Shown piece by piece: positions 1-64,000 of a stretch of DNA of 64,000 nt; position 1 is the first letter of the stretch, and each line of letters starts with the position of its first letter. Both the position numbers and the translations under genes were made by a program. Source of the DNA: Cryobacterium arcticum (GTDB lineage Bacteria > Actinomycetota > Actinomycetes > Actinomycetales > Microbacteriaceae); assembly GCF_003185895.1 (NCBI RefSeq), contig NZ_QHLY01000012.1, positions 1,054,001 through 1,118,000 of the forward strand. Direction: 5' to 3'. The notes under the pieces were generated by a model. It was not told the DNA's origin. It saw only the letters and a list, made by a program, of their open reading frames with translations, and ran no database searches.

Positions 1-84
1 CTCGTCGCAGCCGATCACACAACTGGCACCGGCGGCGAGCATCTCCAGTTCCACCGCGAGGGTGGGCTCAACAACAGCCATCAT
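1..84 (-). CDS. rnhB: Ribonuclease HII, N-terminal fragment
   Basis: Only the first 28 codons lie in the window and the gene runs off the left edge. The reading ends in VIGCDE, which matches the start of the RNase HII active-site motif (hydrophobic-G-x-D-E-V-G-R-G). The Asp and Glu are metal-binding residues of the family, which removes ribonucleotides and RNA primers from RNA/DNA hybrids. Two adjacent ATG codons (84 and 81) could start it. It follows lepB by 10 nt on the same strand, and rplS-lepB-rnhB is a common actinobacterial order. The assignment rests on a short motif plus synteny. Confidence 0.75.
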   Translation of the reverse strand, partial: MMAVVEPTLAVELEMLAAGASCVIGCDE

Positions 85-94
85 CGCAAGCGGG

Positions 95-841
95 TCATTT
101 CTCGGTTTCCTCGACCCCGCGGAACACCTCGGGGTAGTCATCCAGCCAGCCCCAGCGGGACACCGGCCAGCTGATCAGCATGGCGCGGCCCACGACGTTG
201 TCCATCGGCACGAAGCCCTTGCCCGGAGTGGTGGGGTGGTAGCGGGAATCGAGCGAGTCGTATCGGTTGTCACCCATCACCCAGAGCGAGTCTGCCGGCA
301 CGACAACGTCGAATGCGTCCTTGGAAACGCTGGTCTGCCCGACCGGCAAGAGCACGTAGGGCTCCACGAGGGGAACGTCGTTGACGCTCATCTGACCCAG
401 GGTGTTGCAGCAAACGACGTGGTCGCCCGGCAGGCCGATGACACGTTTGATCAAGTGGTCGTTGCTGTCGGGTGCGGACAGCCCGACCACGGACAGTGTC
501 CAATCCAGGGCGGCCACGATCGGGTTCTGCTCGATGGGCACCTGCGGCGGCAGCCATCCGCCCGGATCGCGGAAGACGACGACGTCGCCGCGGGAGATGG
601 GGATGAGGCCGGGCTCGAGCTGGTTCACGATGATGCGGTCGTTGACCAGCAGCGTGCTTTCCATCGACCCGGAGGGGATGTAGAACGAGCGCACCAGAAA
701 CGTCTTGATCAGGAACGAGATGAGCAACGCCACCACGAAGATGATGAGAAGGTCGCGAATGAAGATCGCGATGCCGCGCTTTTTGCGCGGCGAATCTGGT
801 TCCAGGCGATGCGATCGCGAGGGCAGAGTGTTGTCTGTCAT
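95..841 (-). CDS. lepB: Signal peptidase I
   Basis: 248 aa. A basic cytoplasmic N-terminus (residues 1-25) is followed by one membrane anchor (about 26-50) and the catalytic domain outside the membrane. The Ser/Lys dyad is visible: Ser59 in PSGSM and Lys132 in IKRVIGLPGD. A later GDNRYDSLDSR motif is the conserved box E of the family. The enzyme cuts signal peptides from secreted preproteins. It sits between rplS and rnhB. The start codon is ATG with only a weak AGGCGG-like ribosome site, and a strong hairpin (849-887) lies just upstream. The length is typical for actinobacterial LepB. Confidence 0.95.
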   Translation of the reverse strand: MTDNTLPSRSHRLEPDSPRKKRGIAIFIRDLLIIFVVALLISFLIKTFLVRSFYIPSGSMESTLLVNDRIIVNQLEPGLIPISRGDVVVFRDPGGWLPPQVPIEQNPIVAALDWTLSVVGLSAPDSNDHLIKRVIGLPGDHVVCCNTLGQMSVNDVPLVEPYVLLPVGQTSVSKDAFDVVVPADSLWVMGDNRYDSLDSRYHPTTPGKGFVPMDNVVGRAMLISWPVSRWGWLDDYPEVFRGVEETEK

Positions 842-848
842 TTAACCG

Positions 849-887
849 CCTGAGCTCCTCGCCCAGTTTAGCGGGGAGGAGCTCAGG
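849..887 (-). terminator. Hairpin between rplS and lepB, possible attenuating terminator
   Basis: Twelve-bp perfect arms (849-860 against 876-887) enclose a GC-rich loop, 67 nt downstream of the rplS stop and 7 nt before the lepB ATG. There is no clear U-run on the minus strand, so it may be a weak terminator, an mRNA 3'-end stabiliser or a modulator of lepB translation. The 3' arm contains GAGGAG, the best Shine-Dalgarno-like sequence near lepB, although its spacing (13 nt) is long. Confidence 0.6.
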
Positions 888-954
888 GGGAAATCCAGCG
901 ACCTGCGAAAACGCTCAGGGTTGAACCTGACCGCTTCGCCGGATGCGGAGTGTC

Positions 955-1299
955 TTAGTCGCGCTTTTCCTTGATCTTGGCCTTCTTGCCACGGAGACCG
1001 CGGAGGTAGTACAGCTTCGCGCGACGCACGTCACCGCGGGTGACGACCTCGATGTGGTCGATCACCGGGGAGTGCACCGGGAAGGTACGCTCGACGCCGA
1101 CCTGGAAGCTGACCTTGCGCACGCAGAAGGTCTCGCGAACGCCTTCGCCGGAGCGGCCGATAACGACGCCCTGGAAGACCTGCACACGGGAGCGTGCACC
1201 TTCAACGATGTTCACGTGAACCTTGACGGTGTCGCCGGCGCGGAACTCCGGGACGTCTGAACGCAGTGAAGGCGCGTCAACCTGGTCGAGAATATGCAT
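955..1299 (-). CDS. rplS: 50S ribosomal protein L19
   Basis: 114 aa from the ATG at 1299 ([13 protein letters not shown]), the start that matches the family; an upstream in-frame start at 1335 would add 12 unlikely residues. Typical L19 features are [16 protein letters not shown] near residue 25 and the basic C-terminus ([18 protein letters not shown]). L19 sits at the 30S-50S interface. About 200 bp without a gene lie upstream (1300-1502), so it may have its own promoter and leader; I could not identify a convincing promoter there. Confidence 0.96.
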
Positions 1300-1502
1300 G
1301 TTCTTCGCTCTCTGTACCCGCCACAGGTCGAGCACTTTTTAGTGGCGCCCCGCCTGCTCGCAGATAGCGAACCGGTGGCGACCAAGTGAGTGTGTGCGTG
1401 CCAATATCGATGCAGCTCCCCTGTGGCAGAGGCTAGCGGTGGCACAAACGCTTATTCTGCCACGAAAGTGGGTCCCAGAGCAAAAGGACGCCGAGAGGTG
1501 AC

Positions 1503-2045
1503 TCAGTTCTCGGAGGGCTTTTCCTGGATGATGATCACCGACGGATCGACCGAGGCCGCAGTCGGACGCTCAGAGCGGGTCGCCGACGGGTTCGTCATGG
1601 TCGGGAACGGCGACGGGCCGGCCGGAACGGTGCCGAATCTGGCGGTCTCGTCGAGGTAGACCATGGCCTCGCGAACGCGCTTCCGCGCCGCGTCGAACAG
1701 CTCCCAGACGGCGAACCAGAATGCGGCCAGGCCGACCAGCACGACGAGCACTGAGATCCACGGGGCGGTCACCGAGTAGATGCCCATCAGTACGATCAGC
1801 GCGTGCCACACGGTCAGCACACCCACATCCGCCCAGGACACGGCTTTCTCGAGCCGAACTTCCTTGCGGGCGATGAAGAGCAGGCTCACCACCAGCAGCC
1901 CGAAGCCGATAGCGAGGGCCCCGAACGTGGCGCCGAGCACCTGCCAGGCCGTCGTCTTGAAAATCGAGGCGGCGACCATGAGCCAAATCGGCAGCACGAC
2001 GACGGCAGCGAACTGCCAGTAGTAGAAGGCCTTGCGAAGAATCAC
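1503..2045 (-). CDS. Four-helix membrane protein of unknown function
   Basis: 180 aa from a GTG at 2045 with GGGGA just upstream. An in-frame start at 2111 would overlap trmD by 56 nt and add residues of poor quality. Four hydrophobic stretches are visible (about residues 10-30, 38-60, 75-95 and 97-118), followed by a hydrophilic C-terminal tail of about 60 residues rich in Pro, Ser and Thr. The tail is probably cytoplasmic by the positive-inside rule (ARKEVRLEK, DAARKRVRE). I do not recognise the family. It sits between trmD and rplS, a place usually without a gene, and ends about 200 nt before rplS. Confidence 0.75.
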   Translation of the reverse strand: MILRKAFYYWQFAAVVVLPIWLMVAASIFKTTAWQVLGATFGALAIGFGLLVVSLLFIARKEVRLEKAVSWADVGVLTVWHALIVLMGIYSVTAPWISVLVVLVGLAAFWFAVWELFDAARKRVREAMVYLDETARFGTVPAGPSPFPTMTNPSATRSERPTAASVDPSVIIIQEKPSEN

Positions 2046-2055
2046 GTTCCCCAGA

Positions 2056-2844
2056 TTACCCGCGTGTGCCGCGCCGAGACTTTGAGTTCGCTGGGGGCAG
2101 AAGGGCGGCATCCGCAGCTTCGGGAGGCAGCAGGTCGGGCCGCACCCGCCGGGTGCGCTCGATCTGCTGCTCGCGGCGCCAGGTGGCGATCGCGCCGTGA
2201 TTGCCGCTGAGAAGCACGGGCGGAACGTCGAGCTCCCGCCAGCTGGCCGGCTTGGTGTAGCTCGGGTACTCCAGCAGGCCGTCTTCGTGGGACTCTTCCA
2301 CGAGGCTCTCCGGGTTGCCGACGACGCCGGGGATGAGCCGCCCGATGGCTTCGATCATGGCCATCACGGCGACCTCTCCCCCGTTGAGCACGTAGTCGCC
2401 CAGGCTCACCAGGCGCACCCGGCCGCGGGTGGCGAAGTGGTCGACGACCCGCTGGTCGATGCCCTCGTAGCGCCCGCAGCCGAAGACCAGGTGCGGTTCG
2501 GCCGCGAGTTCGCGGGCCATCGCCTGGGTGAACTGGTCACCGGCCGGGGACGGGAAGATCAGCACCGGCCCGCCATCGGCCGCCGCATCCGTTGTTCCGG
2601 CCTCGCCAACCGGTGACGCTGCGAGGATGCTGTCCAGCGCCTCACCCCACGGCTCCGGCTTCATCACCATGCCGGCTCCGCCGCCGTACGGCGTGTCGTC
2701 GACGGTGTTGTGCCTGTCGTGGGTGAAGTCGCGCAGGTTGTGCACGGAAAGGTCGATCAGACCGGCCTGACGGGCCCGGCCGAGAAGGGAGATGTCCAGC
2801 ACACCGAAGAACTCCGGAAAGATACTGACGATGTCGATGCGCAT
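2056..2844 (-). CDS. trmD: tRNA (guanine-N1)-methyltransferase
   Basis: 262 aa. It methylates G37 of tRNAs next to the anticodon, using S-adenosylmethionine, which prevents +1 frameshifting. The N-terminus [13 protein letters not shown], the [17 protein letters not shown] segment (about residue 50) and the SAM-binding trefoil-knot region (GRYEGIDQR, then [13 protein letters not shown]) are hallmarks of the family. It normally follows rimM directly; here a channel gene intervenes. Only 11 nt separate it from that gene. Confidence 0.97.
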
Positions 2845-2855
2845 AACGGCTAAGT

Positions 2856-3713
2856 CTACGAGTGAGCGCCGGCGAGCTCCGGCGTGCTCGCGGCCTCATC
2901 GTCGTCGTGCAGGGCTGCTGCACGGTTGACGGTATTGCGGTGCGAGAAGTAGAGGGGCAGAGCGGTGAACAGAACCGCGCCGAGGAAGTTGCCGATCAGC
3001 ACGGGGCCGGTGTTCCAGCCCCACCATTCGCCGAAGCTGATATCGGCGCCGAGCAGCATGCCGGCCGGGATGACGAACATGTTCACCACGGCGTGCTCGA
3101 GACCGAGGCCGAAGAAGGTGAGCACCGGCAGCCACATGCCGAGGATCTTGCCCGCGGCGGAGGTGGACGTGTAGAACATGATCGTGCCGAGCGCGACCAT
3201 CCAGTTACAGAGCATGGCCTTGACCACGACGACCAGGATGCCGCCGGCGCCGACCGCTTCATACGGAAGCACCTTGTGTTCGGCCATGTGGATGATGGCC
3301 TGGATCATCGGGTCGGTGGTGTCGGTACCGAGATACGTGATCGCACCGGTGTAGAGCAGGGCGTAGAGACCGGCGCCCACGAGGTGGGCCGGGATCACGA
3401 TGCCGAAGTTCTTGGCCGCCTTGGCGATCGTGGTGCGGCCTTCGAGCACCGCCAGCGGGATGAGCGCGAAGCTGCCGGTGACGAGCTCGAGGCCGAGCAT
3501 CAGGATCACGCAGAATCCGACCGGGAAGACCAACGCGCCCACGATCGGCAGGCCGGTCTGGGCCGCCGCCGTGAGCGCCAGCGTCGTGGCCGCTCCGAGG
3601 ATCGCGCCCGACAGCATTCCGCGCAGAAACATCTGCCGGGCGGGAAGGTTGGACTTGACGACCCCGGAGTGTACGAGCGAATCGATCAACTGGTCGGGTT
3701 TCACATAGGACAT
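2856..3713 (-). CDS. Formate/nitrite transporter family (FocA/NirC-like) channel
   Basis: 285 aa with six hydrophobic segments, typical of the pentameric FNT channels that pass small monovalent anions such as formate, nitrite or hydrosulfide. Visible family features are the [11 protein letters not shown] segment (about residue 74), the CNWMVALGT segment (about residue 168) and the long re-entrant TM helices. A strong GAGGAG ribosome site precedes the ATG, and a TATAGAT hexamer (3742-3748) could be a separate -10 box. It lies between rimM and trmD. Substrate cannot be told from sequence. Confidence 0.9.
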
Positions 3714-3806
3714 GCGACGGTACTCCTCATCAACGGCCGCGATCTATACGAACGTGAAGTAGGTGTGGCGCGGCGCGCCTCTCCCCGTGATGTGGCCGAG
3801 GCGCGT

Positions 3807-4487
3807 CTATGCGTCCTGGGCGTCGGGAGTCGGCGTCGCTGCCGGTTCTGGTGAAACTTCGGGGTCGGTCGGTGAAGCTGGTTCTTCGGCCTGCGCGGCA
3901 TCGGCGGCGTCGGTGACAGGTTCGTCGTCCGGCTCTTCCGGCAGCTCTTCGAGCAGTCCGGGGGGCGGGGTGATGGTGATGACGCCGGCCTTGACGTCGA
4001 CACTGGGAACGATCGCCTTGACGAAGGGAATCATGACCTCGCCGGCGGCGGTCTTCACGATCAGGAGGTCTTGGGCCGGCAGGTGCTCGAGCCGGGTGAG
4101 GGTGCCGATCTGCACGCCGTCGCGCACGACGGCCAGGCCGACGAGCTGGTGGTCGTACCAGGCGTCTTCTTCGTCGGTCTGCTCGGCGGAGTCCTGGTCG
4201 ATCCAGAGGATCGCCTTGGCCAGGGTCTCGGCGGCCTCGCGGTCGGGCACGCCCTTGAAGAACCCGACGGCGTGCTGGTTGTACCAGCGCAGCTCGACGA
4301 GTTCGATGGTCTTGCCGTGCCAGGGTGAGCTGGTCGGCACCTGGAGGGTGAACACGGCGCCCGGGACGAAACGTCGTCCCGGGTCGTCCGTGTACAGCTC
4401 CAGCTTGATGGCGCCCTTGAGGCCATGGGCCTTGGTGAGGCGCCCCACCCGCAGTTGGGTGGCCGGGATCGTGCTGTCGTCGCTCAT
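3807..4487 (-). CDS. rimM: 16S rRNA processing protein RimM
   Basis: 226 aa. The N-terminal RimM barrel starts with RVGRLTKAHGLKGAIKLE (about residue 12) and is followed by the PRC-like barrel (WYDHQLVGLAVVRDG onward). It assists maturation of the 30S head with S19. The last ~55 residues are an acidic Pro/Ala/Glu-rich tail not needed in shorter homologues. It is 21 nt downstream of the KH-protein gene in the classical rpsP-rimM-trmD-rplS operon. Confidence 0.96.
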   Translation of the reverse strand: MSDDSTIPATQLRVGRLTKAHGLKGAIKLELYTDDPGRRFVPGAVFTLQVPTSSPWHGKTIELVELRWYNQHAVGFFKGVPDREAAETLAKAILWIDQDSAEQTDEEDAWYDHQLVGLAVVRDGVQIGTLTRLEHLPAQDLLIVKTAAGEVMIPFVKAIVPSVDVKAGVITITPPPGLLEELPEEPDDEPVTDAADAAQAEEPASPTDPEVSPEPAATPTPDAQDA

Positions 4488-4508
4488 GAGGGGCTAATCA
4501 CTGCCCGA

Positions 4509-4745
4509 TCAGAAGTCGGTGTCGACAACGTCGACCCGCACGCGCTTGCCGTCGGCCAGAGCGGCCACGAGAGTGCGCAGCGCCTTGGCGGTGCGACCTG
4601 CGCGGCCGATCACCCGACCGAGGTCTTCGGGGTTCACACGAACCTCGAGCACCTCGCCACGGGGTGAGTTCTGGGCTACAACGTGCACGTCGTCCGGGTG
4701 ATCAACGATTCCCTTGACGAGGTGCTCAAGCGCGGGAGCGAGCAA
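4509..4745 (-). CDS. khpA: KH-domain RNA-binding protein KhpA
   Basis: 78 aa forming essentially one KH domain, with the RNA-binding GxxG loop visible as IGRAGRTAKALRTL. In other Gram-positives KhpA pairs with KhpB/Jag and affects cell division and small-RNA biology. The start is a TTG at 4745 lying 2 nt after the rpsP stop, with AAGGCG as the ribosome site, so translation is probably coupled to rpsP. Confidence 0.92.
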   Translation of the reverse strand: MLAPALEHLVKGIVDHPDDVHVVAQNSPRGEVLEVRVNPEDLGRVIGRAGRTAKALRTLVAALADGKRVRVDVVDTDF

Positions 4746-4747
4746 GA

Positions 4748-5164
4748 TTACGCCTTGTCCTCTTCGGTGGCCTCAGCGGCGACCTCTTCGGTTTCGACCT
4801 TGGCCGCGGGCTTCTCAGCCTTGGGCTTCAGAACCGGCTTCTTCTTCTCGTCGGCGACGAAGGCAGCCTTCGGCTCCTTGATCTTGACGGTGGAGACGGC
4901 GTTCTTGTCGCCCTTGAAGATGCCCCAGTCGCCGGTCAGCTTGAGGAGTGCCGCAACCTGCTCGGTCGGCTGTGCGCCGACGGAGAGCCAGTACTGGGCA
5001 CGCTCGGACTTGACCTCGATGACGGAGGGCTCCTGCGTGGGGTGGTAGATGCCGATCTCTTCGATGACACGACCATCGCGCTTGGTGCGCGAGTCGGCGA
5101 CAACGATGCGGTAGTACGGCGCACGAATCTTGCCCATGCGCTTCAGACGGATTTTGACAGCCAC
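4748..5164 (-). CDS. rpsP: 30S ribosomal protein S16
   Basis: 138 aa from a GTG at 5164 with AGGAGA upstream; the start [11 protein letters not shown] is the universal S16 N-terminus, so a longer frame to 5236 is rejected. The core domain (residues 1-80) is followed by a Lys/Glu/Ala-rich tail typical of actinobacterial S16. S16 is an early-assembly protein of the 30S body. It heads the operon that continues through khpA and rimM. Confidence 0.97.
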
Positions 5165-5502
5165 AATTCTCCTGTGTATTAGATGTTTGGCGAACTGACA
5201 GCCGTGAGCGTGGGGGCACACTCGGCAAAAGCTCAATAAGGTTCGTGTTGCGCCGGATTAGAGGGTCGGGCACAACAGAACTCGACTAATCATTGTGTCA
5301 GACATCGACCACTTTGTGATAATCGAGATTCGACAGCCCCAGTTTATCGCGCCGGGCTCTTCACTCCGGACCACGGACCGGTGGGCCGCCGGCGACTTGT
5401 TGCGTCGTGGTGGAGCGTGCCGGGCCGCGGCCGGGTGCATTAGCTGTCAGGATTGGGCCATATCGCCCCGCCCGGGGCAGTCAACTTGCGGAGGGGCACA
5501 CA
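5165..5502. promoter_or_regulatory. Intergenic region between divergent rpsP and the YbdK-type gene
   Basis: 338 bp with no convincing gene. It must carry the promoter of the rpsP operon (minus) and that of the downstream ligase gene (plus). A plus-strand candidate is TTGTGT (5293-5298) and GATAAT (5318-5323), but with a long 19-bp spacer. I could not place a good minus-strand promoter. Short open frames here lack coding character. Confidence 0.4.
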
Positions 5503-6648
5503 GTGGGACTCGAATTCGCATCCTCGGAGCGGTCGACCATCGGGATCGAGTGGGAACTCGCCCTCGTCGACCGCGAGACCGGCGACCTCGTGTCGATCGC
5601 GGACGAAGTCCTTGACGCCCTTCGTGGCCCGGATGGCGCTCCGCACCCGCACATCACCGGCGAACTGTTGCTCAACACCGTGGAGCTGGTCTCCGGTGTG
5701 CACCACACAGTGGCGGGGGCAGTCGCCGATGTGGCCGGGCAGGTCGCCGAGGTGCGGGCCATCACCGAGCCCCGCGGTGTCGAGCCGATCTGTGCCGGAT
5801 CGCATCCGTTCGGGCAGTGGTTCGACCAGCAGGTCACCGACAAGGAGCGCTACCACAAGCTCATCGACCGCACCCAGTGGTGGGGGCGCAACATGATGAT
5901 CTGGGGCATCCATGTGCACGTGGGCATCGAAGACCGCGACAAGGTCATCCCCATCTTGAACGGCATGCTCAGCTTCGTGCCGCACCTGCAGGCCCTGAGT
6001 GCGTCCAGTCCGTTCTGGGCCGGCGTCAACACCGGCTACGCCTCCAACCGCGCTCAGATGTTCCAGCAGCTGCCCACGGCCGGACTGCCGTGGCGGCTCG
6101 AGGACTGGGCCGCGTGGGAGGGCTACGTCGAAGACCTCACCGTGACCGGGATCATCGAGGACGCCACCGAGGTGCGGTGGGACATCCGCCCGTCGCCGCG
6201 CTGGGGAACCATCGAGATCCGCGCCTGCGACGGCGTCTCGACCGTGGAGGAACTCGGCGCGATTGCCGCGCTCATCCAATGCCTGGTGGACTGGATGTCG
6301 ACCGAGATCGACGAGGGCCGCCCCGTTCCCACCATGCAGCCGTGGTTTGTGCGGGAGAACAAGTGGCGGGCCGCCCGCTACGGGCTCGCGGCCGAGATCA
6401 TCGTGAACTCCACCGGTACTGAGCGGATGGTCACCGATGAGGTGCGCCGCCTGGTGGAGGTGCTCACCCCCACCGCCGAGCGCTTGGGCTGCCTGCCCGA
6501 ATTGCTGCAGCTGCACCTGATCCTCGACGCCGGTGCGAGCTACCAGCGTCAGCTGGCCGTGGCGGCGGCGAACGACGGCAGCCTTCCCGCGGTGGTCGCC
6601 GCCCTCAGCAGCGAGCTCAAGCACGGCCTGGCACCTCGCGAGCCGTGA
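5503..6648 (+). CDS. Carboxylate-amine ligase, YbdK / glutamate-cysteine ligase type 2 family
   Basis: 381 aa from a GTG at 5503 preceded by a GGAGGGG ribosome site; the protein begins MGLEFASSERSTIGIEWE. The GIEWELALVD motif (ATP/glutamate binding), HPHITGELLLNTVEL and the HVHVGI segment are characteristic of the YbdK/GCS2 superfamily. Members form amide bonds, classically gamma-glutamylcysteine. True substrate is unknown for most actinobacterial members. It is monocistronic: divergent from rpsP and convergent with the LLM gene, with its last codons inside a long hairpin. Confidence 0.9.
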   Translation: MGLEFASSERSTIGIEWELALVDRETGDLVSIADEVLDALRGPDGAPHPHITGELLLNTVELVSGVHHTVAGAVADVAGQVAEVRAITEPRGVEPICAGSHPFGQWFDQQVTDKERYHKLIDRTQWWGRNMMIWGIHVHVGIEDRDKVIPILNGMLSFVPHLQALSASSPFWAGVNTGYASNRAQMFQQLPTAGLPWRLEDWAAWEGYVEDLTVTGIIEDATEVRWDIRPSPRWGTIEIRACDGVSTVEELGAIAALIQCLVDWMSTEIDEGRPVPTMQPWFVRENKWRAARYGLAAEIIVNSTGTERMVTDEVRRLVEVLTPTAERLGCLPELLQLHLILDAGASYQRQLAVAAANDGSLPAVVAALSSELKHGLAPREP

Positions 6649-6697
6649 GCTAAGCCCCAGAAATCTCGGATTCCTGGGGCTTTACTCACGGCTCGCG
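6637..6697. terminator. Long bidirectional hairpin overlapping the end of the ligase gene
   Basis: Nested, almost perfect inverted repeat. The outer 13-bp stem pairs 6637-6649 with 6685-6697, the next 9-bp stem pairs 6652-6660 with 6674-6682, and an inner AATC/GATT stem has a 3-nt loop; only one 2x2 and one 1x1 internal mismatch interrupt it. The left outer arm contains the last codons and the TGA of the ligase gene. It lies between convergent genes and probably ends both transcripts. Confidence 0.8.
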
Positions 6698-6705
6698 GGA
6701 GGGGG

Positions 6706-7494
6706 TTACGCGTTCTTGGCGTCTCGCCAGGCCACCCAGTCCTCGACCGGGGCCAGGTCGTAGGCGGGGCCGGAGATGCCCAGGGTGAAGAGGGTGGTGC
6801 CGAGCTCGTAGAGTTCGTCGGCCTCTTCCGTGGTCTTGCCGCGCAGTTCGGTGGAGATCTCGATCTCGTTGATGTCGCGGCCCACGGTGTCGCACCAGGT
6901 GCCCAGCACGCCGAGCTTGTGCGTGAGCACCTCCGGGGTGGAGAAGGAGTGCCAGATGTCGGCATGCTCGGCCACGATGCGCAGGGTCTTCTTCTCGCCG
7001 GCGCCGCCGATGAGCACGGGGATGTCGCGCACCGGTGCGGGGTTGAGCTTGGCCCACCTGGCTTCGATCCGGGGCAGGCTCTCGGCCAACGCATCGAGAC
7101 GGGTACCGACAGTGCCGAATTCGTAGCCGTACTCGTCGTAGTCACGCTCGAACCATCCGGAACCGGTGCCGAAGATGAACCGGCCGCCGCTGATGTGGTC
7201 GATGGTGCGCGCCATGTCGGCCTGCAGGTCGGCGTTGCGGTAGCTGTTGCAGTTCACCAGCGCGCCCATCTCGAGCACGCTGGTTTGCTCCGCCCACGCC
7301 GAGAGCAGCGTCCAGGACTCGAAGTGCAGGCCCGCCGGGTCGCCCGACAGCGGGTAGAAGTGATCCCAGTTGAAGGCGATATCCACGCCAAGGGCTTCGA
7401 CGGCCGCGACAGTGTTGCGGATCGAGGTGTAGTCAGCGTGCTGGGGAGCGATCTGTACGCCGAGGCGCACCGGGCGTGGCTGGAGAGTGGTCAT
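6706..7494 (-). CDS. LLM-class (luciferase-like) F420/FMN-dependent oxidoreductase
   Basis: 262 aa TIM-barrel protein of the bacterial-luciferase-like family. Typical segments are the N-terminal VRLGVQIAPQHADY, FNWDHFYPLSGDP, and GRFIFGTGSGWFERDYDEYG (about residue 105), which matches the flavin/F420 pocket of actinobacterial members. PVLIGGAGEKKTLR near residue 155 is also conserved. Many homologues in Actinobacteria use F420, but the cofactor cannot be fixed here. It sits 69 nt downstream of ffh on the same strand, probably with separate function. Confidence 0.88.
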   Translation of the reverse strand: MTTLQPRPVRLGVQIAPQHADYTSIRNTVAAVEALGVDIAFNWDHFYPLSGDPAGLHFESWTLLSAWAEQTSVLEMGALVNCNSYRNADLQADMARTIDHISGGRFIFGTGSGWFERDYDEYGYEFGTVGTRLDALAESLPRIEARWAKLNPAPVRDIPVLIGGAGEKKTLRIVAEHADIWHSFSTPEVLTHKLGVLGTWCDTVGRDINEIEISTELRGKTTEEADELYELGTTLFTLGISGPAYDLAPVEDWVAWRDAKNA

Positions 7495-7563
7495 TGCAGA
7501 ATCCTACGGCCAGCCCGCAGCCTCAACGTCACGCCCCAGCAACACTGGACGCCGTGGCCACCG

Positions 7564-9135
7564 CTACCGGCCGAGCATCTTCTGCAGCGCGGCCATCTCC
7601 TCGGGCGTCGGGCCCCCGGCCGGGGCCTTCGCTCCCCCGCCGAGACCGAAGCCGGACCCGCCGGCGGCGGGTGCTCCGCCAACCTTCTCACCGGCGGCAA
7701 GTGCGGCGTTCTCCGCCGCACGCTTGGCCGGGTTGCCCGACTTCGAGCCCTTCTTCTTCTGCTGCACCTGCGGACGCTTGCCGCCCATGCCGCCGGGCAT
7801 CGGGCCCATTCCGGGGATGTTGGGCATGCCGCCCTTGGCCACGGTCTTCATCATCTTCGCGGCCTGCTCGAAGCGCTGCACCAGCTGGTTCACCTCGGTG
7901 ACACTCGAGCCTGAACCGCGCGCGATCCGCAACCGACGGGAGCCATTGAGGAGCTTCGGGGTGACCCGCTCCGCCTTGGTCATCGACTGGATGATGGCCT
8001 CGGTGCGCACGATCTCGCGCTCGTCGAAGTTGTCGAGCTGCTGCTTCATGGCGCCGGCGCCGGGCAGCATGCCCATCATCTTCTTGATCGAGCCCATGTT
8101 GCGCAGCTGCTGCATCTGGCCGAGGAAGTCGTCGAGGGTGAAGCTGTCGGTCGAGAACTTCTCGGCCATCTTGCGGGCTTCGTCCTCATCGAACGCGCCC
8201 TGCGCCTGCTCGATCAGGGTGAGGATGTCACCGAGGTCGAGGATGCGGCTGGCCATGCGGTCGGGGTGGAACGGTTCGAAGTCGTCGAGGCTCTCACCCG
8301 TGGAGGCGAACATGATCGGGCGCCCGGTGATCGAGGCGACCGACAGGGCCGCACCACCGCGGGCGTCACCGTCGAGCTTGGAGAGCACAACACCGGTGAA
8401 GTCCACGCCCTCCTGGAAGGCCCGGGCCGTCGCCACGGCATCCTGGCCGATCATGGCGTCGATCACGAAGAGCACTTCGTCGGGATCGATGGCCTTACGG
8501 ATGTCCGCGGCCTGCTTCATCATGTCGGCGTCGACGCCGAGACGGCCGGCGGTGTCGACGATGACAACGTCGTGCAGCTTCTGCTGGGCGTACTTGACAC
8601 CGTCGCGGGCGACCTTGACCGGGTTGCCGACACCGTTGCCGGGCTCCGGAGCGTAGACAGCGACACCGGCCTGGGCCGCGACGACCTCGAGCTGGGTGAC
8701 GGCGTTCGGGCGCTGCAGGTCGGCGGCGACCAGGATCGGGGTGTGGCCGTCCTTGGCAAGCCACTTGGCCAGCTTGCCGGCGAGGGTCGTCTTACCGGCA
8801 CCCTGCAAGCCGGCCAGCATGATGACCGTCGGCGGTTTCTTCGCGAACTCCAGCCGGCGCTGCTGGCCGCCGAGGATCTGAATGAGTTCCTCGTTCACGA
8901 TCTGCACGACCTGCTGGGCCGGGTTCAGAGCCTTGCTGACCTCATCACCGAGGGCACGCTCACGCACCTTGCCGGTGAAGTCCTTGACGACCTCGAGCGC
9001 CACGTCGGCGTCGAGGAGCGCGCGACGAATCTCGCGGACGGTGCCGTCGACATCCGCAGCGCTGAGCTTGCCCTTGGTGCGGAGATTTTTAAACGTCTCG
9101 GCGAGGCGATCTGAGAGGTTTCCAAAAGTAGCCAT
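7564..9135 (-). CDS. ffh: Signal recognition particle protein Ffh (SRP54)
   Basis: 523 aa. N domain (1-90), then the GTPase G domain with GLQGAGKTTLAGKLAK (P loop, about residue 110), DTAGR and TKLDGDARGG-like motifs, then the Met-rich M domain that binds 4.5S RNA and signal sequences. The last ~90 residues form a Gly/Pro/Met-rich tail, usual in Actinobacteria. With FtsY (encoded at 12340-13215) it targets membrane proteins co-translationally. TAAACT nine nt upstream of the ATG could be a -10 box. Confidence 0.97.
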   Translation of the reverse strand: MATFGNLSDRLAETFKNLRTKGKLSAADVDGTVREIRRALLDADVALEVVKDFTGKVRERALGDEVSKALNPAQQVVQIVNEELIQILGGQQRRLEFAKKPPTVIMLAGLQGAGKTTLAGKLAKWLAKDGHTPILVAADLQRPNAVTQLEVVAAQAGVAVYAPEPGNGVGNPVKVARDGVKYAQQKLHDVVIVDTAGRLGVDADMMKQAADIRKAIDPDEVLFVIDAMIGQDAVATARAFQEGVDFTGVVLSKLDGDARGGAALSVASITGRPIMFASTGESLDDFEPFHPDRMASRILDLGDILTLIEQAQGAFDEDEARKMAEKFSTDSFTLDDFLGQMQQLRNMGSIKKMMGMLPGAGAMKQQLDNFDEREIVRTEAIIQSMTKAERVTPKLLNGSRRLRIARGSGSSVTEVNQLVQRFEQAAKMMKTVAKGGMPNIPGMGPMPGGMGGKRPQVQQKKKGSKSGNPAKRAAENAALAAGEKVGGAPAAGGSGFGLGGGAKAPAGGPTPEEMAALQKMLGR

Positions 9136-9238
9136 TGTGGTCCTAGTTTAACCGGATCCAATGCGCCTCTGGCCCACATGCCGGAATCATGCCCCGACAG
9201 CTACGGTGGAGACTCGCGTTGAAGCTTAGGGAGCAGTC

Positions 9239-9550
9239 ATGTCAGTTGTCGTCGTCGCCGTCATCACCCCGCTGGAAGGCCACATCCAGAACGTCATCGA
9301 GGCCTTCGCGGCCGTGTCACCGAAGGTGCATGAAGAGTCCGGATGCGAGCTCTACGCGCTGCACCACGACGCTGACCAGGTCATCATGGTCGAGCGCTGG
9401 ACCAGCCAGGCGGACTTGGCTGCCCACGCCGCCGGCGCCCCGATCACCGAACTCAACGCGCTGCTCGCCGACCACGTGAGCGGCCCCACCGACGTGAGCG
9501 TTCTGGAGAACGTGCCGCTCGGCGACCCCACCAAGGGCACCATCCAGTAG
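9239..9550 (+). CDS. Small antibiotic-biosynthesis-monooxygenase (ABM) fold protein
   Basis: 103 aa, a dimeric ferredoxin-like fold predicted from VVVVAVITPLEGHIQNVIEAF, the HEESGCELYALHHD segment and VMVERW-like strand (VIMVERWTSQADLAAH), all typical of the YgiN/ABM family. Characterised relatives act on quinols or degrade haem; none can be assigned here. AGGGAG precedes the ATG. It stands alone between divergent ffh and convergent tetR-like gene. Confidence 0.85.
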   Translation: MSVVVVAVITPLEGHIQNVIEAFAAVSPKVHEESGCELYALHHDADQVIMVERWTSQADLAAHAAGAPITELNALLADHVSGPTDVSVLENVPLGDPTKGTIQ

Positions 9551-9574
9551 CCACGCTCACTCACGTCACCTGAG

Positions 9575-10192
9575 TCAGGGTGAAGGCTCGATCAAGCGCT
9601 GCACGGCGCGCACCACGCTCGCACGCCGGGCAGAGATCGCCGCGGCAGCCGGGACGGCGTGCGGTACCAGGGCCGACGACGGTTCATGCAGCCAGCAGGT
9701 GACGAGTCCGAAGATCAGTGCCGACAGATGCTCAGGGTCCCACGCCGGGTCCACCGCCCCGGCGCTCTGCATGGCGACGATGCGCCGGGCCTGCTCGGAG
9801 TGGAACTCCTCGACGATCTCGATCGACGGTGCCACCATCTCCTCGCCTTCCAGGCGCGCCCAATCGATCATGCGCAGGTGTTCGGGAAACTGCACCTGGT
9901 GGTCGTACAGGGCACCGGCGAACTCGGGCAGCCCAGCGTCGTCGCCCGGTTCGACGGCATGGGCGAATTCGAGCAGGTTGAGTTCGAGAACCGCGCTGAA
10001 GAGCTCTTCCTTCTTGCGGTAATAGGCGTAGAGCCGCTCCTTGCTGGCTGACGCGTCGCGAGCGATGCGGTCGATCCGAGCGCCGGCGAGCCCGAAGGCG
10101 GCGAACTCCTTGCGCGCGGCCAGGAGGATGCGTTGGCGGGTGGGCTCGGTCTCGTCCCCCCGCTGCCCGGTGCGGTGTGCCTCGGTTTTCAT
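9575..10192 (-). CDS. TetR-family transcriptional repressor
   Basis: 205 aa. The N-terminal helix-turn-helix spans about residues 12-60 (ILLAARKEFAAFGLAGARID followed by KERLYAYYRKKEELF). The C-terminal half is the ligand/dimer domain. It is divergent from an MFS pump gene with 47 bp between the starts and a perfect 18-bp palindrome in the middle, so it very likely represses itself and the pump. A TACACT -10 box (10199-10204) lies 6 nt before the ATG, implying a leaderless mRNA. Confidence 0.93.
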   Translation of the reverse strand: MKTEAHRTGQRGDETEPTRQRILLAARKEFAAFGLAGARIDRIARDASASKERLYAYYRKKEELFSAVLELNLLEFAHAVEPGDDAGLPEFAGALYDHQVQFPEHLRMIDWARLEGEEMVAPSIEIVEEFHSEQARRIVAMQSAGAVDPAWDPEHLSALIFGLVTCWLHEPSSALVPHAVPAAAAISARRASVVRAVQRLIEPSP

Positions 10193-10198
10193 GCTGCC

Positions 10199-10239
10199 AG
10201 TGTATCAAAACGAACTAGTTCGTTTGGTAGAGTGCTCGA
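10199..10239. promoter_or_regulatory. Divergent leaderless promoters with TetR-type operator
   Basis: An 18-bp perfect palindrome, AAACGAACTAGTTCGTTT, occupies 10208-10225. It sits between two outward-facing -10 boxes: TACACT (minus, 10199-10204) and TAGAGT (plus, 10228-10233). Each box is exactly 6 nt from its ATG. One bound repressor dimer would cover the spacers of both promoters. Confidence 0.85.
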
Positions 10240-11754
10240 ATGTCACAATCGAGCGCGACCGGCGTCCCCCCGGTTTCCACCCCAACATCCGCATCGTCTA
10301 CTCCCCCGGCGCAGTCCGCGACCGATCCTCGTCGCTGGTGGCTCCTGGCCATCGTGGCTCTCGCCCAGCTCACCGTCGTGCTCGACGGCACCATCGTCAA
10401 CATCGCCCTCCCCCACGCACAGACCGACCTCGGCATGAGCGACGGCGATCGCACCTGGGTCGTCACCCTGTACGCGCTCGTCTTCGGAGCGCTCCTGTTG
10501 CTCGGCGGACGGATCGCCGACTACTGGGGCCGCAAGCGCTCGTTCATCGTGGGTATGGGCGGCTTCGCCGTCGCATCGGTGCTCGGCGGCATCGCCCAGA
10601 GCACCTGGGAGCTCCTGGCCGCGCGCGGCCTGCAGGGCCTGTTCGCCGCGCTTCTCGCGCCGGCGTCACTCGCGCTGCTCACCGTGAACTTCCCCAGCGG
10701 CAAGGACCGGATCAAAGCGTTCTCGGTGTACGGCGCGATCGCCGGTGGTGGCGCCGCGGTCGGCCTGGTGCTCGGCGGCGTGCTCACCGAATACGCCAGC
10801 TGGCGCTGGTGCCTGCTCGTGAACGTGCCGATCGCCATCGTGGCCATTGCTGCCGCGATCCCGATCATCAAGGAGAGCAAGGCGCACGGAAACACCCGCT
10901 ACGACGTGCCGGGCGCCATCCTGGTCGCGCTGGGCCTCGGCTCCCTCGTCTTCGGCTTCGCGCAGGCCGAGAACGGCTGGTCTTCCTGGCAGGTGCTGGT
11001 CTTCATCCCGCTGGGCGTCGTGTTGCTGGCGCTCTTCGTGCTCGTCGAGGGTCGCTCGAACCACCCCCTGCTGCCGTTGCGCATCCTGGCGAACAAGGTG
11101 CGCGGTGGCGCATTCATCACCGGCACGCTCACGGGCGCGGCGCTCCTCGGCGGCCTGCTCTTCCTCACCTTCCACCTGCAGATCGTGCTGGGCTTCTCGC
11201 CCCTGCAATCCGGGCTGGCCTCGCTGCCGATGACGGCGATGATCATCGTCGGCGCCACGACGCTCTCGAAGTTCCTGCCTCGCGTCGGTGTGCGCATCCC
11301 GATGACCGTCGGCCCGATCGTGGTCGCTGCCGGCCTGCTCTACCTGTCGCGCATCACCGTCGACGGCAGCTATGTCGTCGAGGTCCTCCCCGGCCTGATC
11401 CTGATGGGCCTCGGCCTGGCCATGATCTTCGTGCCGCTGCAGAACGTCGCGCTCAGCGGCATCGACGCACACGACGCCGGCGCCGCCAGCGCCGCGGTCA
11501 CCGCAGTGCAACAGATCGGCGGGTCGATCGGCTCCGCCGTGTTCACGGTGCTGTACACCTCCGCCGTGGCGGCATCGCTCGCCGCCGGTGACGGCACCCC
11601 GGTCGCCCAGCTGGAAGCTTTCGTCGATGGCTACCAGGCGGCGTTCTTCTGGGCCGCCGTCGGCGTGTTCCTCGCGTCGCCGGTGTCGTTCTTCATGGTG
11701 CGCCCGAAGAAGCAGGACCTGCTCGGCACCGAGCCGGCCATGCACCTGGGCTGA
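10240..11754 (+). CDS. MFS multidrug efflux transporter, DHA2 (EmrB/QacA) type
   Basis: 504 aa with about 14 membrane helices. Conserved DHA2 motifs are LDGTIVNIALPHAQTDL in TM1 (motif D1) and GGRIADYWGRKRSF (motif A, about residue 90). It probably exports hydrophobic drugs by proton antiport. Control by the divergent TetR protein is strongly implied by the operator. A long terminator follows. Confidence 0.93.
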   Translation: MSQSSATGVPPVSTPTSASSTPPAQSATDPRRWWLLAIVALAQLTVVLDGTIVNIALPHAQTDLGMSDGDRTWVVTLYALVFGALLLLGGRIADYWGRKRSFIVGMGGFAVASVLGGIAQSTWELLAARGLQGLFAALLAPASLALLTVNFPSGKDRIKAFSVYGAIAGGGAAVGLVLGGVLTEYASWRWCLLVNVPIAIVAIAAAIPIIKESKAHGNTRYDVPGAILVALGLGSLVFGFAQAENGWSSWQVLVFIPLGVVLLALFVLVEGRSNHPLLPLRILANKVRGGAFITGTLTGAALLGGLLFLTFHLQIVLGFSPLQSGLASLPMTAMIIVGATTLSKFLPRVGVRIPMTVGPIVVAAGLLYLSRITVDGSYVVEVLPGLILMGLGLAMIFVPLQNVALSGIDAHDAGAASAAVTAVQQIGGSIGSAVFTVLYTSAVAASLAAGDGTPVAQLEAFVDGYQAAFFWAAVGVFLASPVSFFMVRPKKQDLLGTEPAMHLG

Positions 11755-11774
11755 TCAGAAGACCCGCACCACCA

Positions 11775-11806
11775 CGAAGGCCCCCCGGATTTCCGGGGGG
11801 CCTTCG
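11775..11806 (+). terminator. Rho-independent terminator of the MFS gene
   Basis: A 14-bp perfect GC-rich stem (11775-11788 with 11793-11806) and a 4-nt loop lie 20 nt after the MFS stop and 18 nt before the end of the convergent DUF2004 gene. There is no long T-run on either side, so it may serve both directions. Confidence 0.88.
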
Positions 11807-11823
11807 GCGTCAACGCGGAACGT

Positions 11824-12330
11824 TCAGCCCTCGATGGACAGCGCGATGGTGTCACCGTGCACGTCGAGGGTGACGACGAGGAGGGCATCGGTGTCATTGG
11901 GGCTGATCGAATAGTCGAGCACGGCGAAGTGCTGGTCGTTGCCGATGTGGTGCGGGTGGAAGCCGATGCGCTGCAGTTGGATGGAGCGCAGGAAGTCGAT
12001 CTGCTTGTCACCGGAGTCCCAGATCAGGGCGTCCTCGAGAACTTCTTCGTCGAGTTCTTCGAACTGGGCCGTGATGAATTGGCTGGTCACTGACACCTCG
12101 GCGCTCAGGTCGGCCACGAGGGACTCCCGAGCCTGCGAGTCGAGGTCCTCGAGGGCGTTGATCATGGCGGCCACGATGTCGAGGGCCTCGACGGTGACGG
12201 TGTCTTCCTCGGGCGAACTCACGTCGATCTCGACGTTCTGGTCGCCGAGCTCGGCGGTGTCGGACCAGTACACCTCGCCGCTGTCGTCGTCGCTGCCGAG
12301 GATTCCGAAGAAGTCGTGTTCGATGGTCAT
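11824..12330 (-). CDS. Acidic DUF2004-like protein
   Basis: 168 aa, strongly acidic, no signal peptide or membrane segment. The pattern (MTIEHDFFGILG, then alternating strands and helices, ending in DALLVVTLDVHGDTIALS) resembles the DUF2004 family, whose function is unknown. It starts 10 nt after the ftsY stop on the same strand, so it probably shares ftsY's transcript. Family call is from memory and moderate. Confidence 0.7.
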   Translation of the reverse strand: MTIEHDFFGILGSDDDSGEVYWSDTAELGDQNVEIDVSSPEEDTVTVEALDIVAAMINALEDLDSQARESLVADLSAEVSVTSQFITAQFEELDEEVLEDALIWDSGDKQIDFLRSIQLQRIGFHPHHIGNDQHFAVLDYSISPNDTDALLVVTLDVHGDTIALSIEG

Positions 12331-12339
12331 GAGTGCGTC

Positions 12340-13215
12340 CTATCCGACGAGGTTCTGCGCGAAGACGTGCGGGGTGAACCCGGTGAGGTCGTTGATGCCC
12401 TCACCCTGCCCGACGAGTTTGATGGGGATACCGGTCTTCTCCTGCACAGCCAGCACGAATCCGCCCTTGGCCGAGCCGTCGAGTTTGGTCAGGACAAGGC
12501 CGGTCACCCCGGCGTGCTGGATGAAGGCCTCGGCCTGGGCGAGGCCGTTCTGGCCGGTGGTGGCGTCGAGCACGAGCAGCACCTCGGAGATCGGGGTCTG
12601 CTTCTCGATCACCCGTCGGATCTTGGTGAGCTCGTCCATGAGCCCGCCCTTGGTCTGCAGCCGGCCGGCGGTATCGATGATCACGATCTCGGTGCCGGTG
12701 TTGATCGCGCGTTCCACGGTTTGGAAAGCGACGGATGCCGGGTCCTGGCCCTGGGCCTGCGGTTTCACGATCTGGGCGCCGGCCCGGTCGGCCCAGGTGG
12801 CGAGCTGCTCGACGGCCGCGGCCCGGAAGGTGTCTGCAGCACCGATCAGAACGCTGCGGTCGTAGACGCGCAGGAACTTGGCGAACTTGCCGATCGTGGT
12901 GGTCTTGCCCACCCCGTTCACGCCGACCACCAGCACCACGGCGGGCCGGGCGCTGAGGTTGAGGGTGGAGTCGAGCACCGACAGGCGTTCCTCGATGCCC
13001 TCGCGGAGCATCCGCTGCAGGTCCTTGGGGTCTGTGGTGTTGTACCGCGACACCTTCGCCCGCAGGTCCTTGACGATCGCGTCGGTGACATCGGGACCGA
13101 AATCGGCAGTGATCAGCGCGTCCTCGAGGTCGTCCCAGGTGTCTGCGTCGATCGTCTTCTTCGCGAACATTCCGCGCAAAGCGCCGGAAAGGGACCACGG
13201 GGTGCGTTCTGCCAT
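12340..13215 (-). CDS. ftsY: Signal recognition particle receptor FtsY
   Basis: 291 aa NG-domain GTPase. GVNGVGKTTTIGKFAKF (P loop, about residue 100), DTAGRLQTKGGLMDEL and TKLDGSAKGGF are the SRP-receptor motifs. It lacks the long acidic A domain of E. coli FtsY, so membrane contact probably uses the short amphipathic N-terminus. It docks the ribosome-Ffh complex at SecYEG. Confidence 0.96.
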   Translation of the reverse strand: MAERTPWSLSGALRGMFAKKTIDADTWDDLEDALITADFGPDVTDAIVKDLRAKVSRYNTTDPKDLQRMLREGIEERLSVLDSTLNLSARPAVVLVVGVNGVGKTTTIGKFAKFLRVYDRSVLIGAADTFRAAAVEQLATWADRAGAQIVKPQAQGQDPASVAFQTVERAINTGTEIVIIDTAGRLQTKGGLMDELTKIRRVIEKQTPISEVLLVLDATTGQNGLAQAEAFIQHAGVTGLVLTKLDGSAKGGFVLAVQEKTGIPIKLVGQGEGINDLTGFTPHVFAQNLVG

Positions 13216-13432
13216 GGTCCAAGGCTAGTCGGCAGAGCACTGCCGCGCGCACCCGCACGCTAGAGCGGTACCCCCTGTTCGCCCGGTGTTCCTGGTTTGG
13301 CCCCTGCGGGGTGGCGGTTGGCTGGGGCGCTGGGTATCTTCGCGGGTGACGCCGCAGCGTCCGCGGCGCGTCGTCCGGCGCGTCGTTCGCGGCGCAGCCT
13401 GCCAGGCGAGCTACCCGTCGAAAGGATGCCCG

Positions 13433-14896
13433 ATGTCCCCCACCCCAGACTCCTCGTCGTCCGGCGCTGCCTCCACAGGCACTGCATCCACCGGCCCTGC
13501 CACCGGTGCCCGTCCGACCTTGGCCGCACTGGCCGGCCAGCTCGAGGGCACGGTTGTGCTTCCCGGCGACGTCGGCTGGGACGACGCCCGCACCGCCTGG
13601 AACCTGGCCGTGGACCAGCAGCCCAGCGCCGTCGCCTTTCCACGCTCGGTGCGAGACCTGCGACAGATCATCGCTACGGCCGCAGCCGGTGGGTTGGGCG
13701 TCACCGCGCAACCCAGGGGGCACAGCCCGAGCGATGGCCTGACCGGGCAGATCCTGGTGCGCACGAGCGCCTTCGACGAGATCACTGTGAACGTCGTGGG
13801 CAGATTCGCCCGGGTGGGCGCCGGGGTTCCCTGGGGAACGCTGCTGAACCGTCTGAACGGCAGCGGCCTGATCGCCCTCGCCGGCACCAATCCCGACGTC
13901 AGCGTGGCCGGTTACCTGCTCTCGGGCGGGCATTCCTGGTTCAGCCGGTGGAAGGGCCTCGCCGCCCACTCCATCCGTGCCGTCGAGCTCGTCGACGCGT
14001 CCGGCGTGCTGCGTCGCGTGACCCGCGAGAGCGATGCCGACCTGCTCTGGGCTCTGCGCGGCGCCGCCGGCCTGTTCGGGGTGGTCACAACGCTGGAGAT
14101 CGACCTCTACCCCGCCGCCGAGCTGTTCGGCGGCAAGCTGCTGTTCCCCGCCGAGTCGGCTGAGGTGGTGCTCGAGGCCGCCGTGGAGGTGCTGCTGGAT
14201 GCGCCGCCCGAGCTCAGCCTGTTCCTGGGGCTGATCAATATGCCCGACGTGGAACAGGTCCCGGAGATGCTGCGTGGGAGGAGTTTCACCCAGGTCGACG
14301 CCGTGTTCGTGGGGTCGGCGGAGGCCGGCGAGGCCCTCCTCGCGCCCCTGCTGTCGATCGCGCCGGTGATCGCGAACTTCACCCGACCGTTCCCGATCGG
14401 TGAACTGGGCGATGTGTCGGCGGAGCCCCAGGAGCCATCCGCCGCGCTGGACTGGGGCACAGCGGTCACCGAACTGGACTCGGCGACCATCGCTGCACTG
14501 GTCGGGGCGTTTCACACGGCGAGCTACGCCGGTCTCACCCTGATTCAGCTGCGGCCACTCGGCGGGTTGATCGGTGATGCCGGTCACGGCGCAGACGGGG
14601 TCGTCGGACACCTGGACGCGGGCTTCCTGCTCTTCGCCGCGGCGGTCCTGCCGCCCGGCGCTCCTGCCCCGTCTGAGGCCGATTCCCACCTGCTCTTCCA
14701 GCCGCTGGAAGACACCCTCCAGGCCGTCAGCATTCAGCGCAGCGTGCCCTCGCTACTCACCACCGGGCAGGATCTCAGCCACGCGTTCGAACCCGCCGCC
14801 CTGCAGAGGCTGGCCGAAATCAAGCGCAGGGTCGACCCGGGAAACCTGTTCCGCAGCAACCATCCGCTGCCGGCCGGGAACGACGACCAGACCTGA
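13433..14896 (+). CDS. FAD-linked oxidase (BBE/FAD_binding_4 type)
   Basis: 487 aa from the ATG at 13433 with GAAAGGA upstream; a longer frame to 13286 has no coding character. A low-complexity Ser/Thr/Ala N-terminus precedes the FAD-binding domain: PRSVRDLRQII, PRGHSPSDGL (His at the place where related enzymes bind FAD covalently), GAGVPWGTLLNRL and GAAGLFGVVTTLEIDLYP. The C-terminus RRVDPGNLFRSNHPL is the usual berberine-bridge-type ending. Substrate unknown, likely an alcohol or sugar. It is convergent with smc, 26 nt apart. Confidence 0.88.
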   Translation: MSPTPDSSSSGAASTGTASTGPATGARPTLAALAGQLEGTVVLPGDVGWDDARTAWNLAVDQQPSAVAFPRSVRDLRQIIATAAAGGLGVTAQPRGHSPSDGLTGQILVRTSAFDEITVNVVGRFARVGAGVPWGTLLNRLNGSGLIALAGTNPDVSVAGYLLSGGHSWFSRWKGLAAHSIRAVELVDASGVLRRVTRESDADLLWALRGAAGLFGVVTTLEIDLYPAAELFGGKLLFPAESAEVVLEAAVEVLLDAPPELSLFLGLINMPDVEQVPEMLRGRSFTQVDAVFVGSAEAGEALLAPLLSIAPVIANFTRPFPIGELGDVSAEPQEPSAALDWGTAVTELDSATIAALVGAFHTASYAGLTLIQLRPLGGLIGDAGHGADGVVGHLDAGFLLFAAAVLPPGAPAPSEADSHLLFQPLEDTLQAVSIQRSVPSLLTTGQDLSHAFEPAALQRLAEIKRRVDPGNLFRSNHPLPAGNDDQT

Positions 14897-14922
14897 GACT
14901 CCGCGCCCGCCGGCCCGTGCGG

Positions 14923-17900
14923 TCAGGACGCCTGTTCGTCCTCACGCACGATGCGCTGGCCCACCACCGCCGACACGCCGTCCTGGCGCATCGACACACC
15001 ATAGAGCGCGTCGGCGATCTCCATGGTGCGTTTCTGGTGGGTGATCACGATGAGCTGGCTGGTGGTGCGCAGGTCTTCGAAGATGGTCAGCAACCGGCCC
15101 AGGTTGGCGTCGTCGAGCGCGGCCTCCACCTCGTCCATGATGTAGAACGGGCTCGGCCTCGCTTTGAAGATCGCGATCAACAGGGCCACCGCGGCCAGGG
15201 AGCGTTCCCCGCCGGACAGCAGCGACAGCCGTTCGATCTTCTTGCCGGCCGGCTTCACCGACACCTCGATACCCGTCGTGAGCATGTGGTCGGGGTCGGT
15301 GAGCGAGATGCTGCCGCTGCCGCCCGGAAAGAGCACCGGGAACACCTCGGCGAATGCGGCCTGGGTGTCATCGAAGGCGCTGGCGAAGATGGCGCCCATC
15401 TTGACGTCGATGTCGTCGATGATCGTGAGCAGGTCAGCCCTGGTGGTGGTGAGGTCGGTGAGCTGCTCGGTCAGGAACGCATGCCGCTGCTCCAGGGCGG
15501 CGAACTCCTCCAGGGCGAGCGGATTGATCCGGCCGAGCCTGGCATACTTGCGCTCCGCTGCCGCCAACCGCAACTGCTGCTCCGCCCGGTCATAGGGCTC
15601 GGGGTCGTCACCGTCGGCCGCGAGCAACGGCTGCTCTGGACCGTACTCGGCCACGAGCACGTCCTCGACGAGGCCCAGCTCGTTCGCGGCGCGTTCGAGC
15701 AACGCCGACAACTGCAGTTTCTTCTCGTAAATCTGCAGCTCGAGCCCGTGCACGTTCTCGGTGACGGCCTGCAGCCGGGTGCGCAGGCCGCTCTCTGCGC
15801 GGCGCAGGCCGCTGAGTTCGTCGTTCTGGCTGGCGCGTTCCGCCTCGGCGGCGGCCAGCCGCTGGCGGGCGTCGGCGACGGCGCTGTCCACGGAGGCCAG
15901 CACGGGTGGCAAGGCGTCGGCCACACCGGAGGCGGCATCCACCTGGCGGCGCCGGATGACCGCCCGGCGGGCGGCAGCGTCGGCCTCTGCCCGGTCGGTT
16001 TCCAACTGCCGGGTGAGTGAGGCAACCCGTGCCTCTCCGCTGCGCAGGCGCTCCCGGGCGGTGTCAACCTGCAGCCGGGCTTCGATCTCGCGCTCCCGTG
16101 CCCGGTCCAGTTCGGCAGCCAGGAGGTCCCTGGCGCTGACGTCGAGGATCGGGCGCGGTTGGGAACGTTGCGTGTCCAGCGCCGCACGGCTGCGCTCTGC
16201 GGCGCTCTCGGCCTCGGCGACTCCGGCGGCGGCGGCGTCCGCTGCGGCGGACAGGCGGTCGAACTCCGCGGCCGCCGCATCCGCCTGCACGGTCAACCGG
16301 TTGCGTCGGTCCGACTTGGCCGTCTCGCGGCTGGTGCGCTCCCGGAGTGCCGCGGAGGCTGTCGTCGCCTGCTGTTTGGCGGTGGCGAGCATCGTGCGCT
16401 GTTCGCCGAGGTCGCCGGAGAGCCGGGTGATCTGCGATGTCACCTCGCCCAGTCGATTCTCCGCCGTGTCTCGCTCGGTGACGAGTTCGAGTTTGCTGGG
16501 TGCGGCGCCGGATCCGCCGCGCAGGGCGTGCTCGGTGAGCACGTCGCCGGCCCGGGTGATCACGGTGACCGGGCGGGCCGCGCCGGTCAGGAGCGCATCC
16601 GCCACCGCGACGGCAGTCTCGAGGTCGTCGACGATGACGGTGTCGGCGAGCAGGCCCAGGATGCCGGCCGGCGCGTCGACCACGGTGGCCGCGGCAACCG
16701 CACCGGGAGGGGCGGTCTCGGCCCCGCCTAGCGCTGCTGGCCGTTCCGTTGCCCCGGTGAGCACGAGTTCGACCCGGCCGAGGTGGTGCAGGCCCGCGTG
16801 TTCGAGCGCACTGACGGCGGCGCCTCTGTCGTCTGCGGCGACGGCGTCGGCGAGCGACCCCAGCGCGGCGGCAATGGCGCGTTCGAAGCCGGGCTGCACC
16901 CGCATCCGTTCTGCGACGAGCCCGCTGATGCCGGTCAGCCTGGCATCGATCAGGGCGGAGGAGCCGTCCTTCTGGCCGAGGGCGAGGCTGAGGGCGCCGG
17001 TGCGGGCGGCCAGGGCGTCACGTTCACGCTCTTGGTCGTGCAGCAGTTCACGCAGCCGGTCGATCTCGCTCTCGGCACGAGTGACCTCGGCCTGTGCCAG
17101 TTCGAGCACCTCGTCGAGGTCGACGTCGGGGTCGTCGCCGTCGTCGTCGGAATCGAGCGCGTCCAGCTGCGCGCGGGCGGTGGCGAGTCTGTCGCGGGCG
17201 GCATCGAGGGCGTTCTGCTGCCGCAGCACTTCGCCCCGCACCGCGGCGAGTCGGGAGGCGGCGGCGTCGGACTGGCCGGCCAGCTGGGACACCTGCAGGT
17301 CGTGGCGGGAGACGAGCGCCGACTGGGCGGAGATCTCCTCGTCGACGGCATCCAGATCGCGCCGCACGGCGGCCGTGCCGGTTCGGGCTGTGGCCCAGGC
17401 CTCTTCGGCGGCAGTGATGCCGGCTCGCAGGCGGGTCACCTCGGCCGCGGCGTCGGCCACCCGCTGCGGAGAGACGCTCGAGGAGCGCTCGGCGGGTTCG
17501 GCTTGCGAACCCAGCAACGCCAAGCGCTGGTTGGCGAGGGTGTACAGGCTGCGCAACCGTTCCTGGGCGGATTCCAGCCCGAAGGCCGTGCGTCGGGCCA
17601 GGTCGACGGCGTCACCGACCTGCGCTTCTTCCAACCGCCGCACCCGCACCTGGTTGTGGTCGAGCTGTTCCTGCAGGACGATGCGCTCAGAGTGCCGTTC
17701 GCTCTCGGTGCGCCCGTGGGTGTCCAGCGCGCCGCGGAGTGTGACGACATCGTCGGCGAGCAGCCGGGCGCGGGCGTCGCGCACCGTCGCGGCGATCTGC
17801 TGGGCTTCCCTGGCCACTTGGGCCTGCTGGCCGAGTGGTTTGAGCTGGCGGCGGATCTCCCCAGCGAGGTCGCTGAGGCGGGTGAGGTTCGCCTGCATCG

Positions 17901-18447
17901 CCTCGAGCTTGCGCACCGTCTTCTCCTTGCGGCGGCGGTGCTTGAGGATGCCGGCGGCCTCTTCGATGAAGCCCCGGCGGTCCTCGGGGCTCGCGCGCAG
18001 CACGGCATCCAGCTGGCCCTGGCCCACGATGACGTGCATCTCCCGGCCGAGCCCGGAGTCGCTGAGGAGTTCCTGCACATCGAGGAGCCGGCAGGTGCGG
18101 CCGTTGATGGCGTATTCGCTGGCCCCGTTGCGGAACAGGGTGCGGGAGATGGTCACCTCGGCATACTCGATCGGCAGGGCGCCGTCACTGTTGTCGATGG
18201 AGAGGGTCACCTCGGCACGGCCGAGCGGGCCTCGGGTAGAGGTGCCGGCGAAGATGACGTCTTCCATCTTGCCGCCACGCAGGGTCTTGACCCCTTGCTC
18301 CCCCATGACCCAGGCGAGCGCGTCGACCACATTGGACTTGCCGGAGCCGTTCGGGCCGACCACACAGGTGACACCGGGTTCGAAAGCGAAGGTCGTCGAT
18401 TGTGCGAAGGACTTGAAACCCTTGAGGGTGAGACTCTTCAGGTACAA
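14923..18447 (-). CDS. smc: Chromosome segregation ATPase SMC
   Basis: 1174 aa from a TTG at 18447 (GGAAGGAC upstream), which gives the family start MYLKSLTLKGFKSFA; a frame from 18495 adds 16 residues unlike the family. The Walker A GPNGSGKSNVVDAL is near residue 35. Two coiled-coil arms flank a hinge around residues 500-660. The signature LSGGERSLAAVALL and Walker B YIMDEVEAALDD lie at the C-terminus. With ScpA/ScpB it compacts and segregates the chromosome. It follows mutM and rnc in the usual actinobacterial order, with a plus-strand GNAT gene inserted. Confidence 0.96.
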   Translation of the reverse strand: MYLKSLTLKGFKSFAQSTTFAFEPGVTCVVGPNGSGKSNVVDALAWVMGEQGVKTLRGGKMEDVIFAGTSTRGPLGRAEVTLSIDNSDGALPIEYAEVTISRTLFRNGASEYAINGRTCRLLDVQELLSDSGLGREMHVIVGQGQLDAVLRASPEDRRGFIEEAAGILKHRRRKEKTVRKLEAMQANLTRLSDLAGEIRRQLKPLGQQAQVAREAQQIAATVRDARARLLADDVVTLRGALDTHGRTESERHSERIVLQEQLDHNQVRVRRLEEAQVGDAVDLARRTAFGLESAQERLRSLYTLANQRLALLGSQAEPAERSSSVSPQRVADAAAEVTRLRAGITAAEEAWATARTGTAAVRRDLDAVDEEISAQSALVSRHDLQVSQLAGQSDAAASRLAAVRGEVLRQQNALDAARDRLATARAQLDALDSDDDGDDPDVDLDEVLELAQAEVTRAESEIDRLRELLHDQERERDALAARTGALSLALGQKDGSSALIDARLTGISGLVAERMRVQPGFERAIAAALGSLADAVAADDRGAAVSALEHAGLHHLGRVELVLTGATERPAALGGAETAPPGAVAAATVVDAPAGILGLLADTVIVDDLETAVAVADALLTGAARPVTVITRAGDVLTEHALRGGSGAAPSKLELVTERDTAENRLGEVTSQITRLSGDLGEQRTMLATAKQQATTASAALRERTSRETAKSDRRNRLTVQADAAAAEFDRLSAAADAAAAGVAEAESAAERSRAALDTQRSQPRPILDVSARDLLAAELDRAREREIEARLQVDTARERLRSGEARVASLTRQLETDRAEADAAARRAVIRRRQVDAASGVADALPPVLASVDSAVADARQRLAAAEAERASQNDELSGLRRAESGLRTRLQAVTENVHGLELQIYEKKLQLSALLERAANELGLVEDVLVAEYGPEQPLLAADGDDPEPYDRAEQQLRLAAAERKYARLGRINPLALEEFAALEQRHAFLTEQLTDLTTTRADLLTIIDDIDVKMGAIFASAFDDTQAAFAEVFPVLFPGGSGSISLTDPDHMLTTGIEVSVKPAGKKIERLSLLSGGERSLAAVALLIAIFKARPSPFYIMDEVEAALDDANLGRLLTIFEDLRTTSQLIVITHQKRTMEIADALYGVSMRQDGVSAVVGQRIVREDEQAS

Positions 18448-18612
18448 CGCGCCCGTCCTTCCCGCATTCGTGGACCACAACGTACTGGTACCCACGGTAC
18501 CGGACTCCCGGTCGTTTACTGGGAACGGCCCGCTGGACGGGCCGCGACCGGCCCGGTTTCCTCACCCGGGGAGCCTGTCGTTCCCCTCGGGCTGGGTCTA
18601 TGCTCTGCGGAC

Positions 18613-19734
18613 ATGGAGAGCCCGGTGTTCAGCATCGACGAGGTAGCCGTTCCGGCGGAACCGGGCGCACCGGGCTGGGCGGATTTCGAAGCCGCCGTGC
18701 TGGTGCGCAACACCATCGAAACTGATGCCTATGGCACCGATGTGCTCGGGTTCACAGCCGTTGAGGTCTTTCCCAGTTGGCTCACCCTCGAGCACTCTCC
18801 CCGGCACCTCTTCGTGGCCAAGGTGCACGGCCGGATCGTCGCCAGAGCCCTGTACGAGACCTTGGCCGACCCATCGAGCCCATTCGCGTGGTTCACCGTG
18901 GAGGTGCTGCCGGAGTGGCGTCGGAACGGCATCGGCACAGCGCTGACGCAGCTGCTGGAGTCCAGGGCAGACGCCGAGGGGCGCAGCAACCGGATCGTCT
19001 ACGCGGTGTCACCTGATGCGCCCGGCCGGCGCCTGGTCGCAAGGAGCGGTTTCGGCTCGGTGCCCCGGTGGAACCCGGAGGTGCGTTTTCTGCTCGGTCA
19101 CGGGTACAGCCTGGAGCAGGTGGAACGCGGCAGCCGCCTGCCGCTGCCGCTGGATGTCCACGCCCTCGACCGAACCCTCGCCGACGCGCAGGCCGCGGCC
19201 GGTTCCGACTACACCGCGCTCGTCTGGACCGGTCGCACTCCCCAGCGGTGGCTGGAGGACCTCGCGCTGCTCTACACCCGCATGTCGACGGATGCGCCCA
19301 CCGCAGGTCTGGAAGAACCGGAAGACGTGTGGAGCGTCGAACGCCTGGTGGCCGAGCAGGAGGCGAGCGCGCGGGGCCCGCGGATCGCGCTCGTGGCCGC
19401 CGCGATGCACCGGCCGAGCGGGCGGCTCGCGGGTTTCACCGAGCTATCGGTGCCGGCGGACCCGAGCCGGGCCGTCAGCCAGGAGGACACCCTCGTGCTC
19501 AAGGAACACCGCGGCCACCGCCTGGGCATGCTCGTGAAGGCCGCCAACCTGCGGCAGTTGGCGTTACAGCATCCGGAACAGACCGTGGTCACCACGTTCA
19601 ACGCAGAGGAGAACCGATACATGCTCGATGTGAACGAGGCCCTGGGCTTCGTGCCGATGGGGTACGAGGGCGCCTGGCGGCGGGTCAGCGCAGCCGCTGG
19701 CAACGCGGGCAGTAGTGCGACGACCGGTTCATGA
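18613..19734 (+). CDS. Double-domain GNAT acetyltransferase
   Basis: 373 aa from the ATG at 18613. The N-terminal half has a GNAT acetyl-CoA site (EVLPEWRRNGIGTALTQLL, about residue 97). The C-terminal half carries a second one (LVLKEHRGHRLGMLVKAANL, about residue 296) followed by NAEENRYMLDVNEALGFVP. Tandem GNAT domains are known, for example in mycothiol synthase, but the sequence does not let me call that. It is divergent from smc and overlaps the convergent mutM by 50 nt. Confidence 0.88.
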   Translation: MESPVFSIDEVAVPAEPGAPGWADFEAAVLVRNTIETDAYGTDVLGFTAVEVFPSWLTLEHSPRHLFVAKVHGRIVARALYETLADPSSPFAWFTVEVLPEWRRNGIGTALTQLLESRADAEGRSNRIVYAVSPDAPGRRLVARSGFGSVPRWNPEVRFLLGHGYSLEQVERGSRLPLPLDVHALDRTLADAQAAAGSDYTALVWTGRTPQRWLEDLALLYTRMSTDAPTAGLEEPEDVWSVERLVAEQEASARGPRIALVAAAMHRPSGRLAGFTELSVPADPSRAVSQEDTLVLKEHRGHRLGMLVKAANLRQLALQHPEQTVVTTFNAEENRYMLDVNEALGFVPMGYEGAWRRVSAAAGNAGSSATTGS

Positions 19735-20656
19735 ACTTGGCCCGGACCAGCTCGGTGCCGCAGCGAGGGCACGGCCGGCCGTGCTGGCCGTATGCGTTCA
19801 GGCTGTGCGAGAAGTAGCCGGACTGGCCGTTCACGTTCACGTACTGGGCGTCGAAACTTGTGCCACCCTCGGCCAGGGCGCGCAGGAGGATCGCCGTGAC
19901 GGCGGTCAGCAGGCGGCGGGCGGTCGCCGTCGAGAGGGACGCGGCCGGCTGGTCGAAGTGCACCCGGGCCTCGTACAGGGCCTCGTCGGCGTAGATGTTG
20001 CCGATACCGCTGACCACTTTCTGGTCGAGGAGCACCCGCTTGATTCCGGACCGGCTCCGGCGCAGCAGACGATAGAACTCGGGAGCGGAGAACCACGGGT
20101 CGAGCGGGTCGCGGCCGATGTGCGCCACCTGGCTGGGGATCAGGCCGGCCCAGGCCGGCGTGCCGGCGCCGTCGGCGGGCGGCGTGCCCGGCGCCATGCC
20201 GGGCCCGGAGAACCCGGCGGGATGACCGTCAGCGGTGGGCTGCAGACGATCGACGGCCATGCTGCCGAAGATGCGCTGGTCCACGAAGTGCAGCGCCAAC
20301 TCGCCGTGTACGGGGTGTTCGAGGTTGAGACGGATGCGCAGCAGCTTCTCGGCCGGCTCACCGGGGCTGCGCAGCAGCACCTGGCCGCTCATGCCCAAGT
20401 GCGCCACGATGGCCCGGTCGGGCGAGGCGTCGGCGGGCGCATCCGCGCGCACCTGCAACGGAAGCCAGAGGAACTTGCCCCGGCGCACGGCCGCGTCGAT
20501 GCGGGCGGCGCGAAGCAGCTGCTCAAAGCCGCCGAGCGCCAGGTCGTGCCGGCGGAGCGAGCGGTCATCGAAGACCTCGACACCGGTGATGAGCGCCCCG
20601 GAGACGGCAGGTTCCAGCCCGGCACGCACCACCTCGACCTCGGGCAGTTCGGGCAC
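19685..20656 (-). CDS. mutM: Formamidopyrimidine-DNA glycosylase
   Basis: 323 aa from a GTG at 20656, so that the mature enzyme begins with the catalytic Pro2-Glu3 (PELPEVEVVR). The C-terminal zinc finger has the pattern CPRC...CPRC. It removes 8-oxoguanine and other oxidised purines from DNA. It is somewhat longer than E. coli MutM (269 aa) because of a Gly/Pro-rich insert about residues 145-170. It follows rnc by 37 nt. Its last 50 nt are antisense to the end of the GNAT gene. Confidence 0.96.
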   Translation of the reverse strand: MPELPEVEVVRAGLEPAVSGALITGVEVFDDRSLRRHDLALGGFEQLLRAARIDAAVRRGKFLWLPLQVRADAPADASPDRAIVAHLGMSGQVLLRSPGEPAEKLLRIRLNLEHPVHGELALHFVDQRIFGSMAVDRLQPTADGHPAGFSGPGMAPGTPPADGAGTPAWAGLIPSQVAHIGRDPLDPWFSAPEFYRLLRRSRSGIKRVLLDQKVVSGIGNIYADEALYEARVHFDQPAASLSTATARRLLTAVTAILLRALAEGGTSFDAQYVNVNGQSGYFSHSLNAYGQHGRPCPRCGTELVRAKFMNRSSHYCPRCQRLR

Positions 20657-20693
20657 GGCGCTCCTTGGGGTGCGGGCGGCTACGGGTGAGCGG

Positions 20694-21419
20694 TCAGCGG
20701 CGGGTGCGCAGCTGGGTCCACGCGTCGAGGGCGGCGGCCATCTCGGCGTGCTTCTTGCTGGTGCCCTCACCCGTGGCGGTCACGCTCGTGCCCACGGTCA
20801 CTGTCGCGACGAAGACCTTCGAGTGGTCTGGGCCGCTTTCGGCGACGGCGTAGACCGGCACCCCGGCACCCAACCGGGCGGCGGCTTCCTGCAGGCTCGT
20901 CTTGGGATCCATCGAGATGCCGAAATGACCGGGATCGGTCAGCAGCGGCTGCAGCAAGCGCAGCACGAAGCCGGTGGCGGCGACCCCGCCGGTGTCGAGG
21001 TAGACGGCACCGATCAGGGCTTCGACTGTGTCGGCGAGGATCGACGACTTGTCGCGGCCGCCGGTGAGGGTCTCCCCCTTGCCGAGGCGCACGAATTCGC
21101 CCAGGCCGATACCCCGGGCGATTTCGGCGAGGGCGGCGCTGGAGACCAGGCTGGCCCGGCGCTTGGCCAGGTCGCCCTCGCTCAACAACGGGTACTCGCG
21201 GTAGAGCATCACGGTCACGGCTTGGCCGAGGATCGAATCGCCCAGGAATTCCAGGCGTTCGTTCGTGGGCAGGCCGCCGTTTTCGTAAGCGAATGAACGG
21301 TGCGTCAGCGCAAGCTCAAGCAGGCCGGTGTCGATCTGCAGACCGAGGATCTCCTGCAGGCGCGACAGTGACGGGGCAGAGCCCTGTCCCGTCTTGGTGG
21401 TCGGCAAGGCACCGCGCAC
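20694..21419 (-). CDS. rnc: Ribonuclease III
   Basis: 241 aa from a GTG at 21419 preceded by AGGAG at 8-nt spacing. A second in-frame GTG at 21488 (264 aa) has no evident ribosome site. Family signature NERLEFLGDSILG is near residue 55. The conserved metal-binding Asp/Glu (DKSSILADTVEALIGAVYLD) follow, and a C-terminal double-stranded-RNA-binding domain starts about residue 165 (KTSLQEAAARLG). It processes rRNA and structured mRNAs. The order DUF177-rpmF-rnc-mutM-smc is standard. Its own ribosome site lies inside a perfect hairpin. Confidence 0.92.
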   Translation of the reverse strand: MRGALPTTKTGQGSAPSLSRLQEILGLQIDTGLLELALTHRSFAYENGGLPTNERLEFLGDSILGQAVTVMLYREYPLLSEGDLAKRRASLVSSAALAEIARGIGLGEFVRLGKGETLTGGRDKSSILADTVEALIGAVYLDTGGVAATGFVLRLLQPLLTDPGHFGISMDPKTSLQEAAARLGAGVPVYAVAESGPDHSKVFVATVTVGTSVTATGEGTSKKHAEMAAALDAWTQLRTRR

Positions 21420-21426
21420 AGCAGAA

Positions 21427-21452
21427 ACTCCTGCAGCGCGGGCTGCAGGAGT
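21427..21452 (-). promoter_or_regulatory. Hairpin masking the rnc ribosome-binding site
   Basis: A perfect 11-bp stem (21427-21437 with 21442-21452) has a 4-nt loop. In the minus-strand RNA the 3' arm contains the AGGAG that serves the GTG start at 21419. If translation instead starts at 21488 the hairpin lies in the coding region. In E. coli, RNase III cuts a hairpin in its own leader to limit its synthesis. Confidence 0.6.
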
Positions 21453-21508
21453 CCCTGTGTGACGGGAACCGGCGTCAGACTTCGACACAGCGGCGCACCA
21501 TTCTCTGA

Positions 21509-21712
21509 CTAAACGTCAGCGACCTTGCGGCCCTTGTACTCCATGAACAGTGCGGTGCCAGCAGCATCCGTGACGACCTTCGCGCGGTGCGGGAGGCTGT
21601 AGACGACCTTGCCGTTTTCCATGGTCTTCACCAGGGTGGGGGCTTCGGCCTTCCAGCAGGAACGGCGTGAACGGGTGTTGGAGCGTGATTGCTTGCGCTT
21701 CGGGACTGCCAT
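21509..21712 (-). CDS. rpmF: 50S ribosomal protein L32
   Basis: 67 aa, starting [18 protein letters not shown], the L32 signature. Zinc-binding L32 forms have two CxxC pairs; this one has a single Cys (RSCWKAEAP), so it is a zinc-independent form as is common in Actinobacteria. It starts 2 nt after the DUF177 stop, indicating translational coupling. Confidence 0.97.
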
Positions 21713-21714
21713 GA

Positions 21715-22287
21715 CTACTTCTCTTCTCTATCCGGTACAGCATGGATGTCGTCATCCGTGCTGATGCTTTCGGAAGCTTGGAATTCCAATAGTGCGGACC
21801 AGCGGGGATCCTGCACGTCACTCGGTTCAAGTTCAGGGGAAGTGGCACGCCGCTCCCCGGTCTCTGGGTCGAGACCTGGGCAATCCCGCCGGCAAACCGG
21901 CTGGAACGGCAGTGACAACACCACTGCATCCCTGATTAGTGGTTCAAGATCCACGTGGTCATCTTGAACCGCACACTCATAAGCTTCGTCTAGATCGTAC
22001 GCGAAAAGCTCGACAAAATGAACTCGGACAGGCAATTCGATGTCAATCAGGCATCTTCCGCACTCTCCGGCGGCTTTTCCGGTCACATCCGCGGTCACCA
22101 GGATGCCTTCGTGGATGCATTCCAGTCGCAGATCGGCCTCGAGCGTGGAGCCGGCTTTTACGGCAACGAGTGCTTCACCGAGGTCGTCGGGAACGACGAT
22201 GTCGATGTTTCGCTCGTACATGGTGCCCGGGCGGTTGATGACATCACGGACGTCAACCTTGTACGGGGTCTTCTTGAACTTATTCAC
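21715..22287 (-). CDS. DUF177 / YceD-family protein
   Basis: 190 aa from a GTG at 22287 (start [16 protein letters not shown]). The central [18 protein letters not shown] pattern with a Cys pair, and a later [15 protein letters not shown] pattern with two more Cys, match the YceD/DUF177 family, which is coupled to rpmF and affects 23S rRNA accumulation in other bacteria. A much longer upstream frame is a shadow of the neighbouring gene. Confidence 0.93.
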
Positions 22288-22298
22288 AACGGGAAATT

Positions 22299-24752
22299 CT
22301 ACGCGTCCGCAGCGCGATGCGGGTTCGCGGCAGTATCGGCGCCCATCGGGGCCGTGCGGGCCAGGCCCATTCGCCGCAGAACCGACGTGCTCAGCGAGGC
22401 CGGAATCAACAGTGCGCGTACCCGCTCCAGGGCTGTGCTGCCACGTCGCAGCGCCTCGACCACCAGGTCGAGATCGGCCGACAACCCAGTGCCTGCCGCT
22501 CCCGGCTGGCCGGGCCCGGCAACCGAACCGCGGGCGTAGTGCGCCTGCTCCGTCGCCACTAAGAGCCGATCGAGCGCATCCTGCGCCTCCGGCGTGTCGC
22601 GCACACCTGGGCGTGCCCGAATGTCCGCGGCCAGCTCCCGCGTGGTGAAGGTGTCGAAGACGGGGACACCGTGATCGACGGCGGTGTCCGCCAGCTCCTG
22701 CCACGCCAGAGGGGCGCCGGAGCGCCCAGAGGCCAGGTGGCGCCGACGGCGCCGACGACTCAGCTGGCGCACCACGCCAGGCACGAGGAGGAGCAGGAGG
22801 AGCGCGATGGCCACGAGCGCAATCCGCCAGAGCGTGGCCGGCAGGTCTTCTTCGACCGTCGCGGCGGTGTCGGTCGTGACGCTGGGCAGGCCGGGATCGT
22901 CGTTGGGTCGTGGGGCGATCTCCGGTGCGGCGCCCCCGGTCGGCACTCCGGACGTACCGGAGGATTCCGGCTGCGCGTAGTCGGGCACCGAACCGCGCCC
23001 TGGAGTCGGTTCGAACGGCACCCACCCGACGCCGACGAAGTACAGCTCCGGCCAGGCGTGCAGGTCATCGCTGGTGACGTCGTAACGGTTGAGGCCGCCG
23101 ATCACGGTGGAGGTCCGGGTTCCGGGCAGGTATCCCAGCGCGACCCGGGACGGGATGCCCAGGGTGCGCGCCATCAGCGCCATCGCCGAGGAGAAGTGCA
23201 CGCAGTAGCCGCGCTTCACCTCGAGGAAGGTCGCGATGACTTCCGCGCTGCCGCCGTCGTAGCCGTCTTCGACGGGCGCCTCGGTGTCGTAGCTGAAGTC
23301 GTTGCCGCGCAGATAGTCCTGCACGGCGACGGCGGCGTCGTAGTTGGACTCGGTGCCCTGGGCCACCGCCGCTGCGGTCTCGCCGATGATCGCCGGGGTG
23401 TCCTCAGGCACCAGCAGGCTCGGTTCGATACCGGCCGGGTACCGACCGCCGGACTCTCGCAGCTGCTCCCTGGTGGGTTGGATTTCGAGGGAGGTCACCG
23501 TGTACCGCTGCCCGACTGTGGAGGACCGCGAGCTGGAGATGGCCCGGGTCTCGTTGCTCCACGACCACTGTCCGGTGAGGCCGGCGATGCTGGTCGCCGG
23601 CACGGGAACGGGCAGGAGGTCCGTGTTGACACCGTCGATGCCGATGCTGGTTATCGCTTCGGTCCGTGCGACCTGGGCGGAAAGCCCGGGTGGATCGGCG
23701 ATGGCGTCGACGCTCTTCTCCGGGTCGGCCTCGACGGGCCTGGGCAGCCAGCTGGTGCCCTTGATGTCGTCCAGGGTCAGCAGGGCCAGGTAGGGCGGTT
23801 CTGTGGCCGTGGTGCGGTAATGCAGCGCCGGCCCGGCCTTGGGCCGGCGCAGGTCCTGGCCGAGGTCGATCATCGGGCTGACCCCCGCGCTGAACAAGGC
23901 GCTGTTGGGGCGCGAACCGAATGCTCCCCCGTCGCGCACGGGCACAACGACGCTGAGCACGAGTGCGCCCACGATGCCGATGGCCGCGATGATGACAGCA
24001 CCCCGCACAGCGCCCGATGTCCCGGTTGCTCCGAGCTCGGCGGCGCCGCCCTGCCTGTTGGCCGACAGGCCGCGCAGGTGCATTTCGACCCGCAGCACGA
24101 GCAGATAGGCGGCGGCGGTGCTGATCAGCGCCGCCGCATCGGCGCCCTCCGAGACCACGAAGCCGGGGGCAAGCAGGGGCACGAGCACGGGCACACCGGC
24201 CAGGGCCGGCAGGCGCAGCCCGATCGCCAGCCCGTCCATCAGGATCGCGAGCAGGCCCACCCCGACCGCCAGGAGGAAGAGGATGCCGTCGAGGACCTCG
24301 GCCGGGGTGCCCTGCGTTTGGATCGAGCGCAGCCCGGCGGTGACGAGGCTGGTGAAACGGGCGAGCGTGTCTCCGGTGGGAATCAGCCACAACAGCCCGG
24401 TACCGCCGCCGAAGAACAGGGTGAGCGCCAGAACCAAGGCGCCGAACGAGAGCACCGGAACCACCGGGGCCGGAACCCCGAACCGGCGAAAACCCGCGGC
24501 CGCGCCGAAGACCACCCCGGCCACGATCAACAGGAGCAGCCACCAGGCGGAGCCGGAGAGGATGGCGCCGAGGGCTGAACAGCCGGCCATCAAGAGCACC
24601 AGCAGCGAGAGCGAGAGCGGCCACCGCACGCCAGCTCGGCGCGCACGCCGGTCCGGCCGTCGCCCATCGCCGGGGCGGCCCGGGCCAGCTGGTGCTGCAG
24701 GGCGTCGCCCGGCCGCAGGAGGGGCCGTCAGCACGGACTCAGTCCTGACCAC
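22299..24752 (-). CDS. Transglutaminase-like membrane protein (TgpA type), catalytic residues present
   Basis: 817 aa from a GTG at 24752 with GGGAGG upstream. The N-terminus carries about six membrane helices (residues ~45-270). An extracytoplasmic region follows, then a transglutaminase core, a late membrane helix (~650-670) and a cytoplasmic tail with a DUF4129-like character. The core shows Cys517 in GYCVHFSSAMALMAR and His565 in DLHAWPEL, as expected for an active papain-like fold. It overlaps the end of the DUF58 gene by 14 nt and completes a MoxR-DUF58-transglutaminase unit. The substrate of such proteins is not known; TgpA of Pseudomonas is essential. Confidence 0.9.
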   Translation of the reverse strand: MVRTESVLTAPPAAGRRPAAPAGPGRPGDGRRPDRRARRAGVRWPLSLSLLVLLMAGCSALGAILSGSAWWLLLLIVAGVVFGAAAGFRRFGVPAPVVPVLSFGALVLALTLFFGGGTGLLWLIPTGDTLARFTSLVTAGLRSIQTQGTPAEVLDGILFLLAVGVGLLAILMDGLAIGLRLPALAGVPVLVPLLAPGFVVSEGADAAALISTAAAYLLVLRVEMHLRGLSANRQGGAAELGATGTSGAVRGAVIIAAIGIVGALVLSVVVPVRDGGAFGSRPNSALFSAGVSPMIDLGQDLRRPKAGPALHYRTTATEPPYLALLTLDDIKGTSWLPRPVEADPEKSVDAIADPPGLSAQVARTEAITSIGIDGVNTDLLPVPVPATSIAGLTGQWSWSNETRAISSSRSSTVGQRYTVTSLEIQPTREQLRESGGRYPAGIEPSLLVPEDTPAIIGETAAAVAQGTESNYDAAVAVQDYLRGNDFSYDTEAPVEDGYDGGSAEVIATFLEVKRGYCVHFSSAMALMARTLGIPSRVALGYLPGTRTSTVIGGLNRYDVTSDDLHAWPELYFVGVGWVPFEPTPGRGSVPDYAQPESSGTSGVPTGGAAPEIAPRPNDDPGLPSVTTDTAATVEEDLPATLWRIALVAIALLLLLLVPGVVRQLSRRRRRRHLASGRSGAPLAWQELADTAVDHGVPVFDTFTTRELAADIRARPGVRDTPEAQDALDRLLVATEQAHYARGSVAGPGQPGAAGTGLSADLDLVVEALRRGSTALERVRALLIPASLSTSVLRRMGLARTAPMGADTAANPHRAADA

Positions 24753-26220
24753 GACGCTCGCCTCCCTGCTGGCCGGCCTGCAGCCACGCCTCCGCGATTC
24801 CGGATGCCCGGGTCAGATGAACCGACTGCCAGCCGGCGTCGTCGAGGCGTTCGACCGCCCGACCGGGCATGGTGTCGAACACAAAGGCGACGGCGGGCTG
24901 GCACAGGGAGCGCAAGGCGACCAGATCCGCCGTGTCGGCTTCGCCGGTGTCGACGAGGACCGCGAAGGTGGGGATCTGCCGACCGAGAGCCGACCCGCCG
25001 CCGGGAGCGCCACCATCCCCACTCCAGGCGTCGACCCGCGCCGCCTGCTCCAGCGGCACCACCTGGGCGAGGGCGTCCAGGAGCGCCCGCGCGCCCTCAG
25101 GGCCGGTGAATGACACCGGGTCGTCGCCGCGGAGCCCGCCGTGGCGTCCCTCGTCGGGATCGTGTGAACCGGCCGAATCGCCGGGCCGGGAGCGGGCGGC
25201 GACCAGCTGGCACGGCCCGAGTTCGACGATATCCACCCGGAAACCCCCGTCGAGAAGGTGCACGGCGATCGAAGCGGCCAGCTCGATGGCGTGCTCGAAT
25301 TCCGCGCTGTTCGCCGCGTAGCCGCGCCCGGCATCGGGTCCACGGCCGCCCCGGGTGGTATCCAGCACCACGCGGGCTTCCGGATGGCTGCGTTGTTCCT
25401 CCTGGCGCACCATGATCTCGCCGTGGCGAGCCGTGGCCGGCCAGTTCACCCGCCGCATCGGGTCTCCGGGGCGATACTCCCTGGCGATCAGTTCGTCAGA
25501 GTCGTTGTTGAGGTGCCGCAGCCGCTCGTGCCTGGACCCCTCTCCCCTGGTGATCGAGACGCCGTTGCCCGGCAGCGGCGTCACTCGAGGGGTCACGGTG
25601 AGGTCGTGCGGCGCGCCCACCGGCCACTCGCTGTAGGCCAGCCCGAACGGATCCACCCGGCCGAGCATCAGCGGGCCCACCGGATAGACACCGCGGCGTG
25701 GTGGGCTCACGTCGTAGCTCACCACAGCGGTATCGGCCGTGGTCTGGCGACCGGGGCGTGCCGGGCCGAGGGCTCGCAGCGCCTGGGTGGCGGGAACGGT
25801 GACGCCGCTGGCGGCGGTGTCGCGCCATCGCAGGCCGACGAGCGGCGTCTGGGCGAGATTGTGGATCTGGATCGTCACAGTGGCACCCAGGCCCGCTGAG
25901 ACGGTTGCTGGACGAAAGACCCGGCTGACGGCGACGCGCAGGGGATGCACGATCACGTAGCCCAGGGCCACAAGCGGAACGAGCAGCAGCACCCCGGCCA
26001 CGAAGATCAGGTCCCGGATGTCGAAAGCCCAGGCTCCGATCAGCACGGCTCCCCCGACACCGAGGAACAGCCCACCGCGCAGGGTGGGGCGCGCGAGCCG
26101 GCCGGTGCGGCTCGTTGCCCGCGTGACGAAGGCCGGGTCGGCAACGGACGCGGCACTGCTGAGCACAACGCGGGACCGCTCCTGCGATCCGGTGCCTCGC
26201 GTCACGTTCATGCTGCTCAT
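24739..26220 (-). CDS. DUF58 domain protein
   Basis: 493 aa. Two hydrophobic helices near the N-terminus (about 48-95) anchor it. The DUF58 signature follows as REYRPGDPMRRVNWPATAR (about residue 245), then a vWA-like region beginning RVVLDTTRGG. DUF58 proteins are the usual partners of MoxR ATPases. It lies 33 nt after moxR and overlaps the transglutaminase-like gene, so the three are probably made together. Confidence 0.92.
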   Translation of the reverse strand: MSSMNVTRGTGSQERSRVVLSSAASVADPAFVTRATSRTGRLARPTLRGGLFLGVGGAVLIGAWAFDIRDLIFVAGVLLLVPLVALGYVIVHPLRVAVSRVFRPATVSAGLGATVTIQIHNLAQTPLVGLRWRDTAASGVTVPATQALRALGPARPGRQTTADTAVVSYDVSPPRRGVYPVGPLMLGRVDPFGLAYSEWPVGAPHDLTVTPRVTPLPGNGVSITRGEGSRHERLRHLNNDSDELIAREYRPGDPMRRVNWPATARHGEIMVRQEEQRSHPEARVVLDTTRGGRGPDAGRGYAANSAEFEHAIELAASIAVHLLDGGFRVDIVELGPCQLVAARSRPGDSAGSHDPDEGRHGGLRGDDPVSFTGPEGARALLDALAQVVPLEQAARVDAWSGDGGAPGGGSALGRQIPTFAVLVDTGEADTADLVALRSLCQPAVAFVFDTMPGRAVERLDDAGWQSVHLTRASGIAEAWLQAGQQGGERRGQD

Positions 26221-26253
26221 GATTCCTGCCGCCGTCGACTCGCTGCCGCGCCG

Positions 26254-27354
26254 CTACAGGCGGCCCTGCGACCCCGTCGGCACCGGCGTCGCCGCCAGAA
26301 TGCGCCTGACCGTCTCCTCGATGAACAGGGCGCTGTCCTGGGATCGATGCCCCAGCGCCCTGGTGGTGGGCACCAGCCGGTGGCCCAACACCGCGACGGC
26401 CAGCGAATCGACGTCGTCGGGCAACACGTATTCCCGGCCGTGCAGCGCGGCCTGCGCCTTGGCAGCACGGATCAGTTGCAGGGTGGCGCGCGGACTCGCT
26501 CCGAGCCGGAGGTCCCGGTCGTCCCTGGTGGCACGCACCACGGCCACCGCGTATTCCTTCACCGCCGCCGACGCGAACACACTCCGCGCCGCCGTCATCA
26601 TGCCGCGCAACTGCGCGCCGGTGACCACGGCGTCGATCTGGGAAAGCGGACTGGTCAGATCACGAGAGTCGAGCATCGCCAGCTCAGAGGCCGAGTCGGG
26701 GTACCCCATCGAGATGCGGGCCATGAAGCGATCCCGCTGGGCCTCGGGAAGCGCGTAAGTGCCTTCCATCTCGATCGGGTTCTGGGTGGCGACGACCGTG
26801 AACGGCCTGGCCAACGGGTAGCTGTGCCCGTCTACCGTCACCTGGCGTTCCTCCATGCATTCCAGCAACGCCGACTGGGTCTTGGGGCTGGCCCGGTTGA
26901 TCTCGTCGCCGATCACGATGTTCGCAAAGATGGCGCCCGGCTTGAACTCGAACCGGCGTTCGGCCTGGTTGTAGACCGAGACGCCGGTCACATCGGAGGG
27001 CAACAGGTCCGGCGTGAACTGGATCCGGCTGACGCTGCAGTCCACCGACTTGGCCAGCGCCTTGGCCAGCATGGTCTTGCCGACGCCCGGTACATCCTCG
27101 ATGAGCAGGTGACCTTCGGCCAGGAGCACGGTGAGGGCGATCTGCACGGCCGAATGCTTGCCGTCGATCACCGACTCGACGTTGCGGATGATCGCCTGTG
27201 CGGCGCCCTGCACCTCGCCGAGGGTCACGTCGGCCTCACTGGTCACGTCGATGCCGTCCTCGTCGAGGGACGTGGCGGACTCGCGTCGGCCGGCGACAGT
27301 CGTCGCTGCAGCCGACCTGGGGTCGGTGGCCAACCGCCCCGGAAAGACGTTCAT
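26254..27354 (-). CDS. MoxR-family AAA+ ATPase
   Basis: 366 aa. Walker A is [17 protein letters not shown] (about residue 82), Walker B region [20 protein letters not shown], sensor motif [12 protein letters not shown]. MoxR proteins act as chaperone-like ATPases for vWA/DUF58 partners. A ~45-residue N-terminal extension precedes the family core, so a later start is possible. Its ATG overlaps the coaD stop (ATGA), coupling it to coaD. Confidence 0.93.
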
Positions 27355-27839
27355 GCCAGCGGCCGATTCAGGAACGCCGCCACCGCGGGCGGTACGTAGG
27401 GGGCGATGTCACCGCCGAGCGCGGCGACCTGGCGCACCAGGGAACTGGAGACGTGCGCATGGGCCGGATCGGGCAACATGAAGATGGTCTCCACCCCGGC
27501 CAGGTTGCGGTTCACGATGGCCATCGGGGTCTCGTAGGCCACGTCGATCTGGGATCGGATGCCTTTCACCAGCACGCTGGCTCCCACGTCGATGCAGTAG
27601 TCCACCAGGAGGCCCATGCTCCAGGAACTGACCACGATGTTGGTGGGCAGTCCGGCGTCGAGAACGGCCCGTTCGATCAGCGACACCCGTTGGGTGATCG
27701 GCAGCAGGGCGGTTTTGGCCGGGTTGTGTACCACGAGAACATGCAGCTCGTCGTACAGTCCGGCTGCCCGTTGGATCACGTCGAGGTGCCCCAGTGTGAC
27801 GGGGTCGAACGATCCAGGGACGACGGCGATCCTGCGCAT
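27351..27839 (-). CDS. coaD: Phosphopantetheine adenylyltransferase
   Basis: 162 aa from the ATG at 27839 with AGGGTGA upstream, giving [18 protein letters not shown]. This contains the TxGH nucleotidyltransferase motif, and [13 protein letters not shown] SSSLVRQVA closes the active site. It makes dephospho-CoA from phosphopantetheine and ATP, the penultimate step of CoA synthesis. Length matches E. coli CoaD (159 aa). It is followed directly by moxR with a 4-nt overlap. Confidence 0.96.
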
Positions 27840-27969
27840 ACGCTTCACCCTAGCGCCAGCGTGCGACGGGCGCTGCCCGGGGTCGAGGTATTCACCAGAC
27901 GTCCAGCCCCTTGCCAGCCTGACCGCCGGATTCGCTTGGCAGTCCGGCACGACCGGGCGGCCGGTTCGG

Positions 27970-30231
27970 CTACCCCTTGGACAGGGCTGACCGTTCGGAC
28001 TCGTCGAGTCGGCTCTGCACGGCCGCGCGCAGGGCGGGGAGCGTGCGGAGCTCAGGGTCGCCGCCGATCAGCTCGCGGGCGGCCGTTCTGGCCGCGGCGA
28101 TGATCTCGCCGTCGGTCGCCACGCGCAGAAGTCGGAGCGATGAGGCACCGCCGGACTGGAACCGGCCGAGCACGTCGCCCTCCTGGCGCTGCTCGAGGTC
28201 CACCTGCGCCAGGGCGAAACCGTCGAGGGTCTTGGCCACCGCCTCGATCCGCTCGCGGGCGGGCGTGCCGATCGGGGCGGACGTCACCAGCAGGCACAGC
28301 CCAGGCACCCCGCCACGGCCGACCCGGCCACGCAGCTGGTGCAGCTGCGAGACCCCGAACCTGTCGGCATCCATCACCACCATGGCCGACGCATTGGGAA
28401 CGTCGACGCCGACCTCGATGACCGTCGTGGCCACGAGAACATCGATCTCTCCTGCGGCGAACGCCCGCATGGTGGAGTCCTTGTCGTCGGAACTCATCGC
28501 ACCGTGCAGGGCCTCCATGCGCGCGCTTCGCAGCAGTGGATGCCTGCGTAGCTCGGCGAGCAGCTCTTCCACCGTGGTCATCGGCGTGGCGTCGAAGGTG
28601 ATCTCCTCCCCCTGTTCGAGCTTCTTCGGGGCGATCGCCGGGCACACCACGAAACACTGCCTGCCCAGGGCGAGCTCTTCGGAGAGCCGCTGCCAGACCC
28701 GCATCACCCAGGCCGGTTTCTCATCCAGCGGCACCACGAAACTCTCGATGCCCGGGCGCCCAGAAGGGAGCATGGCAATGGTGCTCACATCGAGGTCGCC
28801 GAAGACCGTCATGGCAATGGTGCGCGGAATGGGGGTGGCAGTGAGCACGAGCACGTGCGGAGGCAGCTCCGCCTTGAGCCGCAGCGCCTCACGCTGGTCG
28901 ACGCCGAACCGGTGCTGCTCGTCGATCACGATCAGACCCAGGTCGAAGAACTGCACGGTGTCGCTGAGCAGCGCGTGCGTGCCGATCACGATGCGCGCCT
29001 GCCCTGACACCGTGCGCAGCAGCGCCTTGCGCCGGGCAGCGGCCGGCATCTGGCCCGTGACCAGGGTCGGCATCAACTCTTCGGCGAGGTCAGGGCCCAG
29101 GATGCGCGCGATCGAGCGCAGGTGCTGGCCGGCCAGCACCTCGGTGGGTGCCAGCAGCGCCGCCTGGCCGCCGGAGTCGGCCACCGCGAGCATGGCGCGC
29201 ACCGCCACCACGGTCTTGCCCGACCCGACCTCGCCCTGCACGAGCCGGTTCATCGGTGCGGTCAGGGCGATATCGCGCAGGATCTCGGCGCCGGTGATCT
29301 CCTGGTCGACGGTGAGGGCGAAGGGCAGGCCGGCGTCGAACCGTTCCAGGTACCCGCCGGGCACCGGCAGCCGCGCCCGGGTGCGCCGCGCACGATGCTC
29401 GGTGTGCTGTTGCACGAGCAGGCACTGCAGCACGAAGGCCTCGGTGAACCGTAGCGTGTCGCGGGCGCGGTCCCACTCTTCGTCGGTGGTGGGCCGGTGG
29501 ATGAACACGAGGGCATCCCGGTGTGCCATCAGGCCGCGTTCCCGCCGCAATCGCTCGGGGATGGGGTCGTCGACGGGACCGAGCTGGTCGAGCACCTTGA
29601 CGACGAGCTTGGCGATCGCCCAGCTGGTCATGGCTGCGGTCGCAGCGTAGATCGGGATGGGCCGGTCGGCCCACAATCGCGCCTCCGCGGCGTCCTCCGG
29701 CGAGATCGTGGCATCCATCGGGTCGTTGCTGCCCGGCAAGATCTCGTAGGCGGGGTGAGCGAGCTGACGAGCCTCGTTGAAGACGGTGACCTTGCCGGAG
29801 AACATCGCCCGCACGCCCGGGCGCAGCTTGTTCGGCAGCCAGGGCTGATTGAAGAAGGTGAGGGAGAGCATGCCCCGACCGTCGGAGATCGTGACCTTCG
29901 TTCGGTGCAACGGCTTCTTACCGGGCTTGGAGACGGGCGGCATGACGCGCACGTCGAGCACCTCGGCCAGCACGGTGACCGACTCGTCGAGCGGCAACTC
30001 GGCCATGGTGGTGAGTTCGCCGCGGCGAGCGTATTTGCGTGGGTAGTGGCTGAGCAGGTCGCCCACCGTGGCCATGCCGAAGGACGTGGCCAGGGCGGCA
30101 GCCGCCGCCGGGCCGAGCGCGACGCGCAGGCTGGTGTCGATCCGCAGCTTCCCGACGGCGTCTGGGGTGTCGGGGGTGACGGAGTCTTCGGGGTCGTCGG
30201 GAAGATCGTCGGCGGCGTCTGAACCGGTCAT
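27970..30231 (-). CDS. recG: ATP-dependent DNA helicase RecG
   Basis: 753 aa. N-terminal wedge/OB domain, then helicase motifs: [16 protein letters not shown] (motif I), [12 protein letters not shown] (motif II), [10 protein letters not shown] (motif III) and [22 protein letters not shown] (V and VI). It remodels stalled forks and Holliday junctions. TAACAT (complement of 30238-30243) is 6 nt from the ATG, so a leaderless transcript is likely. It is divergent from rsmD. Confidence 0.96.
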
Positions 30232-30356
30232 ACTTCGATGTTAAAGGTCGCCACCGACACCGGCAGCCCCGCGGGTCAGTGTGTGGGCCCGGCCAGCCGC
30301 CCCGATGAGCGAACCACGGCCGGCCGGCGGCATCCGCCAGCTAGGCTCGAAGCGTC

Positions 30357-30932
30357 ATGACGCGAATAGTCGCCGGGTTCGCCGGCTCCCTCACCCTCAC
30401 TGTGCCGGCCAAGGGCACCAGGCCCACCAGCGACCAGGTGCGCGAGGCGTTGTTCAACGCGCTCGACGCCAGGGACGCGATTCGCGACTACCGGGTGCTC
30501 GACCTGTACGCCGGGTCCGGCGCCCTCGGTCTGGAAGCGGCCAGCCGGGGCGCGCGGGTGGTCACGCTGGTCGAGAACGGCTTCGCGGCCAGCCAGACCT
30601 GCCGCAAGAACGCCGCCGCCGTGCAGAAGGCCGCACCGAAGGGCCAGGCGCTGGCCATCACGGTGTCGAACCAGGCGGTGCAGTCGTTCCTGGCCGCAAC
30701 CCCGGACGGTTTCGACCTGGTCTTCCTCGACCCGCCGTACGAGCTTTCCGAGGCCGAACTCGCCGCCAACCTGGTGGCTCTCTCCCCGCTCCTCGACCGC
30801 GACGCCCTGGTGGTTGTCGAGCGGTCGTCCCGCTCCCCCGAACCAGCCTGGGGCCCTGGGCTCGAGCTTGAACGGCGCAAGGATTACGGCGACACCACCC
30901 TCTGGTACGCCGGGGTGCCGAGCCCCTCCTAG
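30357..30932 (+). CDS. rsmD: 16S rRNA (guanine(966)-N2)-methyltransferase
   Basis: 191 aa. SAM-binding motif LDLYAGSGALGLEAASRGA (about residue 46) and catalytic motif LDPPYELSE (about residue 122), the DPPY class that methylates exocyclic amines. The N-terminal TRIVAGFAGSL and RPTSDQVREALFN-like TRPTSDQVREALFNAL segments are typical. rsmD usually lies beside recG and coaD, as here, although it is divergent from them. Confidence 0.95.
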   Translation: MTRIVAGFAGSLTLTVPAKGTRPTSDQVREALFNALDARDAIRDYRVLDLYAGSGALGLEAASRGARVVTLVENGFAASQTCRKNAAAVQKAAPKGQALAITVSNQAVQSFLAATPDGFDLVFLDPPYELSEAELAANLVALSPLLDRDALVVVERSSRSPEPAWGPGLELERRKDYGDTTLWYAGVPSPS

Positions 30933-31038
30933 CCTGCACATATGGCCAGCCCTCCCAGTGAGGCTGGTCACACGCTGACGGCGCGCCTAGCGTGGAGGAT
31001 GTGGCCACCATCGTCCACAGATACGAGAGGTCGTTCCC

Positions 31039-31632
31039 GTGCGTGTAGCCGTCGTCTGCGCCAGCCACTACGGCGCCACCAGGGGTATCGCCGAACACCT
31101 CGCCGGAGCCCTCGTGCGCTCGGGTGCCGACGTCGCCGGTTTCGATGCCGCGGAGCCGCCGCACGCCGAGGCCGTCGCCGGATTCGACGCCTTCGTGGTG
31201 GGCAGCGCGGTGTACATGGGCCACTGGCTACGGGATGCCGCGAGCTTCGTGCGCCGCTACCAGCCCACGCTGCTCGAGCATCCGATCTGGCTGTTCAGCA
31301 GCGGTCCGCTCGGCACTCCGGCGGCAGACGAATCCGGTGCGCCGCCTGCTGAGCTCAACCCGGCTGATCTCGTTCCGGCAGAGATCGGCGAGTTCACCAC
31401 GTCCGTGCGGCCGGTCGGGCACCGGGTGTTCTCCGGCGCCATCGACACCGACAAGCTCAGCCTGCCGCACCGGATGATTCGCAAGTTCCCGGGGGCTGCG
31501 GAGAAGATTCCCGCCGGCGACTTCAGGGACTGGGCCGCCATCGACGCCTGGGGCCTGGAGATCGCCGGCAGCCTGGGCATTTGTGGCCGGCCGGGCGAGC
31601 CTCAGCCGACGGCGCCGTCCCAGCCCCGGTAG
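31039..31632 (+). CDS. Flavodoxin-domain protein
   Basis: 197 aa from a GTG at 31039 (GAGAGG upstream). Flavodoxin fold: VCASHYGATRGIAEHLAGAL binds the FMN phosphate, followed by FVVGSAVYMGHW and WLFSSGPLG. Family members include menaquinone-dependent protoporphyrinogen oxidase, but length and context do not prove that role. Its last 31 nt are antisense to the end of thiL. Confidence 0.87.
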   Translation: MRVAVVCASHYGATRGIAEHLAGALVRSGADVAGFDAAEPPHAEAVAGFDAFVVGSAVYMGHWLRDAASFVRRYQPTLLEHPIWLFSSGPLGTPAADESGAPPAELNPADLVPAEIGEFTTSVRPVGHRVFSGAIDTDKLSLPHRMIRKFPGAAEKIPAGDFRDWAAIDAWGLEIAGSLGICGRPGEPQPTAPSQPR

Positions 31633-32612
31633 GGGTCCCAGCCGCCTTGGCTGTACGGAGCGCCGTCGACGAGCACTGCACCGGCTTGCCCCGTGACGGA
31701 CCCCAGGCGGCGGAATCCGGCCGGCAGCACGACATCCGGTGGGAACGTGGCCAACAAGCCGTGGTCTTCGCCGCCGCCGAGGGCCAGAGCGATCTTCTCT
31801 CCCAGGGTAGCCGAGTCGAAGTCGATGCCAACCTGACTGGCCCTGGCCATCCGCCCGGCGTCGATGGCCAGGCCGTCAGACACGTCGAGCATGGCCGTCG
31901 CGCCGGACTCCGCCGCGATCGCACCGAGGTGGATCGGTGGAACCGGCGCCAGCTGGGCGTCGACATAGCGTGAATAGCGGGCCTTGACCGCATCGGCGTG
32001 CACCCGGCTCGGCACTCCGTCGATGTCCACGCCGTGCCGGAACAGCAGGCCGAGGCCGATGCCCGCGTCGCCCAGGCGTCCGGCGTGCGCCACCACGTCA
32101 CCGACACGTGCACCGGAACGCAGCACCGGCGCGCGGCCTTCCAGGTCGCCGAACGCCGTGATCGACAGCGTCAGCGCGTCGGCGGCGGAGAGGTCACCGC
32201 CGACGACGCCACATCCGGGCGCGAGCGCCTCGCAGCCGTCGCGCAGGCCGTCGGCGATACCGAGGATGACCGAGATCGGGGTGGACGGCGGCGCAGCGAT
32301 GGCCACCACGAGCGCGGTCGGCCGGGCTCCCATCGCGGCGACGTCGGACAGGTTGGTGGCCGCGGCCTTCCAACCCAGGTCGTGCGGTGTGGACCAGGCC
32401 AGCCGGAAGTCCGGGCCTTGGATCATCATGTCGCACGTCACCACGAACCGGCCGTCGGGGGCGCTGAGCACCGCTGCATCGTCGCCGGGACCGAGCACTT
32501 CGGTGTCGGCCTGGGGCAGCCGGGGGAAGATCCTCGCCAGCACCTCACCCTCGCTGAGCTCCGCCAGGGTCTGATCGGTCGAACCGGGGATCGCCGCCGC
32601 AGAATTCGTCAT
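31602..32612 (-). CDS. thiL: Thiamine-monophosphate kinase
   Basis: 336 aa of the AIR-synthase/ThiL fold. Visible motifs: PGDDAAVLSAPDGR with the metal-binding Asp pair near residue 42, GGDLSAADALTLSITAFG, and DVSDGLAIDAGRMARASQ (about residue 240). It phosphorylates thiamine monophosphate to the active diphosphate. TACCGT lies 7 nt from the ATG as a -10 box, and this overlaps the -10 of the divergent lipoprotein gene. There is no room for a TPP riboswitch. Confidence 0.95.
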   Translation of the reverse strand: MTNSAAAIPGSTDQTLAELSEGEVLARIFPRLPQADTEVLGPGDDAAVLSAPDGRFVVTCDMMIQGPDFRLAWSTPHDLGWKAAATNLSDVAAMGARPTALVVAIAAPPSTPISVILGIADGLRDGCEALAPGCGVVGGDLSAADALTLSITAFGDLEGRAPVLRSGARVGDVVAHAGRLGDAGIGLGLLFRHGVDIDGVPSRVHADAVKARYSRYVDAQLAPVPPIHLGAIAAESGATAMLDVSDGLAIDAGRMARASQVGIDFDSATLGEKIALALGGGEDHGLLATFPPDVVLPAGFRRLGSVTGQAGAVLVDGAPYSQGGWDPYRGWDGAVG

Positions 32613-32619
32613 GGTTCAA

Positions 32620-32629
32620 ACGGTAACCT
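32620..32629. promoter_or_regulatory. Overlapping divergent -10 boxes of thiL and the DUF3515 gene
   Basis: The two start codons are only 24 bp apart. TACCGT (minus, 32620-32625) lies 7 nt before the thiL ATG and TAACCT (plus, 32624-32629) lies 7 nt before the DUF3515 ATG; they share two bases. Any -35 elements must lie inside the opposite coding sequence. Confidence 0.65.
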
Positions 32630-32636
32630 GAATGCG

Positions 32637-33140
32637 ATGACTCTCCAGTTCACCCAGGCCCTCGCGCGTTCGGCGACGGCACTGATTCTCGCCGCATCCG
32701 CCGCCTTGCTCACCGGCTGCGCCGCCGCCGTGCCCATGCAGCCGGCCGCGGATGCCGAGAACCCGGGCTGCGCCGACATCATCGTGCGCCTGCCCACCAC
32801 CGTGGCCGACCAGCCGGAGCGGGAGACCGACGCTCAGGCCACCGGCGCATGGGGCAACCCCACGGCGGTGTTGCTCACCTGCGGGGTGGAGATTCCCAGC
32901 CCCACCACGCTGCCCTGCGTGAACATCAACGGCATCGACTGGATCGAAGACGACTCAGAGGCTCCGATGTACCGGTACACCACCTACGGCCGTGAGCCGG
33001 CCACGGAGATCTACCTCGACTCAGGGGTGGTCAGCGGATCGACCACCCTGGTCGACCTCGCCGGCGCTGTCGCGAACGTCCCAGCCACCAAGCAGTGCCT
33101 GGACGCCGATGACGTGACACTGCCGAGTTCGGCGCCCTAA
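32637..33140 (+). CDS. DUF3515 lipoprotein
   Basis: 167 aa from the ATG at 32637; the ATG 5 nt earlier meets a stop at once. A signal peptide ends in the lipobox LLTGC (Cys about residue 24), so it is lipid-anchored to the outer membrane face. The body (ADIIVRLPTTVADQPERET, then TCGVEIP and LPCVNINGIDW) fits DUF3515. This family is often next to thiL or ddl in Actinobacteria; function unknown. Confidence 0.87.
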   Translation: MTLQFTQALARSATALILAASAALLTGCAAAVPMQPAADAENPGCADIIVRLPTTVADQPERETDAQATGAWGNPTAVLLTCGVEIPSPTTLPCVNINGIDWIEDDSEAPMYRYTTYGREPATEIYLDSGVVSGSTTLVDLAGAVANVPATKQCLDADDVTLPSSAP

Positions 33141-33167
33141 CCGCATTCGTCAGGCAGGTAGCTCTCC

Positions 33168-34013
33168 ATGACCCCAGCACCCACCCTCGCGGTGACCGGT
33201 TCCACCGGCGCCCTCGGCGCCCTCGTCGCCCGCGGCGTCGCCGACGCCGGGATACCCCAGCGCCTGCTGGTGCGCACGCCGGCCAACGCGCCTGAGCTGC
33301 CCGGGTCTGTGGTCATGCCGTTCTCCTACGCCGACCGAGCCGCGTGCGCTGCGGCTCTTTCAGGCGTGCACACCCTCTTCATGGTGTCGGCCTCCGAGAG
33401 CGCGGACCGGGTCGACCAGCACCGCGCCTTCATCGAGTCTGCCGCCGCCGCGGGTGTGCGGCACATCGTCTACACCTCGTTCCTCGCCGCCTCCCCCACG
33501 GCCACCTTCACGCTTGCCCGGGACCATTTCGTCACCGAGCAGCTGATCCGGGCCACCGGCATTCCGCACACCTTCCTGCGCGACAGCCTCTACCTGGACT
33601 TCATGCCGGCGCTGGTCGGCGCCGACGGCGTCATCCGCGGACCGGCCGGTGACGGCCGGGTGGCAGGTGTCACCCGCGCCGATGTCGCACGCACCGCGAT
33701 CGCCGTGTTGCGGGATCCTGGCGCGCACGCCAACGTGACCTACGACCTCACCGGGCCGGAGGCGCTGACGATGGCCGAAATCGCCGCGGTCCTGACGGAG
33801 ATCACCGGCACCCCGGTGGCCTTCCACAACGAGAGCATCGCCGAAGCCTACGAATCCCGGCGCCCATGGGCGGCGCCCGACTGGCAGAACGATGCCTGGG
33901 TGTCGACCTACACCGCGATCGCGGACGGGTCGATGAGTACCGTCAGCGGCGACGTCCAGCGGGTCACCGGCGTGCCGCCGCAGGGCCTGCGCGAGCTGCT
34001 CTCGGCCACATGA
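33168..34013 (+). CDS. NmrA-like NAD(P)-binding protein
   Basis: 281 aa. Rossmann motif VTGSTGALGALVARGVAD at residues 7-24, then HIVYTSFLAASP and RATGIPHTFLRDSLY, which fit the NmrA/quinone-reductase-2-like atypical short-chain dehydrogenases. Such proteins sense or reduce quinones and aldehydes. Its TGA overlaps the ATG of the first SMR gene, so the three are likely one operon. Confidence 0.87.
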   Translation: MTPAPTLAVTGSTGALGALVARGVADAGIPQRLLVRTPANAPELPGSVVMPFSYADRAACAAALSGVHTLFMVSASESADRVDQHRAFIESAAAAGVRHIVYTSFLAASPTATFTLARDHFVTEQLIRATGIPHTFLRDSLYLDFMPALVGADGVIRGPAGDGRVAGVTRADVARTAIAVLRDPGAHANVTYDLTGPEALTMAEIAAVLTEITGTPVAFHNESIAEAYESRRPWAAPDWQNDAWVSTYTAIADGSMSTVSGDVQRVTGVPPQGLRELLSAT

Positions 34014-34387
34014 GGGCGTGGCTGTACCTGGCCGGCGCCATCGTGAGCGAGGTCGCCGCCTCACTCTCGCTCAAGGGCGCGCTGGACGCGCCCGCCTGGT
34101 ACCTGCTCGTCGTGGCCGGGTACCTCACCTCGTTCGTGTTCCTCGCCAAGGTGCTGAGCACGGGCTTTCCCCTGGGTGTCGCCTACGGCATCTGGGGCGC
34201 GACCGGCGTGGCCGCCACAGCGGTGCTGGCCGCGATTCTCTTCGGTGAGGCGCTCACCCCCGTGATGATGGCGGGCATGGTGCTGATCATCGGCGGGGTG
34301 CTCTGCGTCGAGCTCGGTTCGCAGCAGGCCACGAAGGCGCGTGCCGCCCGCGAGACGGCCGCCGGCCCGCGCGGGGCAGCGCGATGA
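34010..34387 (+). CDS. SMR-family transporter subunit, first of a pair
   Basis: 125 aa with four membrane helices. Features are GAIVSEVAASLSLKGAL with the essential membrane Glu (about residue 14), PLGVAYGIWGATGV, and GVLCVELGS, all typical of small multidrug resistance proteins. A basic C-terminal tail of about 20 residues is unusual for the family. ATGA overlaps join it to both neighbours. Paired unequal SMR genes usually make a heterodimer of fixed opposite topology. Confidence 0.9.
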   Translation: MRAWLYLAGAIVSEVAASLSLKGALDAPAWYLLVVAGYLTSFVFLAKVLSTGFPLGVAYGIWGATGVAATAVLAAILFGEALTPVMMAGMVLIIGGVLCVELGSQQATKARAARETAAGPRGAAR

Positions 34388-34707
34388 TCGGCTGGCTGTT
34401 CCTGGCCGGGGCGATCCTCACCGAGGTCGCGGCCACTCTCGCGCTGCGGGCCGCCGTGCACGGGCACAAGGCCTGGTACGTCGTGGTGAGCGTCGGCTAC
34501 CTGTCGGCGTTCTCGCTGCTGTCCCTGGCCCTCGGCGCCGGGCTCCCCCTCGGCGTGGCCTACGGCGTCTGGGCGGCTGTGGGCGTGGCCCTCACTGCGG
34601 TGGCGAGCAAGTACCTCTTCGACGAGCCCCTCACCTGGCTGATGGGGGCCGGCATCGCCCTCATCATGGGCGGCGTGCTGCTCGTCGAGCTCGGCGCGAG
34701 CCACTAG
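34384..34707 (+). CDS. SMR-family transporter subunit, second of a pair
   Basis: 107 aa, four helices, membrane Glu in GAILTEVAATLALRAA, PLGVAYGVWAAVGV and GVLLVELGASH. It is shorter than its partner because it lacks the C-terminal tail. It probably pairs with the upstream subunit as in EbrAB or YkkCD. Substrate is unknown; guanidinium or cationic drugs are typical. Confidence 0.9.
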   Translation: MIGWLFLAGAILTEVAATLALRAAVHGHKAWYVVVSVGYLSAFSLLSLALGAGLPLGVAYGVWAAVGVALTAVASKYLFDEPLTWLMGAGIALIMGGVLLVELGASH

Positions 34708-34737
34708 CGGCCCGCCCCGCGTCGCGCCCCGCTCCGC

Positions 34738-34802
34738 GTCGCGAGTTGCCACATTCCGCCCCCTCACGCAGCCGGAACGGGCCGTATCCGGCAACTCACG
34801 AC
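34738..34802. repeat. REP-like dyad repeat, unit 1
   Basis: Inverted arms GTCGCGAGTTGCC (34738-34750) and GGCAACTCACGAC (34790-34802) pair over 13 bp with one wobble, and the inner sequence also contains ATTC near the left arm. The region 34708-35019 holds no gene. The same GAGTTGCC/GGCAACTC arms recur in the next unit. Confidence 0.75.
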
Positions 34803-34808
34803 GACGCA

Positions 34809-34874
34809 TCCGGCGAGTTGCCAGATTCAGCCCCGTCACGCGCGGTGGCGGGACCCAACTGGCAACTCACCGGA
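34809..34874. repeat. REP-like dyad repeat, unit 2
   Basis: Arms 34809-34824 and 34859-34874 pair over 16 bp with one wobble (core GAGTTGCCAG / CTGGCAACTC). The left parts of the two units share GCGAGTTGCCA-ATTC followed by a GCCCC and a TCACGC. The layout suggests a dispersed intergenic family rather than a terminator pair. Confidence 0.75.
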
Positions 34875-35019
34875 CTCCGTTCAGAGCCGCGCAACGATGT
34901 GAAAGACGCTGCGGCGGCATCCGCAGACCGAGTCAACCAACGATCGGGCGCGGCCCACCCGCACGTCAAGACGCGGGGTCGGTCTGCGAGCGTGCAGAAG
35001 GTGCCCCGCGGGCGGCACT

Positions 35020-36147
35020 CTATTCGACGACGACCGCGGAGGTGCGACGACGACGGTGCGCGGAGCGGGCCAGGGCCACCTCGATGAGTTCGTCGATCAG
35101 CTGCGGGTAGGTGTACCCGCTGGCCAGCCAGCAACTGGGGAACATCGAGATGGGAGTGAAGCCGGGCATGGTGTTGATCTCGTTGATCACCCAGCCGGTC
35201 GCGGTGAGGAAGAAGTCGACCCGGGCCAGGCCGGAGGCATCGATGGCTTCGAACGCTCGCACCGCCATAGCCTGCATATCGGCCAGATCGGCCGGCGCGA
35301 GGTCGGCGGGGCAGACCAGGTCGATACCGGCGGCATCCAGGTACTTGGCCGCGAAGTCGTAGAACTCGCGGCCGGTGACCACCACTTCACCGGCGACGGA
35401 TGCGTGGGTCGGCTGCCCGGGGCGGCCCTGCAGCACCGCCACTTCGAGTTCACGGCCGACCAGGCCGGCCTCGATGAGCACCTTGTCGTCCTCCGCCAAC
35501 GCCACCGTCATGGCCTCGGCCAGCTGCTCACGGCTGGCGACGCGGCTCACTCCGACGCTCGACCCGGCCCTGGCGGGCTTCACGAAGGCGGGCAGGCCCA
35601 GCTCTTCGATGGCGGCGTACGCCATTCCCGGCGCCTCGGCCCAGTCGTCGGCCGTGATCGTGCGCCACGGGGCGACGGGCAGGCCGGAGTGGGCCAGAAC
35701 GGTCTTGGTGAAGTGCTTGTCCATGCCGAGCGCAGAGGCGAGCACACCGGAGCCGACGAACGGAACGTCAACGAGCTCGAGCAGTCCCTGCACGGTGCCG
35801 TCCTCGCCGAAGGGTCCGTGCAAAATCGGGAAGACCAGGTCGATCGTGCCGAGGCTGCGGCGACCGTCGGCGTCGGCGACGGTCAGTTCCCGGCTGCCGG
35901 CCCGGTCGGGCCAGAGCACGCGAGTGCCGTTGTCGAGCACCTCCGGCAGGGCCGAGGCGGTCAGGGCGAACTTGGCCGGGTCGTCGGCTTCGAGTACGAA
36001 GGCGCCGTCGCGGGTGATGCCCACCGGAATGACGGTGTAGCGATCGCGGTCAATTGCCGCGAGTACCCCGCCCGCTGTGGCGCAGCTGATCGAATGTTCG
36101 CTTGAACGCCCCCCAAACAGCAGCGCTACCGTGAGCTTGTCCGTCAT
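35020..36147 (-). CDS. ddl: D-alanine--D-alanine ligase
   Basis: 375 aa from the ATG at 36147 (AAAGGA upstream), giving MTDKLTVALLFGGRSSEHSIS. The ATP-grasp core shows [32 protein letters not shown] and a C-terminal FINEINTMPGFTP-type ending (VINEINTMPGFTPISMFP). It makes the D-Ala-D-Ala dipeptide for peptidoglycan. The gene's first 98 nt overlap the 3' end of gpsA. The usual order gpsA-ddl is kept. Confidence 0.95.
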   Translation of the reverse strand: MTDKLTVALLFGGRSSEHSISCATAGGVLAAIDRDRYTVIPVGITRDGAFVLEADDPAKFALTASALPEVLDNGTRVLWPDRAGSRELTVADADGRRSLGTIDLVFPILHGPFGEDGTVQGLLELVDVPFVGSGVLASALGMDKHFTKTVLAHSGLPVAPWRTITADDWAEAPGMAYAAIEELGLPAFVKPARAGSSVGVSRVASREQLAEAMTVALAEDDKVLIEAGLVGRELEVAVLQGRPGQPTHASVAGEVVVTGREFYDFAAKYLDAAGIDLVCPADLAPADLADMQAMAVRAFEAIDASGLARVDFFLTATGWVINEINTMPGFTPISMFPSCWLASGYTYPQLIDELIEVALARSAHRRRRTSAVVVE

Positions 36148-37177
36148 CAAGAGTCCTTTCACCCTGCGGTGCGCCGGAGTCAGTGGTGAGGTGCGGCGCA
36201 ATATCCCGCGGCTTCAGCGTACCGGCCAGCACCTGGCGTACCTGTTCGACGATGGGCATGTCGACGCCCTTGGCCTTGGCCAGTTCGAGAATCGGGCTGA
36301 CGGATGCGAGGCCCTCAGTGGTCTGCTGCATCTGCGCGATGACGTCGTTGTAGCTGTAGCCCTGCCCGAGCAGCCGGCCCGCGGTGTTGTTGCGCGACAG
36401 CGGCGACTGGCAGGTGGCGATGAGGTCGCCGAGCCCGGCGAGTCCGGCAAGGGTTTCCGGGTGGGCGCCGTAGGCCACGGCGAAGTCGGTCATCTCCACG
36501 AGCCCGCGGGTGATGATCGAGGCCTTGGTGTTCTCGCCGTAGCCGACACCGTCGACGATGCCGATCGCCACGGCGATGAGGTTCTTCAGCACGCCGCCGA
36601 ACTCGGTGCCGATGACATCGGTGTTCACGTAGGAGCGGAAGTACTTGGTGGTGCTCAGCAGGGCGACCGCCTGGGCGGTCTCCAGGCTCGATGACGAGAC
36701 CACGGCGGCCGTCGGCTGCTCCTTGGCGATCTCGAGAGCGAGGTTGGGGCCGGAGATAGCCGCGATGCGACTCGGGTCGATCGGCAGCACCTGTTCGATG
36801 ATCTCGCTCATGCGCAGACCCGAGGCGCGCTCAACGCCCTTCATCAGCGACACGATGATCGCGTCCGGTGCCAGGAACGGCTCCGCCTGAATGAGGTTCT
36901 CGCGCAGCGACTGGCTGGGCACGGACACGAAGACCTGCTCGGCGCCGGCCAGGGCCAGGTCGAGCCTGGAAGTGGCGCGGAGGCCGACGGGCAGGTTGAT
37001 ACCGGGCAGGTAGTCGCTGTTGCGGCGCCCCTCGGTGATCTCCCTGGCCAGCTCGGGGCGGCGTGCCCAGAGCACGACATCCGCTCCGCCGTCGGTGAGG
37101 ATCTTCGCAAAGGTGGTGCCCCAGCTGCCGGCGCCGAGAACGGCTACCCGGGTGCCTGGCTGGATCTTAGGCTTCAA
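36050..37177 (-). CDS. gpsA: Glycerol-3-phosphate dehydrogenase [NAD(P)+] with extended C-terminus
   Basis: 375 aa from a TTG at 37177 (MKPKIQPGTRVAVLGAGSWG). NAD site GAGSWGTTFAKIL, SLMKGVER, and the catalytic-domain AGLAGLGDLIATCQSPLSRN are typical. It makes sn-glycerol 3-phosphate for phospholipids. The family core ends near residue 330; the last ~45 residues are read from the 5' part of ddl in another frame. A frameshift (real or sequencing) is possible. It overlaps the plsC stop by 11 nt. Confidence 0.93.
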   Translation of the reverse strand: MKPKIQPGTRVAVLGAGSWGTTFAKILTDGGADVVLWARRPELAREITEGRRNSDYLPGINLPVGLRATSRLDLALAGAEQVFVSVPSQSLRENLIQAEPFLAPDAIIVSLMKGVERASGLRMSEIIEQVLPIDPSRIAAISGPNLALEIAKEQPTAAVVSSSSLETAQAVALLSTTKYFRSYVNTDVIGTEFGGVLKNLIAVAIGIVDGVGYGENTKASIITRGLVEMTDFAVAYGAHPETLAGLAGLGDLIATCQSPLSRNNTAGRLLGQGYSYNDVIAQMQQTTEGLASVSPILELAKAKGVDMPIVEQVRQVLAGTLKPRDIAPHLTTDSGAPQGERTLDDGQAHGSAAVWGAFKRTFDQLRHSGRGTRGN

Positions 37178-38003
37178 AACGGCCGGTCTCTTTCTGGTCG
37201 TGCTCCGACGGGTTCCAGCGCTTGGCCGGTGCGGCCTCGTCGCGCAGGTCCTCGAGCAACGCGGTGATGGCGTCCATCACGACCGCCGTCGCCTCGTTCA
37301 GAGTGGTCGGGTCGAGGTTGCGGCCGCGGAACTGGGCCAGGTCGATCGGGTCGCCGATCTTCACCAGGATCGTCTTGCGTGGGAACAGGTGCAGCTTCTT
37401 GGAGTACCGGGGCATGATCGCCTGGGTGCCCCAGTGCGCGGCGGGCACGATCGGGATGCCGTGTTCGAGGGCGACTCGCACGGCTCCGGTCTTGCCGCGC
37501 ATGGGCCAGAGCTCCGGGTCGCGGGTGAGCGAGCCCTCGGGGTACACCACGACCATCTGGCCGCGTTCGACCAGCTGGCGGGCGGCCTTGACCGGCTCAC
37601 TGCCGCGCACCGAGCCGCCACGCTGCACCGGGATCTGGCCGGACTTCGTGAGCAGCCAGCCGGCCACGGGAAGCTTGAACAGCGACGCCTTGGCCATGAA
37701 GCGCGGCAGCCGGCCGAGCTTCCAGCTGACCATGCCCATCACGATGGGGTCGATCTCGCTGTAGTGGTTGGGTGCGAAGACGAACGCACCCTCCTTGGGG
37801 AACTTGTGACCGTCGGTGATGCGGTAACGCGCCACCAGGTTCATTAGCGGAACCACCATCGCCGCCAGCACCCAGAAGATCGACGGTGTGCTCTTTTCGG
37901 AGCGCACCTTACGACCGGGTTTGGGTGTCAGCGGAGGGGTGGACGAGGAACTTGGCGCGTTTGAACTTGGCACGTTTGAACTTGGCACGTTTGAACTTGG
38001 CAC
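37167..38003 (-). CDS. plsC: 1-acyl-sn-glycerol-3-phosphate acyltransferase
   Basis: 278 aa from a GTG at 38003 (AAGGA upstream). The acyltransferase motif HX4D appears as NHYSEID (about residue 80), and YPEGSLTRD is the second conserved block. One membrane helix lies near residues 43-60. The N-terminus is a repeat of PSSNV encoded by a 15-bp tandem repeat. It acts between gpsA and phosphatidic acid in lipid synthesis, in line with its neighbour. Confidence 0.92.
   Translation of the reverse strand: MPSSNVPSSNVPSSNAPSSSSTPPLTPKPGRKVRSEKSTPSIFWVLAAMVVPLMNLVARYRITDGHKFPKEGAFVFAPNHYSEIDPIVMGMVSWKLGRLPRFMAKASLFKLPVAGWLLTKSGQIPVQRGGSVRGSEPVKAARQLVERGQMVVVYPEGSLTRDPELWPMRGKTGAVRVALEHGIPIVPAAHWGTQAIMPRYSKKLHLFPRKTILVKIGDPIDLAQFRGRNLDPTTLNEATAVVMDAITALLEDLRDEAAPAKRWNPSEHDQKETGRFEA
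37951..38003. repeat. 15-bp tandem repeat at the start of plsC
   Basis: Three full units (37951-37965, 37966-37980, 37981-37995; CTTGGCACGTTTGAA with one C/T-type variant in the first) and a half unit up to 38003. Being a multiple of three it keeps frame. On the minus strand each full identical unit begins GTG CCA AGT TCA AAC, so each supplies a possible GTG start. Confidence 0.9.
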
Positions 38004-38010
38004 GGTGCCA

Positions 38011-39426
38011 TTATCCTTCGAGATCGAAGTCAGCCCCCAACAGACGCAGCTTGGTGATGAAGTTCTCGTAACCGCGGCTGATGATTCCCACGTTGCTCAC
38101 GGTGGAGGTGCCCTCCGCCGTCAGTGCCGCGATCAGGTGGCTGAAGCCACCGCGCAGGTCGGGAACCTCGATGTCGGCGCCGACAAGCTTGGTGGGGCCG
38201 GCGATGACGGCGGAGTGGTTGAAGTTACGCTGGCCGAACCGGCACGGGTGGCCGCCGAGGCATTCGCGGTGGATCTGGATGGTGGCGCCCATCTCGACCA
38301 GGGCGTCGACGAAGCCGAAGCGCTGTTCGTAGACGGTCTCGTGCACGATCGACACGCCGTGGGCGTGGGTGAGCGCGATCACGAGCGGCTGCTGCCAGTC
38401 GGTCATGAAGCCGGGGTGCACATCCGTCTCGATGATCACGGGCTTGAGGTCGCCGCCCGGGTGGTAGAACCGGATGCCGTCGTCGTGGATGTCGAACGCG
38501 CCGCCGACCTTGCGGAAGACGTTGAGGAAGGTGAGCATCTCGGCCTGCTTGGCACCGCCGACGAAGATGTCGCCGTCGGTGGCCAACGCGGCGGCGGCCC
38601 AGCTGGCGGCCTCGTTCCGGTCGAACAGGGCGCGGTGCTGGTAGCCCTGCAGGCTGTCGACACCCTCGATGCGGATCACGCGGTCGGTGTCGACCGTGAT
38701 GATGGCGCCCATCTTCTGCAGGATGTTGATCAGGTCCATGATCTCGGGCTCGATCGCGGCGTTCTTCAGCTCGGTGATGCCCTCGGCACGCACGGCGGTG
38801 AGCAGCACCTGCTCGGTGGCGCCAACGCTCGGGTAGGGCAGTTCCACCTTGGTGCCCTTGAGGCCGTTCGGCGCCGACATGCGGATGCCGTTGGGCTGCT
38901 TTTCGACGACGGCGCCGAACTTGCGCAGAACCTCGAGGTGGTAATCGATCGGGCGGTCGCCGATGCGGCAGCCGCCGAGGTCGGGGATGAAGGCTTCGCC
39001 GAGGCGGTGCAGCAGCGGGCCGCAGAACAGGATCGGGATACGGGACGAACCGGCGTGAGCGTCGATGTCGGCGTAGTGCGCGCTCTCCACGTCTACCGGG
39101 TCGAGGAGCAGGCTGCCCGGCTCATCGCCCTCCGTCACCTTGACGCCGTGGGCCTCGAGCAGGCCACGCACGATGCGCACGTCGCTGATGTTCGGTACGT
39201 CGCGCAAGATGCTGGGCGTCTCGCCGAGGAGGGCGGCGACCATGGCCTTGGTGACCAGGTTCTTGGCGCCCTTGACCTCGATGCGTCCGATCAGGGGGCG
39301 TCCACCGCGGATAGTGATCTTGTCGCCGACCAGGCCCACATTGGCTCCATGGCTCTGTGCGTTTCCGCGCTCAGAGAGTTCTTGAACATTCTCACGGACC
39401 TGATTGTTTTCGCCGACGATGATCAC
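38011..39426 (-). CDS. murA: UDP-N-acetylglucosamine 1-carboxyvinyltransferase
   Basis: 471 aa from a GTG at 39426 that overlaps the leuD stop (GTGA). The Lys-Asn of [12 protein letters not shown] and the catalytic Cys in [12 protein letters not shown] are present. The enzyme adds enolpyruvate to UDP-GlcNAc, the first committed step of peptidoglycan. The N-terminus has about 40 extra residues compared with E. coli MurA. It is followed 7 nt later by plsC. Confidence 0.94.
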
Positions 39427-40031
39427 AAATTTACCTGCCTTGCGGGGAGAGTGCGGGGGCGCCAAGGCTCCCGCTGGGATTCGAATTCTGCGATTCGCGC
39501 TTCATCGCGCAAGGTGAGGCCGATGTCGTCGAGGCCTTCAAGCAGTCGCCATCTAGTGTATTCGTCGACCTCGAATGAGACTGTGAGGTCCCCGACACTG
39601 GCAGTGTAGGCAACCAGATCCACGGTGAGTTCTATTCCCGGGGTCGCCTCGAGGGTGGCCCAGAGGGTCTCGGCGTCGTCCTCGCTGATTTGCGCTGCGA
39701 GCAGGCCTTGCTTCCCGGCGTTGCCGCGGAAGATATCGCCGAAGCGGGGGCTGAGCACTACGTCGAAACCGAAGTCGCGCAGCGCCCACACGGCGTGTTC
39801 GCGGGAGGAACCGGTGCCGAAGTCGGCTCCGGCGACGAGCACCTTGGGGCTCTGGTAGGCGGCCTGGTTGAGAATGAACTCAGGATCCTGGCGCCAGCCA
39901 TAGAACAGGGCGTCCTCGAATCCGGTCTTGGTGACGCGCTTGAGGAAGACGGCCGGGATGATCTGGTCGGTGTCGACGTTGGAACGGCGCAGCGGCACGG
40001 CGACGCCGGTGACGGTGGTGAATTTCTGCAT
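39423..40031 (-). CDS. leuD: 3-isopropylmalate dehydratase small subunit
   Basis: 202 aa from the ATG at 40031; the start [20 protein letters not shown] and the motif [15 protein letters not shown] are LeuD hallmarks, and [17 protein letters not shown] is the swivel-domain active-site loop. With LeuC it isomerises 2- and 3-isopropylmalate in leucine synthesis. It lies 11 nt after leuC and overlaps murA by 4 nt, linking leucine synthesis to cell-wall genes. Confidence 0.96.
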
Positions 40032-40042
40032 GGTCGGCCCTC

Positions 40043-41515
40043 CTACAGGCTTGCCGGAACGAGGCCGGCCGGCACGATGCCGTCCTGCACGAGGTCCCAC
40101 GGGCTGGACAGGGTGCCGCGGATGGCCGTGGCCGCCGCGACGAGCGGCGACACCAGGTGGGTGCGTCCGCCCTTGCCCTGCCGGCCCTCGAAGTTGCGGT
40201 TGCTGGTGGACGCGCAGCGCTCCCCCGGGGCGAGCTGGTCGGGGTTCATGCCCAGGCACATCGAGCAGCCGGCGAAGCGCCATTCGGCGCCGAAGTCGGT
40301 GAAGATCTTGTCGAGCCCCTCGGCCTCCGCTTCGATCCGCACGCGGGCGGAGCCGGGAACTACGAGCATCCGCACCCCGTCGGCGATGGACTTGCCCTTG
40401 ATGATCTCGGCCGCGGCGCGCAGGTCTTCGACCCGGCTGTTGGTGCAGGAACCCAGGAACACGGTGTCGACGTGGATGTCCTTCATCGCGGTTCCGGCGG
40501 CCAGGTCCATGTATTCGAGGGCGCGTTCGGCGGCGCTGCGCTCGTTGGCGTCGTCGATCTCGGCGGGGTTGGGCACGGTGTCGCTGAGCGAGACGCCCTG
40601 GCCGGGGTTGGTGCCCCAGGTCACGAACGGTTCGAGGGTGTTGGCGTCGAGGATGACCTCGGCGTCGAAGGTGGCACCGTCGTCGGTGGCCAGGGTGTCC
40701 CAGTACTCCACGGCGGCATCCCAGTCGTCGCCGGCCGGCGCGTGTGCGCGGCCCTTGAGGTAGGCGTAGGTGGTGGCGTCGGGGGCCACCATTCCGGCGC
40801 GTGCGCCGGCCTCGATCGACATGTTGCAGATCGTCATGCGCCCCTCCATGGAGAGGGCACGGATGGCGCTGCCGCGGTATTCGAGCACGTAGCCCTGGCC
40901 GCCGCCGGTGCCGATCTTGGCAATCACGGCGAGGATGATGTCCTTGGCCGTGACGCCGGGGCGCAGGGTGCCGTCGACCGTGATGGCCATGGTCTTGAAC
41001 GGCTTGAGCGGCAGGGTTTGGGTGGCCATGACGTGCTCCACCTCGCTCGTTCCGATGCCCAGCGCCATGGCGCCGAAGGCGCCGTGGGTGGAGGTGTGCG
41101 AGTCGCCGCAGACCACGGTGATGCCGGGCTGGGTGAGGCCCAGCTGCGGGCCGACCACGTGCACGATGCCCTGCTCGATGTCACCCAGCGAGTGCAGGCG
41201 CACTCCGAACTCGGCGCAGTTCTTTCGCAGGGTCTCGATCTGGGTGCGGCTGGTGAGATCGGCGATGGGCCGGTCGATAGCCAGCGTCGGGGTGTTGTGG
41301 TCCTCGGTCGCGATAGTCAGGTCGGGCCGGCGCACGGGGCGCCCGGCCAGCCGGAGGCCGTCGAAGGCCTGCGGGCTGGTGACCTCGTGCACGAGGTGCA
41401 GGTCGATGTAGATGAGGTCGGGGGTACCGTTCTCGCCCTTGGCCACCAGGTGTTTGTCCCAGACCTTCTCGGCCAGGGTGCGCGGACGGGTGTCCACGAT
41501 TGCTGCAGTTGTCAT
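40043..41515 (-). CDS. leuC: 3-isopropylmalate dehydratase large subunit
   Basis: 490 aa from the ATG at 41515 with GAGGAAG upstream. Aconitase-like [4Fe-4S] enzyme: the ligands lie in [14 protein letters not shown] and [15 protein letters not shown], and [21 protein letters not shown] is a family signature. Its leader carries a Leu-rich peptide and a hairpin, so expression is probably set by leucine supply. Confidence 0.96.
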
Positions 41516-41560
41516 GTTCGTGCGTCTTCCTCGGGAAAAGTGGTCAGCCAACGACAAACT

Positions 41561-41600
41561 CCGCGACGAGTGAGGCCTTCAGGTACGGGACTCGTCGCGG
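41561..41600 (-). promoter_or_regulatory. Hairpin in the leuC leader
   Basis: Perfect 11-bp stem (41561-41571 with 41590-41600) around an 18-nt loop, 45 nt before the leuC start. On the minus strand its 5' arm is the part of the leader peptide gene immediately after the Leu codons, and its 3' arm is followed by AGTTTGTCGTT, a weak U-rich stretch. This is the arrangement expected of an attenuator. Confidence 0.75.
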
Positions 41601-41629
41601 CACAGAAGAAGAAGTCGACGTGGCAGCAC
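41579..41629 (-). CDS. Leucine-rich leader peptide of leuCD
   Basis: 16 codons: GTG start at 41629, then Leu-Pro-Arg-Arg, four Leu in a row (CTT CTT CTT CTG), then Cys-Arg-Asp-Glu-Ser-Arg-Thr and TGA. A -10 box TAGCCT lies 5 nt upstream, so the mRNA probably begins at the GTG and is translated leaderless. The codons just after the Leu run form the 5' arm of the hairpin. Leu codons make 5 of 16, counting the one at position 2. Stalling here when leucyl-tRNA is scarce would prevent the hairpin. Confidence 0.8.
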   Translation of the reverse strand: MLPRRLLLLCRDESRT

Positions 41630-41634
41630 ACCTC

Positions 41635-41663
41635 AGGCTAACACTGAGAACGGGATGCGTCAG
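41635..41663 (-). promoter_or_regulatory. Promoter of the leu leader and leuCD operon
   Basis: On the minus strand CTGACG (41658-41663) and TAGCCT (41635-41640) are separated by 17 bp. The TSS would fall at or next to the GTG of the leader peptide. Confidence 0.6.
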
Positions 41664-41724
41664 GCAAGGTTTCGCTTACTGCCGCGGCGTGGCAGGCCGG
41701 CGGAGTTGGTCCTATGGTGTGCGC

Positions 41725-43407
41725 ATGACGACAGTGGCTGCTCCGCAGAAGACCGGCAGGGTGCTGGTGGTGATCCTGCTGGCGCAGTTCATCATCGTCG
41801 TCGACTCCACCTTCATGAACGTCTCGATCTCCACCCTGGTGGCGGACTTCGACACCACCGTCACCGGGATCCAGAACGCCATCACGCTCTACACCCTGGT
41901 GATGGCGGCGTTCATGATCGCGGGCGCGAAGGTGGGCGACATCATCGGCCGCAAGCGGGCGTTCGTGATCGGGCTGTGCGTCTATTCGGTGGGCACCACC
42001 GTCACCGCCCTCTCCCCCACCCTGGGCGTGTTCATCCTGGGCTGGTCGGTGCTGGAGGGACTCGGCTCCGCGATGATGCTGCCGGCCATGATGTCGCTGA
42101 TCGTGTCGAACTTCGCTGCCGGGCCGGCTCGTGCTCAGGCCTACGCCGGGTTCGCGGCCATCGCCGGCATCGCCGCCGGCATCGGGCCGATCATCGGCGG
42201 CCTCTTCACCTCGTACCTGTCCTGGCGGCTCGCCTTCGCCAGCGAGTTGCTCGTGGCTCTGTTCATCTTCAGCCAGTTGAAGATCATTGCGGATGCCCCG
42301 TACCGCGGCCGCAAACAGCGTTTCGACGTGCCCGGGTTCCTGCTCAGTGCGGCCGGGCTGATCATCGTGGTGCTCGGGATCGTCCTGGCCTCCGCCTACG
42401 GCCTCGTCACCACCCGTACCGATGTGGTGGTGCTCGGCCAGGTGGTGCTCACCGCCGGTCAGGTGTCGCCCACCGTCATCCTGGTGGTGCTCGGCCTGCT
42501 GCTGCTGATCGGGTTCGTGCTGGTGGAACGGCGCCGCCACCGCCGCGACAAAGACACGCTGCTCGACCTGGAGCTGTTCGGCATCCGCGCGGTCTCTGCC
42601 GGCACGTCGGTGCAGCTACTGCAGTACGTGGTTCTGACCGGGGTGATCTTCGCGGTTTCGCTCTATGTACAAATGGAGTTGGCATACTCGGCGATCCAGA
42701 GCGGCCTCACGGTACTTCCGCTCTCGCTGGCGGTTCTGCTCGCCGCTGCCGTGAGTGGCAGGGTCTTCAGCAAACGATTCCGGCCGCGCAGTGTCATCCT
42801 CACCGGATTCGTGATCATCGTTCTGGGGGCCATGGCCATGGGCCTGTTGGCTCGGGATGCGACCAGCGGTGCCGAGTTCATCGTCGGCCTGGCCCTGATC
42901 GGGTTCGGTACCGGCACCATCGTGTCGCAGAACCAGAACCTGATCATGTCGTCGGTCGCCGCGCAGCGCTCCAACGAGACCTCTGGGGTGATCAACACCG
43001 CCCAGAACATCGGGGCCTCCCTCGGCACTTCCCTGGCCGGCGCGCTGATCCTGTCGGTCTTCGTGCTGACCGCCACCACGCTGATCGACGACAGCCCGGC
43101 CTTCTCCACTGCCGAGCAATCCCAGCTCAGTCAGGCCGTCACCGACAAGGCCCAGATCGTGAGTGACGCCCAACTCGGTGACGCCGTGGCCGACTACCCC
43201 GCCGAGCAGCAGGATGCCGCGATCGAGATCAATGCCGAGGCCAGGCAGACCGCCCTGACGGTGGTCTACGCCGGGCTAGCCCTGGCCGGCCTGCTGGGTC
43301 TCGTCGTCGCCACAAGGCTGCCGAAGACGGCACCGTTGTCGCGCGCCCCGGCAGCGACAGCGGGCAGCAGCAGCGACGGCCCGGGCGCAGACGAGGCGCC
43401 GGCGTAG
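41725..43407 (+). CDS. MFS drug efflux transporter, DHA2-like
   Basis: 560 aa from the ATG at 41725. About 14 membrane helices; VVDSTFMNVSISTLVADFD in TM1 and GAKVGDIIGRKRAF (motif A) mark the DHA2 class. A large soluble loop lies near residue 460-500, before the last helix. TATGGT (41713-41718) is 6 nt upstream, suggesting a leaderless message. It is divergent from leuC and convergent with the FHA gene, only 10 nt away, with no obvious terminator. Confidence 0.9.
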   Translation: MTTVAAPQKTGRVLVVILLAQFIIVVDSTFMNVSISTLVADFDTTVTGIQNAITLYTLVMAAFMIAGAKVGDIIGRKRAFVIGLCVYSVGTTVTALSPTLGVFILGWSVLEGLGSAMMLPAMMSLIVSNFAAGPARAQAYAGFAAIAGIAAGIGPIIGGLFTSYLSWRLAFASELLVALFIFSQLKIIADAPYRGRKQRFDVPGFLLSAAGLIIVVLGIVLASAYGLVTTRTDVVVLGQVVLTAGQVSPTVILVVLGLLLLIGFVLVERRRHRRDKDTLLDLELFGIRAVSAGTSVQLLQYVVLTGVIFAVSLYVQMELAYSAIQSGLTVLPLSLAVLLAAAVSGRVFSKRFRPRSVILTGFVIIVLGAMAMGLLARDATSGAEFIVGLALIGFGTGTIVSQNQNLIMSSVAAQRSNETSGVINTAQNIGASLGTSLAGALILSVFVLTATTLIDDSPAFSTAEQSQLSQAVTDKAQIVSDAQLGDAVADYPAEQQDAAIEINAEARQTALTVVYAGLALAGLLGLVVATRLPKTAPLSRAPAATAGSSSDGPGADEAPA

Positions 43408-43417
43408 CCCCTCGGCG

Positions 43418-44152
43418 TCAGGCCCTGGACACGTCCACGGTGAATTCGCCCAGTGTCAGGCTCTGCCGGCCGGTCAGTGGGGCGCGGATGCCGGGATCGA
43501 GCGGGGTGCGTTCGCCGTGGGCGTCGACGAGGCTGACCCCGTTGGTGGAGTGCAGATCGGTGATCCACAACGCACCGTCGATCAGCTCGATGAGAGCGTG
43601 CGACTTCGACACGGATCGGGCCGGGTCCTGCACGCTGACCATGGTGGCGGCCCGACGGGTCACGGGAGCCGGGTCCCGGCCGAGCACGATGGAACCCGTG
43701 ACCGCCACCGACTGGCCGTCGGCGAGCTCAAGCAGCCAGCCCGTGGCCACGGTCGTAACCTCTGCGGCAGGCACAGCCGCGGGCACGATGTCCATCATGA
43801 CGGTGCCGGGCAGGGCAGAACCGGGCAACGCGACGGCGTCCGGCACCATGGGCTCCGGCGGCGCGACGGGTGCAGCCGAGGGGGCGCGTGGCGGCGCTCC
43901 CAATGGCGTCGCCACGAAGGCAGGGATCGACAGCGCGGCAACCGTCGGCGCCGGCCCGGTCGGCGGCGCCGCGGCGTTGTCGTCGGAGGCGTCGTTGTCG
44001 GCGCTGGTGTCCGAGTTCGGGGCCCCGCTCACCGAAGCCGGCGGGATGACCTCCAGCGCCTTCGGATGCCGCACCCGGGCGGTCGCCTCGTCGTCAGACT
44101 CCCGCGGCGCGAACAGCCCCGGTGGGGGCACGATGAAATCCGGATTTTCCAC
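43418..44152 (-). CDS. FHA-domain protein ending the surface/signalling cluster
   Basis: 244 aa from a GTG at 44152. The first ~150 residues are Ala/Pro-rich low complexity. The C-terminal FHA domain has the phosphothreonine-binding layout GRDP...(about 165), SVSKSHALIEL and DLHSTNGVSLVD. It should bind a phosphothreonine made by the kinase at the other end of the cluster. It is 9 nt after the transglutaminase-like gene. Confidence 0.9.
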   Translation of the reverse strand: MENPDFIVPPPGLFAPRESDDEATARVRHPKALEVIPPASVSGAPNSDTSADNDASDDNAAAPPTGPAPTVAALSIPAFVATPLGAPPRAPSAAPVAPPEPMVPDAVALPGSALPGTVMMDIVPAAVPAAEVTTVATGWLLELADGQSVAVTGSIVLGRDPAPVTRRAATMVSVQDPARSVSKSHALIELIDGALWITDLHSTNGVSLVDAHGERTPLDPGIRAPLTGRQSLTLGEFTVDVSRA

Positions 44153-44161
44153 GATGCCACC

Positions 44162-46642
44162 CTACCGGCGACCGGGGCCGGAGCCGCGGCTGCCGCGCAC
44201 GTTCACCTGGCTCCAGTCCCGCTTGGACCGCAGGCGGAACCTCGCGAAGATCCGCCGCAGTCGCCCGGCAGACTTTCCAGCTGTAGCCAGGGAGGCCATC
44301 GCCGCCGTCCAGTTGCTCTCCACGACGTCGTCCTCGATCCGTTGGCCGCCGAAGACGGCGCTGTCCACCGAGTCCGCCACCGGCACCAGGCGATGCGGGG
44401 CCACGAACGCGGCGGCGTCGACGACGTCGCTGGCGCCCGAGGTATCGGCGAGCTGGGCGGCCAGTTGGGCCTCCAGGCTCACTGCCACCTGGCGGCGGCT
44501 CGACGAGCGGGGCACCTCGAAGCCGAGCTCGGCGAAGCCGTCGGTCAGCTCGGACCAGGCGCCGGCGGCGCGTTGGTCGCCGGTCCCTCGGCTGCGCCGG
44601 CGACGACGGCGACGGGACTTGAGCGCGGCGATGACCAGCAGCGGTACGCCGAGCAGCACGAGCGGAATGCCGACGGAGCCGATGACGACCCAGGCCCAGC
44701 CGGGCAGCTCGAAGTCCTTGTCCTTGTCTTCGTCCTTGGTGTCGGCGATCTCGACCGCTGTGAGCAGGTCGTCGGCCTCGTTGTCCATCCGTGGCGGCTG
44801 GCGCACCTGCGGCTGCGGCTCGGTCATCGGCTTAGGGGTCTGGTCCTGCGGCACGTCGGTCTGGTCGGGGGTGGGATAGAACGGCACCCAGCCCACTCCC
44901 TCGAACGCCACTTCCACCCAGGCCGTCACATCGGTGCCGGTGATCTCGATCGCCCCGGCTTCTTCGGGGACGTCGGGTGCGAAGCCCATCACCACCCGGG
45001 CCGGGTAGTTGAGGCTGCGAGCCATCAGGGCCATGGCGGCGGCGTATTGCTCTTCGTCGCCCACCATCTGGGTGCGGGTGAAGAGCTCGTTCAGTCGATC
45101 GGCGCCGTGGCCGGCGCGGGACGGAATGCCGTCGGAGGCGAGGCCGTGGCTGAGGAAGCCCTTGGTCTTGAGCGCCTGCTCGATCGCGCGCAGGCTGTCG
45201 ATCGGGGTATCGGCCGTGCCTGCGTACTCGATGGCCTTGGCGACCACGACGTCAGGGATGTTCTGCACTGCGGGCAGCTGCACGTCGGCGACCGGAACGT
45301 TCGCGAGGTCTTCGTCTCGGTAGGTCTGCTGCAGCATGGCGCTGACGGTGTACTGGTAGCCGGATTCCACGCCGCTGGTGAGCACTGCGGTGCCGCTTTC
45401 GGCGTTGTAGCGCAGGGTTTCGCTTTCGTCCTGGCTGGCGGCGTCGTCGAAGTCCACCGTGGTCGGGTAACCGACGCCGGGCAGCCAGACGTCTTCGTAG
45501 CCGGTGACGTCGATGGTGACGGTGCTGTCCTGGTTGCTCGTCACCAGGGACGGCGCAGGGATGGTGCGGCCGACCAGCCGGAAGCTGCCGGAGCCGCCCA
45601 CCAGGCTGTCCGCCGCGGCGACGTTCCACAGCTTGCCGTCATAGGCGTCCATGCTGGCCAGGCGCAGCATTTCGCCGGGCTGGAGCCCGGTCACGCTGAA
45701 CAGCGGGGTGTCGGCGAGGGTCTTGGTGTACTGCCGGAAACCGGCCAGGGGGCTGGGGAACTCAAGCGGGTCGAATGGCGGCTGGATCTCCTCCCGCAGC
45801 ACGTACCGGCTCTTCGGGTCGGGGGCGAGTACCCCGCCCACCAGGGCGCCGATCAGCACGGCGCCCAGAACCAGGGTGGCCGTGCCCAGGATCTTGCGGC
45901 GGAACAGCCTGGCCGCTCCCTGGGCATCCGCGCTCTCGGTCTTGGTGCGGCGCCAGCCGATCCAGACGATGGCGACGACGGCGAAGACCACACCGCGAAG
46001 GCCCGCGAAGTAGGTCTTGTCGGTGCCCATCAGGATGCCGGTCAGGTAGAGCAGCACCGGACCGATCAGCAGGATGCCGGTGCGCCAGACCGTGCGCGGC
46101 CGGGTCGGCAGCCAGCGGCTGGCCAACATGGTGCCGGCGAGGGCGATCAACCAGGCGGCGAAGTACGGCAGCACCGGCATGTAGTACGGGGCTTCAACGG
46201 GCGTGCCGAGGGTGACGATGTCCTTCCAGCCGAAGACAGCGCCGAGGGCGAGACCCGCCGTGGACGACACGCTCGGGAACACCCCGAGCAGCGCCTCACC
46301 GGGCATGGTGAACGGGGTGCCGAGCAGGAAATACGCCAGGATGCCGGCCAGCACGCTGGTGACCACGCCCAACCGCAGGGAGTAGCCGAGCATGGCGATG
46401 CCGGTGCCGACGACCAGGCCGCCGAGTCCGGCGACGAGGAAGTTGTAGTCGCCGAAGGAGGTCTCCAGGCCGAGCACGCCGAGCAGCGAGAGCACGCTGA
46501 GCACCGCGACGTCTGTCCACGCCGCGCGCGGGAACGGCCGCCAGGCGGTCCCAGGGCCGGTCGGCCGGTCGGCGCGCGGTTTCGGGGCTGGCGCCGGCCG
46601 GGCGGGCTTGCCCGAAGCGGCGGTGCGGGTGAAACGGCTCAT
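44162..46642 (-). CDS. Transglutaminase-like membrane protein lacking catalytic Cys and His
   Basis: 826 aa. It has the same plan as the protein at 22299-24752: several N-terminal helices (about 45-260), an external transglutaminase-fold region, a late helix (~655-680) and a basic cytoplasmic tail. Aligning the segment AAAMALMARSLNYPARVVMGF with the paralogue puts Glu530 where the paralogue has Cys517, and DVTAWVEV puts Thr573 at the position of His565. It therefore looks like a pseudo-enzyme that kept its fold. The ATG overlaps the DUF58 stop (ATGA). Confidence 0.9.
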   Translation of the reverse strand: MSRFTRTAASGKPARPAPAPKPRADRPTGPGTAWRPFPRAAWTDVAVLSVLSLLGVLGLETSFGDYNFLVAGLGGLVVGTGIAMLGYSLRLGVVTSVLAGILAYFLLGTPFTMPGEALLGVFPSVSSTAGLALGAVFGWKDIVTLGTPVEAPYYMPVLPYFAAWLIALAGTMLASRWLPTRPRTVWRTGILLIGPVLLYLTGILMGTDKTYFAGLRGVVFAVVAIVWIGWRRTKTESADAQGAARLFRRKILGTATLVLGAVLIGALVGGVLAPDPKSRYVLREEIQPPFDPLEFPSPLAGFRQYTKTLADTPLFSVTGLQPGEMLRLASMDAYDGKLWNVAAADSLVGGSGSFRLVGRTIPAPSLVTSNQDSTVTIDVTGYEDVWLPGVGYPTTVDFDDAASQDESETLRYNAESGTAVLTSGVESGYQYTVSAMLQQTYRDEDLANVPVADVQLPAVQNIPDVVVAKAIEYAGTADTPIDSLRAIEQALKTKGFLSHGLASDGIPSRAGHGADRLNELFTRTQMVGDEEQYAAAMALMARSLNYPARVVMGFAPDVPEEAGAIEITGTDVTAWVEVAFEGVGWVPFYPTPDQTDVPQDQTPKPMTEPQPQVRQPPRMDNEADDLLTAVEIADTKDEDKDKDFELPGWAWVVIGSVGIPLVLLGVPLLVIAALKSRRRRRRRSRGTGDQRAAGAWSELTDGFAELGFEVPRSSSRRQVAVSLEAQLAAQLADTSGASDVVDAAAFVAPHRLVPVADSVDSAVFGGQRIEDDVVESNWTAAMASLATAGKSAGRLRRIFARFRLRSKRDWSQVNVRGSRGSGPGRR

Positions 46643-47940
46643 CGGTGTACCCGTCGGAGAAGTTTGGGCAGGTCGGCGAGATCGCCGATGGTGATGACCG
46701 TGAGGCCGGACACCGTGGACAACCGGGATTGCGCCCCGGGTTCGATGCGGAACGCGAGGGTGGTGGCGTCCTTGCCGAAGAGCGTCTGCGCGGCCCGGAA
46801 TTCGGTGAGGTCCATCAGGGAACCGGCGATCATCATGACCACACTCGGCGGCGGCAGGCGGCGGGTCGCGGCCCTGGCGAACTCGCGCAGGCTCGGAAAG
46901 AGCCCTGAGACGGCTTCGATGCGGGAGGTGTCGTCGAGCAACGCGACCGGGGTCGCGGTGCGCAAGCCGAGCTTCTCGGTGACGACGCTGAGACCGGTGC
47001 CGTCCCGGATGACCTGCAGGGCCAGCGACGCCGTCACCGACACCGCGAGTTCGAACTCGTCATCGGTCGCGTAGTAGGCGGTCTCCGATGTGTGCACGAT
47101 GGTGAGCTGGGTGCGGCGGGTCTCTTCGAACTGGCGCACCATCAGCTGGCCGGTGCGGGCCGACGTGCGCCAGTGCACGTTGCGCAGGGGGTCGCCGGGC
47201 TCGTAGGCGCGCAGGGCGTGGAAGGAGATGTCGTCGCTGGTGATCTTCTTGGTGATCTCGCCCTCGAGGTCGCGCATCAGGCCGGCGGCGGACGACGCGA
47301 TCCGGGTGGTCACAGGGTGCACGAACAGTTCCACGGCCTCGGTCCAGCGCACGGTACGCCGCATCAGCCCGAGCTGGTCGCCACGCACCGAGATGGCCGG
47401 GCCGGCCACGATGACCGCGCGGCGCTGGGTGGGCACGGCGAAGAGTTCGTCGTGCTCGGCGCCGGCAGCCAGGCCGGGGATGACGAATTCGGCGAGACCG
47501 GATCCCACCGGCAGTTCCATGCGGGCGGCCAATAGGGCTCGCTCGCCGGTGTTGGTGACGGTCATCTGGCCGAGCGCGCGTTCGCCGGCGACCACGCGGT
47601 GCGGGTTCAGCTGCAGGTCGACCTTGTAGGTGGCCCGGCCGACGATGAACGGCACGGCCACCAGCAGGGCGGCCAGCAGCGTCGTGGCCAGGTAGGTGAA
47701 TTCCACCCAGCCGAACACGACGCTCACGATGGCGGCGCCGATGGCGCCGAGTAGCACGAGCCGGCCGGCCGGGCCGACCACCGCGAAGACGGGTCGGATG
47801 CGCCCCCACAGTAGGGCGACAACTTGGCTAAGCAGCCGCCAAGCGTTGGCGCCCGCCGCCCCGAGCGCGCGCCCGACCGATCTCAGGGCGTGTCTGGCCG
47901 GTGAGATTCGTGCGGGGCCACGCTCGGCGGTGCGCTTCAT
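46639..47940 (-). CDS. DUF58 domain protein, surface cluster copy
   Basis: 433 aa. Two hydrophobic helices near residues 58-100, then the DUF58 signature RAYEPGDPLRNVHWRTSARTG (about residue 240) and a vWA-like region. The signature region is recognisable in both copies but the rest differs clearly from the protein at 24739-26220, so it is not a recent duplicate. It is joined by ATGA overlaps to moxR upstream and the transglutaminase-like gene downstream. Confidence 0.92.
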   Translation of the reverse strand: MKRTAERGPARISPARHALRSVGRALGAAGANAWRLLSQVVALLWGRIRPVFAVVGPAGRLVLLGAIGAAIVSVVFGWVEFTYLATTLLAALLVAVPFIVGRATYKVDLQLNPHRVVAGERALGQMTVTNTGERALLAARMELPVGSGLAEFVIPGLAAGAEHDELFAVPTQRRAVIVAGPAISVRGDQLGLMRRTVRWTEAVELFVHPVTTRIASSAAGLMRDLEGEITKKITSDDISFHALRAYEPGDPLRNVHWRTSARTGQLMVRQFEETRRTQLTIVHTSETAYYATDDEFELAVSVTASLALQVIRDGTGLSVVTEKLGLRTATPVALLDDTSRIEAVSGLFPSLREFARAATRRLPPPSVVMMIAGSLMDLTEFRAAQTLFGKDATTLAFRIEPGAQSRLSTVSGLTVITIGDLADLPKLLRRVHR

Positions 47941-48905
47941 GCTGCGCGGAAGGCGGGAGGAGCCACCTCGACAAGGATGCGGCTGACGATGTCCTCGGCC
48001 GTGACGCCGGCGAAGTCGGCTTCCGGGTCGACCATGATGCGGTGCGCGAGCACCGGGATGGCCAGGTCGCGGATGTCGTCGGGGCTCACGAAGGTGCGAG
48101 CCTGCGAGAGCGCCCAGGTCTTGGCGGCGCGGGCGAGGGCCAGGGCGCCTCGCATGCTCACGCCGAGGGTCGAGGAGACGTCGGTGCGGGTGGCGGTGAC
48201 GATCTCGTTGAGGTAGCCGAGCACGGCGGCATCCACGAACACCTCTGAGGCGAGCTGGGCCATGGTGACCACGGAGCTGGAGGCGATGATCGGCGTGATG
48301 CCGGCATCCCGCGCCCGGTTCGACGAGTCCAGCAGTAGCGTGACCGCGGTGTCGTGGTCGGGGTAGCCGAGTGAGGTCTTGAACAGGAATCGGTCGAGCT
48401 GGGCTTCGGGCAGCGTGTACGTTCCGGCCTGCTCGACGGGGTTCTGGGTGGCGATCACCATGAACGGGCTGCCGACCTCGTGGCTGATGCCGTCGACGGT
48501 GACCCGGCCTTCCTCCATCACCTCGAGCAGTGCGGACTGGGTCTTCGGGCTCGCCCGGTTGATCTCGTCGGCGAGCACGATCGACGCGAAGATCGGTCCC
48601 TTGTGGAACTCGAAGACTCCCTTGCCCTGGTCGTAGATGGTGACACCGGTGACGTCGGAGGGCAGCAGGTCAGGCGTGAACTGGATGCGGGAGTGCGTGC
48701 CGTCCAGGGTGTTGGCGAGGGCCTTGGCGAGCACGGTCTTGCCGGTGCCGGGAAAATCCTCGAGCAGAACGTGGCCGTTGGTGAGCATCGCGGCGACGAC
48801 CAGGCGGATGACATGTTCCTTACCGAGGATGGCCTGCTCGACATTGCCGACGAGCTTGCCGAATGCCTCGGCGAACCAGTCTGCCTGTTCCTGTGTGACG
48901 CTCAT
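47937..48905 (-). CDS. MoxR-family AAA+ ATPase, surface cluster copy
   Basis: 322 aa from the ATG at 48905 (MSVTQEQADWFAEAF). Walker A EDFPGTGKTVLAKALAN, Walker B region [20 protein letters not shown], and IATQNPVEQAGTYTLPEAQ are typical. It corresponds to the AAA-ATPase gene of the bifidobacterial PFNA cluster. It lies 85 nt after the first giant gene. Confidence 0.93.
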   Translation of the reverse strand: MSVTQEQADWFAEAFGKLVGNVEQAILGKEHVIRLVVAAMLTNGHVLLEDFPGTGKTVLAKALANTLDGTHSRIQFTPDLLPSDVTGVTIYDQGKGVFEFHKGPIFASIVLADEINRASPKTQSALLEVMEEGRVTVDGISHEVGSPFMVIATQNPVEQAGTYTLPEAQLDRFLFKTSLGYPDHDTAVTLLLDSSNRARDAGITPIIASSSVVTMAQLASEVFVDAAVLGYLNEIVTATRTDVSSTLGVSMRGALALARAAKTWALSQARTFVSPDDIRDLAIPVLAHRIMVDPEADFAGVTAEDIVSRILVEVAPPAFRAA

Positions 48906-48990
48906 TCGTTGGTGTCCGTTCTGTTGGTCTGTAGTCGAGTGCAAAAAAGTCGGGGTCTGGATGTGCCGTGGTACCGGCCGGTCAACGCCA

Positions 48991-51900
48991 TCACTGCGCA
49001 TTCCATTCGGCGCCGGAGATCTCGTTGCTGTACAGCACCGCACCGTCGCTCACCCGGGTAAGCCGAACCTGGATTCTGTCTCCGGCGGGCCGGCTTCCGA
49101 GGGTGTTCGTGAGCTCGATGGTGTCGGTTACTCCGAGCGTGTAGGTGCTCTCGGAGGTTGATCCGCCCGTCACCTGGGTGGTGATGCGGTAGTCACCGGG
49201 CACGTAGTCCGTATAAGCGACGTTCACGCGGTGGCAGATGTTGGAGTCGCTGCAGCCCGGAACGGAGGCCCCGGCGCCCTTGCGGATGGTCGCCGTGGGC
49301 GGGGGCGGCGGCGGGGTGGGCTGCGGGGTGGCTACATCCGACGAGGTCCACTCGCCACAGCCCCGCGGGTTGCATGCCTGCACCCGGTATTGGTAGGGCT
49401 GATCGATGGTTCCGATGGCCGATGCCGACAGCGCGCCGGAGGTGGAACCGTTCGCGGCGCTTCCCTGGATCCACTCGTAGTTGTAACTGCTCACCCCGCG
49501 CCCGCCGTTACTGCCCGGCGCCGCCCAAGTGAGGCTGAGCTCGCCGGTGCCCTGCCCCGGCGCCTTGAGCGTGGCACTGGCGGGGGCTCCCGGCTTGCCG
49601 TATGGCGTGATCGTGTTGCTGCCGGCGGAGGCCGTCGAAGCGCCGATCGCGTTCCGGGCGGTGACGGAGAAGGCATAGTTGCTGCCGTTGGCCAGGCCGG
49701 TGATCGAGTGGGTGCCAGCATTTGGCACCACGATGGATCCACCGGACCAGCTGATGGTGTAGTCGATGATCGGCGAGTTGTTCGACGACGGGGCGGTGAA
49801 GCTCACGGTCGCACTGGCGTCGCCTTCCACGGCCACCGGAGCGTTAGGGGCATCCGGGTTGTTGCGGATCACGAAGGTGATCCTGGCTGTGGTCTGCCTG
49901 GCGGGGTCGCCGGTGGCGTCCTTGATCTCGTAGACAACCGTGAGGGTGCCTGTGGCGCCGGATCCGGTTTTCACGGTGACATCGGTGCCGCTGAAGGCAA
50001 CGGTGGCCGTGCCGACCTGCTGCTCGATCTTGGCGCCGACGACAACGAGGGGCTTGCCGTCCTTGGCGAACGGGTTGTAGTCGTTGTCGAGCACGGGCAC
50101 GGTGACCGTGGTGCTCGGCCGGGTCTCGATGCCGTTGCCGTTGGGACCGGCGTCGTCCACGGCCTGGGGCACGGGTCGGGTCGAGGAGACCACGGTCACG
50201 TCGACCGAGCCGGGCACGGTGAACTCCTTGTAGGTCACCGTGAACGTGAGTGTGACCTTTGCGCCGGGTTGGGTGCCGAGCGGCGAGGAGATAGTGAGTT
50301 CGGCGCCGCTGAGTGACGCGGCGACCTTGCTGTCCATGCCATCGAGCGACCCGTAGCTGACCTTTTGGATGATGTCGGGGTTGGGGTGCCCGGTGGAGGT
50401 GCGCAGGTTCACGACCTGGGCGCCCTCCCCCGCTTCGACCGTGACCTTCGACGGTGTGAAGGTGGGTGCGACGTCTTCGAAGTTGGGGTCGCCCACGGTG
50501 ATCGGAATCGTGAGGGTCGCCTGCACACCCTTCGGGTCTGAGGCGCTCGTTCCGTCGGTCACGACAAAGGTCAGCGAGGCCTCCCCGCGGTACTCCGGCG
50601 CGGCGACGAAACTCAGGCTCCCGGTGCCGGTCATGGGGTTGGATCCGTCGGTGTTGGTAGCCGTTGCGCTGATCAGCAGGGCCGGGCGGCCGGACGGCAC
50701 CTCCACGATGTCGGCCAGGGTCCAGCTCTTCGAGCCGTTCATCTTGATCACCTGCGGGCCGATGTCCTTCAGGAACGGGGGCGGGAAGACCTCTTCCTCT
50801 GGGGTGGGTGTTGCCGTCGGTACGTCTTCGGGTTGGGCCGGCTGAGGGGTCTCGCTCGGCTCCGGCTTGGGCTTGGGCGGCACGATGATGAAGGCCGTCG
50901 CACTGAGCTTGTCGAGCTCGTTGGTGAGCCGGTAGGCGATCGCCTGGCGTTCAAAGGTGGGCTCGACCCGCACGGTGCCGCCTTGCTGGATGTCGCCGGA
51001 ACCAGCGTTGGGTCCTTCGAGGCTGATGGCGAGGTCCTCGATCAGGCCGCTGGGATTCTCGGCACCCTCGAGCACGTCGACCTCGACGGCCTGGCCGGAT
51101 TCGACCTCCTCGGGTTCGACGAAGTGGTCGATGGCCACGGGGTACTGCGCCTGGGCGTCCTCGGTGACCTTCACCTGCACGAAGGCGGTATCGGCGCCGC
51201 CGTGGCCGTTGGTGATCTCGTACCGCAGCGTGTAGGTGCCTTCTTCGGCCGGGGCCTCCACGATGATGCGGCTGCCGTCGACGGATGCCGTGATGCCCGG
51301 GTCCACCTCAGGTAGTTTCTCGGTGAGGGTGAGCTTGTAGCCGTTGGGGTCGGAGTCGTTGAGGGCCACGGGGATCGACCCGGTGCGGCCGGGCTTGATC
51401 TCGATCGAGTCGTCGACGGCGTTGGGAGCGAGCAGGGTGGGCGGGCGCGGGATCACGCCGATGCGCACCGCCCCTTCCGCGGTGGACCCGAGGGTGTCCT
51501 CAACCTGGTAGGTGAACGCATCCGTGCCGGCAGTGCCCGGGTAGGCCTCGTAGATGAAGAAGTCGCTGCCCTGGTCGACGATCCGGCCGAGCTCCGGCGC
51601 GCTGGTGACGTCCTTGAGGTACACGGAGTCACCGTCGGGGTCGATGCCGTCGAGGGGAACCTTCACCTTGATGGTGGAGTCCGCGAAGGTGCGCATGGTC
51701 AGCGGCAGCGGCGTGGGCGGGCGGTTGTTCTTCTCGTCCATCGCGATGACCGTGAATCGCACCGTGGCCGTTGCGGTCTCACCGAAGGCGTCCCGAATCG
51801 TGTAGACGACGCTGTAGGAACCGGCCTCCTGGGGTGCCTGATAGCGCACCTGGGTGCCGGTGACGAAGGCCAGGCCGCCGACGTTCGCGGTGTCGGCCAG

Positions 51901-54360
51901 GTCGGCGTCGACGGTCATGGTGGCGGAGTCGGGGTGGTAGTCGTTGTCGAGCACGGGCACCGTGACGATGTCGCCGGCACGCACGCTCACGGTGTCGTCC
52001 ACGGCGACAGGAGGCTGATGCTTCACCAGCGGCGGCACCGGCACCACGGTCACGCCGGCGGTGGCCGTGTTGTCGCCGTCGCTGATCGTGTAGGTGAACT
52101 GCACCTGCTCGGTGAGTGCCGCGGCGGCGGTCACCCGCAGCACGGTGTTGGTGAGGATCTCCACGGTGACGAGGTCCTGGGTTTCACTGAGGTCGACGGA
52201 CTGCACGGCGAGCACCCGGCCGCCGGGTGAGACGTCGTTGTCGAGCACCGGAATTGTCACGGGTTCGCCGGCGCGCAGGTACGCGGTGTCCTTGACCGCG
52301 ATGGGCGGTTGCACGTCATCGGGGTCTTCGAGCACGTCGACCCGGATCAGGCCGACGCTGGAGGCGGCACCGGCGCCCAGGCTGTAGGTGAAGACATAGC
52401 TGCCGGCCTTGCCTGAGGAGACCGCGACTGTGCCGCGTTCGAGGTTCGCGACGGCGCTGAGGTCGTTGGGCACCTCGTTCACACCGATGAGGGCGAGCGG
52501 CGCGCCCGACGGGGTGACGTCGTTTTTCAAGGGTTCGATCAGGGCGGTTTCGCCGACGAACACCGTGGTGAAGTCGGGGGTGCCGATCGGGTTGAGAGTG
52601 CCGGGCGCCTTCACGTCGACGGTGAGAACCCCGGTCGCGGTGAGCAGGCCGTCGGAGACGACGAACTGCACCTCCTTCACTCCCAGCTCGGCAGTCTTCG
52701 ACTCGAAGGTGACGAAGCCCTCAGGGCCGAACCGCACCCCGTCTCCGGTGGTCGGCGAGGCCGACACCAAGTAGATGTCGTCGCCGTCGGGGTCGATCCA
52801 GTCCGACAGCACGTTGTAGCTCACGATCTGGCCCTGCTCGACGCTGATCGCCCCGGCCCGGTTCGACACCGGGGCGAGGTTTTCTTCGAGCGGGCGCATG
52901 GTCACGTTGACCTGTGCCTCGGCGACCGCAGCGCGGCCATCCGCCACGGTATACCGGAAGGAGATCGTGCCTACGGCATCCTTCGCGGGCGTGAATTGCA
53001 GGGCGCGACCACCGTCGATCAGGTCGAGTGTGCCCTGGGACTCGGAGAAGCCGCTGACGTTGGTCACGGTGAGTACGTCACCGTCGGGGTCGGTGTCGTT
53101 TTCGAGCACCGGCAGTACCGTGGTCTTGGCCGGCCGCACGCCGTACTCGTCGTCGCGGGCGATCGGTGCCCGGTTCACGTTGGTGCGCTCGGCCAGGGTG
53201 TCTTCGAAGGATTCCTGGGCGGCCTTCTCGGTGCCGTCCTCGGCGTCCTCTTCCTCGGGCGGGGTCACCTCTTCCCAGTTCTCCACCAGGCGCATGTTCG
53301 AGTCGACCAACCAGACGTTGCCATTGGAGAGATTGTTCAACGCGATCACGTTGCGGTTCACCCGGAATTCGAGCACCGAACCCTTGGTGTTCTGCTCGAT
53401 CGTCTCCCGCAGCACCTTCGAACCGTCACAGTCCGCCAGGTAGCGCTGGGCACCGCCCCAAGCGGCGTGCGCACACCCGTTCAGCCACACGGGCTTGGAC
53501 ACCGACTTCGGCTCCTTCACCGCCGATTCCAACTCAGCATCAACCGTGACGATATCGCCACCGTCCAACGGAACCTTCACCAGCGACTCGGTGGTAGCGA
53601 CCAGGGCTACGTCGTTCTCGGCGCCGGTCTGCTGCAACTTGACGGCATTCTTCGGCACCGTGATCGTCTCACCGTTGGCGATGATGTGGTGGTTCTCGGT
53701 GTCGAGCAGCACCGGTGTGCCGCCAACAGCGGCGAGCTGGAACTCGCCGAGTTTCGGCAGGGTGCTTTCAGTCGGCGCCGGCGATTCGGCCGTGGGATCG
53801 AAACTGAACAGGGTCTTCTCGGTTGTGGACGCACCGAAGACCACACCATCTGGGGAGACCGCGATATGACCGCCCGCGCCGAGCGTCATGACCGGGTCGG
53901 TGGCCTTGGGGTCGAAGCTCAGCTCCCCGGCGGCATTGATCACCCAGACCTTGCCGGACTTGGCCTCCATGACGGCGATCGAGTCGCCACCGTAGACGAT
54001 CTCGGAGCCGGGCGAGACATCCACCCGTTCGCCGAGCGTCGTGAAGGCGGGGTCGATTCGTTCGATGGTGCCCACGCTGCCATCGATCAGGAAGACGTCG
54101 TCGCCGTTCTGCACCACGTCGAACGAACTCGAGGCGGCGTTGACCGAGGCGTTCAGTTCTTCGATCTGCCGGTTCAACCGCCCGGCCAGCAGTTGCTTGC
54201 CGTTCGTCACCCAGACGTCACTGGCGGTGAGGTCCACGTCGGTGACGGGAAACCCCTCGTGCAGTACGGCGAAGCTCAGGGGCACCCCGGCGAGCACCGA
54301 GAGCGCGACGACGGATGCCGACACCCGTCGACCCCGCAACCACGAACTGAGGGTCCCCAC
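48991..54360 (-). CDS. Giant cell-surface Ig-like/FN3 protein, copy A
   Basis: 1789 aa from a GTG at 54360 (AGGGGGAAT upstream), the site homologous to the start of copy B. One N-terminal membrane anchor (about 14-34). A propeller-like region (about 40-375) precedes an acidic linker (EEEDAEDGTEK). About nine cadherin/Ig-like modules follow, each with a variant of VLDNDxxPDG (Ca-binding-like), then a Pro/Thr/Glu spacer (about 1165-1200), further Ig-like modules, two FN3 domains (about 1510-1690) and a tip of about 100 residues unlike copy B. The C-terminus has no sortase or lipid motif, so the anchor is N-terminal. Confidence 0.88.
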   Translation of the reverse strand: MGTLSSWLRGRRVSASVVALSVLAGVPLSFAVLHEGFPVTDVDLTASDVWVTNGKQLLAGRLNRQIEELNASVNAASSSFDVVQNGDDVFLIDGSVGTIERIDPAFTTLGERVDVSPGSEIVYGGDSIAVMEAKSGKVWVINAAGELSFDPKATDPVMTLGAGGHIAVSPDGVVFGASTTEKTLFSFDPTAESPAPTESTLPKLGEFQLAAVGGTPVLLDTENHHIIANGETITVPKNAVKLQQTGAENDVALVATTESLVKVPLDGGDIVTVDAELESAVKEPKSVSKPVWLNGCAHAAWGGAQRYLADCDGSKVLRETIEQNTKGSVLEFRVNRNVIALNNLSNGNVWLVDSNMRLVENWEEVTPPEEEDAEDGTEKAAQESFEDTLAERTNVNRAPIARDDEYGVRPAKTTVLPVLENDTDPDGDVLTVTNVSGFSESQGTLDLIDGGRALQFTPAKDAVGTISFRYTVADGRAAVAEAQVNVTMRPLEENLAPVSNRAGAISVEQGQIVSYNVLSDWIDPDGDDIYLVSASPTTGDGVRFGPEGFVTFESKTAELGVKEVQFVVSDGLLTATGVLTVDVKAPGTLNPIGTPDFTTVFVGETALIEPLKNDVTPSGAPLALIGVNEVPNDLSAVANLERGTVAVSSGKAGSYVFTYSLGAGAASSVGLIRVDVLEDPDDVQPPIAVKDTAYLRAGEPVTIPVLDNDVSPGGRVLAVQSVDLSETQDLVTVEILTNTVLRVTAAAALTEQVQFTYTISDGDNTATAGVTVVPVPPLVKHQPPVAVDDTVSVRAGDIVTVPVLDNDYHPDSATMTVDADLADTANVGGLAFVTGTQVRYQAPQEAGSYSVVYTIRDAFGETATATVRFTVIAMDEKNNRPPTPLPLTMRTFADSTIKVKVPLDGIDPDGDSVYLKDVTSAPELGRIVDQGSDFFIYEAYPGTAGTDAFTYQVEDTLGSTAEGAVRIGVIPRPPTLLAPNAVDDSIEIKPGRTGSIPVALNDSDPNGYKLTLTEKLPEVDPGITASVDGSRIIVEAPAEEGTYTLRYEITNGHGGADTAFVQVKVTEDAQAQYPVAIDHFVEPEEVESGQAVEVDVLEGAENPSGLIEDLAISLEGPNAGSGDIQQGGTVRVEPTFERQAIAYRLTNELDKLSATAFIIVPPKPKPEPSETPQPAQPEDVPTATPTPEEEVFPPPFLKDIGPQVIKMNGSKSWTLADIVEVPSGRPALLISATATNTDGSNPMTGTGSLSFVAAPEYRGEASLTFVVTDGTSASDPKGVQATLTIPITVGDPNFEDVAPTFTPSKVTVEAGEGAQVVNLRTSTGHPNPDIIQKVSYGSLDGMDSKVAASLSGAELTISSPLGTQPGAKVTLTFTVTYKEFTVPGSVDVTVVSSTRPVPQAVDDAGPNGNGIETRPSTTVTVPVLDNDYNPFAKDGKPLVVVGAKIEQQVGTATVAFSGTDVTVKTGSGATGTLTVVYEIKDATGDPARQTTARITFVIRNNPDAPNAPVAVEGDASATVSFTAPSSNNSPIIDYTISWSGGSIVVPNAGTHSITGLANGSNYAFSVTARNAIGASTASAGSNTITPYGKPGAPASATLKAPGQGTGELSLTWAAPGSNGGRGVSSYNYEWIQGSAANGSTSGALSASAIGTIDQPYQYRVQACNPRGCGEWTSSDVATPQPTPPPPPPTATIRKGAGASVPGCSDSNICHRVNVAYTDYVPGDYRITTQVTGGSTSESTYTLGVTDTIELTNTLGSRPAGDRIQVRLTRVSDGAVLYSNEISGAEWNAQ

Positions 54361-54441
54361 CCGATTCCCCCTCATTCGTTCCTGGTACGTACTGCATGTG
54401 TGACGAGCTCATTATTATTTTCTGCTGGTGCCGGGACTTTC

Positions 54442-54477
54442 GACACTGGCCCCCTGACCGGCTATTACGCTAACACG
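54442..54477 (-). promoter_or_regulatory. Conserved promoter-proximal block upstream of copy A
   Basis: About 35 bp nearly identical to 60013-60047. On the minus strand it reads CGTGTTAGCGTAATAGCCGG at the start and ends in the complement of GACACTGGC. TAGCGT fits a -10 box; 17 bp upstream there is no -35 consensus and that part is not conserved. The block starts about 80 nt before the GTG. Confidence 0.7.
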
Positions 54478-54490
54478 CGAACCGGTCCCG

Positions 54491-54517
54491 GCCTCATGGG
54501 GAGGCGTCCCCATAGGC
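54491..54517 (-). terminator. Hairpin after copy B
   Basis: Seven-bp perfect stem (54496-54502 with 54507-54513) and 4-nt loop, extended by GCCT/AGGC pairing with one bulge. It lies 8 nt after the copy B stop and before the conserved block of copy A, so it probably separates the two transcripts at least in part. Confidence 0.6.
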
Positions 54518-54524
54518 CGCATCG

Positions 54525-57500
54525 TCAACAGTCTGAAACCGGCGCACTGGTGGTGTCCGACATCCGGATGAACCAGCCGTCGTAACTGCCGTCTTCGATC
54601 TTGAAGTAGTAGTAGTCCACCCCGCGTCGCACCGAGTGACAAATGGCATCCACAAGAGTGCCCGGCTGTAGGTATCCACGCGGATTGTCCGTGCAGCCGT
54701 GCGAGCTATTCAGGTTGTTGTTCTCGTAGGAGGCCACGCTCTCAGGACAAGTGGTCTTGGTTACGGTGGAAGGGTTGCTCGGTGTCCACGGCGGCGGCGG
54801 GGGCGGGGGCGTCACCGGAGTCGCAGCGTTCGAGGTCGCCCATTCGCCGCAGCCGCGCGGGTTGCAGGCCTTCACCTGGTAGCGGTACTGGGTGTTTGCG
54901 TTTCCGGTGGCGGTGGCGCGCTGGCTGCCGCTGGTGGAACCGTTAGCGGCGCCGCCCTCAACCCAGGTGTATTCGTAGCTGGTCACGCCTCGGCCGCCGG
55001 TGTTTCCGGGGGCGGCCCAGTCGAGGGTAAGTGCGCCGGTGCCGTCTGCTGCGGCCAGGAGCGAGGCACTCGCGGGTGCACCGGGCACGCCGTACGGCGT
55101 GACGGTGGCGCTGCCGCCGGACGGGGTGGAGTCACCCTTGGCGTTGCGGGCGACGACGGTGAAGGAATAGCCGGTGCCGTTTGTGAGTCCACCGATGTCG
55201 TATCTGCCGGCGCTGGGGACCTCTTTGTTGCCGCCGTTCCAGCTGATGATGTAGCCGGTGATGGGCGAGTTGTTCGACGACGGCGCCTCGAAGCTCACGG
55301 TCGCCATGGCATCGCCCTCGGTAGCTGACGGCGGGTTCGGCGAATCCGGCCGGTCGCGGATCACCAGGGTGATGCGACCGGTGGTACCGCGGGCGGGATC
55401 CTTGGTGGCGTCCAGAATGCTGTAGACCGCGGTGAGGGTGCCGGTGGCGCCCGGGCCGGTCTTGATGCTCACGCCGGATGAGGTGAAAGAAATCGAAGCC
55501 GTGCCGCCGCTGACGTCCTGCTCGATCGTCGCACCGACGACCTCGAGAGGCTTGCCGTCCTGCGCGAACGGGTTGTAGTCGTTCTCGAGCACGGCGATGT
55601 CCACGGTCGAGCTCGGCGTGGTCTCGATGCCGTTGCCGTTGGGGCCGTTGTCGGCCACGGCCTGCGCCACGGCGCGGGTGGATGACACCACGGTGACGTC
55701 CACCGAGCCAGGCACGGTGAACTCCTTGTAGGTGACGTTGAACTTCAGTGTGACCTTGGTGCCCGGTTTGGTTCCGAGGGGTGAGGAGACTGTGAGCTCG
55801 GCGCCCGAAATCGAGGCCGAGACATCCGTCGTTGCCCCGGTGAGGGAGCCATAGCTCAGCTTCTCGATGATGTCGGGGTTCGGGTGCCCGCTTGACGAGC
55901 GCAGGTTGACGACCTGACTGCCCTCGCCGGCCTCGACCGTGAGCTTGGACGGCGTGAAGGTGGGGGCGACGTCTTCGAAGTTGGGGTCGCCGATCGTGAT
56001 CTCGATCGTGAGAGTGGCCTGGTTGCCCTGGGGATCGTCTGCGCTGGTGCCGTCGGTCACCACGAAGGTCAGTGAGCCGGGGCCGCGATAGTCAGCGGCC
56101 GCCACGAATTTGAGGGTGTTGGTGCCGGTCATGGGGTTGCTGCCGTCGCTGTTGGTGGCGGTGGCGCTCAGCAGCAACGCAGGGCGCCCAGAGGGCACGT
56201 CGACGATATCGGCCAGCACCCAGGACTTCGAGCCGTTGACCTTGATGATCTGCTCCGGCAGGTCCTTCAGGGTGGGCGGCGGGAACGTCTCTTCGGGTGT
56301 CGGCGTCGGAGTGGGCGGCGGAGTCTCTGACGGAGTCGGTGTCGGTTCGGCAGCGGGATCGGTCTGCTCTGGATCCGGTGACTCGGCAGCCTCCGGTTCC
56401 ACCGGCTCCGGCTTGGGCATCGGCGGCACGATGATGAATGCCGTGGCGCTGAGGTCGTCGAGGTCGTTGGTGAGTGTGTAGGCGATCGCCTGACGGTCGT
56501 AGCTGGGCACGATCCGGACGATCCCGTTGCCGCGGACCTCGCCGGCATCGGACTGGGGCCCCTCGAGGGTGATCACCAGTTCGTCGATCAATCCGCCGGG
56601 GTTCTCTGCCCCGTCGAGCACATTGACATCGACGGGAGCGCCGGAAAGCACGTCGTCCGACTCCACAAAGTGGTCGATGGCCGTCGGCGGTATCGCCTTG
56701 GCGTCCTGCGTCACCTTCACCTGCACGAAGGCGGTGTCGGACCCGCCGTGCCCGTTGGTGATCTCGTAGCGCAGGGTGAACGTGCCCTCTTCGGCGGGCG
56801 CCACCACGATGACCCGGCTGCCGTCGACGGATGCGACGATTCCCGGATCGACCTCGGGCAGTTTCTCGGTGAGGGTGAGCTTGTAGCCGTTGGGGTCTGA
56901 GTCGTTGAGCACGACCGGGATCGACCCGGTGCGGCCGGGCTTGATCTCGATCGAGTCGTCGACGGCGTTCGGGGCCAGCAGGGTGACCGGGCGCGGGATC
57001 ACGCCGATGCGCACGGTTGCCTCGGCTGTCGCGCCGAGGGTGTCCTGTACCTGGTAGGTGAACGAGTCGGTGCCGGCGGTGCCCGGGTACGCCTCGTAGA
57101 TGAAGAAGTCACTGCCCTGGTCGACGATCCGGCCGAGCAGAGGCGCGCTGGTCACATCGTTGAGGTAGACCGAGTCACCGTCGGGGTCGATGCCGTCGAG
57201 GGGCACCTGCACCTTGATGGTGGAGTCGGCGAAGGTACGCATCGTCAGCGGCAGCGGGGTGGGCGGCTGGTTGGCGTCGTCGTTCTGGGCGACGACGGTG
57301 ATACGCACGGTGGCGGTGGCTGTCTCCTGGAAGGCGTCCGTGATCTCATAGACCACGCTGTAGGAGCCGGCGTCCTTGGGGGCCTGGTAGCGCACCGAAT
57401 TGCCGGTGACGAACGCCAGCCCGCCGGCGTCCTTGGTCTCTGCCAGGTCGGGCAGCACCGTCATGGTGGCGGAGTCGGGATGGTAGTCATTCTCGAGGAC

Positions 57501-59912
57501 GGGCACCGTGACGATGTCGCCGGCGCGCACGCTCACGGTGTCGTCGACGGCGACGGGCGGCTGATGCTTCACCAGCGGCGGCACCGGCACCACGGTGACA
57601 CCCGCAGTAGCCGTCTTCTCGCCGTCGCTGATCGTGTAGGTGAACTGCACCTGCTCGGTCAGGGCAGCCGTGGCCGTGACGCGCAGAACCGTATTGGTGA
57701 GGATTTCCACGGTGACGAGGTCTTCGGTCGCGCTGAGGTCCACGGACTGCACGGCGAGCACCCGGCCGCCGGGTGAGACGTCGTTGTCGAGCACCGGAAT
57801 GGTCACGGGTTCAGCGGCGCGCAGGTACGCGGTGTCCTTCACCGCGATCGGCGGCAGGATCTCGGTCGGGTTCTCCAGAACGTCGACCCGGATCAGCCCG
57901 ACGCTGGCGGTGGCGCCCGCACCGAGGCTGTAGGTGAAGACGTAACTGGCAGCCTTGTTCGATGACACCGCGATGGTGCCCCGCTCGAGGTTGGGCACTG
58001 CGGACAGATCGTTGGAGACCTCGTTGACGCCGATCAGCGACAGGGGTTCACCCGAGGGAGTGACATCGTTCTTCAACGGTTCGATCAAGACGGTCTCGCC
58101 CCGGAACACCGTGGCGAAATCGGGTGTGCCAATCGGGTTGAGGGTGCCCGGCGCCTTCACGTCGACGGTGAGCACCCCGGTCGCGGTGAGCAGGCCGTCG
58201 GAGACGACGAACTGCACCTCCTTGACCCCCAGCTCAGCCGTCTTGGACTCGAAAGTCACAAAGCCTTCCGGGCCGAACCGCACCCCGTCGCCGGTGGTCG
58301 GCGAGGCGGAGACCAGGTAGATGTCGTCACCGTCGGGGTCGATCCAGTCCGACAGCACGTTGTAGCTCACGATCTGGCCCTGCTCCACACTGATCGCCCC
58401 GGCCCGGTTCGACACCGGCTCCAGGTTCTCCTCGAGCGGGCGCATGGTCACGTTGACCTGCGCCTCGGCGACCGCACCGCGACCATCCGCCACGGTGTAC
58501 CGGAACGACACCGTTCCGGCCGCATCCTTCGCCGGGGTGAACTGCAGGGCCCGGCCCCCGTCGATGTAGTCCAGCGCGCCCTGCGACTCCGAGAATCCGC
58601 TGACGTTGATCACCGTGAGCACGTCACCATCGGGGTCCGTGTCGTTCTCGAGCACCGGCAGCACCGTCGTCTTGGCCGGCCGCACACCATACTCATCGTC
58701 CCGCGCGATCGGCGCCCGGTTCACGTTGGTGCGCTCGGCCAGGGTGTCCTCGAACGATTCCTGGGCGGCCTTCTCGGTGCCGTCCTCGGCGTCCTCCTCC
58801 TCGGGCGGGGTCACCTCTTCCCAGTTCTCCACCAGGCGCATATTGGCGTCGACCAACCAGACGTTGCCATTGGAGAGGTTGTTGAGAACGATCACGTTGC
58901 GGTTCACCCGGAACTCGAGCACTGAGCCCTTAGTGTTCTTTTCGATGTTCTCCCGCAGAACCTTTTCGCCATCGCAGTCGGCCAGGTAACGTTGCCCGCC
59001 GGCCCAGGCCGCGTGCGCGCACCCGTTCAACCACACCGGCGACGACACCGATTTCGGATCGGTCACGGGCGCGTCCAACTTTGCGTCGACGGTGACGACC
59101 TCGCCGCCATCGAGCGGCACCTTCAGCAACGCCGCACCGGTGGCGACAAGCACGATCTCGTTCTCTGCGCCGGTCTGCTGCAGTTTGAGGGCCCCGGTGG
59201 GCAATTTCAGGGTGGTGCCGTCGACGACCAGGCGGTCATTCTCCGGGTCGAGCACCACCGGCTTCTCCCCCACGGCAGCGATCTGAAACTCACCGAGCTT
59301 GGGCAGTGTGCTCTCGGTGAGCCCGGCGGCCGGGTCGTCGGCCGCGGCGTCGTAGGTATACACCGTCTTGTCGGCCGCAGAGGCGCCGAACACGACACCG
59401 GTGGGAGACACGGCGATATGCCCGTCAGCTCCGAGAGTCATCACGGGATCGGAGGCCTTGGGGTCGAAGCTCAGCTCTCCGGCGGCATTGATCACCCATA
59501 CCTTGCCCGACTTGGGCTCCATCACGGCGATCGAGTCGCCGCCGTAGACGATTTCGGAACCGGGTGAGACGTCCACCCTTTCGATCAGGGTGGTGAAGGC
59601 GGGGTCGATACGCTCGATCGTGCCAACGCTCTCGTCGATCAGGAAGACGTCATCGCCGTCCTGCACGATGTCGAACGAGCTCGACGCGGCGTTGACCGAG
59701 GCGTTGAGCTCTTCGATCTGCCGGTTCAACCGGCCGGCGAGCAGCTGCTTGCCGTTGGTGACCCAGACGTCGCGCGCCGTGAGGTCGACATCCGTCACTG
59801 GGAAACCCTCGTGCAGAACCGCGAACGACAACGGCACGCCGGCCAGCACTGTCAGCGCCACCACCGATGCCGTGGCCTTGCGGCCGCGCAACCACGAACT
59901 CAGGGTCCCCAC
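54525..59912 (-). CDS. Giant cell-surface Ig-like/FN3 protein, copy B
   Basis: 1795 aa from a GTG at 59912 with AAGGGGGAA upstream. Same order as copy A: anchor, propeller-like region, cadherin/Ig-like modules, Pro/Thr/Glu spacer (longer, about 1165-1220), further modules and two FN3 domains. Long stretches are identical to copy A (for example around residues 375-450), while the propeller has a patch around 190-260 that differs. The last ~85 residues are unrelated to copy A: four Cys and a LVDAICHSVRRGVDYYYFKI segment ending in GWFIRMSD, reminiscent of an SH3b-type module. Binding role is unknown. Confidence 0.88.
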   Translation of the reverse strand: MGTLSSWLRGRKATASVVALTVLAGVPLSFAVLHEGFPVTDVDLTARDVWVTNGKQLLAGRLNRQIEELNASVNAASSSFDIVQDGDDVFLIDESVGTIERIDPAFTTLIERVDVSPGSEIVYGGDSIAVMEPKSGKVWVINAAGELSFDPKASDPVMTLGADGHIAVSPTGVVFGASAADKTVYTYDAAADDPAAGLTESTLPKLGEFQIAAVGEKPVVLDPENDRLVVDGTTLKLPTGALKLQQTGAENEIVLVATGAALLKVPLDGGEVVTVDAKLDAPVTDPKSVSSPVWLNGCAHAAWAGGQRYLADCDGEKVLRENIEKNTKGSVLEFRVNRNVIVLNNLSNGNVWLVDANMRLVENWEEVTPPEEEDAEDGTEKAAQESFEDTLAERTNVNRAPIARDDEYGVRPAKTTVLPVLENDTDPDGDVLTVINVSGFSESQGALDYIDGGRALQFTPAKDAAGTVSFRYTVADGRGAVAEAQVNVTMRPLEENLEPVSNRAGAISVEQGQIVSYNVLSDWIDPDGDDIYLVSASPTTGDGVRFGPEGFVTFESKTAELGVKEVQFVVSDGLLTATGVLTVDVKAPGTLNPIGTPDFATVFRGETVLIEPLKNDVTPSGEPLSLIGVNEVSNDLSAVPNLERGTIAVSSNKAASYVFTYSLGAGATASVGLIRVDVLENPTEILPPIAVKDTAYLRAAEPVTIPVLDNDVSPGGRVLAVQSVDLSATEDLVTVEILTNTVLRVTATAALTEQVQFTYTISDGEKTATAGVTVVPVPPLVKHQPPVAVDDTVSVRAGDIVTVPVLENDYHPDSATMTVLPDLAETKDAGGLAFVTGNSVRYQAPKDAGSYSVVYEITDAFQETATATVRITVVAQNDDANQPPTPLPLTMRTFADSTIKVQVPLDGIDPDGDSVYLNDVTSAPLLGRIVDQGSDFFIYEAYPGTAGTDSFTYQVQDTLGATAEATVRIGVIPRPVTLLAPNAVDDSIEIKPGRTGSIPVVLNDSDPNGYKLTLTEKLPEVDPGIVASVDGSRVIVVAPAEEGTFTLRYEITNGHGGSDTAFVQVKVTQDAKAIPPTAIDHFVESDDVLSGAPVDVNVLDGAENPGGLIDELVITLEGPQSDAGEVRGNGIVRIVPSYDRQAIAYTLTNDLDDLSATAFIIVPPMPKPEPVEPEAAESPDPEQTDPAAEPTPTPSETPPPTPTPTPEETFPPPTLKDLPEQIIKVNGSKSWVLADIVDVPSGRPALLLSATATNSDGSNPMTGTNTLKFVAAADYRGPGSLTFVVTDGTSADDPQGNQATLTIEITIGDPNFEDVAPTFTPSKLTVEAGEGSQVVNLRSSSGHPNPDIIEKLSYGSLTGATTDVSASISGAELTVSSPLGTKPGTKVTLKFNVTYKEFTVPGSVDVTVVSSTRAVAQAVADNGPNGNGIETTPSSTVDIAVLENDYNPFAQDGKPLEVVGATIEQDVSGGTASISFTSSGVSIKTGPGATGTLTAVYSILDATKDPARGTTGRITLVIRDRPDSPNPPSATEGDAMATVSFEAPSSNNSPITGYIISWNGGNKEVPSAGRYDIGGLTNGTGYSFTVVARNAKGDSTPSGGSATVTPYGVPGAPASASLLAAADGTGALTLDWAAPGNTGGRGVTSYEYTWVEGGAANGSTSGSQRATATGNANTQYRYQVKACNPRGCGEWATSNAATPVTPPPPPPPWTPSNPSTVTKTTCPESVASYENNNLNSSHGCTDNPRGYLQPGTLVDAICHSVRRGVDYYYFKIEDGSYDGWFIRMSDTTSAPVSDC

Positions 59913-60012
59913 CCAATTCCCCCTTGCGTGTTCCGGCCAGCGAGACCGATTACTCCCTCAGGGGGCAACCGTCCATGGGTGCCGATCACGCGTCCCTTCG
60001 AGTGGGACGTAT

Positions 60013-60047
60013 GACTCTGGCACCTGACCGGCTCTTACGCTAACACG
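60013..60047 (-). promoter_or_regulatory. Conserved promoter-proximal block upstream of copy B
   Basis: Matches 54442-54477 at nearly every base (TTAGCGTAA then one difference, then AGCCGGTCAGG), while sequence on both sides differs. It starts about 100 nt before the GTG of copy B and lies 26 nt beyond the stop of the FHA-like/HTH gene. Confidence 0.7.
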
Positions 60048-60072
60048 GCGTTGGGCGACCCCCACACGGGGA

Positions 60073-60864
60073 TCACTCCCCTGTCGCCCCGATCTCGGCT
60101 TTGGGCGGGGCAACGGACGCGTCGGCGGCCGCGGCCAGTCTGGAATCCTCTGCGGCCCGGTCGAGCAGAACGATGTCGTCCACGCTGACCAGCCGGGTCG
60201 CGACAGCGTATTCCACCAGCCGGGCGCGCCGGTTGGTAGCCAGGTTGCCGGTTCCACCGCGCAGCCCGGCCACACCGAGCTTGTCGAGTTTGCTGCAGAC
60301 GTTGTCGAGTTTGCGGTTGAAAGTCGTCATGCTCCATCCCAGTCGTGCTGCGGCCTCCGCCGAGCTGGGGATGGCGCCGCGGCCGGGCACGGCCTGGGTC
60401 AGGATGCTCTCCGATAGGGAGACGATGAGCAACCGCTGGCTGGTGGTGAGGGTGACGGGCAGGATCGTGGTGGTGCCGCCCTCATTGGACGCCGACAGGG
60501 ACGTGTTGTAGAAGTCGTCGGCGGCATGAATGGTGAAATCGTAGGTAGATGAACCGGCGCTGAACATCACGTGCATGGTTTGGAAGACGATCGGCAACTT
60601 GGCGCCGGGGGCCAGCCAGGCCTGGACGGTGCCAGTGCTGTCGGACACCGTGGCCGAGAGCAGATTGCCCACATTCGCGATCCACCACATGCCGAAGTCC
60701 TCGTAGAGCCGCAGGAATGTGCGGTGCAAGTACGGGTTGTCGTCGATGGTCAGGTCGGACTCGCGCCCGATCGAGAAAGCGGTTCCGGTGTCGATGTTGT
60801 ACCACTCGCCGCAGAATTCGACGCGCAGGGGCGCTCCCGACGGGGTCTCAACGGTTGCAGGCAC
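60073..60864 (-). CDS. Putative FHA-like/helix-turn-helix regulator
   Basis: 263 aa from a GTG at 60864 with GGAGG at ideal spacing, overlapping the kinase stop by 17 nt. The first ~100 residues look FHA-like: FSIGRESDLTIDDNPYLHRT and WWIANVGN fit GR...S/H...N of the fold. The second half has a helix-rich region with EAAARLGWSMTTFNRKLDNV, which resembles a helix-turn-helix. If both are right, the protein binds a phosphothreonine and DNA. Cognate DNA may be the conserved blocks upstream of the giant genes. The family is not known to me. Confidence 0.7.
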   Translation of the reverse strand: MPATVETPSGAPLRVEFCGEWYNIDTGTAFSIGRESDLTIDDNPYLHRTFLRLYEDFGMWWIANVGNLLSATVSDSTGTVQAWLAPGAKLPIVFQTMHVMFSAGSSTYDFTIHAADDFYNTSLSASNEGGTTTILPVTLTTSQRLLIVSLSESILTQAVPGRGAIPSSAEAAARLGWSMTTFNRKLDNVCSKLDKLGVAGLRGGTGNLATNRRARLVEYAVATRLVSVDDIVLLDRAAEDSRLAAAADASVAPPKAEIGATGE

Positions 60865-62518
60865 GGTTCGCCTCCGAGATCTTGCCGTCGGCACGCTGCA
60901 GGTAGATGTCGAGGCACACGGTGCTCCCGGGAACAATCTCGCTCACGGTGATGTCGGCGGTCTTGCTGAGTGTGGGTTGGTTCGGGGTTTCGGCGCGCGC
61001 CCAGCGGTAGACGTCGCCGTCTTCCGGGTCGGGGTTGCTGACCGTGAAGGTCACCTCGGTGCCGTCATCGGAGGTTGCCGTGCCGTCGAGCACCGGCGCG
61101 GGCACGCCGGTGACGACGTTCGCCCCACCCGGGTCGACCGCCACGGGTGAGGTCGTGGGGGTGAGGGCGGAGTCGTCGGCGGGCGTGAGGGTCAGCGCGG
61201 CCACGACGGCCCCGACCAGCACCACGGCGGCGACGATCGACCCGATCAGAACCAGACGGCGTCGACGAGGCGACCCGTGCTCCTGGTCATCGTGACGGGC
61301 CTCTGGTGCCTCGGCAGCCGGTTCCTGGGCTCGGACCGCGCCGCGGGGGCGCACGACAGTTCGTTCCCGCACGGGTTCGCCCGTGCCGGGCGTCCGGCCG
61401 ACTGGTTCTCTACTGCCCGGTTCGATCACCCGGGCGCCGCGAACCCGGGTCGCGTCAGCCTCGGCCGCAGTGGTGGCCGGCGCAGCCACGGGTGCCGGTG
61501 CCTGGGCGGGTATCGACACCACTGACCGGGCGCGGGTCTCGTCGTCGCCCGCGGGGGCATCCGGTTTCACGTGCTGTGGGCCGGCGATGGTGGGGATGTC
61601 GATGCCGGTGGGCGCGTAGCCGAGTTCGAGTTCGACCCGCTGCAAGGCGCGGGCGAAGTCGACGGCGGTGGCGAATCTGTCGTCCCGCCGGGTGGCCATG
61701 GCCTTGGCCAGCACCGCGACGAGGGAACGGGGAACGTCGTCCCGATCGATCGGCGTGATCGCGCCGCGTTCGATACGACCGATCAAATCAAGGGTGCCGT
61801 TGCCGCGGCCACGGATCTCGAACGGGGTCTGGCCGGCCAGCAGGGTGTGGATGGTGGCCGCCAGCGAGAACACGTCGCTGCGCACATCGGGCCGGGGGTC
61901 GTCTTCGAACATCTCCGGCGGCGACCACGGCACGCTCATGCCCACCGATTGGCTCTCGCCGGTGCCGGTGGACTCGGACCCGGCCGGACGGTGGCCGCCG
62001 GTGCTGGTCTGCACGGGCAGTTCCTCGTCGAGGCTCGACGAGATGCCGAAGTCGGTCAGTGCGGGCCAGCCGAAGTCGTTGGTGAGCACGTTGGCCGGCT
62101 TGATGTCGCGGTGCAGGATGCCGGCGGAGTGGGCGGTGGCGATGGCGCCCGCCAGGCGGACCCCGGTGCGCAAGGCGTCGTCGACGCCGAACCGTTCCCG
62201 CTTGTAGCGCTCCGCCAGGCTCGGCCCGGAGCAGTGCTCCATGACGAAGTACGGCCGGCCGTCGCCGGCGACGTCGGCGTGGTAGATCGTGACGATGTAC
62301 GGATGCGTCGACAGTTGTGCCATCAGGTTCGCTTCGTCGACGAACTGCGCCTGACTGGAGGGGTTCAGCTGTTCGGTCAGCAGCACCTTCACCGCTACCC
62401 GGCGGCGCGGCAGACGTTGCTGGTAGAGGAAGACGTCGGAGAATCCGCCGGAACCGAGGATCGAGACGAATTCGTAGCCGGGCAGTTCGGGTGCGACGGA
62501 GGGTGCGCGGCGCATCAC
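60848..62518 (-). CDS. PknB-type Ser/Thr protein kinase with C-terminal membrane anchor
   Basis: 556 aa. Kinase motifs: LGSGGFSDVF (Gly loop, about 21-30), Lys44 in VAVKV, Glu/Asp triad in HRDIKPANVL (Asp138, Asn143) and DFGIS (Asp156). A low-complexity linker leads to one membrane helix (about 435-460) and a small outer domain with a fibronectin-like TSDDGTEVTFTVSNP strand. The start is GTG (62518) or ATG (62515), overlapping the FHA stop by a few bases. It is the counterpart of the pkb2 kinase in the PFNA cluster. Confidence 0.95.
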   Translation of the reverse strand: MMRRAPSVAPELPGYEFVSILGSGGFSDVFLYQQRLPRRRVAVKVLLTEQLNPSSQAQFVDEANLMAQLSTHPYIVTIYHADVAGDGRPYFVMEHCSGPSLAERYKRERFGVDDALRTGVRLAGAIATAHSAGILHRDIKPANVLTNDFGWPALTDFGISSSLDEELPVQTSTGGHRPAGSESTGTGESQSVGMSVPWSPPEMFEDDPRPDVRSDVFSLAATIHTLLAGQTPFEIRGRGNGTLDLIGRIERGAITPIDRDDVPRSLVAVLAKAMATRRDDRFATAVDFARALQRVELELGYAPTGIDIPTIAGPQHVKPDAPAGDDETRARSVVSIPAQAPAPVAAPATTAAEADATRVRGARVIEPGSREPVGRTPGTGEPVRERTVVRPRGAVRAQEPAAEAPEARHDDQEHGSPRRRRLVLIGSIVAAVVLVGAVVAALTLTPADDSALTPTTSPVAVDPGGANVVTGVPAPVLDGTATSDDGTEVTFTVSNPDPEDGDVYRWARAETPNQPTLSKTADITVSEIVPGSTVCLDIYLQRADGKISEANRACNR

Positions 62519-63879
62519 TCCTGCCCGACGGTGATGGTGATTCCGCTGCCGAGGTCGACGACGGTGCCCACGATGACGGCGGTGGGTTCACCCTGGCGCA
62601 GCTTCTGCGCCGACTTGCCGGGCAACACCACCAGGGTGCCGTTGCGGGAGTGCAGGTCGGTGACCACGACGGTGTCGCCTTCCACGGTGAAGTGGACGTG
62701 GTTGCGGGACACATCCTGGTCCGCGCCGCCGAGGCTCACCAGCCGGGGAACGAGATCGCCGGACATCTTGCTCACGCTGGGAGCCCGGCCCACCCGGATG
62801 GGCTGGGTGAGTGGTTCCCGGGTGCCGCTGGGCAGCAGTAGGTAGAGCTGGGGGCCGACGGGGGCGGCACGGGCCGGCGTCGGCTTGCGGCGCTGGGAGT
62901 CACGGAGCTTCTGGATGTCGCCGCTCATGACGGTGTGCCCGTCGTGATCACCCGGTTCGTCCAGGTCGGCGACGGCACCCGGGTCCGCGGTGGAATCGGC
63001 CGGTGCGGCTTCGGCGGCAGCCGGCCCGTCGGATTCGTCCTCTGCCTCAGGACGCACCGCGGCTTGCTCGACGCCGCGCATGACGGTGGCGCCGAACAGG
63101 TGGTCATACCCGTCGCTCGGTGTGCTCCCCACCGCAGTGGTGGCGGGTGCCTCTGCGGCCGGGATGTCGGCGTCGTCCCCGGCCGGCCGGAGGTCGGTGA
63201 TGGTCTGTTCGCTGGCCGGCTCGTCGGTCGGCGGCACGGCGGTGGGCCGGGGAGCAACGGCCAGTGGCGCCGGCGCTGTCGTCGGTGCCGCGGTCGTGGC
63301 CGGGCTGCTGGCCGGGGTGGGCGGCTCGCCGATCCGGGCGGGCGCTGGCGCGACGGCGGGTCGCACGGAGGCGGGGGCAGCGGTGGCGTTCGTGCCGGCC
63401 GGCTCGAGGGTGAGCTGCAGTCGGCGGGCCCGGACCATGCCGCGCTCCAGCGGCAGGGCGAGGGCGTCCTGCCTGTCGGTGGCATCGGCTGAGCGCACGT
63501 CAACATGCGTCACGCCGTCAACCGAGCGCTCCACCCAGGTGGAGATGCCCGTTCCGGTGAGCAGAACGTCTCCGGCCGCGGTGTCGAGGCTCACCCGCAC
63601 AGTGCCCCGCACGATAACACGCACGGTGGCCGGCAGGTCCTGACTCCAGGCCAGCAGGGCGAACGGAGGCGTGCGCGACAAACCCCCGGCAGTGAGCTCG
63701 TCGAGGACCGCGCGCATGCCCTGGTCGTCGGCACCCGGTGCGGACTCCCCCAGGCTCGCCCAGATTCTGGCCGCCGCGGCCGCGTCCTCCGCGGGCAGCA
63801 ACACCAGGCGGTCGCCCGTGGTCGCCGCCAGCCAGTCGCCCACGTTGTCGTCGTCGTACGAAAGCACAGATCCCCCCAT
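62515..63879 (-). CDS. FHA-domain protein with unknown N-terminal domain
   Basis: 454 aa from the ATG at 63879; a GTG 12 nt inside (63867), behind GGGGGGA, is an alternative. Residues 1-165 form a folded region I do not recognise. Residues 165-360 are Ala/Pro/Thr-rich low complexity. The C-terminal FHA domain carries VGRAPSVSKM, SRNHVHFTVEGD and DLHSRNGTLVVLPG. It is likely a phosphothreonine receptor for the downstream kinase. Confidence 0.88.
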   Translation of the reverse strand: MGGSVLSYDDDNVGDWLAATTGDRLVLLPAEDAAAAARIWASLGESAPGADDQGMRAVLDELTAGGLSRTPPFALLAWSQDLPATVRVIVRGTVRVSLDTAAGDVLLTGTGISTWVERSVDGVTHVDVRSADATDRQDALALPLERGMVRARRLQLTLEPAGTNATAAPASVRPAVAPAPARIGEPPTPASSPATTAAPTTAPAPLAVAPRPTAVPPTDEPASEQTITDLRPAGDDADIPAAEAPATTAVGSTPSDGYDHLFGATVMRGVEQAAVRPEAEDESDGPAAAEAAPADSTADPGAVADLDEPGDHDGHTVMSGDIQKLRDSQRRKPTPARAAPVGPQLYLLLPSGTREPLTQPIRVGRAPSVSKMSGDLVPRLVSLGGADQDVSRNHVHFTVEGDTVVVTDLHSRNGTLVVLPGKSAQKLRQGEPTAVIVGTVVDLGSGITITVGQE

Positions 63880-63904
63880 CGTTTCGCTTGAGTCTGGTTG
63901 TTGT

Positions 63905-64000
63905 CTACTGATTCGGTTCGCGCGGCCGGGTGTCTTCGAGATCGTGGTGCATCCCGCTCGACCGTTCCCGGGTGACATCGGGATCGTCGCCGAGATCTCC
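63905..64000 (-). CDS. C-terminal tail of an upstream gene, probably a PP2C phosphatase
   Basis: 31 codons and a TAG, running off the right edge. The tail is hydrophilic (rich in Asp, Arg, Glu). It ends 25 nt before the FHA gene and is in step with the operon. A PP2C-type phosphatase usually precedes such kinase/FHA genes, but nothing visible proves that. Confidence 0.4.
   Translation of the reverse strand, partial: GDLGDDPDVTRERSSGMHHDLEDTRPREPNQ

Follow-up and report, generated by a model that had tools for sequence, protein, structure and literature searches.

We identified a PFNA-type gene cluster in a 64,000-nt stretch of DNA (the window) and consider it probable that one of its products, P5, jointly controls tip-variable fibres, built by the cluster from membrane-anchored giant proteins, and a type VII secretion system (T7SS). 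According to the proposed mechanism, each giant fibre would rise from a beta-propeller base through an Ig-like stalk to a recognition tip that can be exchanged, and the kinase/phosphatase pair would run the system via FHA proteins. P5 (FHA + HTH) most likely binds a palindrome upstream of the giant and WXG100 promoters and would act from the -35 position, probably as an activator, with fibres and secretion switched together. MoxR, DUF58 and a nucleophile-less TgpA-like protein most likely form an assembly or chaperone module, not a cross-linker. A candidate control element would tie the giant FN3 proteins and the actinobacterial EssC-like T7SS, both unexplained surface systems, to one candidate regulator.

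Gene content and organization

Open frames and Pfam matches gave ten same-strand genes in the order PP2C-FHA-kinase-P5(FHA/HTH)-giant-giant-MoxR-DUF58-TgpA-like-FHA (Table 1), which bore out the gene types, order and single direction described in the initial annotation. The phosphatase queried there is real and lies mostly outside the window; its remainder was taken from the neighbouring genome sequence, and with it the PFNA-type gene set was supported by Pfam. The clustering was kept across genera, the condition on which the initial annotation had staked its refutation, and the gene order, conserved in type A loci, is therefore no chance arrangement.

Table 1. Features of the cluster in the window
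Feature	Position	Strand	Evidence or remark
PP2C phosphatase gene, 3' end	63905..64000	-	PP2C_2 E 2e-11 on L012:6905-7789
FHA protein 1	62515..63978	-	FHA E 2.3e-7; canonical SRNH motif, by eye; start uncertain
Ser/Thr kinase	60848..62518	-	Pkinase E 8.7e-34
P5, predicted regulator: FHA domain + C-terminal HTH-like helices	60073..60864	-	
Operator-like inverted repeat before giant1	60066..60083	-	11/14 consensus bases; overlaps P5 stop codon
Extended -10-like element TGTTAGCGT of giant1	60037..60045	-	
Giant1, 1795 aa	54525..59912	-	open frame + Pfam
Giant1 tip, last 85 aa, S type	54528..54782	-	
Operator-like palindrome ATGGGGACGCCTCCCCAT before giant2	54496..54513	-	14/14
Extended -10-like element TGTTAGCGT of giant2	54467..54475	-	
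Giant2, 1794 aa	48991..54375	-	open frame + Pfam
Giant2 tip, last 85 aa, B type (the exchanged one)	48994..49248	-	
MoxR AAA+ ATPase	47937..48905	-	AAA_3 E 6.1e-62
DUF58 protein	46639..47940	-	PF01882 E 1.2e-13
TgpA-like protein	44162..46642	-	TgpA_N + Transglut_core
FHA protein 2	43418..44152	-	FHA E 1.5e-6

The earlier description of most genes as overlapping or nearly touching held within FHA-kinase-P5 and within MoxR-DUF58-TG, but not at giant1, giant2 and MoxR, which were preceded by gaps of 160, 149 and 85 nt, respectively. PP2C and FHA overlap only if FHA protein 1 starts at the ATG at 63978. A single transcription unit for the whole cluster appears doubtful because promoter-like elements precede each giant. 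A generic sigma-70 promoter scan returned one promoter-like site (54443-54414; shuffle mean 0.9) and a terminator scan eight terminator-like sites (shuffle mean 7.9), with no excess in either case.

The kinase has one TM helix and an ectodomain of ~100 aa, both recognized by eye. Kinship of this ectodomain with the FN3 domains of the giants was unsupported (pairwise profile comparison probability 4.5% and 0.6%). MoxR matched bpMoxR with 39.9 bits (cutoff 27), and its AAA_3 match was far stronger. In the MoxR-vWA-beta-propeller ternary conflict systems (PMC7159879), bpMoxR goes with vWA and a propeller component; the predicted propeller here belongs to the giant, on its predicted outer side (topology by eye).

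The TgpA-like protein has the TgpA_N and Transglut_core domains in common with TgpA-type transglutaminases, but E, T and Y replace its catalytic Cys, His and Asp. The TgpA encoded at 22299-24752 in the same window, in contrast, has kept Cys and His. The catalytic cysteine missing from the cluster's protein was found in 0/67 relatives, which leaves the covalent cross-linking expected of a transglutaminase unsupported and puts such a role of the PFNA 'transglutaminase' in question. We infer that the MoxR module assembles the fibre.

P5, the palindrome and type VII secretion

P5 had been annotated as a putative DNA-binding protein. Its structural model (mean pLDDT 86.1) placed an FHA domain first and HTH-like helices last, and model comparison assigned the FHA fold in a search that spanned the FHA part only. 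This domain, by eye, is without the canonical SRxH motif. Against Pfam at E 0.01 P5 had no match, and its sequence profile found nothing credible in the PDB. The C-terminal HTH is suggested by the model together with weak HTH_8 profile matches in 20/33 members (best E 0.0045), among which mean column identity was 64%. EmbR, the FHA transcription factor of Mycobacterium, has its DNA-binding part first, opposite to P5. P5 was detected in 46 of the 54 genomes whose type A locus was read, absence being judged from loci of ~20 kb.

Both giant genes here have a palindrome ending 23 nt ahead of the -10 of the promoter-like element, and the same spacing was found at 23/31 giants. Palindromes with at least 12/14 consensus bases preceded 25/59 giants whose locus has P5 and 1/13 whose locus lacks it (shuffle control: mean 0.02, maximum 1/72); the single P5-less case was a type C giant of genome G176. 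The majority of P5+ giants (34/59) fell below 12/14, and 23 P5+ rows had a -10 score below 11 at the register. A possible distinct symmetric site in the consensus-less P5+ giants was sought: the best of five registers scored a mean of 3.6/7 vs. a mean of 2.0 at other offsets, which is partly a selection effect.

The same palindrome, at 22-23 nt spacing, precedes the WXG100 genes of a remote T7SS locus in this genome. This locus has in common with T7SS (EssC/EccC + WXG100) a WXG100 protein (PF06013, 5.1e-16) and an ATPase with FHA (FtsK_SpoIIIE, 5.8e-53), which matched EssC (TIGR03928) at 1.7e-151, below the NCBI cutoff; the window cluster, in contrast, had no WXG100 or FtsK match in the Pfam search. 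The exact pattern occurred at 50 sites in 19 P5+ genomes, picked for palindromes at their giants, vs. a single site in the 10 remaining genomes (eight type A genomes lacking P5 and two lacking type A), and the reversed pattern gave one site in the 29 genomes. The P5-less genome G122 has an atypical site. Giants (16) and WXG-type genes (26) accounted for 42/50 exact sites. Among the other eight, one immediately preceded an EssC-like open frame (G118) and one lay less than 100 nt before the PP2C gene of the cluster (G076). Of the non-giant sites fetched, 26/35 adjoined WXG100 or WXG-like genes, and the palindrome-to--10 spacing at T7SS sites was 22-23 nt in 24/26.

When T7SS promoters were taken regardless of the palindrome, 22/22 P5+ genomes with a WXG-type hit carried it at one or more such genes, vs. 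0/5 others (Fisher 1.2e-5, uncorrected for kinship, as were all association tests on these related, non-independent genomes). An EssC-like gene (E < 1e-200) was found in 39/46 P5+ genomes, in 4/8 type A genomes without P5 and in 3/25 without type A; at that cutoff it was absent from 7/46 P5+ genomes, and the 4/8 show that T7SS also occurs without P5. In 12 cases the EssC-like gene was ≤22 kb from the TG gene.

These sequence patterns point to P5 as the likely candidate for binding the palindrome, and phosphorylation would presumably control this switch. The palindrome could instead be the site of another regulator that tracks P5, with the PFNA cluster and T7SS belonging to a wider envelope regulon. 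This is consistent with the P5 fold search, which matched the FHA part and left the HTH unconfirmed, with the site missing at more than half of P5+ giants, and with its presence at the type C giant. We regard it as rather unlikely in view of the 22/22 vs. 0/5 association at T7SS promoters and of how narrow the set of exact sites is, most of them at giants or WXG-type genes and single ones at EssC-like and PP2C genes.

Giant proteins and exchange of their tips

Two complete giants in tandem had been annotated as FN3 proteins. The tandem stands (80% identity over 1695 aa, divergent after that); by domain content, however, Big_9/cadherin-like Ig repeats predominate. PFNA giants are characterised by two FN3 domains close to the C-terminus; each giant here has a single Pfam fn3 stretch, and a second FN3-like stretch is visible by eye only. 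Giant1 is composed of a TM helix (by eye), a base, an Ig-like stalk, fn3, a Pro-rich hinge and a Cys-rich 'S' tip; giant2 follows the same plan with a different tip. The base is predicted to be a beta-propeller from the model of giant1 (58713-59870); its sequence profile found nothing credible in the PDB. Recent gene conversion was not seen in this pair, in which 4-fold-site identity to residue 1700 was 0.42-0.75, similar to the values against an orthologue. Gene conversion was clear in genome G153 (0.98-1.00 over residues 300-800).

The stalks are conserved, but from one sister species to the next the tip of ~85 residues has been replaced. All nine genomes of the genus with doubled giants paired a Cys-rich tip with a different tip, and all four tandem pairs compared outside the genus also had different tips. 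Tip clusters were built with coverage limits, as residual fn3 sequence otherwise over-links tips. Profiles of the B tips were weakly filamin-like in the PDB (E 8e-4), those of the S tips found nothing credible there, and Pfam gave weak matches only; an SH3-like S tip was unsupported by both searches. Contact toxins were set aside because the 149-nt gap between the giants and the 85-nt gap before MoxR are too short for an immunity gene.

We infer that the tips recognise a target, and a fixed stalk with exchangeable tips suggests that the partner recognised changes. The giants might alternatively be structural scaffold or integrity proteins of the cell wall, with the T7SS link reflecting envelope housekeeping: no ligand of the giants is known here, their base is a propeller, and wall growth is often under the control of kinase clusters. 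We judge a scaffold unlikely, since the tips are exchanged while the stalks stay conserved and different tips are consistently paired.

In four sister pairs, DNA identity dropped to 0.37-0.59 across the final ~300 nt and was again 0.94-0.97 in the interval centred at +225 nt, whereas the lowest value in a control pair was 0.86. Tip similarity was also at odds with stalk kinship (G158/G188: tips 0.76, stalk 0.83; sister G155: tip 0.27, stalk 0.95). Both the abrupt drop with recovery and this contradiction make fast in-place evolution under positive selection, without cassette exchange, improbable, even though such selection has been reported for the PFNA genes of bifidobacteria (PMC6803598). 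Tip identity fell to 0.64-0.65 in the S-copy pair G186/G165 as well, so that exchange extends beyond the B tips. Neither the tip exchange nor the candidate T7SS co-regulation had been noticed in the initial annotation.

Distribution and relation to bifidobacterial PFNA

Sampling of 297 genomes across this order recovered the base domain of the giants in 179 of them, and tandem giants were found in four families. This distribution, together with that of P5 among type A genomes, does not support taking the 'elaborated' of the initial annotation as something special to this genome. PFNA-type clusters, printed as exclusive to bifidobacteria in PMC10688814, are widespread beyond them. The family f48, probably Bifidobacteriaceae, had KIN-HEAD-MOXR-DUF58-TG-PP2C in 2/3 loci, with base-domain homology.

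As described in PMC8430577, PMC10688814 and PMC12607495, the bifidobacterial operon is pkb2-fn3-aaa-atp-duf58-tgm, plus prpC and fha; its FN3 giant has 1994 aa, a TM and a variable C-terminal region, and MoxR is a substrate of Pkb2. Gene types and core order are alike here: kinase, giant, MoxR, DUF58 and tgm run in one direction, and the accessory PP2C and FHA genes are present. The differences are that P5 stands between kinase and giant, FHA and PP2C lie upstream, the giants are doubled by an inserted second copy, promoter-like elements precede them, and the palindrome is T7SS-linked.

These data free PFNA from its supposed bifidobacterial, host-immune niche. Tentatively, PFNA clusters could be the contact arm of T7SS antagonism or communication, in which tip-variable fibres would bind particular neighbours and phospho-regulated P5 would switch on the fibres jointly with WXG100 secretion; the host-immune role in bifidobacteria might in that case have arisen late from a contact system used in the environment. 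The genome also carries, on a separate contig, a second PFNA-type cluster that was missed earlier.

Composition and spread of the cluster

The initial annotation described this stretch as carrying an elaborated PFNA-like cluster; the observation is sound, and the system is a PFNA-type cluster. All ten genes lie on the minus strand, and the guessed phosphatase proved to be a real PP2C, only the end of which falls in the window (see table). Gene overlaps and homology guided the choice of start codons, which is uncertain for FHA1 and for the kinase. Among named relatives, those closest in giant1 were Cryobacterium zongtaii and C. lactosi, at 78% in the best-matching segment. New are the spread of the cluster, the exchange of giant tips, a transglutaminase that has lost its cysteine and, most notably, a promoter geometry common to the giants and type VII secretion (T7SS) genes.

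Coordinates of the features in the window genome and in one compared genome
Feature	Position	Strand	Remarks
Window	G000:C9:1054001-1118000		in a 4.3-Mb genome
Cluster PP2C, in-window portion	63905-64000	-	
Separate MoxR-DUF58-TgpA set	22299-27354	-	near RecG, RNase III and YceD genes
TgpA of this set	22299-24752		with Cys, His and Glu
Second cluster	L010:9253 to L011:6962		FHA, PP2C, kinase, giant, MoxR, DUF58, TgpA-like, zinc-ribbon/FHA, then FtsK/SpoIIIE gene
Palindrome at giant2			exact
Palindrome, two places			one mismatch each; 4.6 kb apart
Palindrome, fourth place	C9:1033852		two mismatches
Palindrome in genome G076	L173:3119		<100 nt upstream of the cluster's PP2C

Giant and MoxR searches revealed that the window genome has a further PFNA-type cluster, located on a different contig. 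Its giant (2004 aa) had 35% identity to giant1 in the main match, and the FtsK/SpoIIIE gene that follows is EssC/EccC-like (7.4e-75, under the cutoff). The window cluster was named type A and the second one type B. When 150 genomes of the family were searched with the TgpA-like protein, 116 gave matches; those listed formed a window-like group with at least 44% identity and another at about 31–37%, with a few between at 38–42%. Type A was defined by a TgpA-like identity of at least 44% to that of the window cluster, and the loci read as type A were those at or above this line. By coordinates, an FtsK match was close to the type B TgpA-like gene in further genomes as well, and in G033 (L049/L050) types A and B were adjacent on one contig.

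The order PP2C-FHA-kinase-P5-giant-MoxR-DUF58-TgpA-like-FHA recurred in 20-kb stretches round type A genes. Exceptions were PP2C and FHA downstream of the TgpA-like gene (L030, L052), three giants in tandem (L032/L077), an additional giant upstream of PP2C (L035), and a doubled giant-MoxR-DUF58-TgpA-like unit (L057/L058). P5, the predicted FHA/HTH-like regulator, was present in type A loci of 46 genomes, L012 and L013 being counted as one and the same gene. It was absent from those of eight (G130, G023, G122, G111, G052, G177, G158, G155), in which the P5 profile gave no match even at E 10, against E-values of 1.2e-138 and 7.1e-130 for two positive controls. At L071 (G168) the giant gene had an internal stop.

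A profile of the giants' base, built from 24 sequences, matched 179 of 297 genomes of the order (53 of 94 genera) at E 1e-6. Among 345 genomes of the class, searched at E 1e-10, 39 had a match. Tandem giants were counted by eye in at least 16 genomes of four families among the matches listed. Twelve other families supplied 20 loci, 17 of which had the order base-MoxR-DUF58-TgpA-like. L119 was without a MoxR match, L123 had MoxR-DUF58-TgpA-like preceding two giants, and in L109 (G668, family f48) the base and MoxR matches fell within one 2195-aa open frame, either a fusion or a frame artefact. P5 also occurred in families f5, f47, f49, and f53. Loci L110 and L111 of f48 had the order kinase-giant-MoxR-DUF58-TgpA-like-PP2C; from this and genome sizes of 1.7–3.1 Mb, f48 is probably Bifidobacteriaceae. 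In the literature listings and passages searched, no description of PFNA outside bifidobacteria was found; PMC12067865 likens the mycobacterial moxR operon to PFNA.

Promoter geometry of giants and T7SS genes

A stretch common to the gaps before the two giants was found on reading; its 23-base form, with up to three mismatches, had no other occurrence in the genome. The -10-like motif TG[TC]TANNNT was present in the upstream region of 37 of 46 giants (the window genome's own plus those from outside the genus) vs. 0.8 expected (maximum 6) in shuffles. Upstream of it sits the palindrome ATGGGGA-N4-TCCCCAT. At least 12 of its 14 bases were matched at 25 of 59 giants from P5-containing loci vs. 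1 of 13 others (eight of type A without P5, five of type B or C; Fisher 0.024, kinship not corrected for), and shuffles gave a mean of 0.02 and a maximum of 1 in 72. Among the 31 giants scoring at least 11, the distance from the end of the palindrome to the TA of the -10 element was 23 nt at 23, 24 nt at one, and 32–33 nt at six, about one helical turn beyond 23 nt; one had no -10 element.

In the whole window genome, four palindrome places were found at up to two mismatches (see table), and one with the reversed control. The one-mismatch sites precede a WXG100 gene (PF06013, 5.1e-16) and a WXG-like small gene. Beside them are a T7SS_signal protein (7.6e-6, just under the cutoff) and a 1491-aa protein with FHA and FtsK/SpoIIIE ATPase domains, which is EssC-like (1.7e-151, under NCBI's equivalog cutoff). 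Across 29 genomes, the exact degenerate site was found at 50 places in 19 P5-containing genomes (18 of the 19 having a site) and at one place in the 10 others (eight with type A lacking P5, two without type A); its reversed control gave one place in all 29.

Since these 19 genomes had been preselected for palindromes at giants, a second test used T7SS regions found by the EssC-like gene alone: 26 from P5-containing genomes (20 without a palindrome at giants, six others) and seven from genomes that lack type A or have no P5 in its locus. WXG-type genes were recognised in 22 of the former regions and five of the latter, and none in the stretches of G126, G143, G132, and G089 or, for comparison, G158 and G007. 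The palindrome (12–14 of 14) preceded at least one WXG-type gene in 22 of 22 P5-containing genomes vs. 0 of 5 others (Fisher 1.2e-5), the best comparison score being 11 of 14 (G052), without a -10 element. TAnnnT lay 22–23 nt beyond the palindrome in 20 of the 22.

Of 35 non-giant sites from 21 loci, 26 were at WXG-type genes, with a -10 spacing of 22 nt at 14, 23 nt at 10, and no -10 element at two. The 35 include one in the P5-lacking control G122, away from any WXG-type gene. The G118 site is immediately ahead of the EssC-like open frame, and the G076 site hints at self-control of the P5 operon in that genome. EssC-like relatives (E <1e-200) occurred in 39 of 46 P5-containing genomes, four of eight with type A lacking P5, and three of 25 without type A, the genes of G189 and G118 being counted though in several pieces. 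By coordinates, 12 genomes of eight genera had the EssC-like gene no more than 22 kb from the TgpA-like gene of type A. At L158 (G189) the EssC-like gene was split over frames.

The palindrome has a fixed place, its centre near -44, over where a -35 element would sit; because of this geometry, it may be an activator site. FHA domains bind phosphothreonine peptides, and for this reason the kinase and PP2C could set P5 activity. A direct phosphopeptide switch is uncertain, however, since inspection of P5 by eye did not show the SRxH motif typical of phosphopeptide-binding FHA domains. The giant stalk, with about 11 Ig-like units, would by estimate be long enough to span a Gram-positive wall.

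TgpA-like proteins and giant tips

TgpA-like proteins were aligned, with one best match per locus, to the window's TgpA from outside the cluster; of 70 rows, three were left out as cut short at the Cys site. The catalytic Cys was replaced by E, Q, D, A, or S in 67 of 67 PFNA proteins, including three from f48 with S; His was kept in 10 and Asp in 22, and in all 46 type A rows His was replaced by T or S. PMC6803598 and PMC8430577 both name tgm a putative transglutaminase, and the latter adds that it is presumably a cysteine protease; the portions seen make no mention of Cys loss. The window's separate MoxR-DUF58-TgpA set keeps the catalytic Cys and His.

Four sister pairs (G183/G203, G186/G165, G158/G155, G188/G168) had giants with stalk identity of 0.95–0.98 and tip identity of 0.23–0.38; in the remaining three pairs (stalk 0.96–0.99), tips were still 0.71–0.86 identical. 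At the DNA level, identity in the four was 0.37–0.59 over the last ~300 nt and again 0.94–0.97 in an interval whose centre lies 225 nt beyond the stop codon. Identity in the control pair G153/G189 dropped no lower than 0.86. G183/G203 had in addition a milder drop (0.73–0.75) starting ~700 nt before the stop. The giant copies with S-type tips were without a drop in G183/G203 (0.91–0.96), and dropped to 0.64–0.65 in G186/G165.

Tandem giants of L114, L115, L123, and one G091 pair had an identity of 0.17–0.24 in the last interval. Those of L115, from another family, were identical (1.00) over residues 151–300, with flanks at 0.71 and 0.86, pointing to probable gene conversion of the base in that family too.
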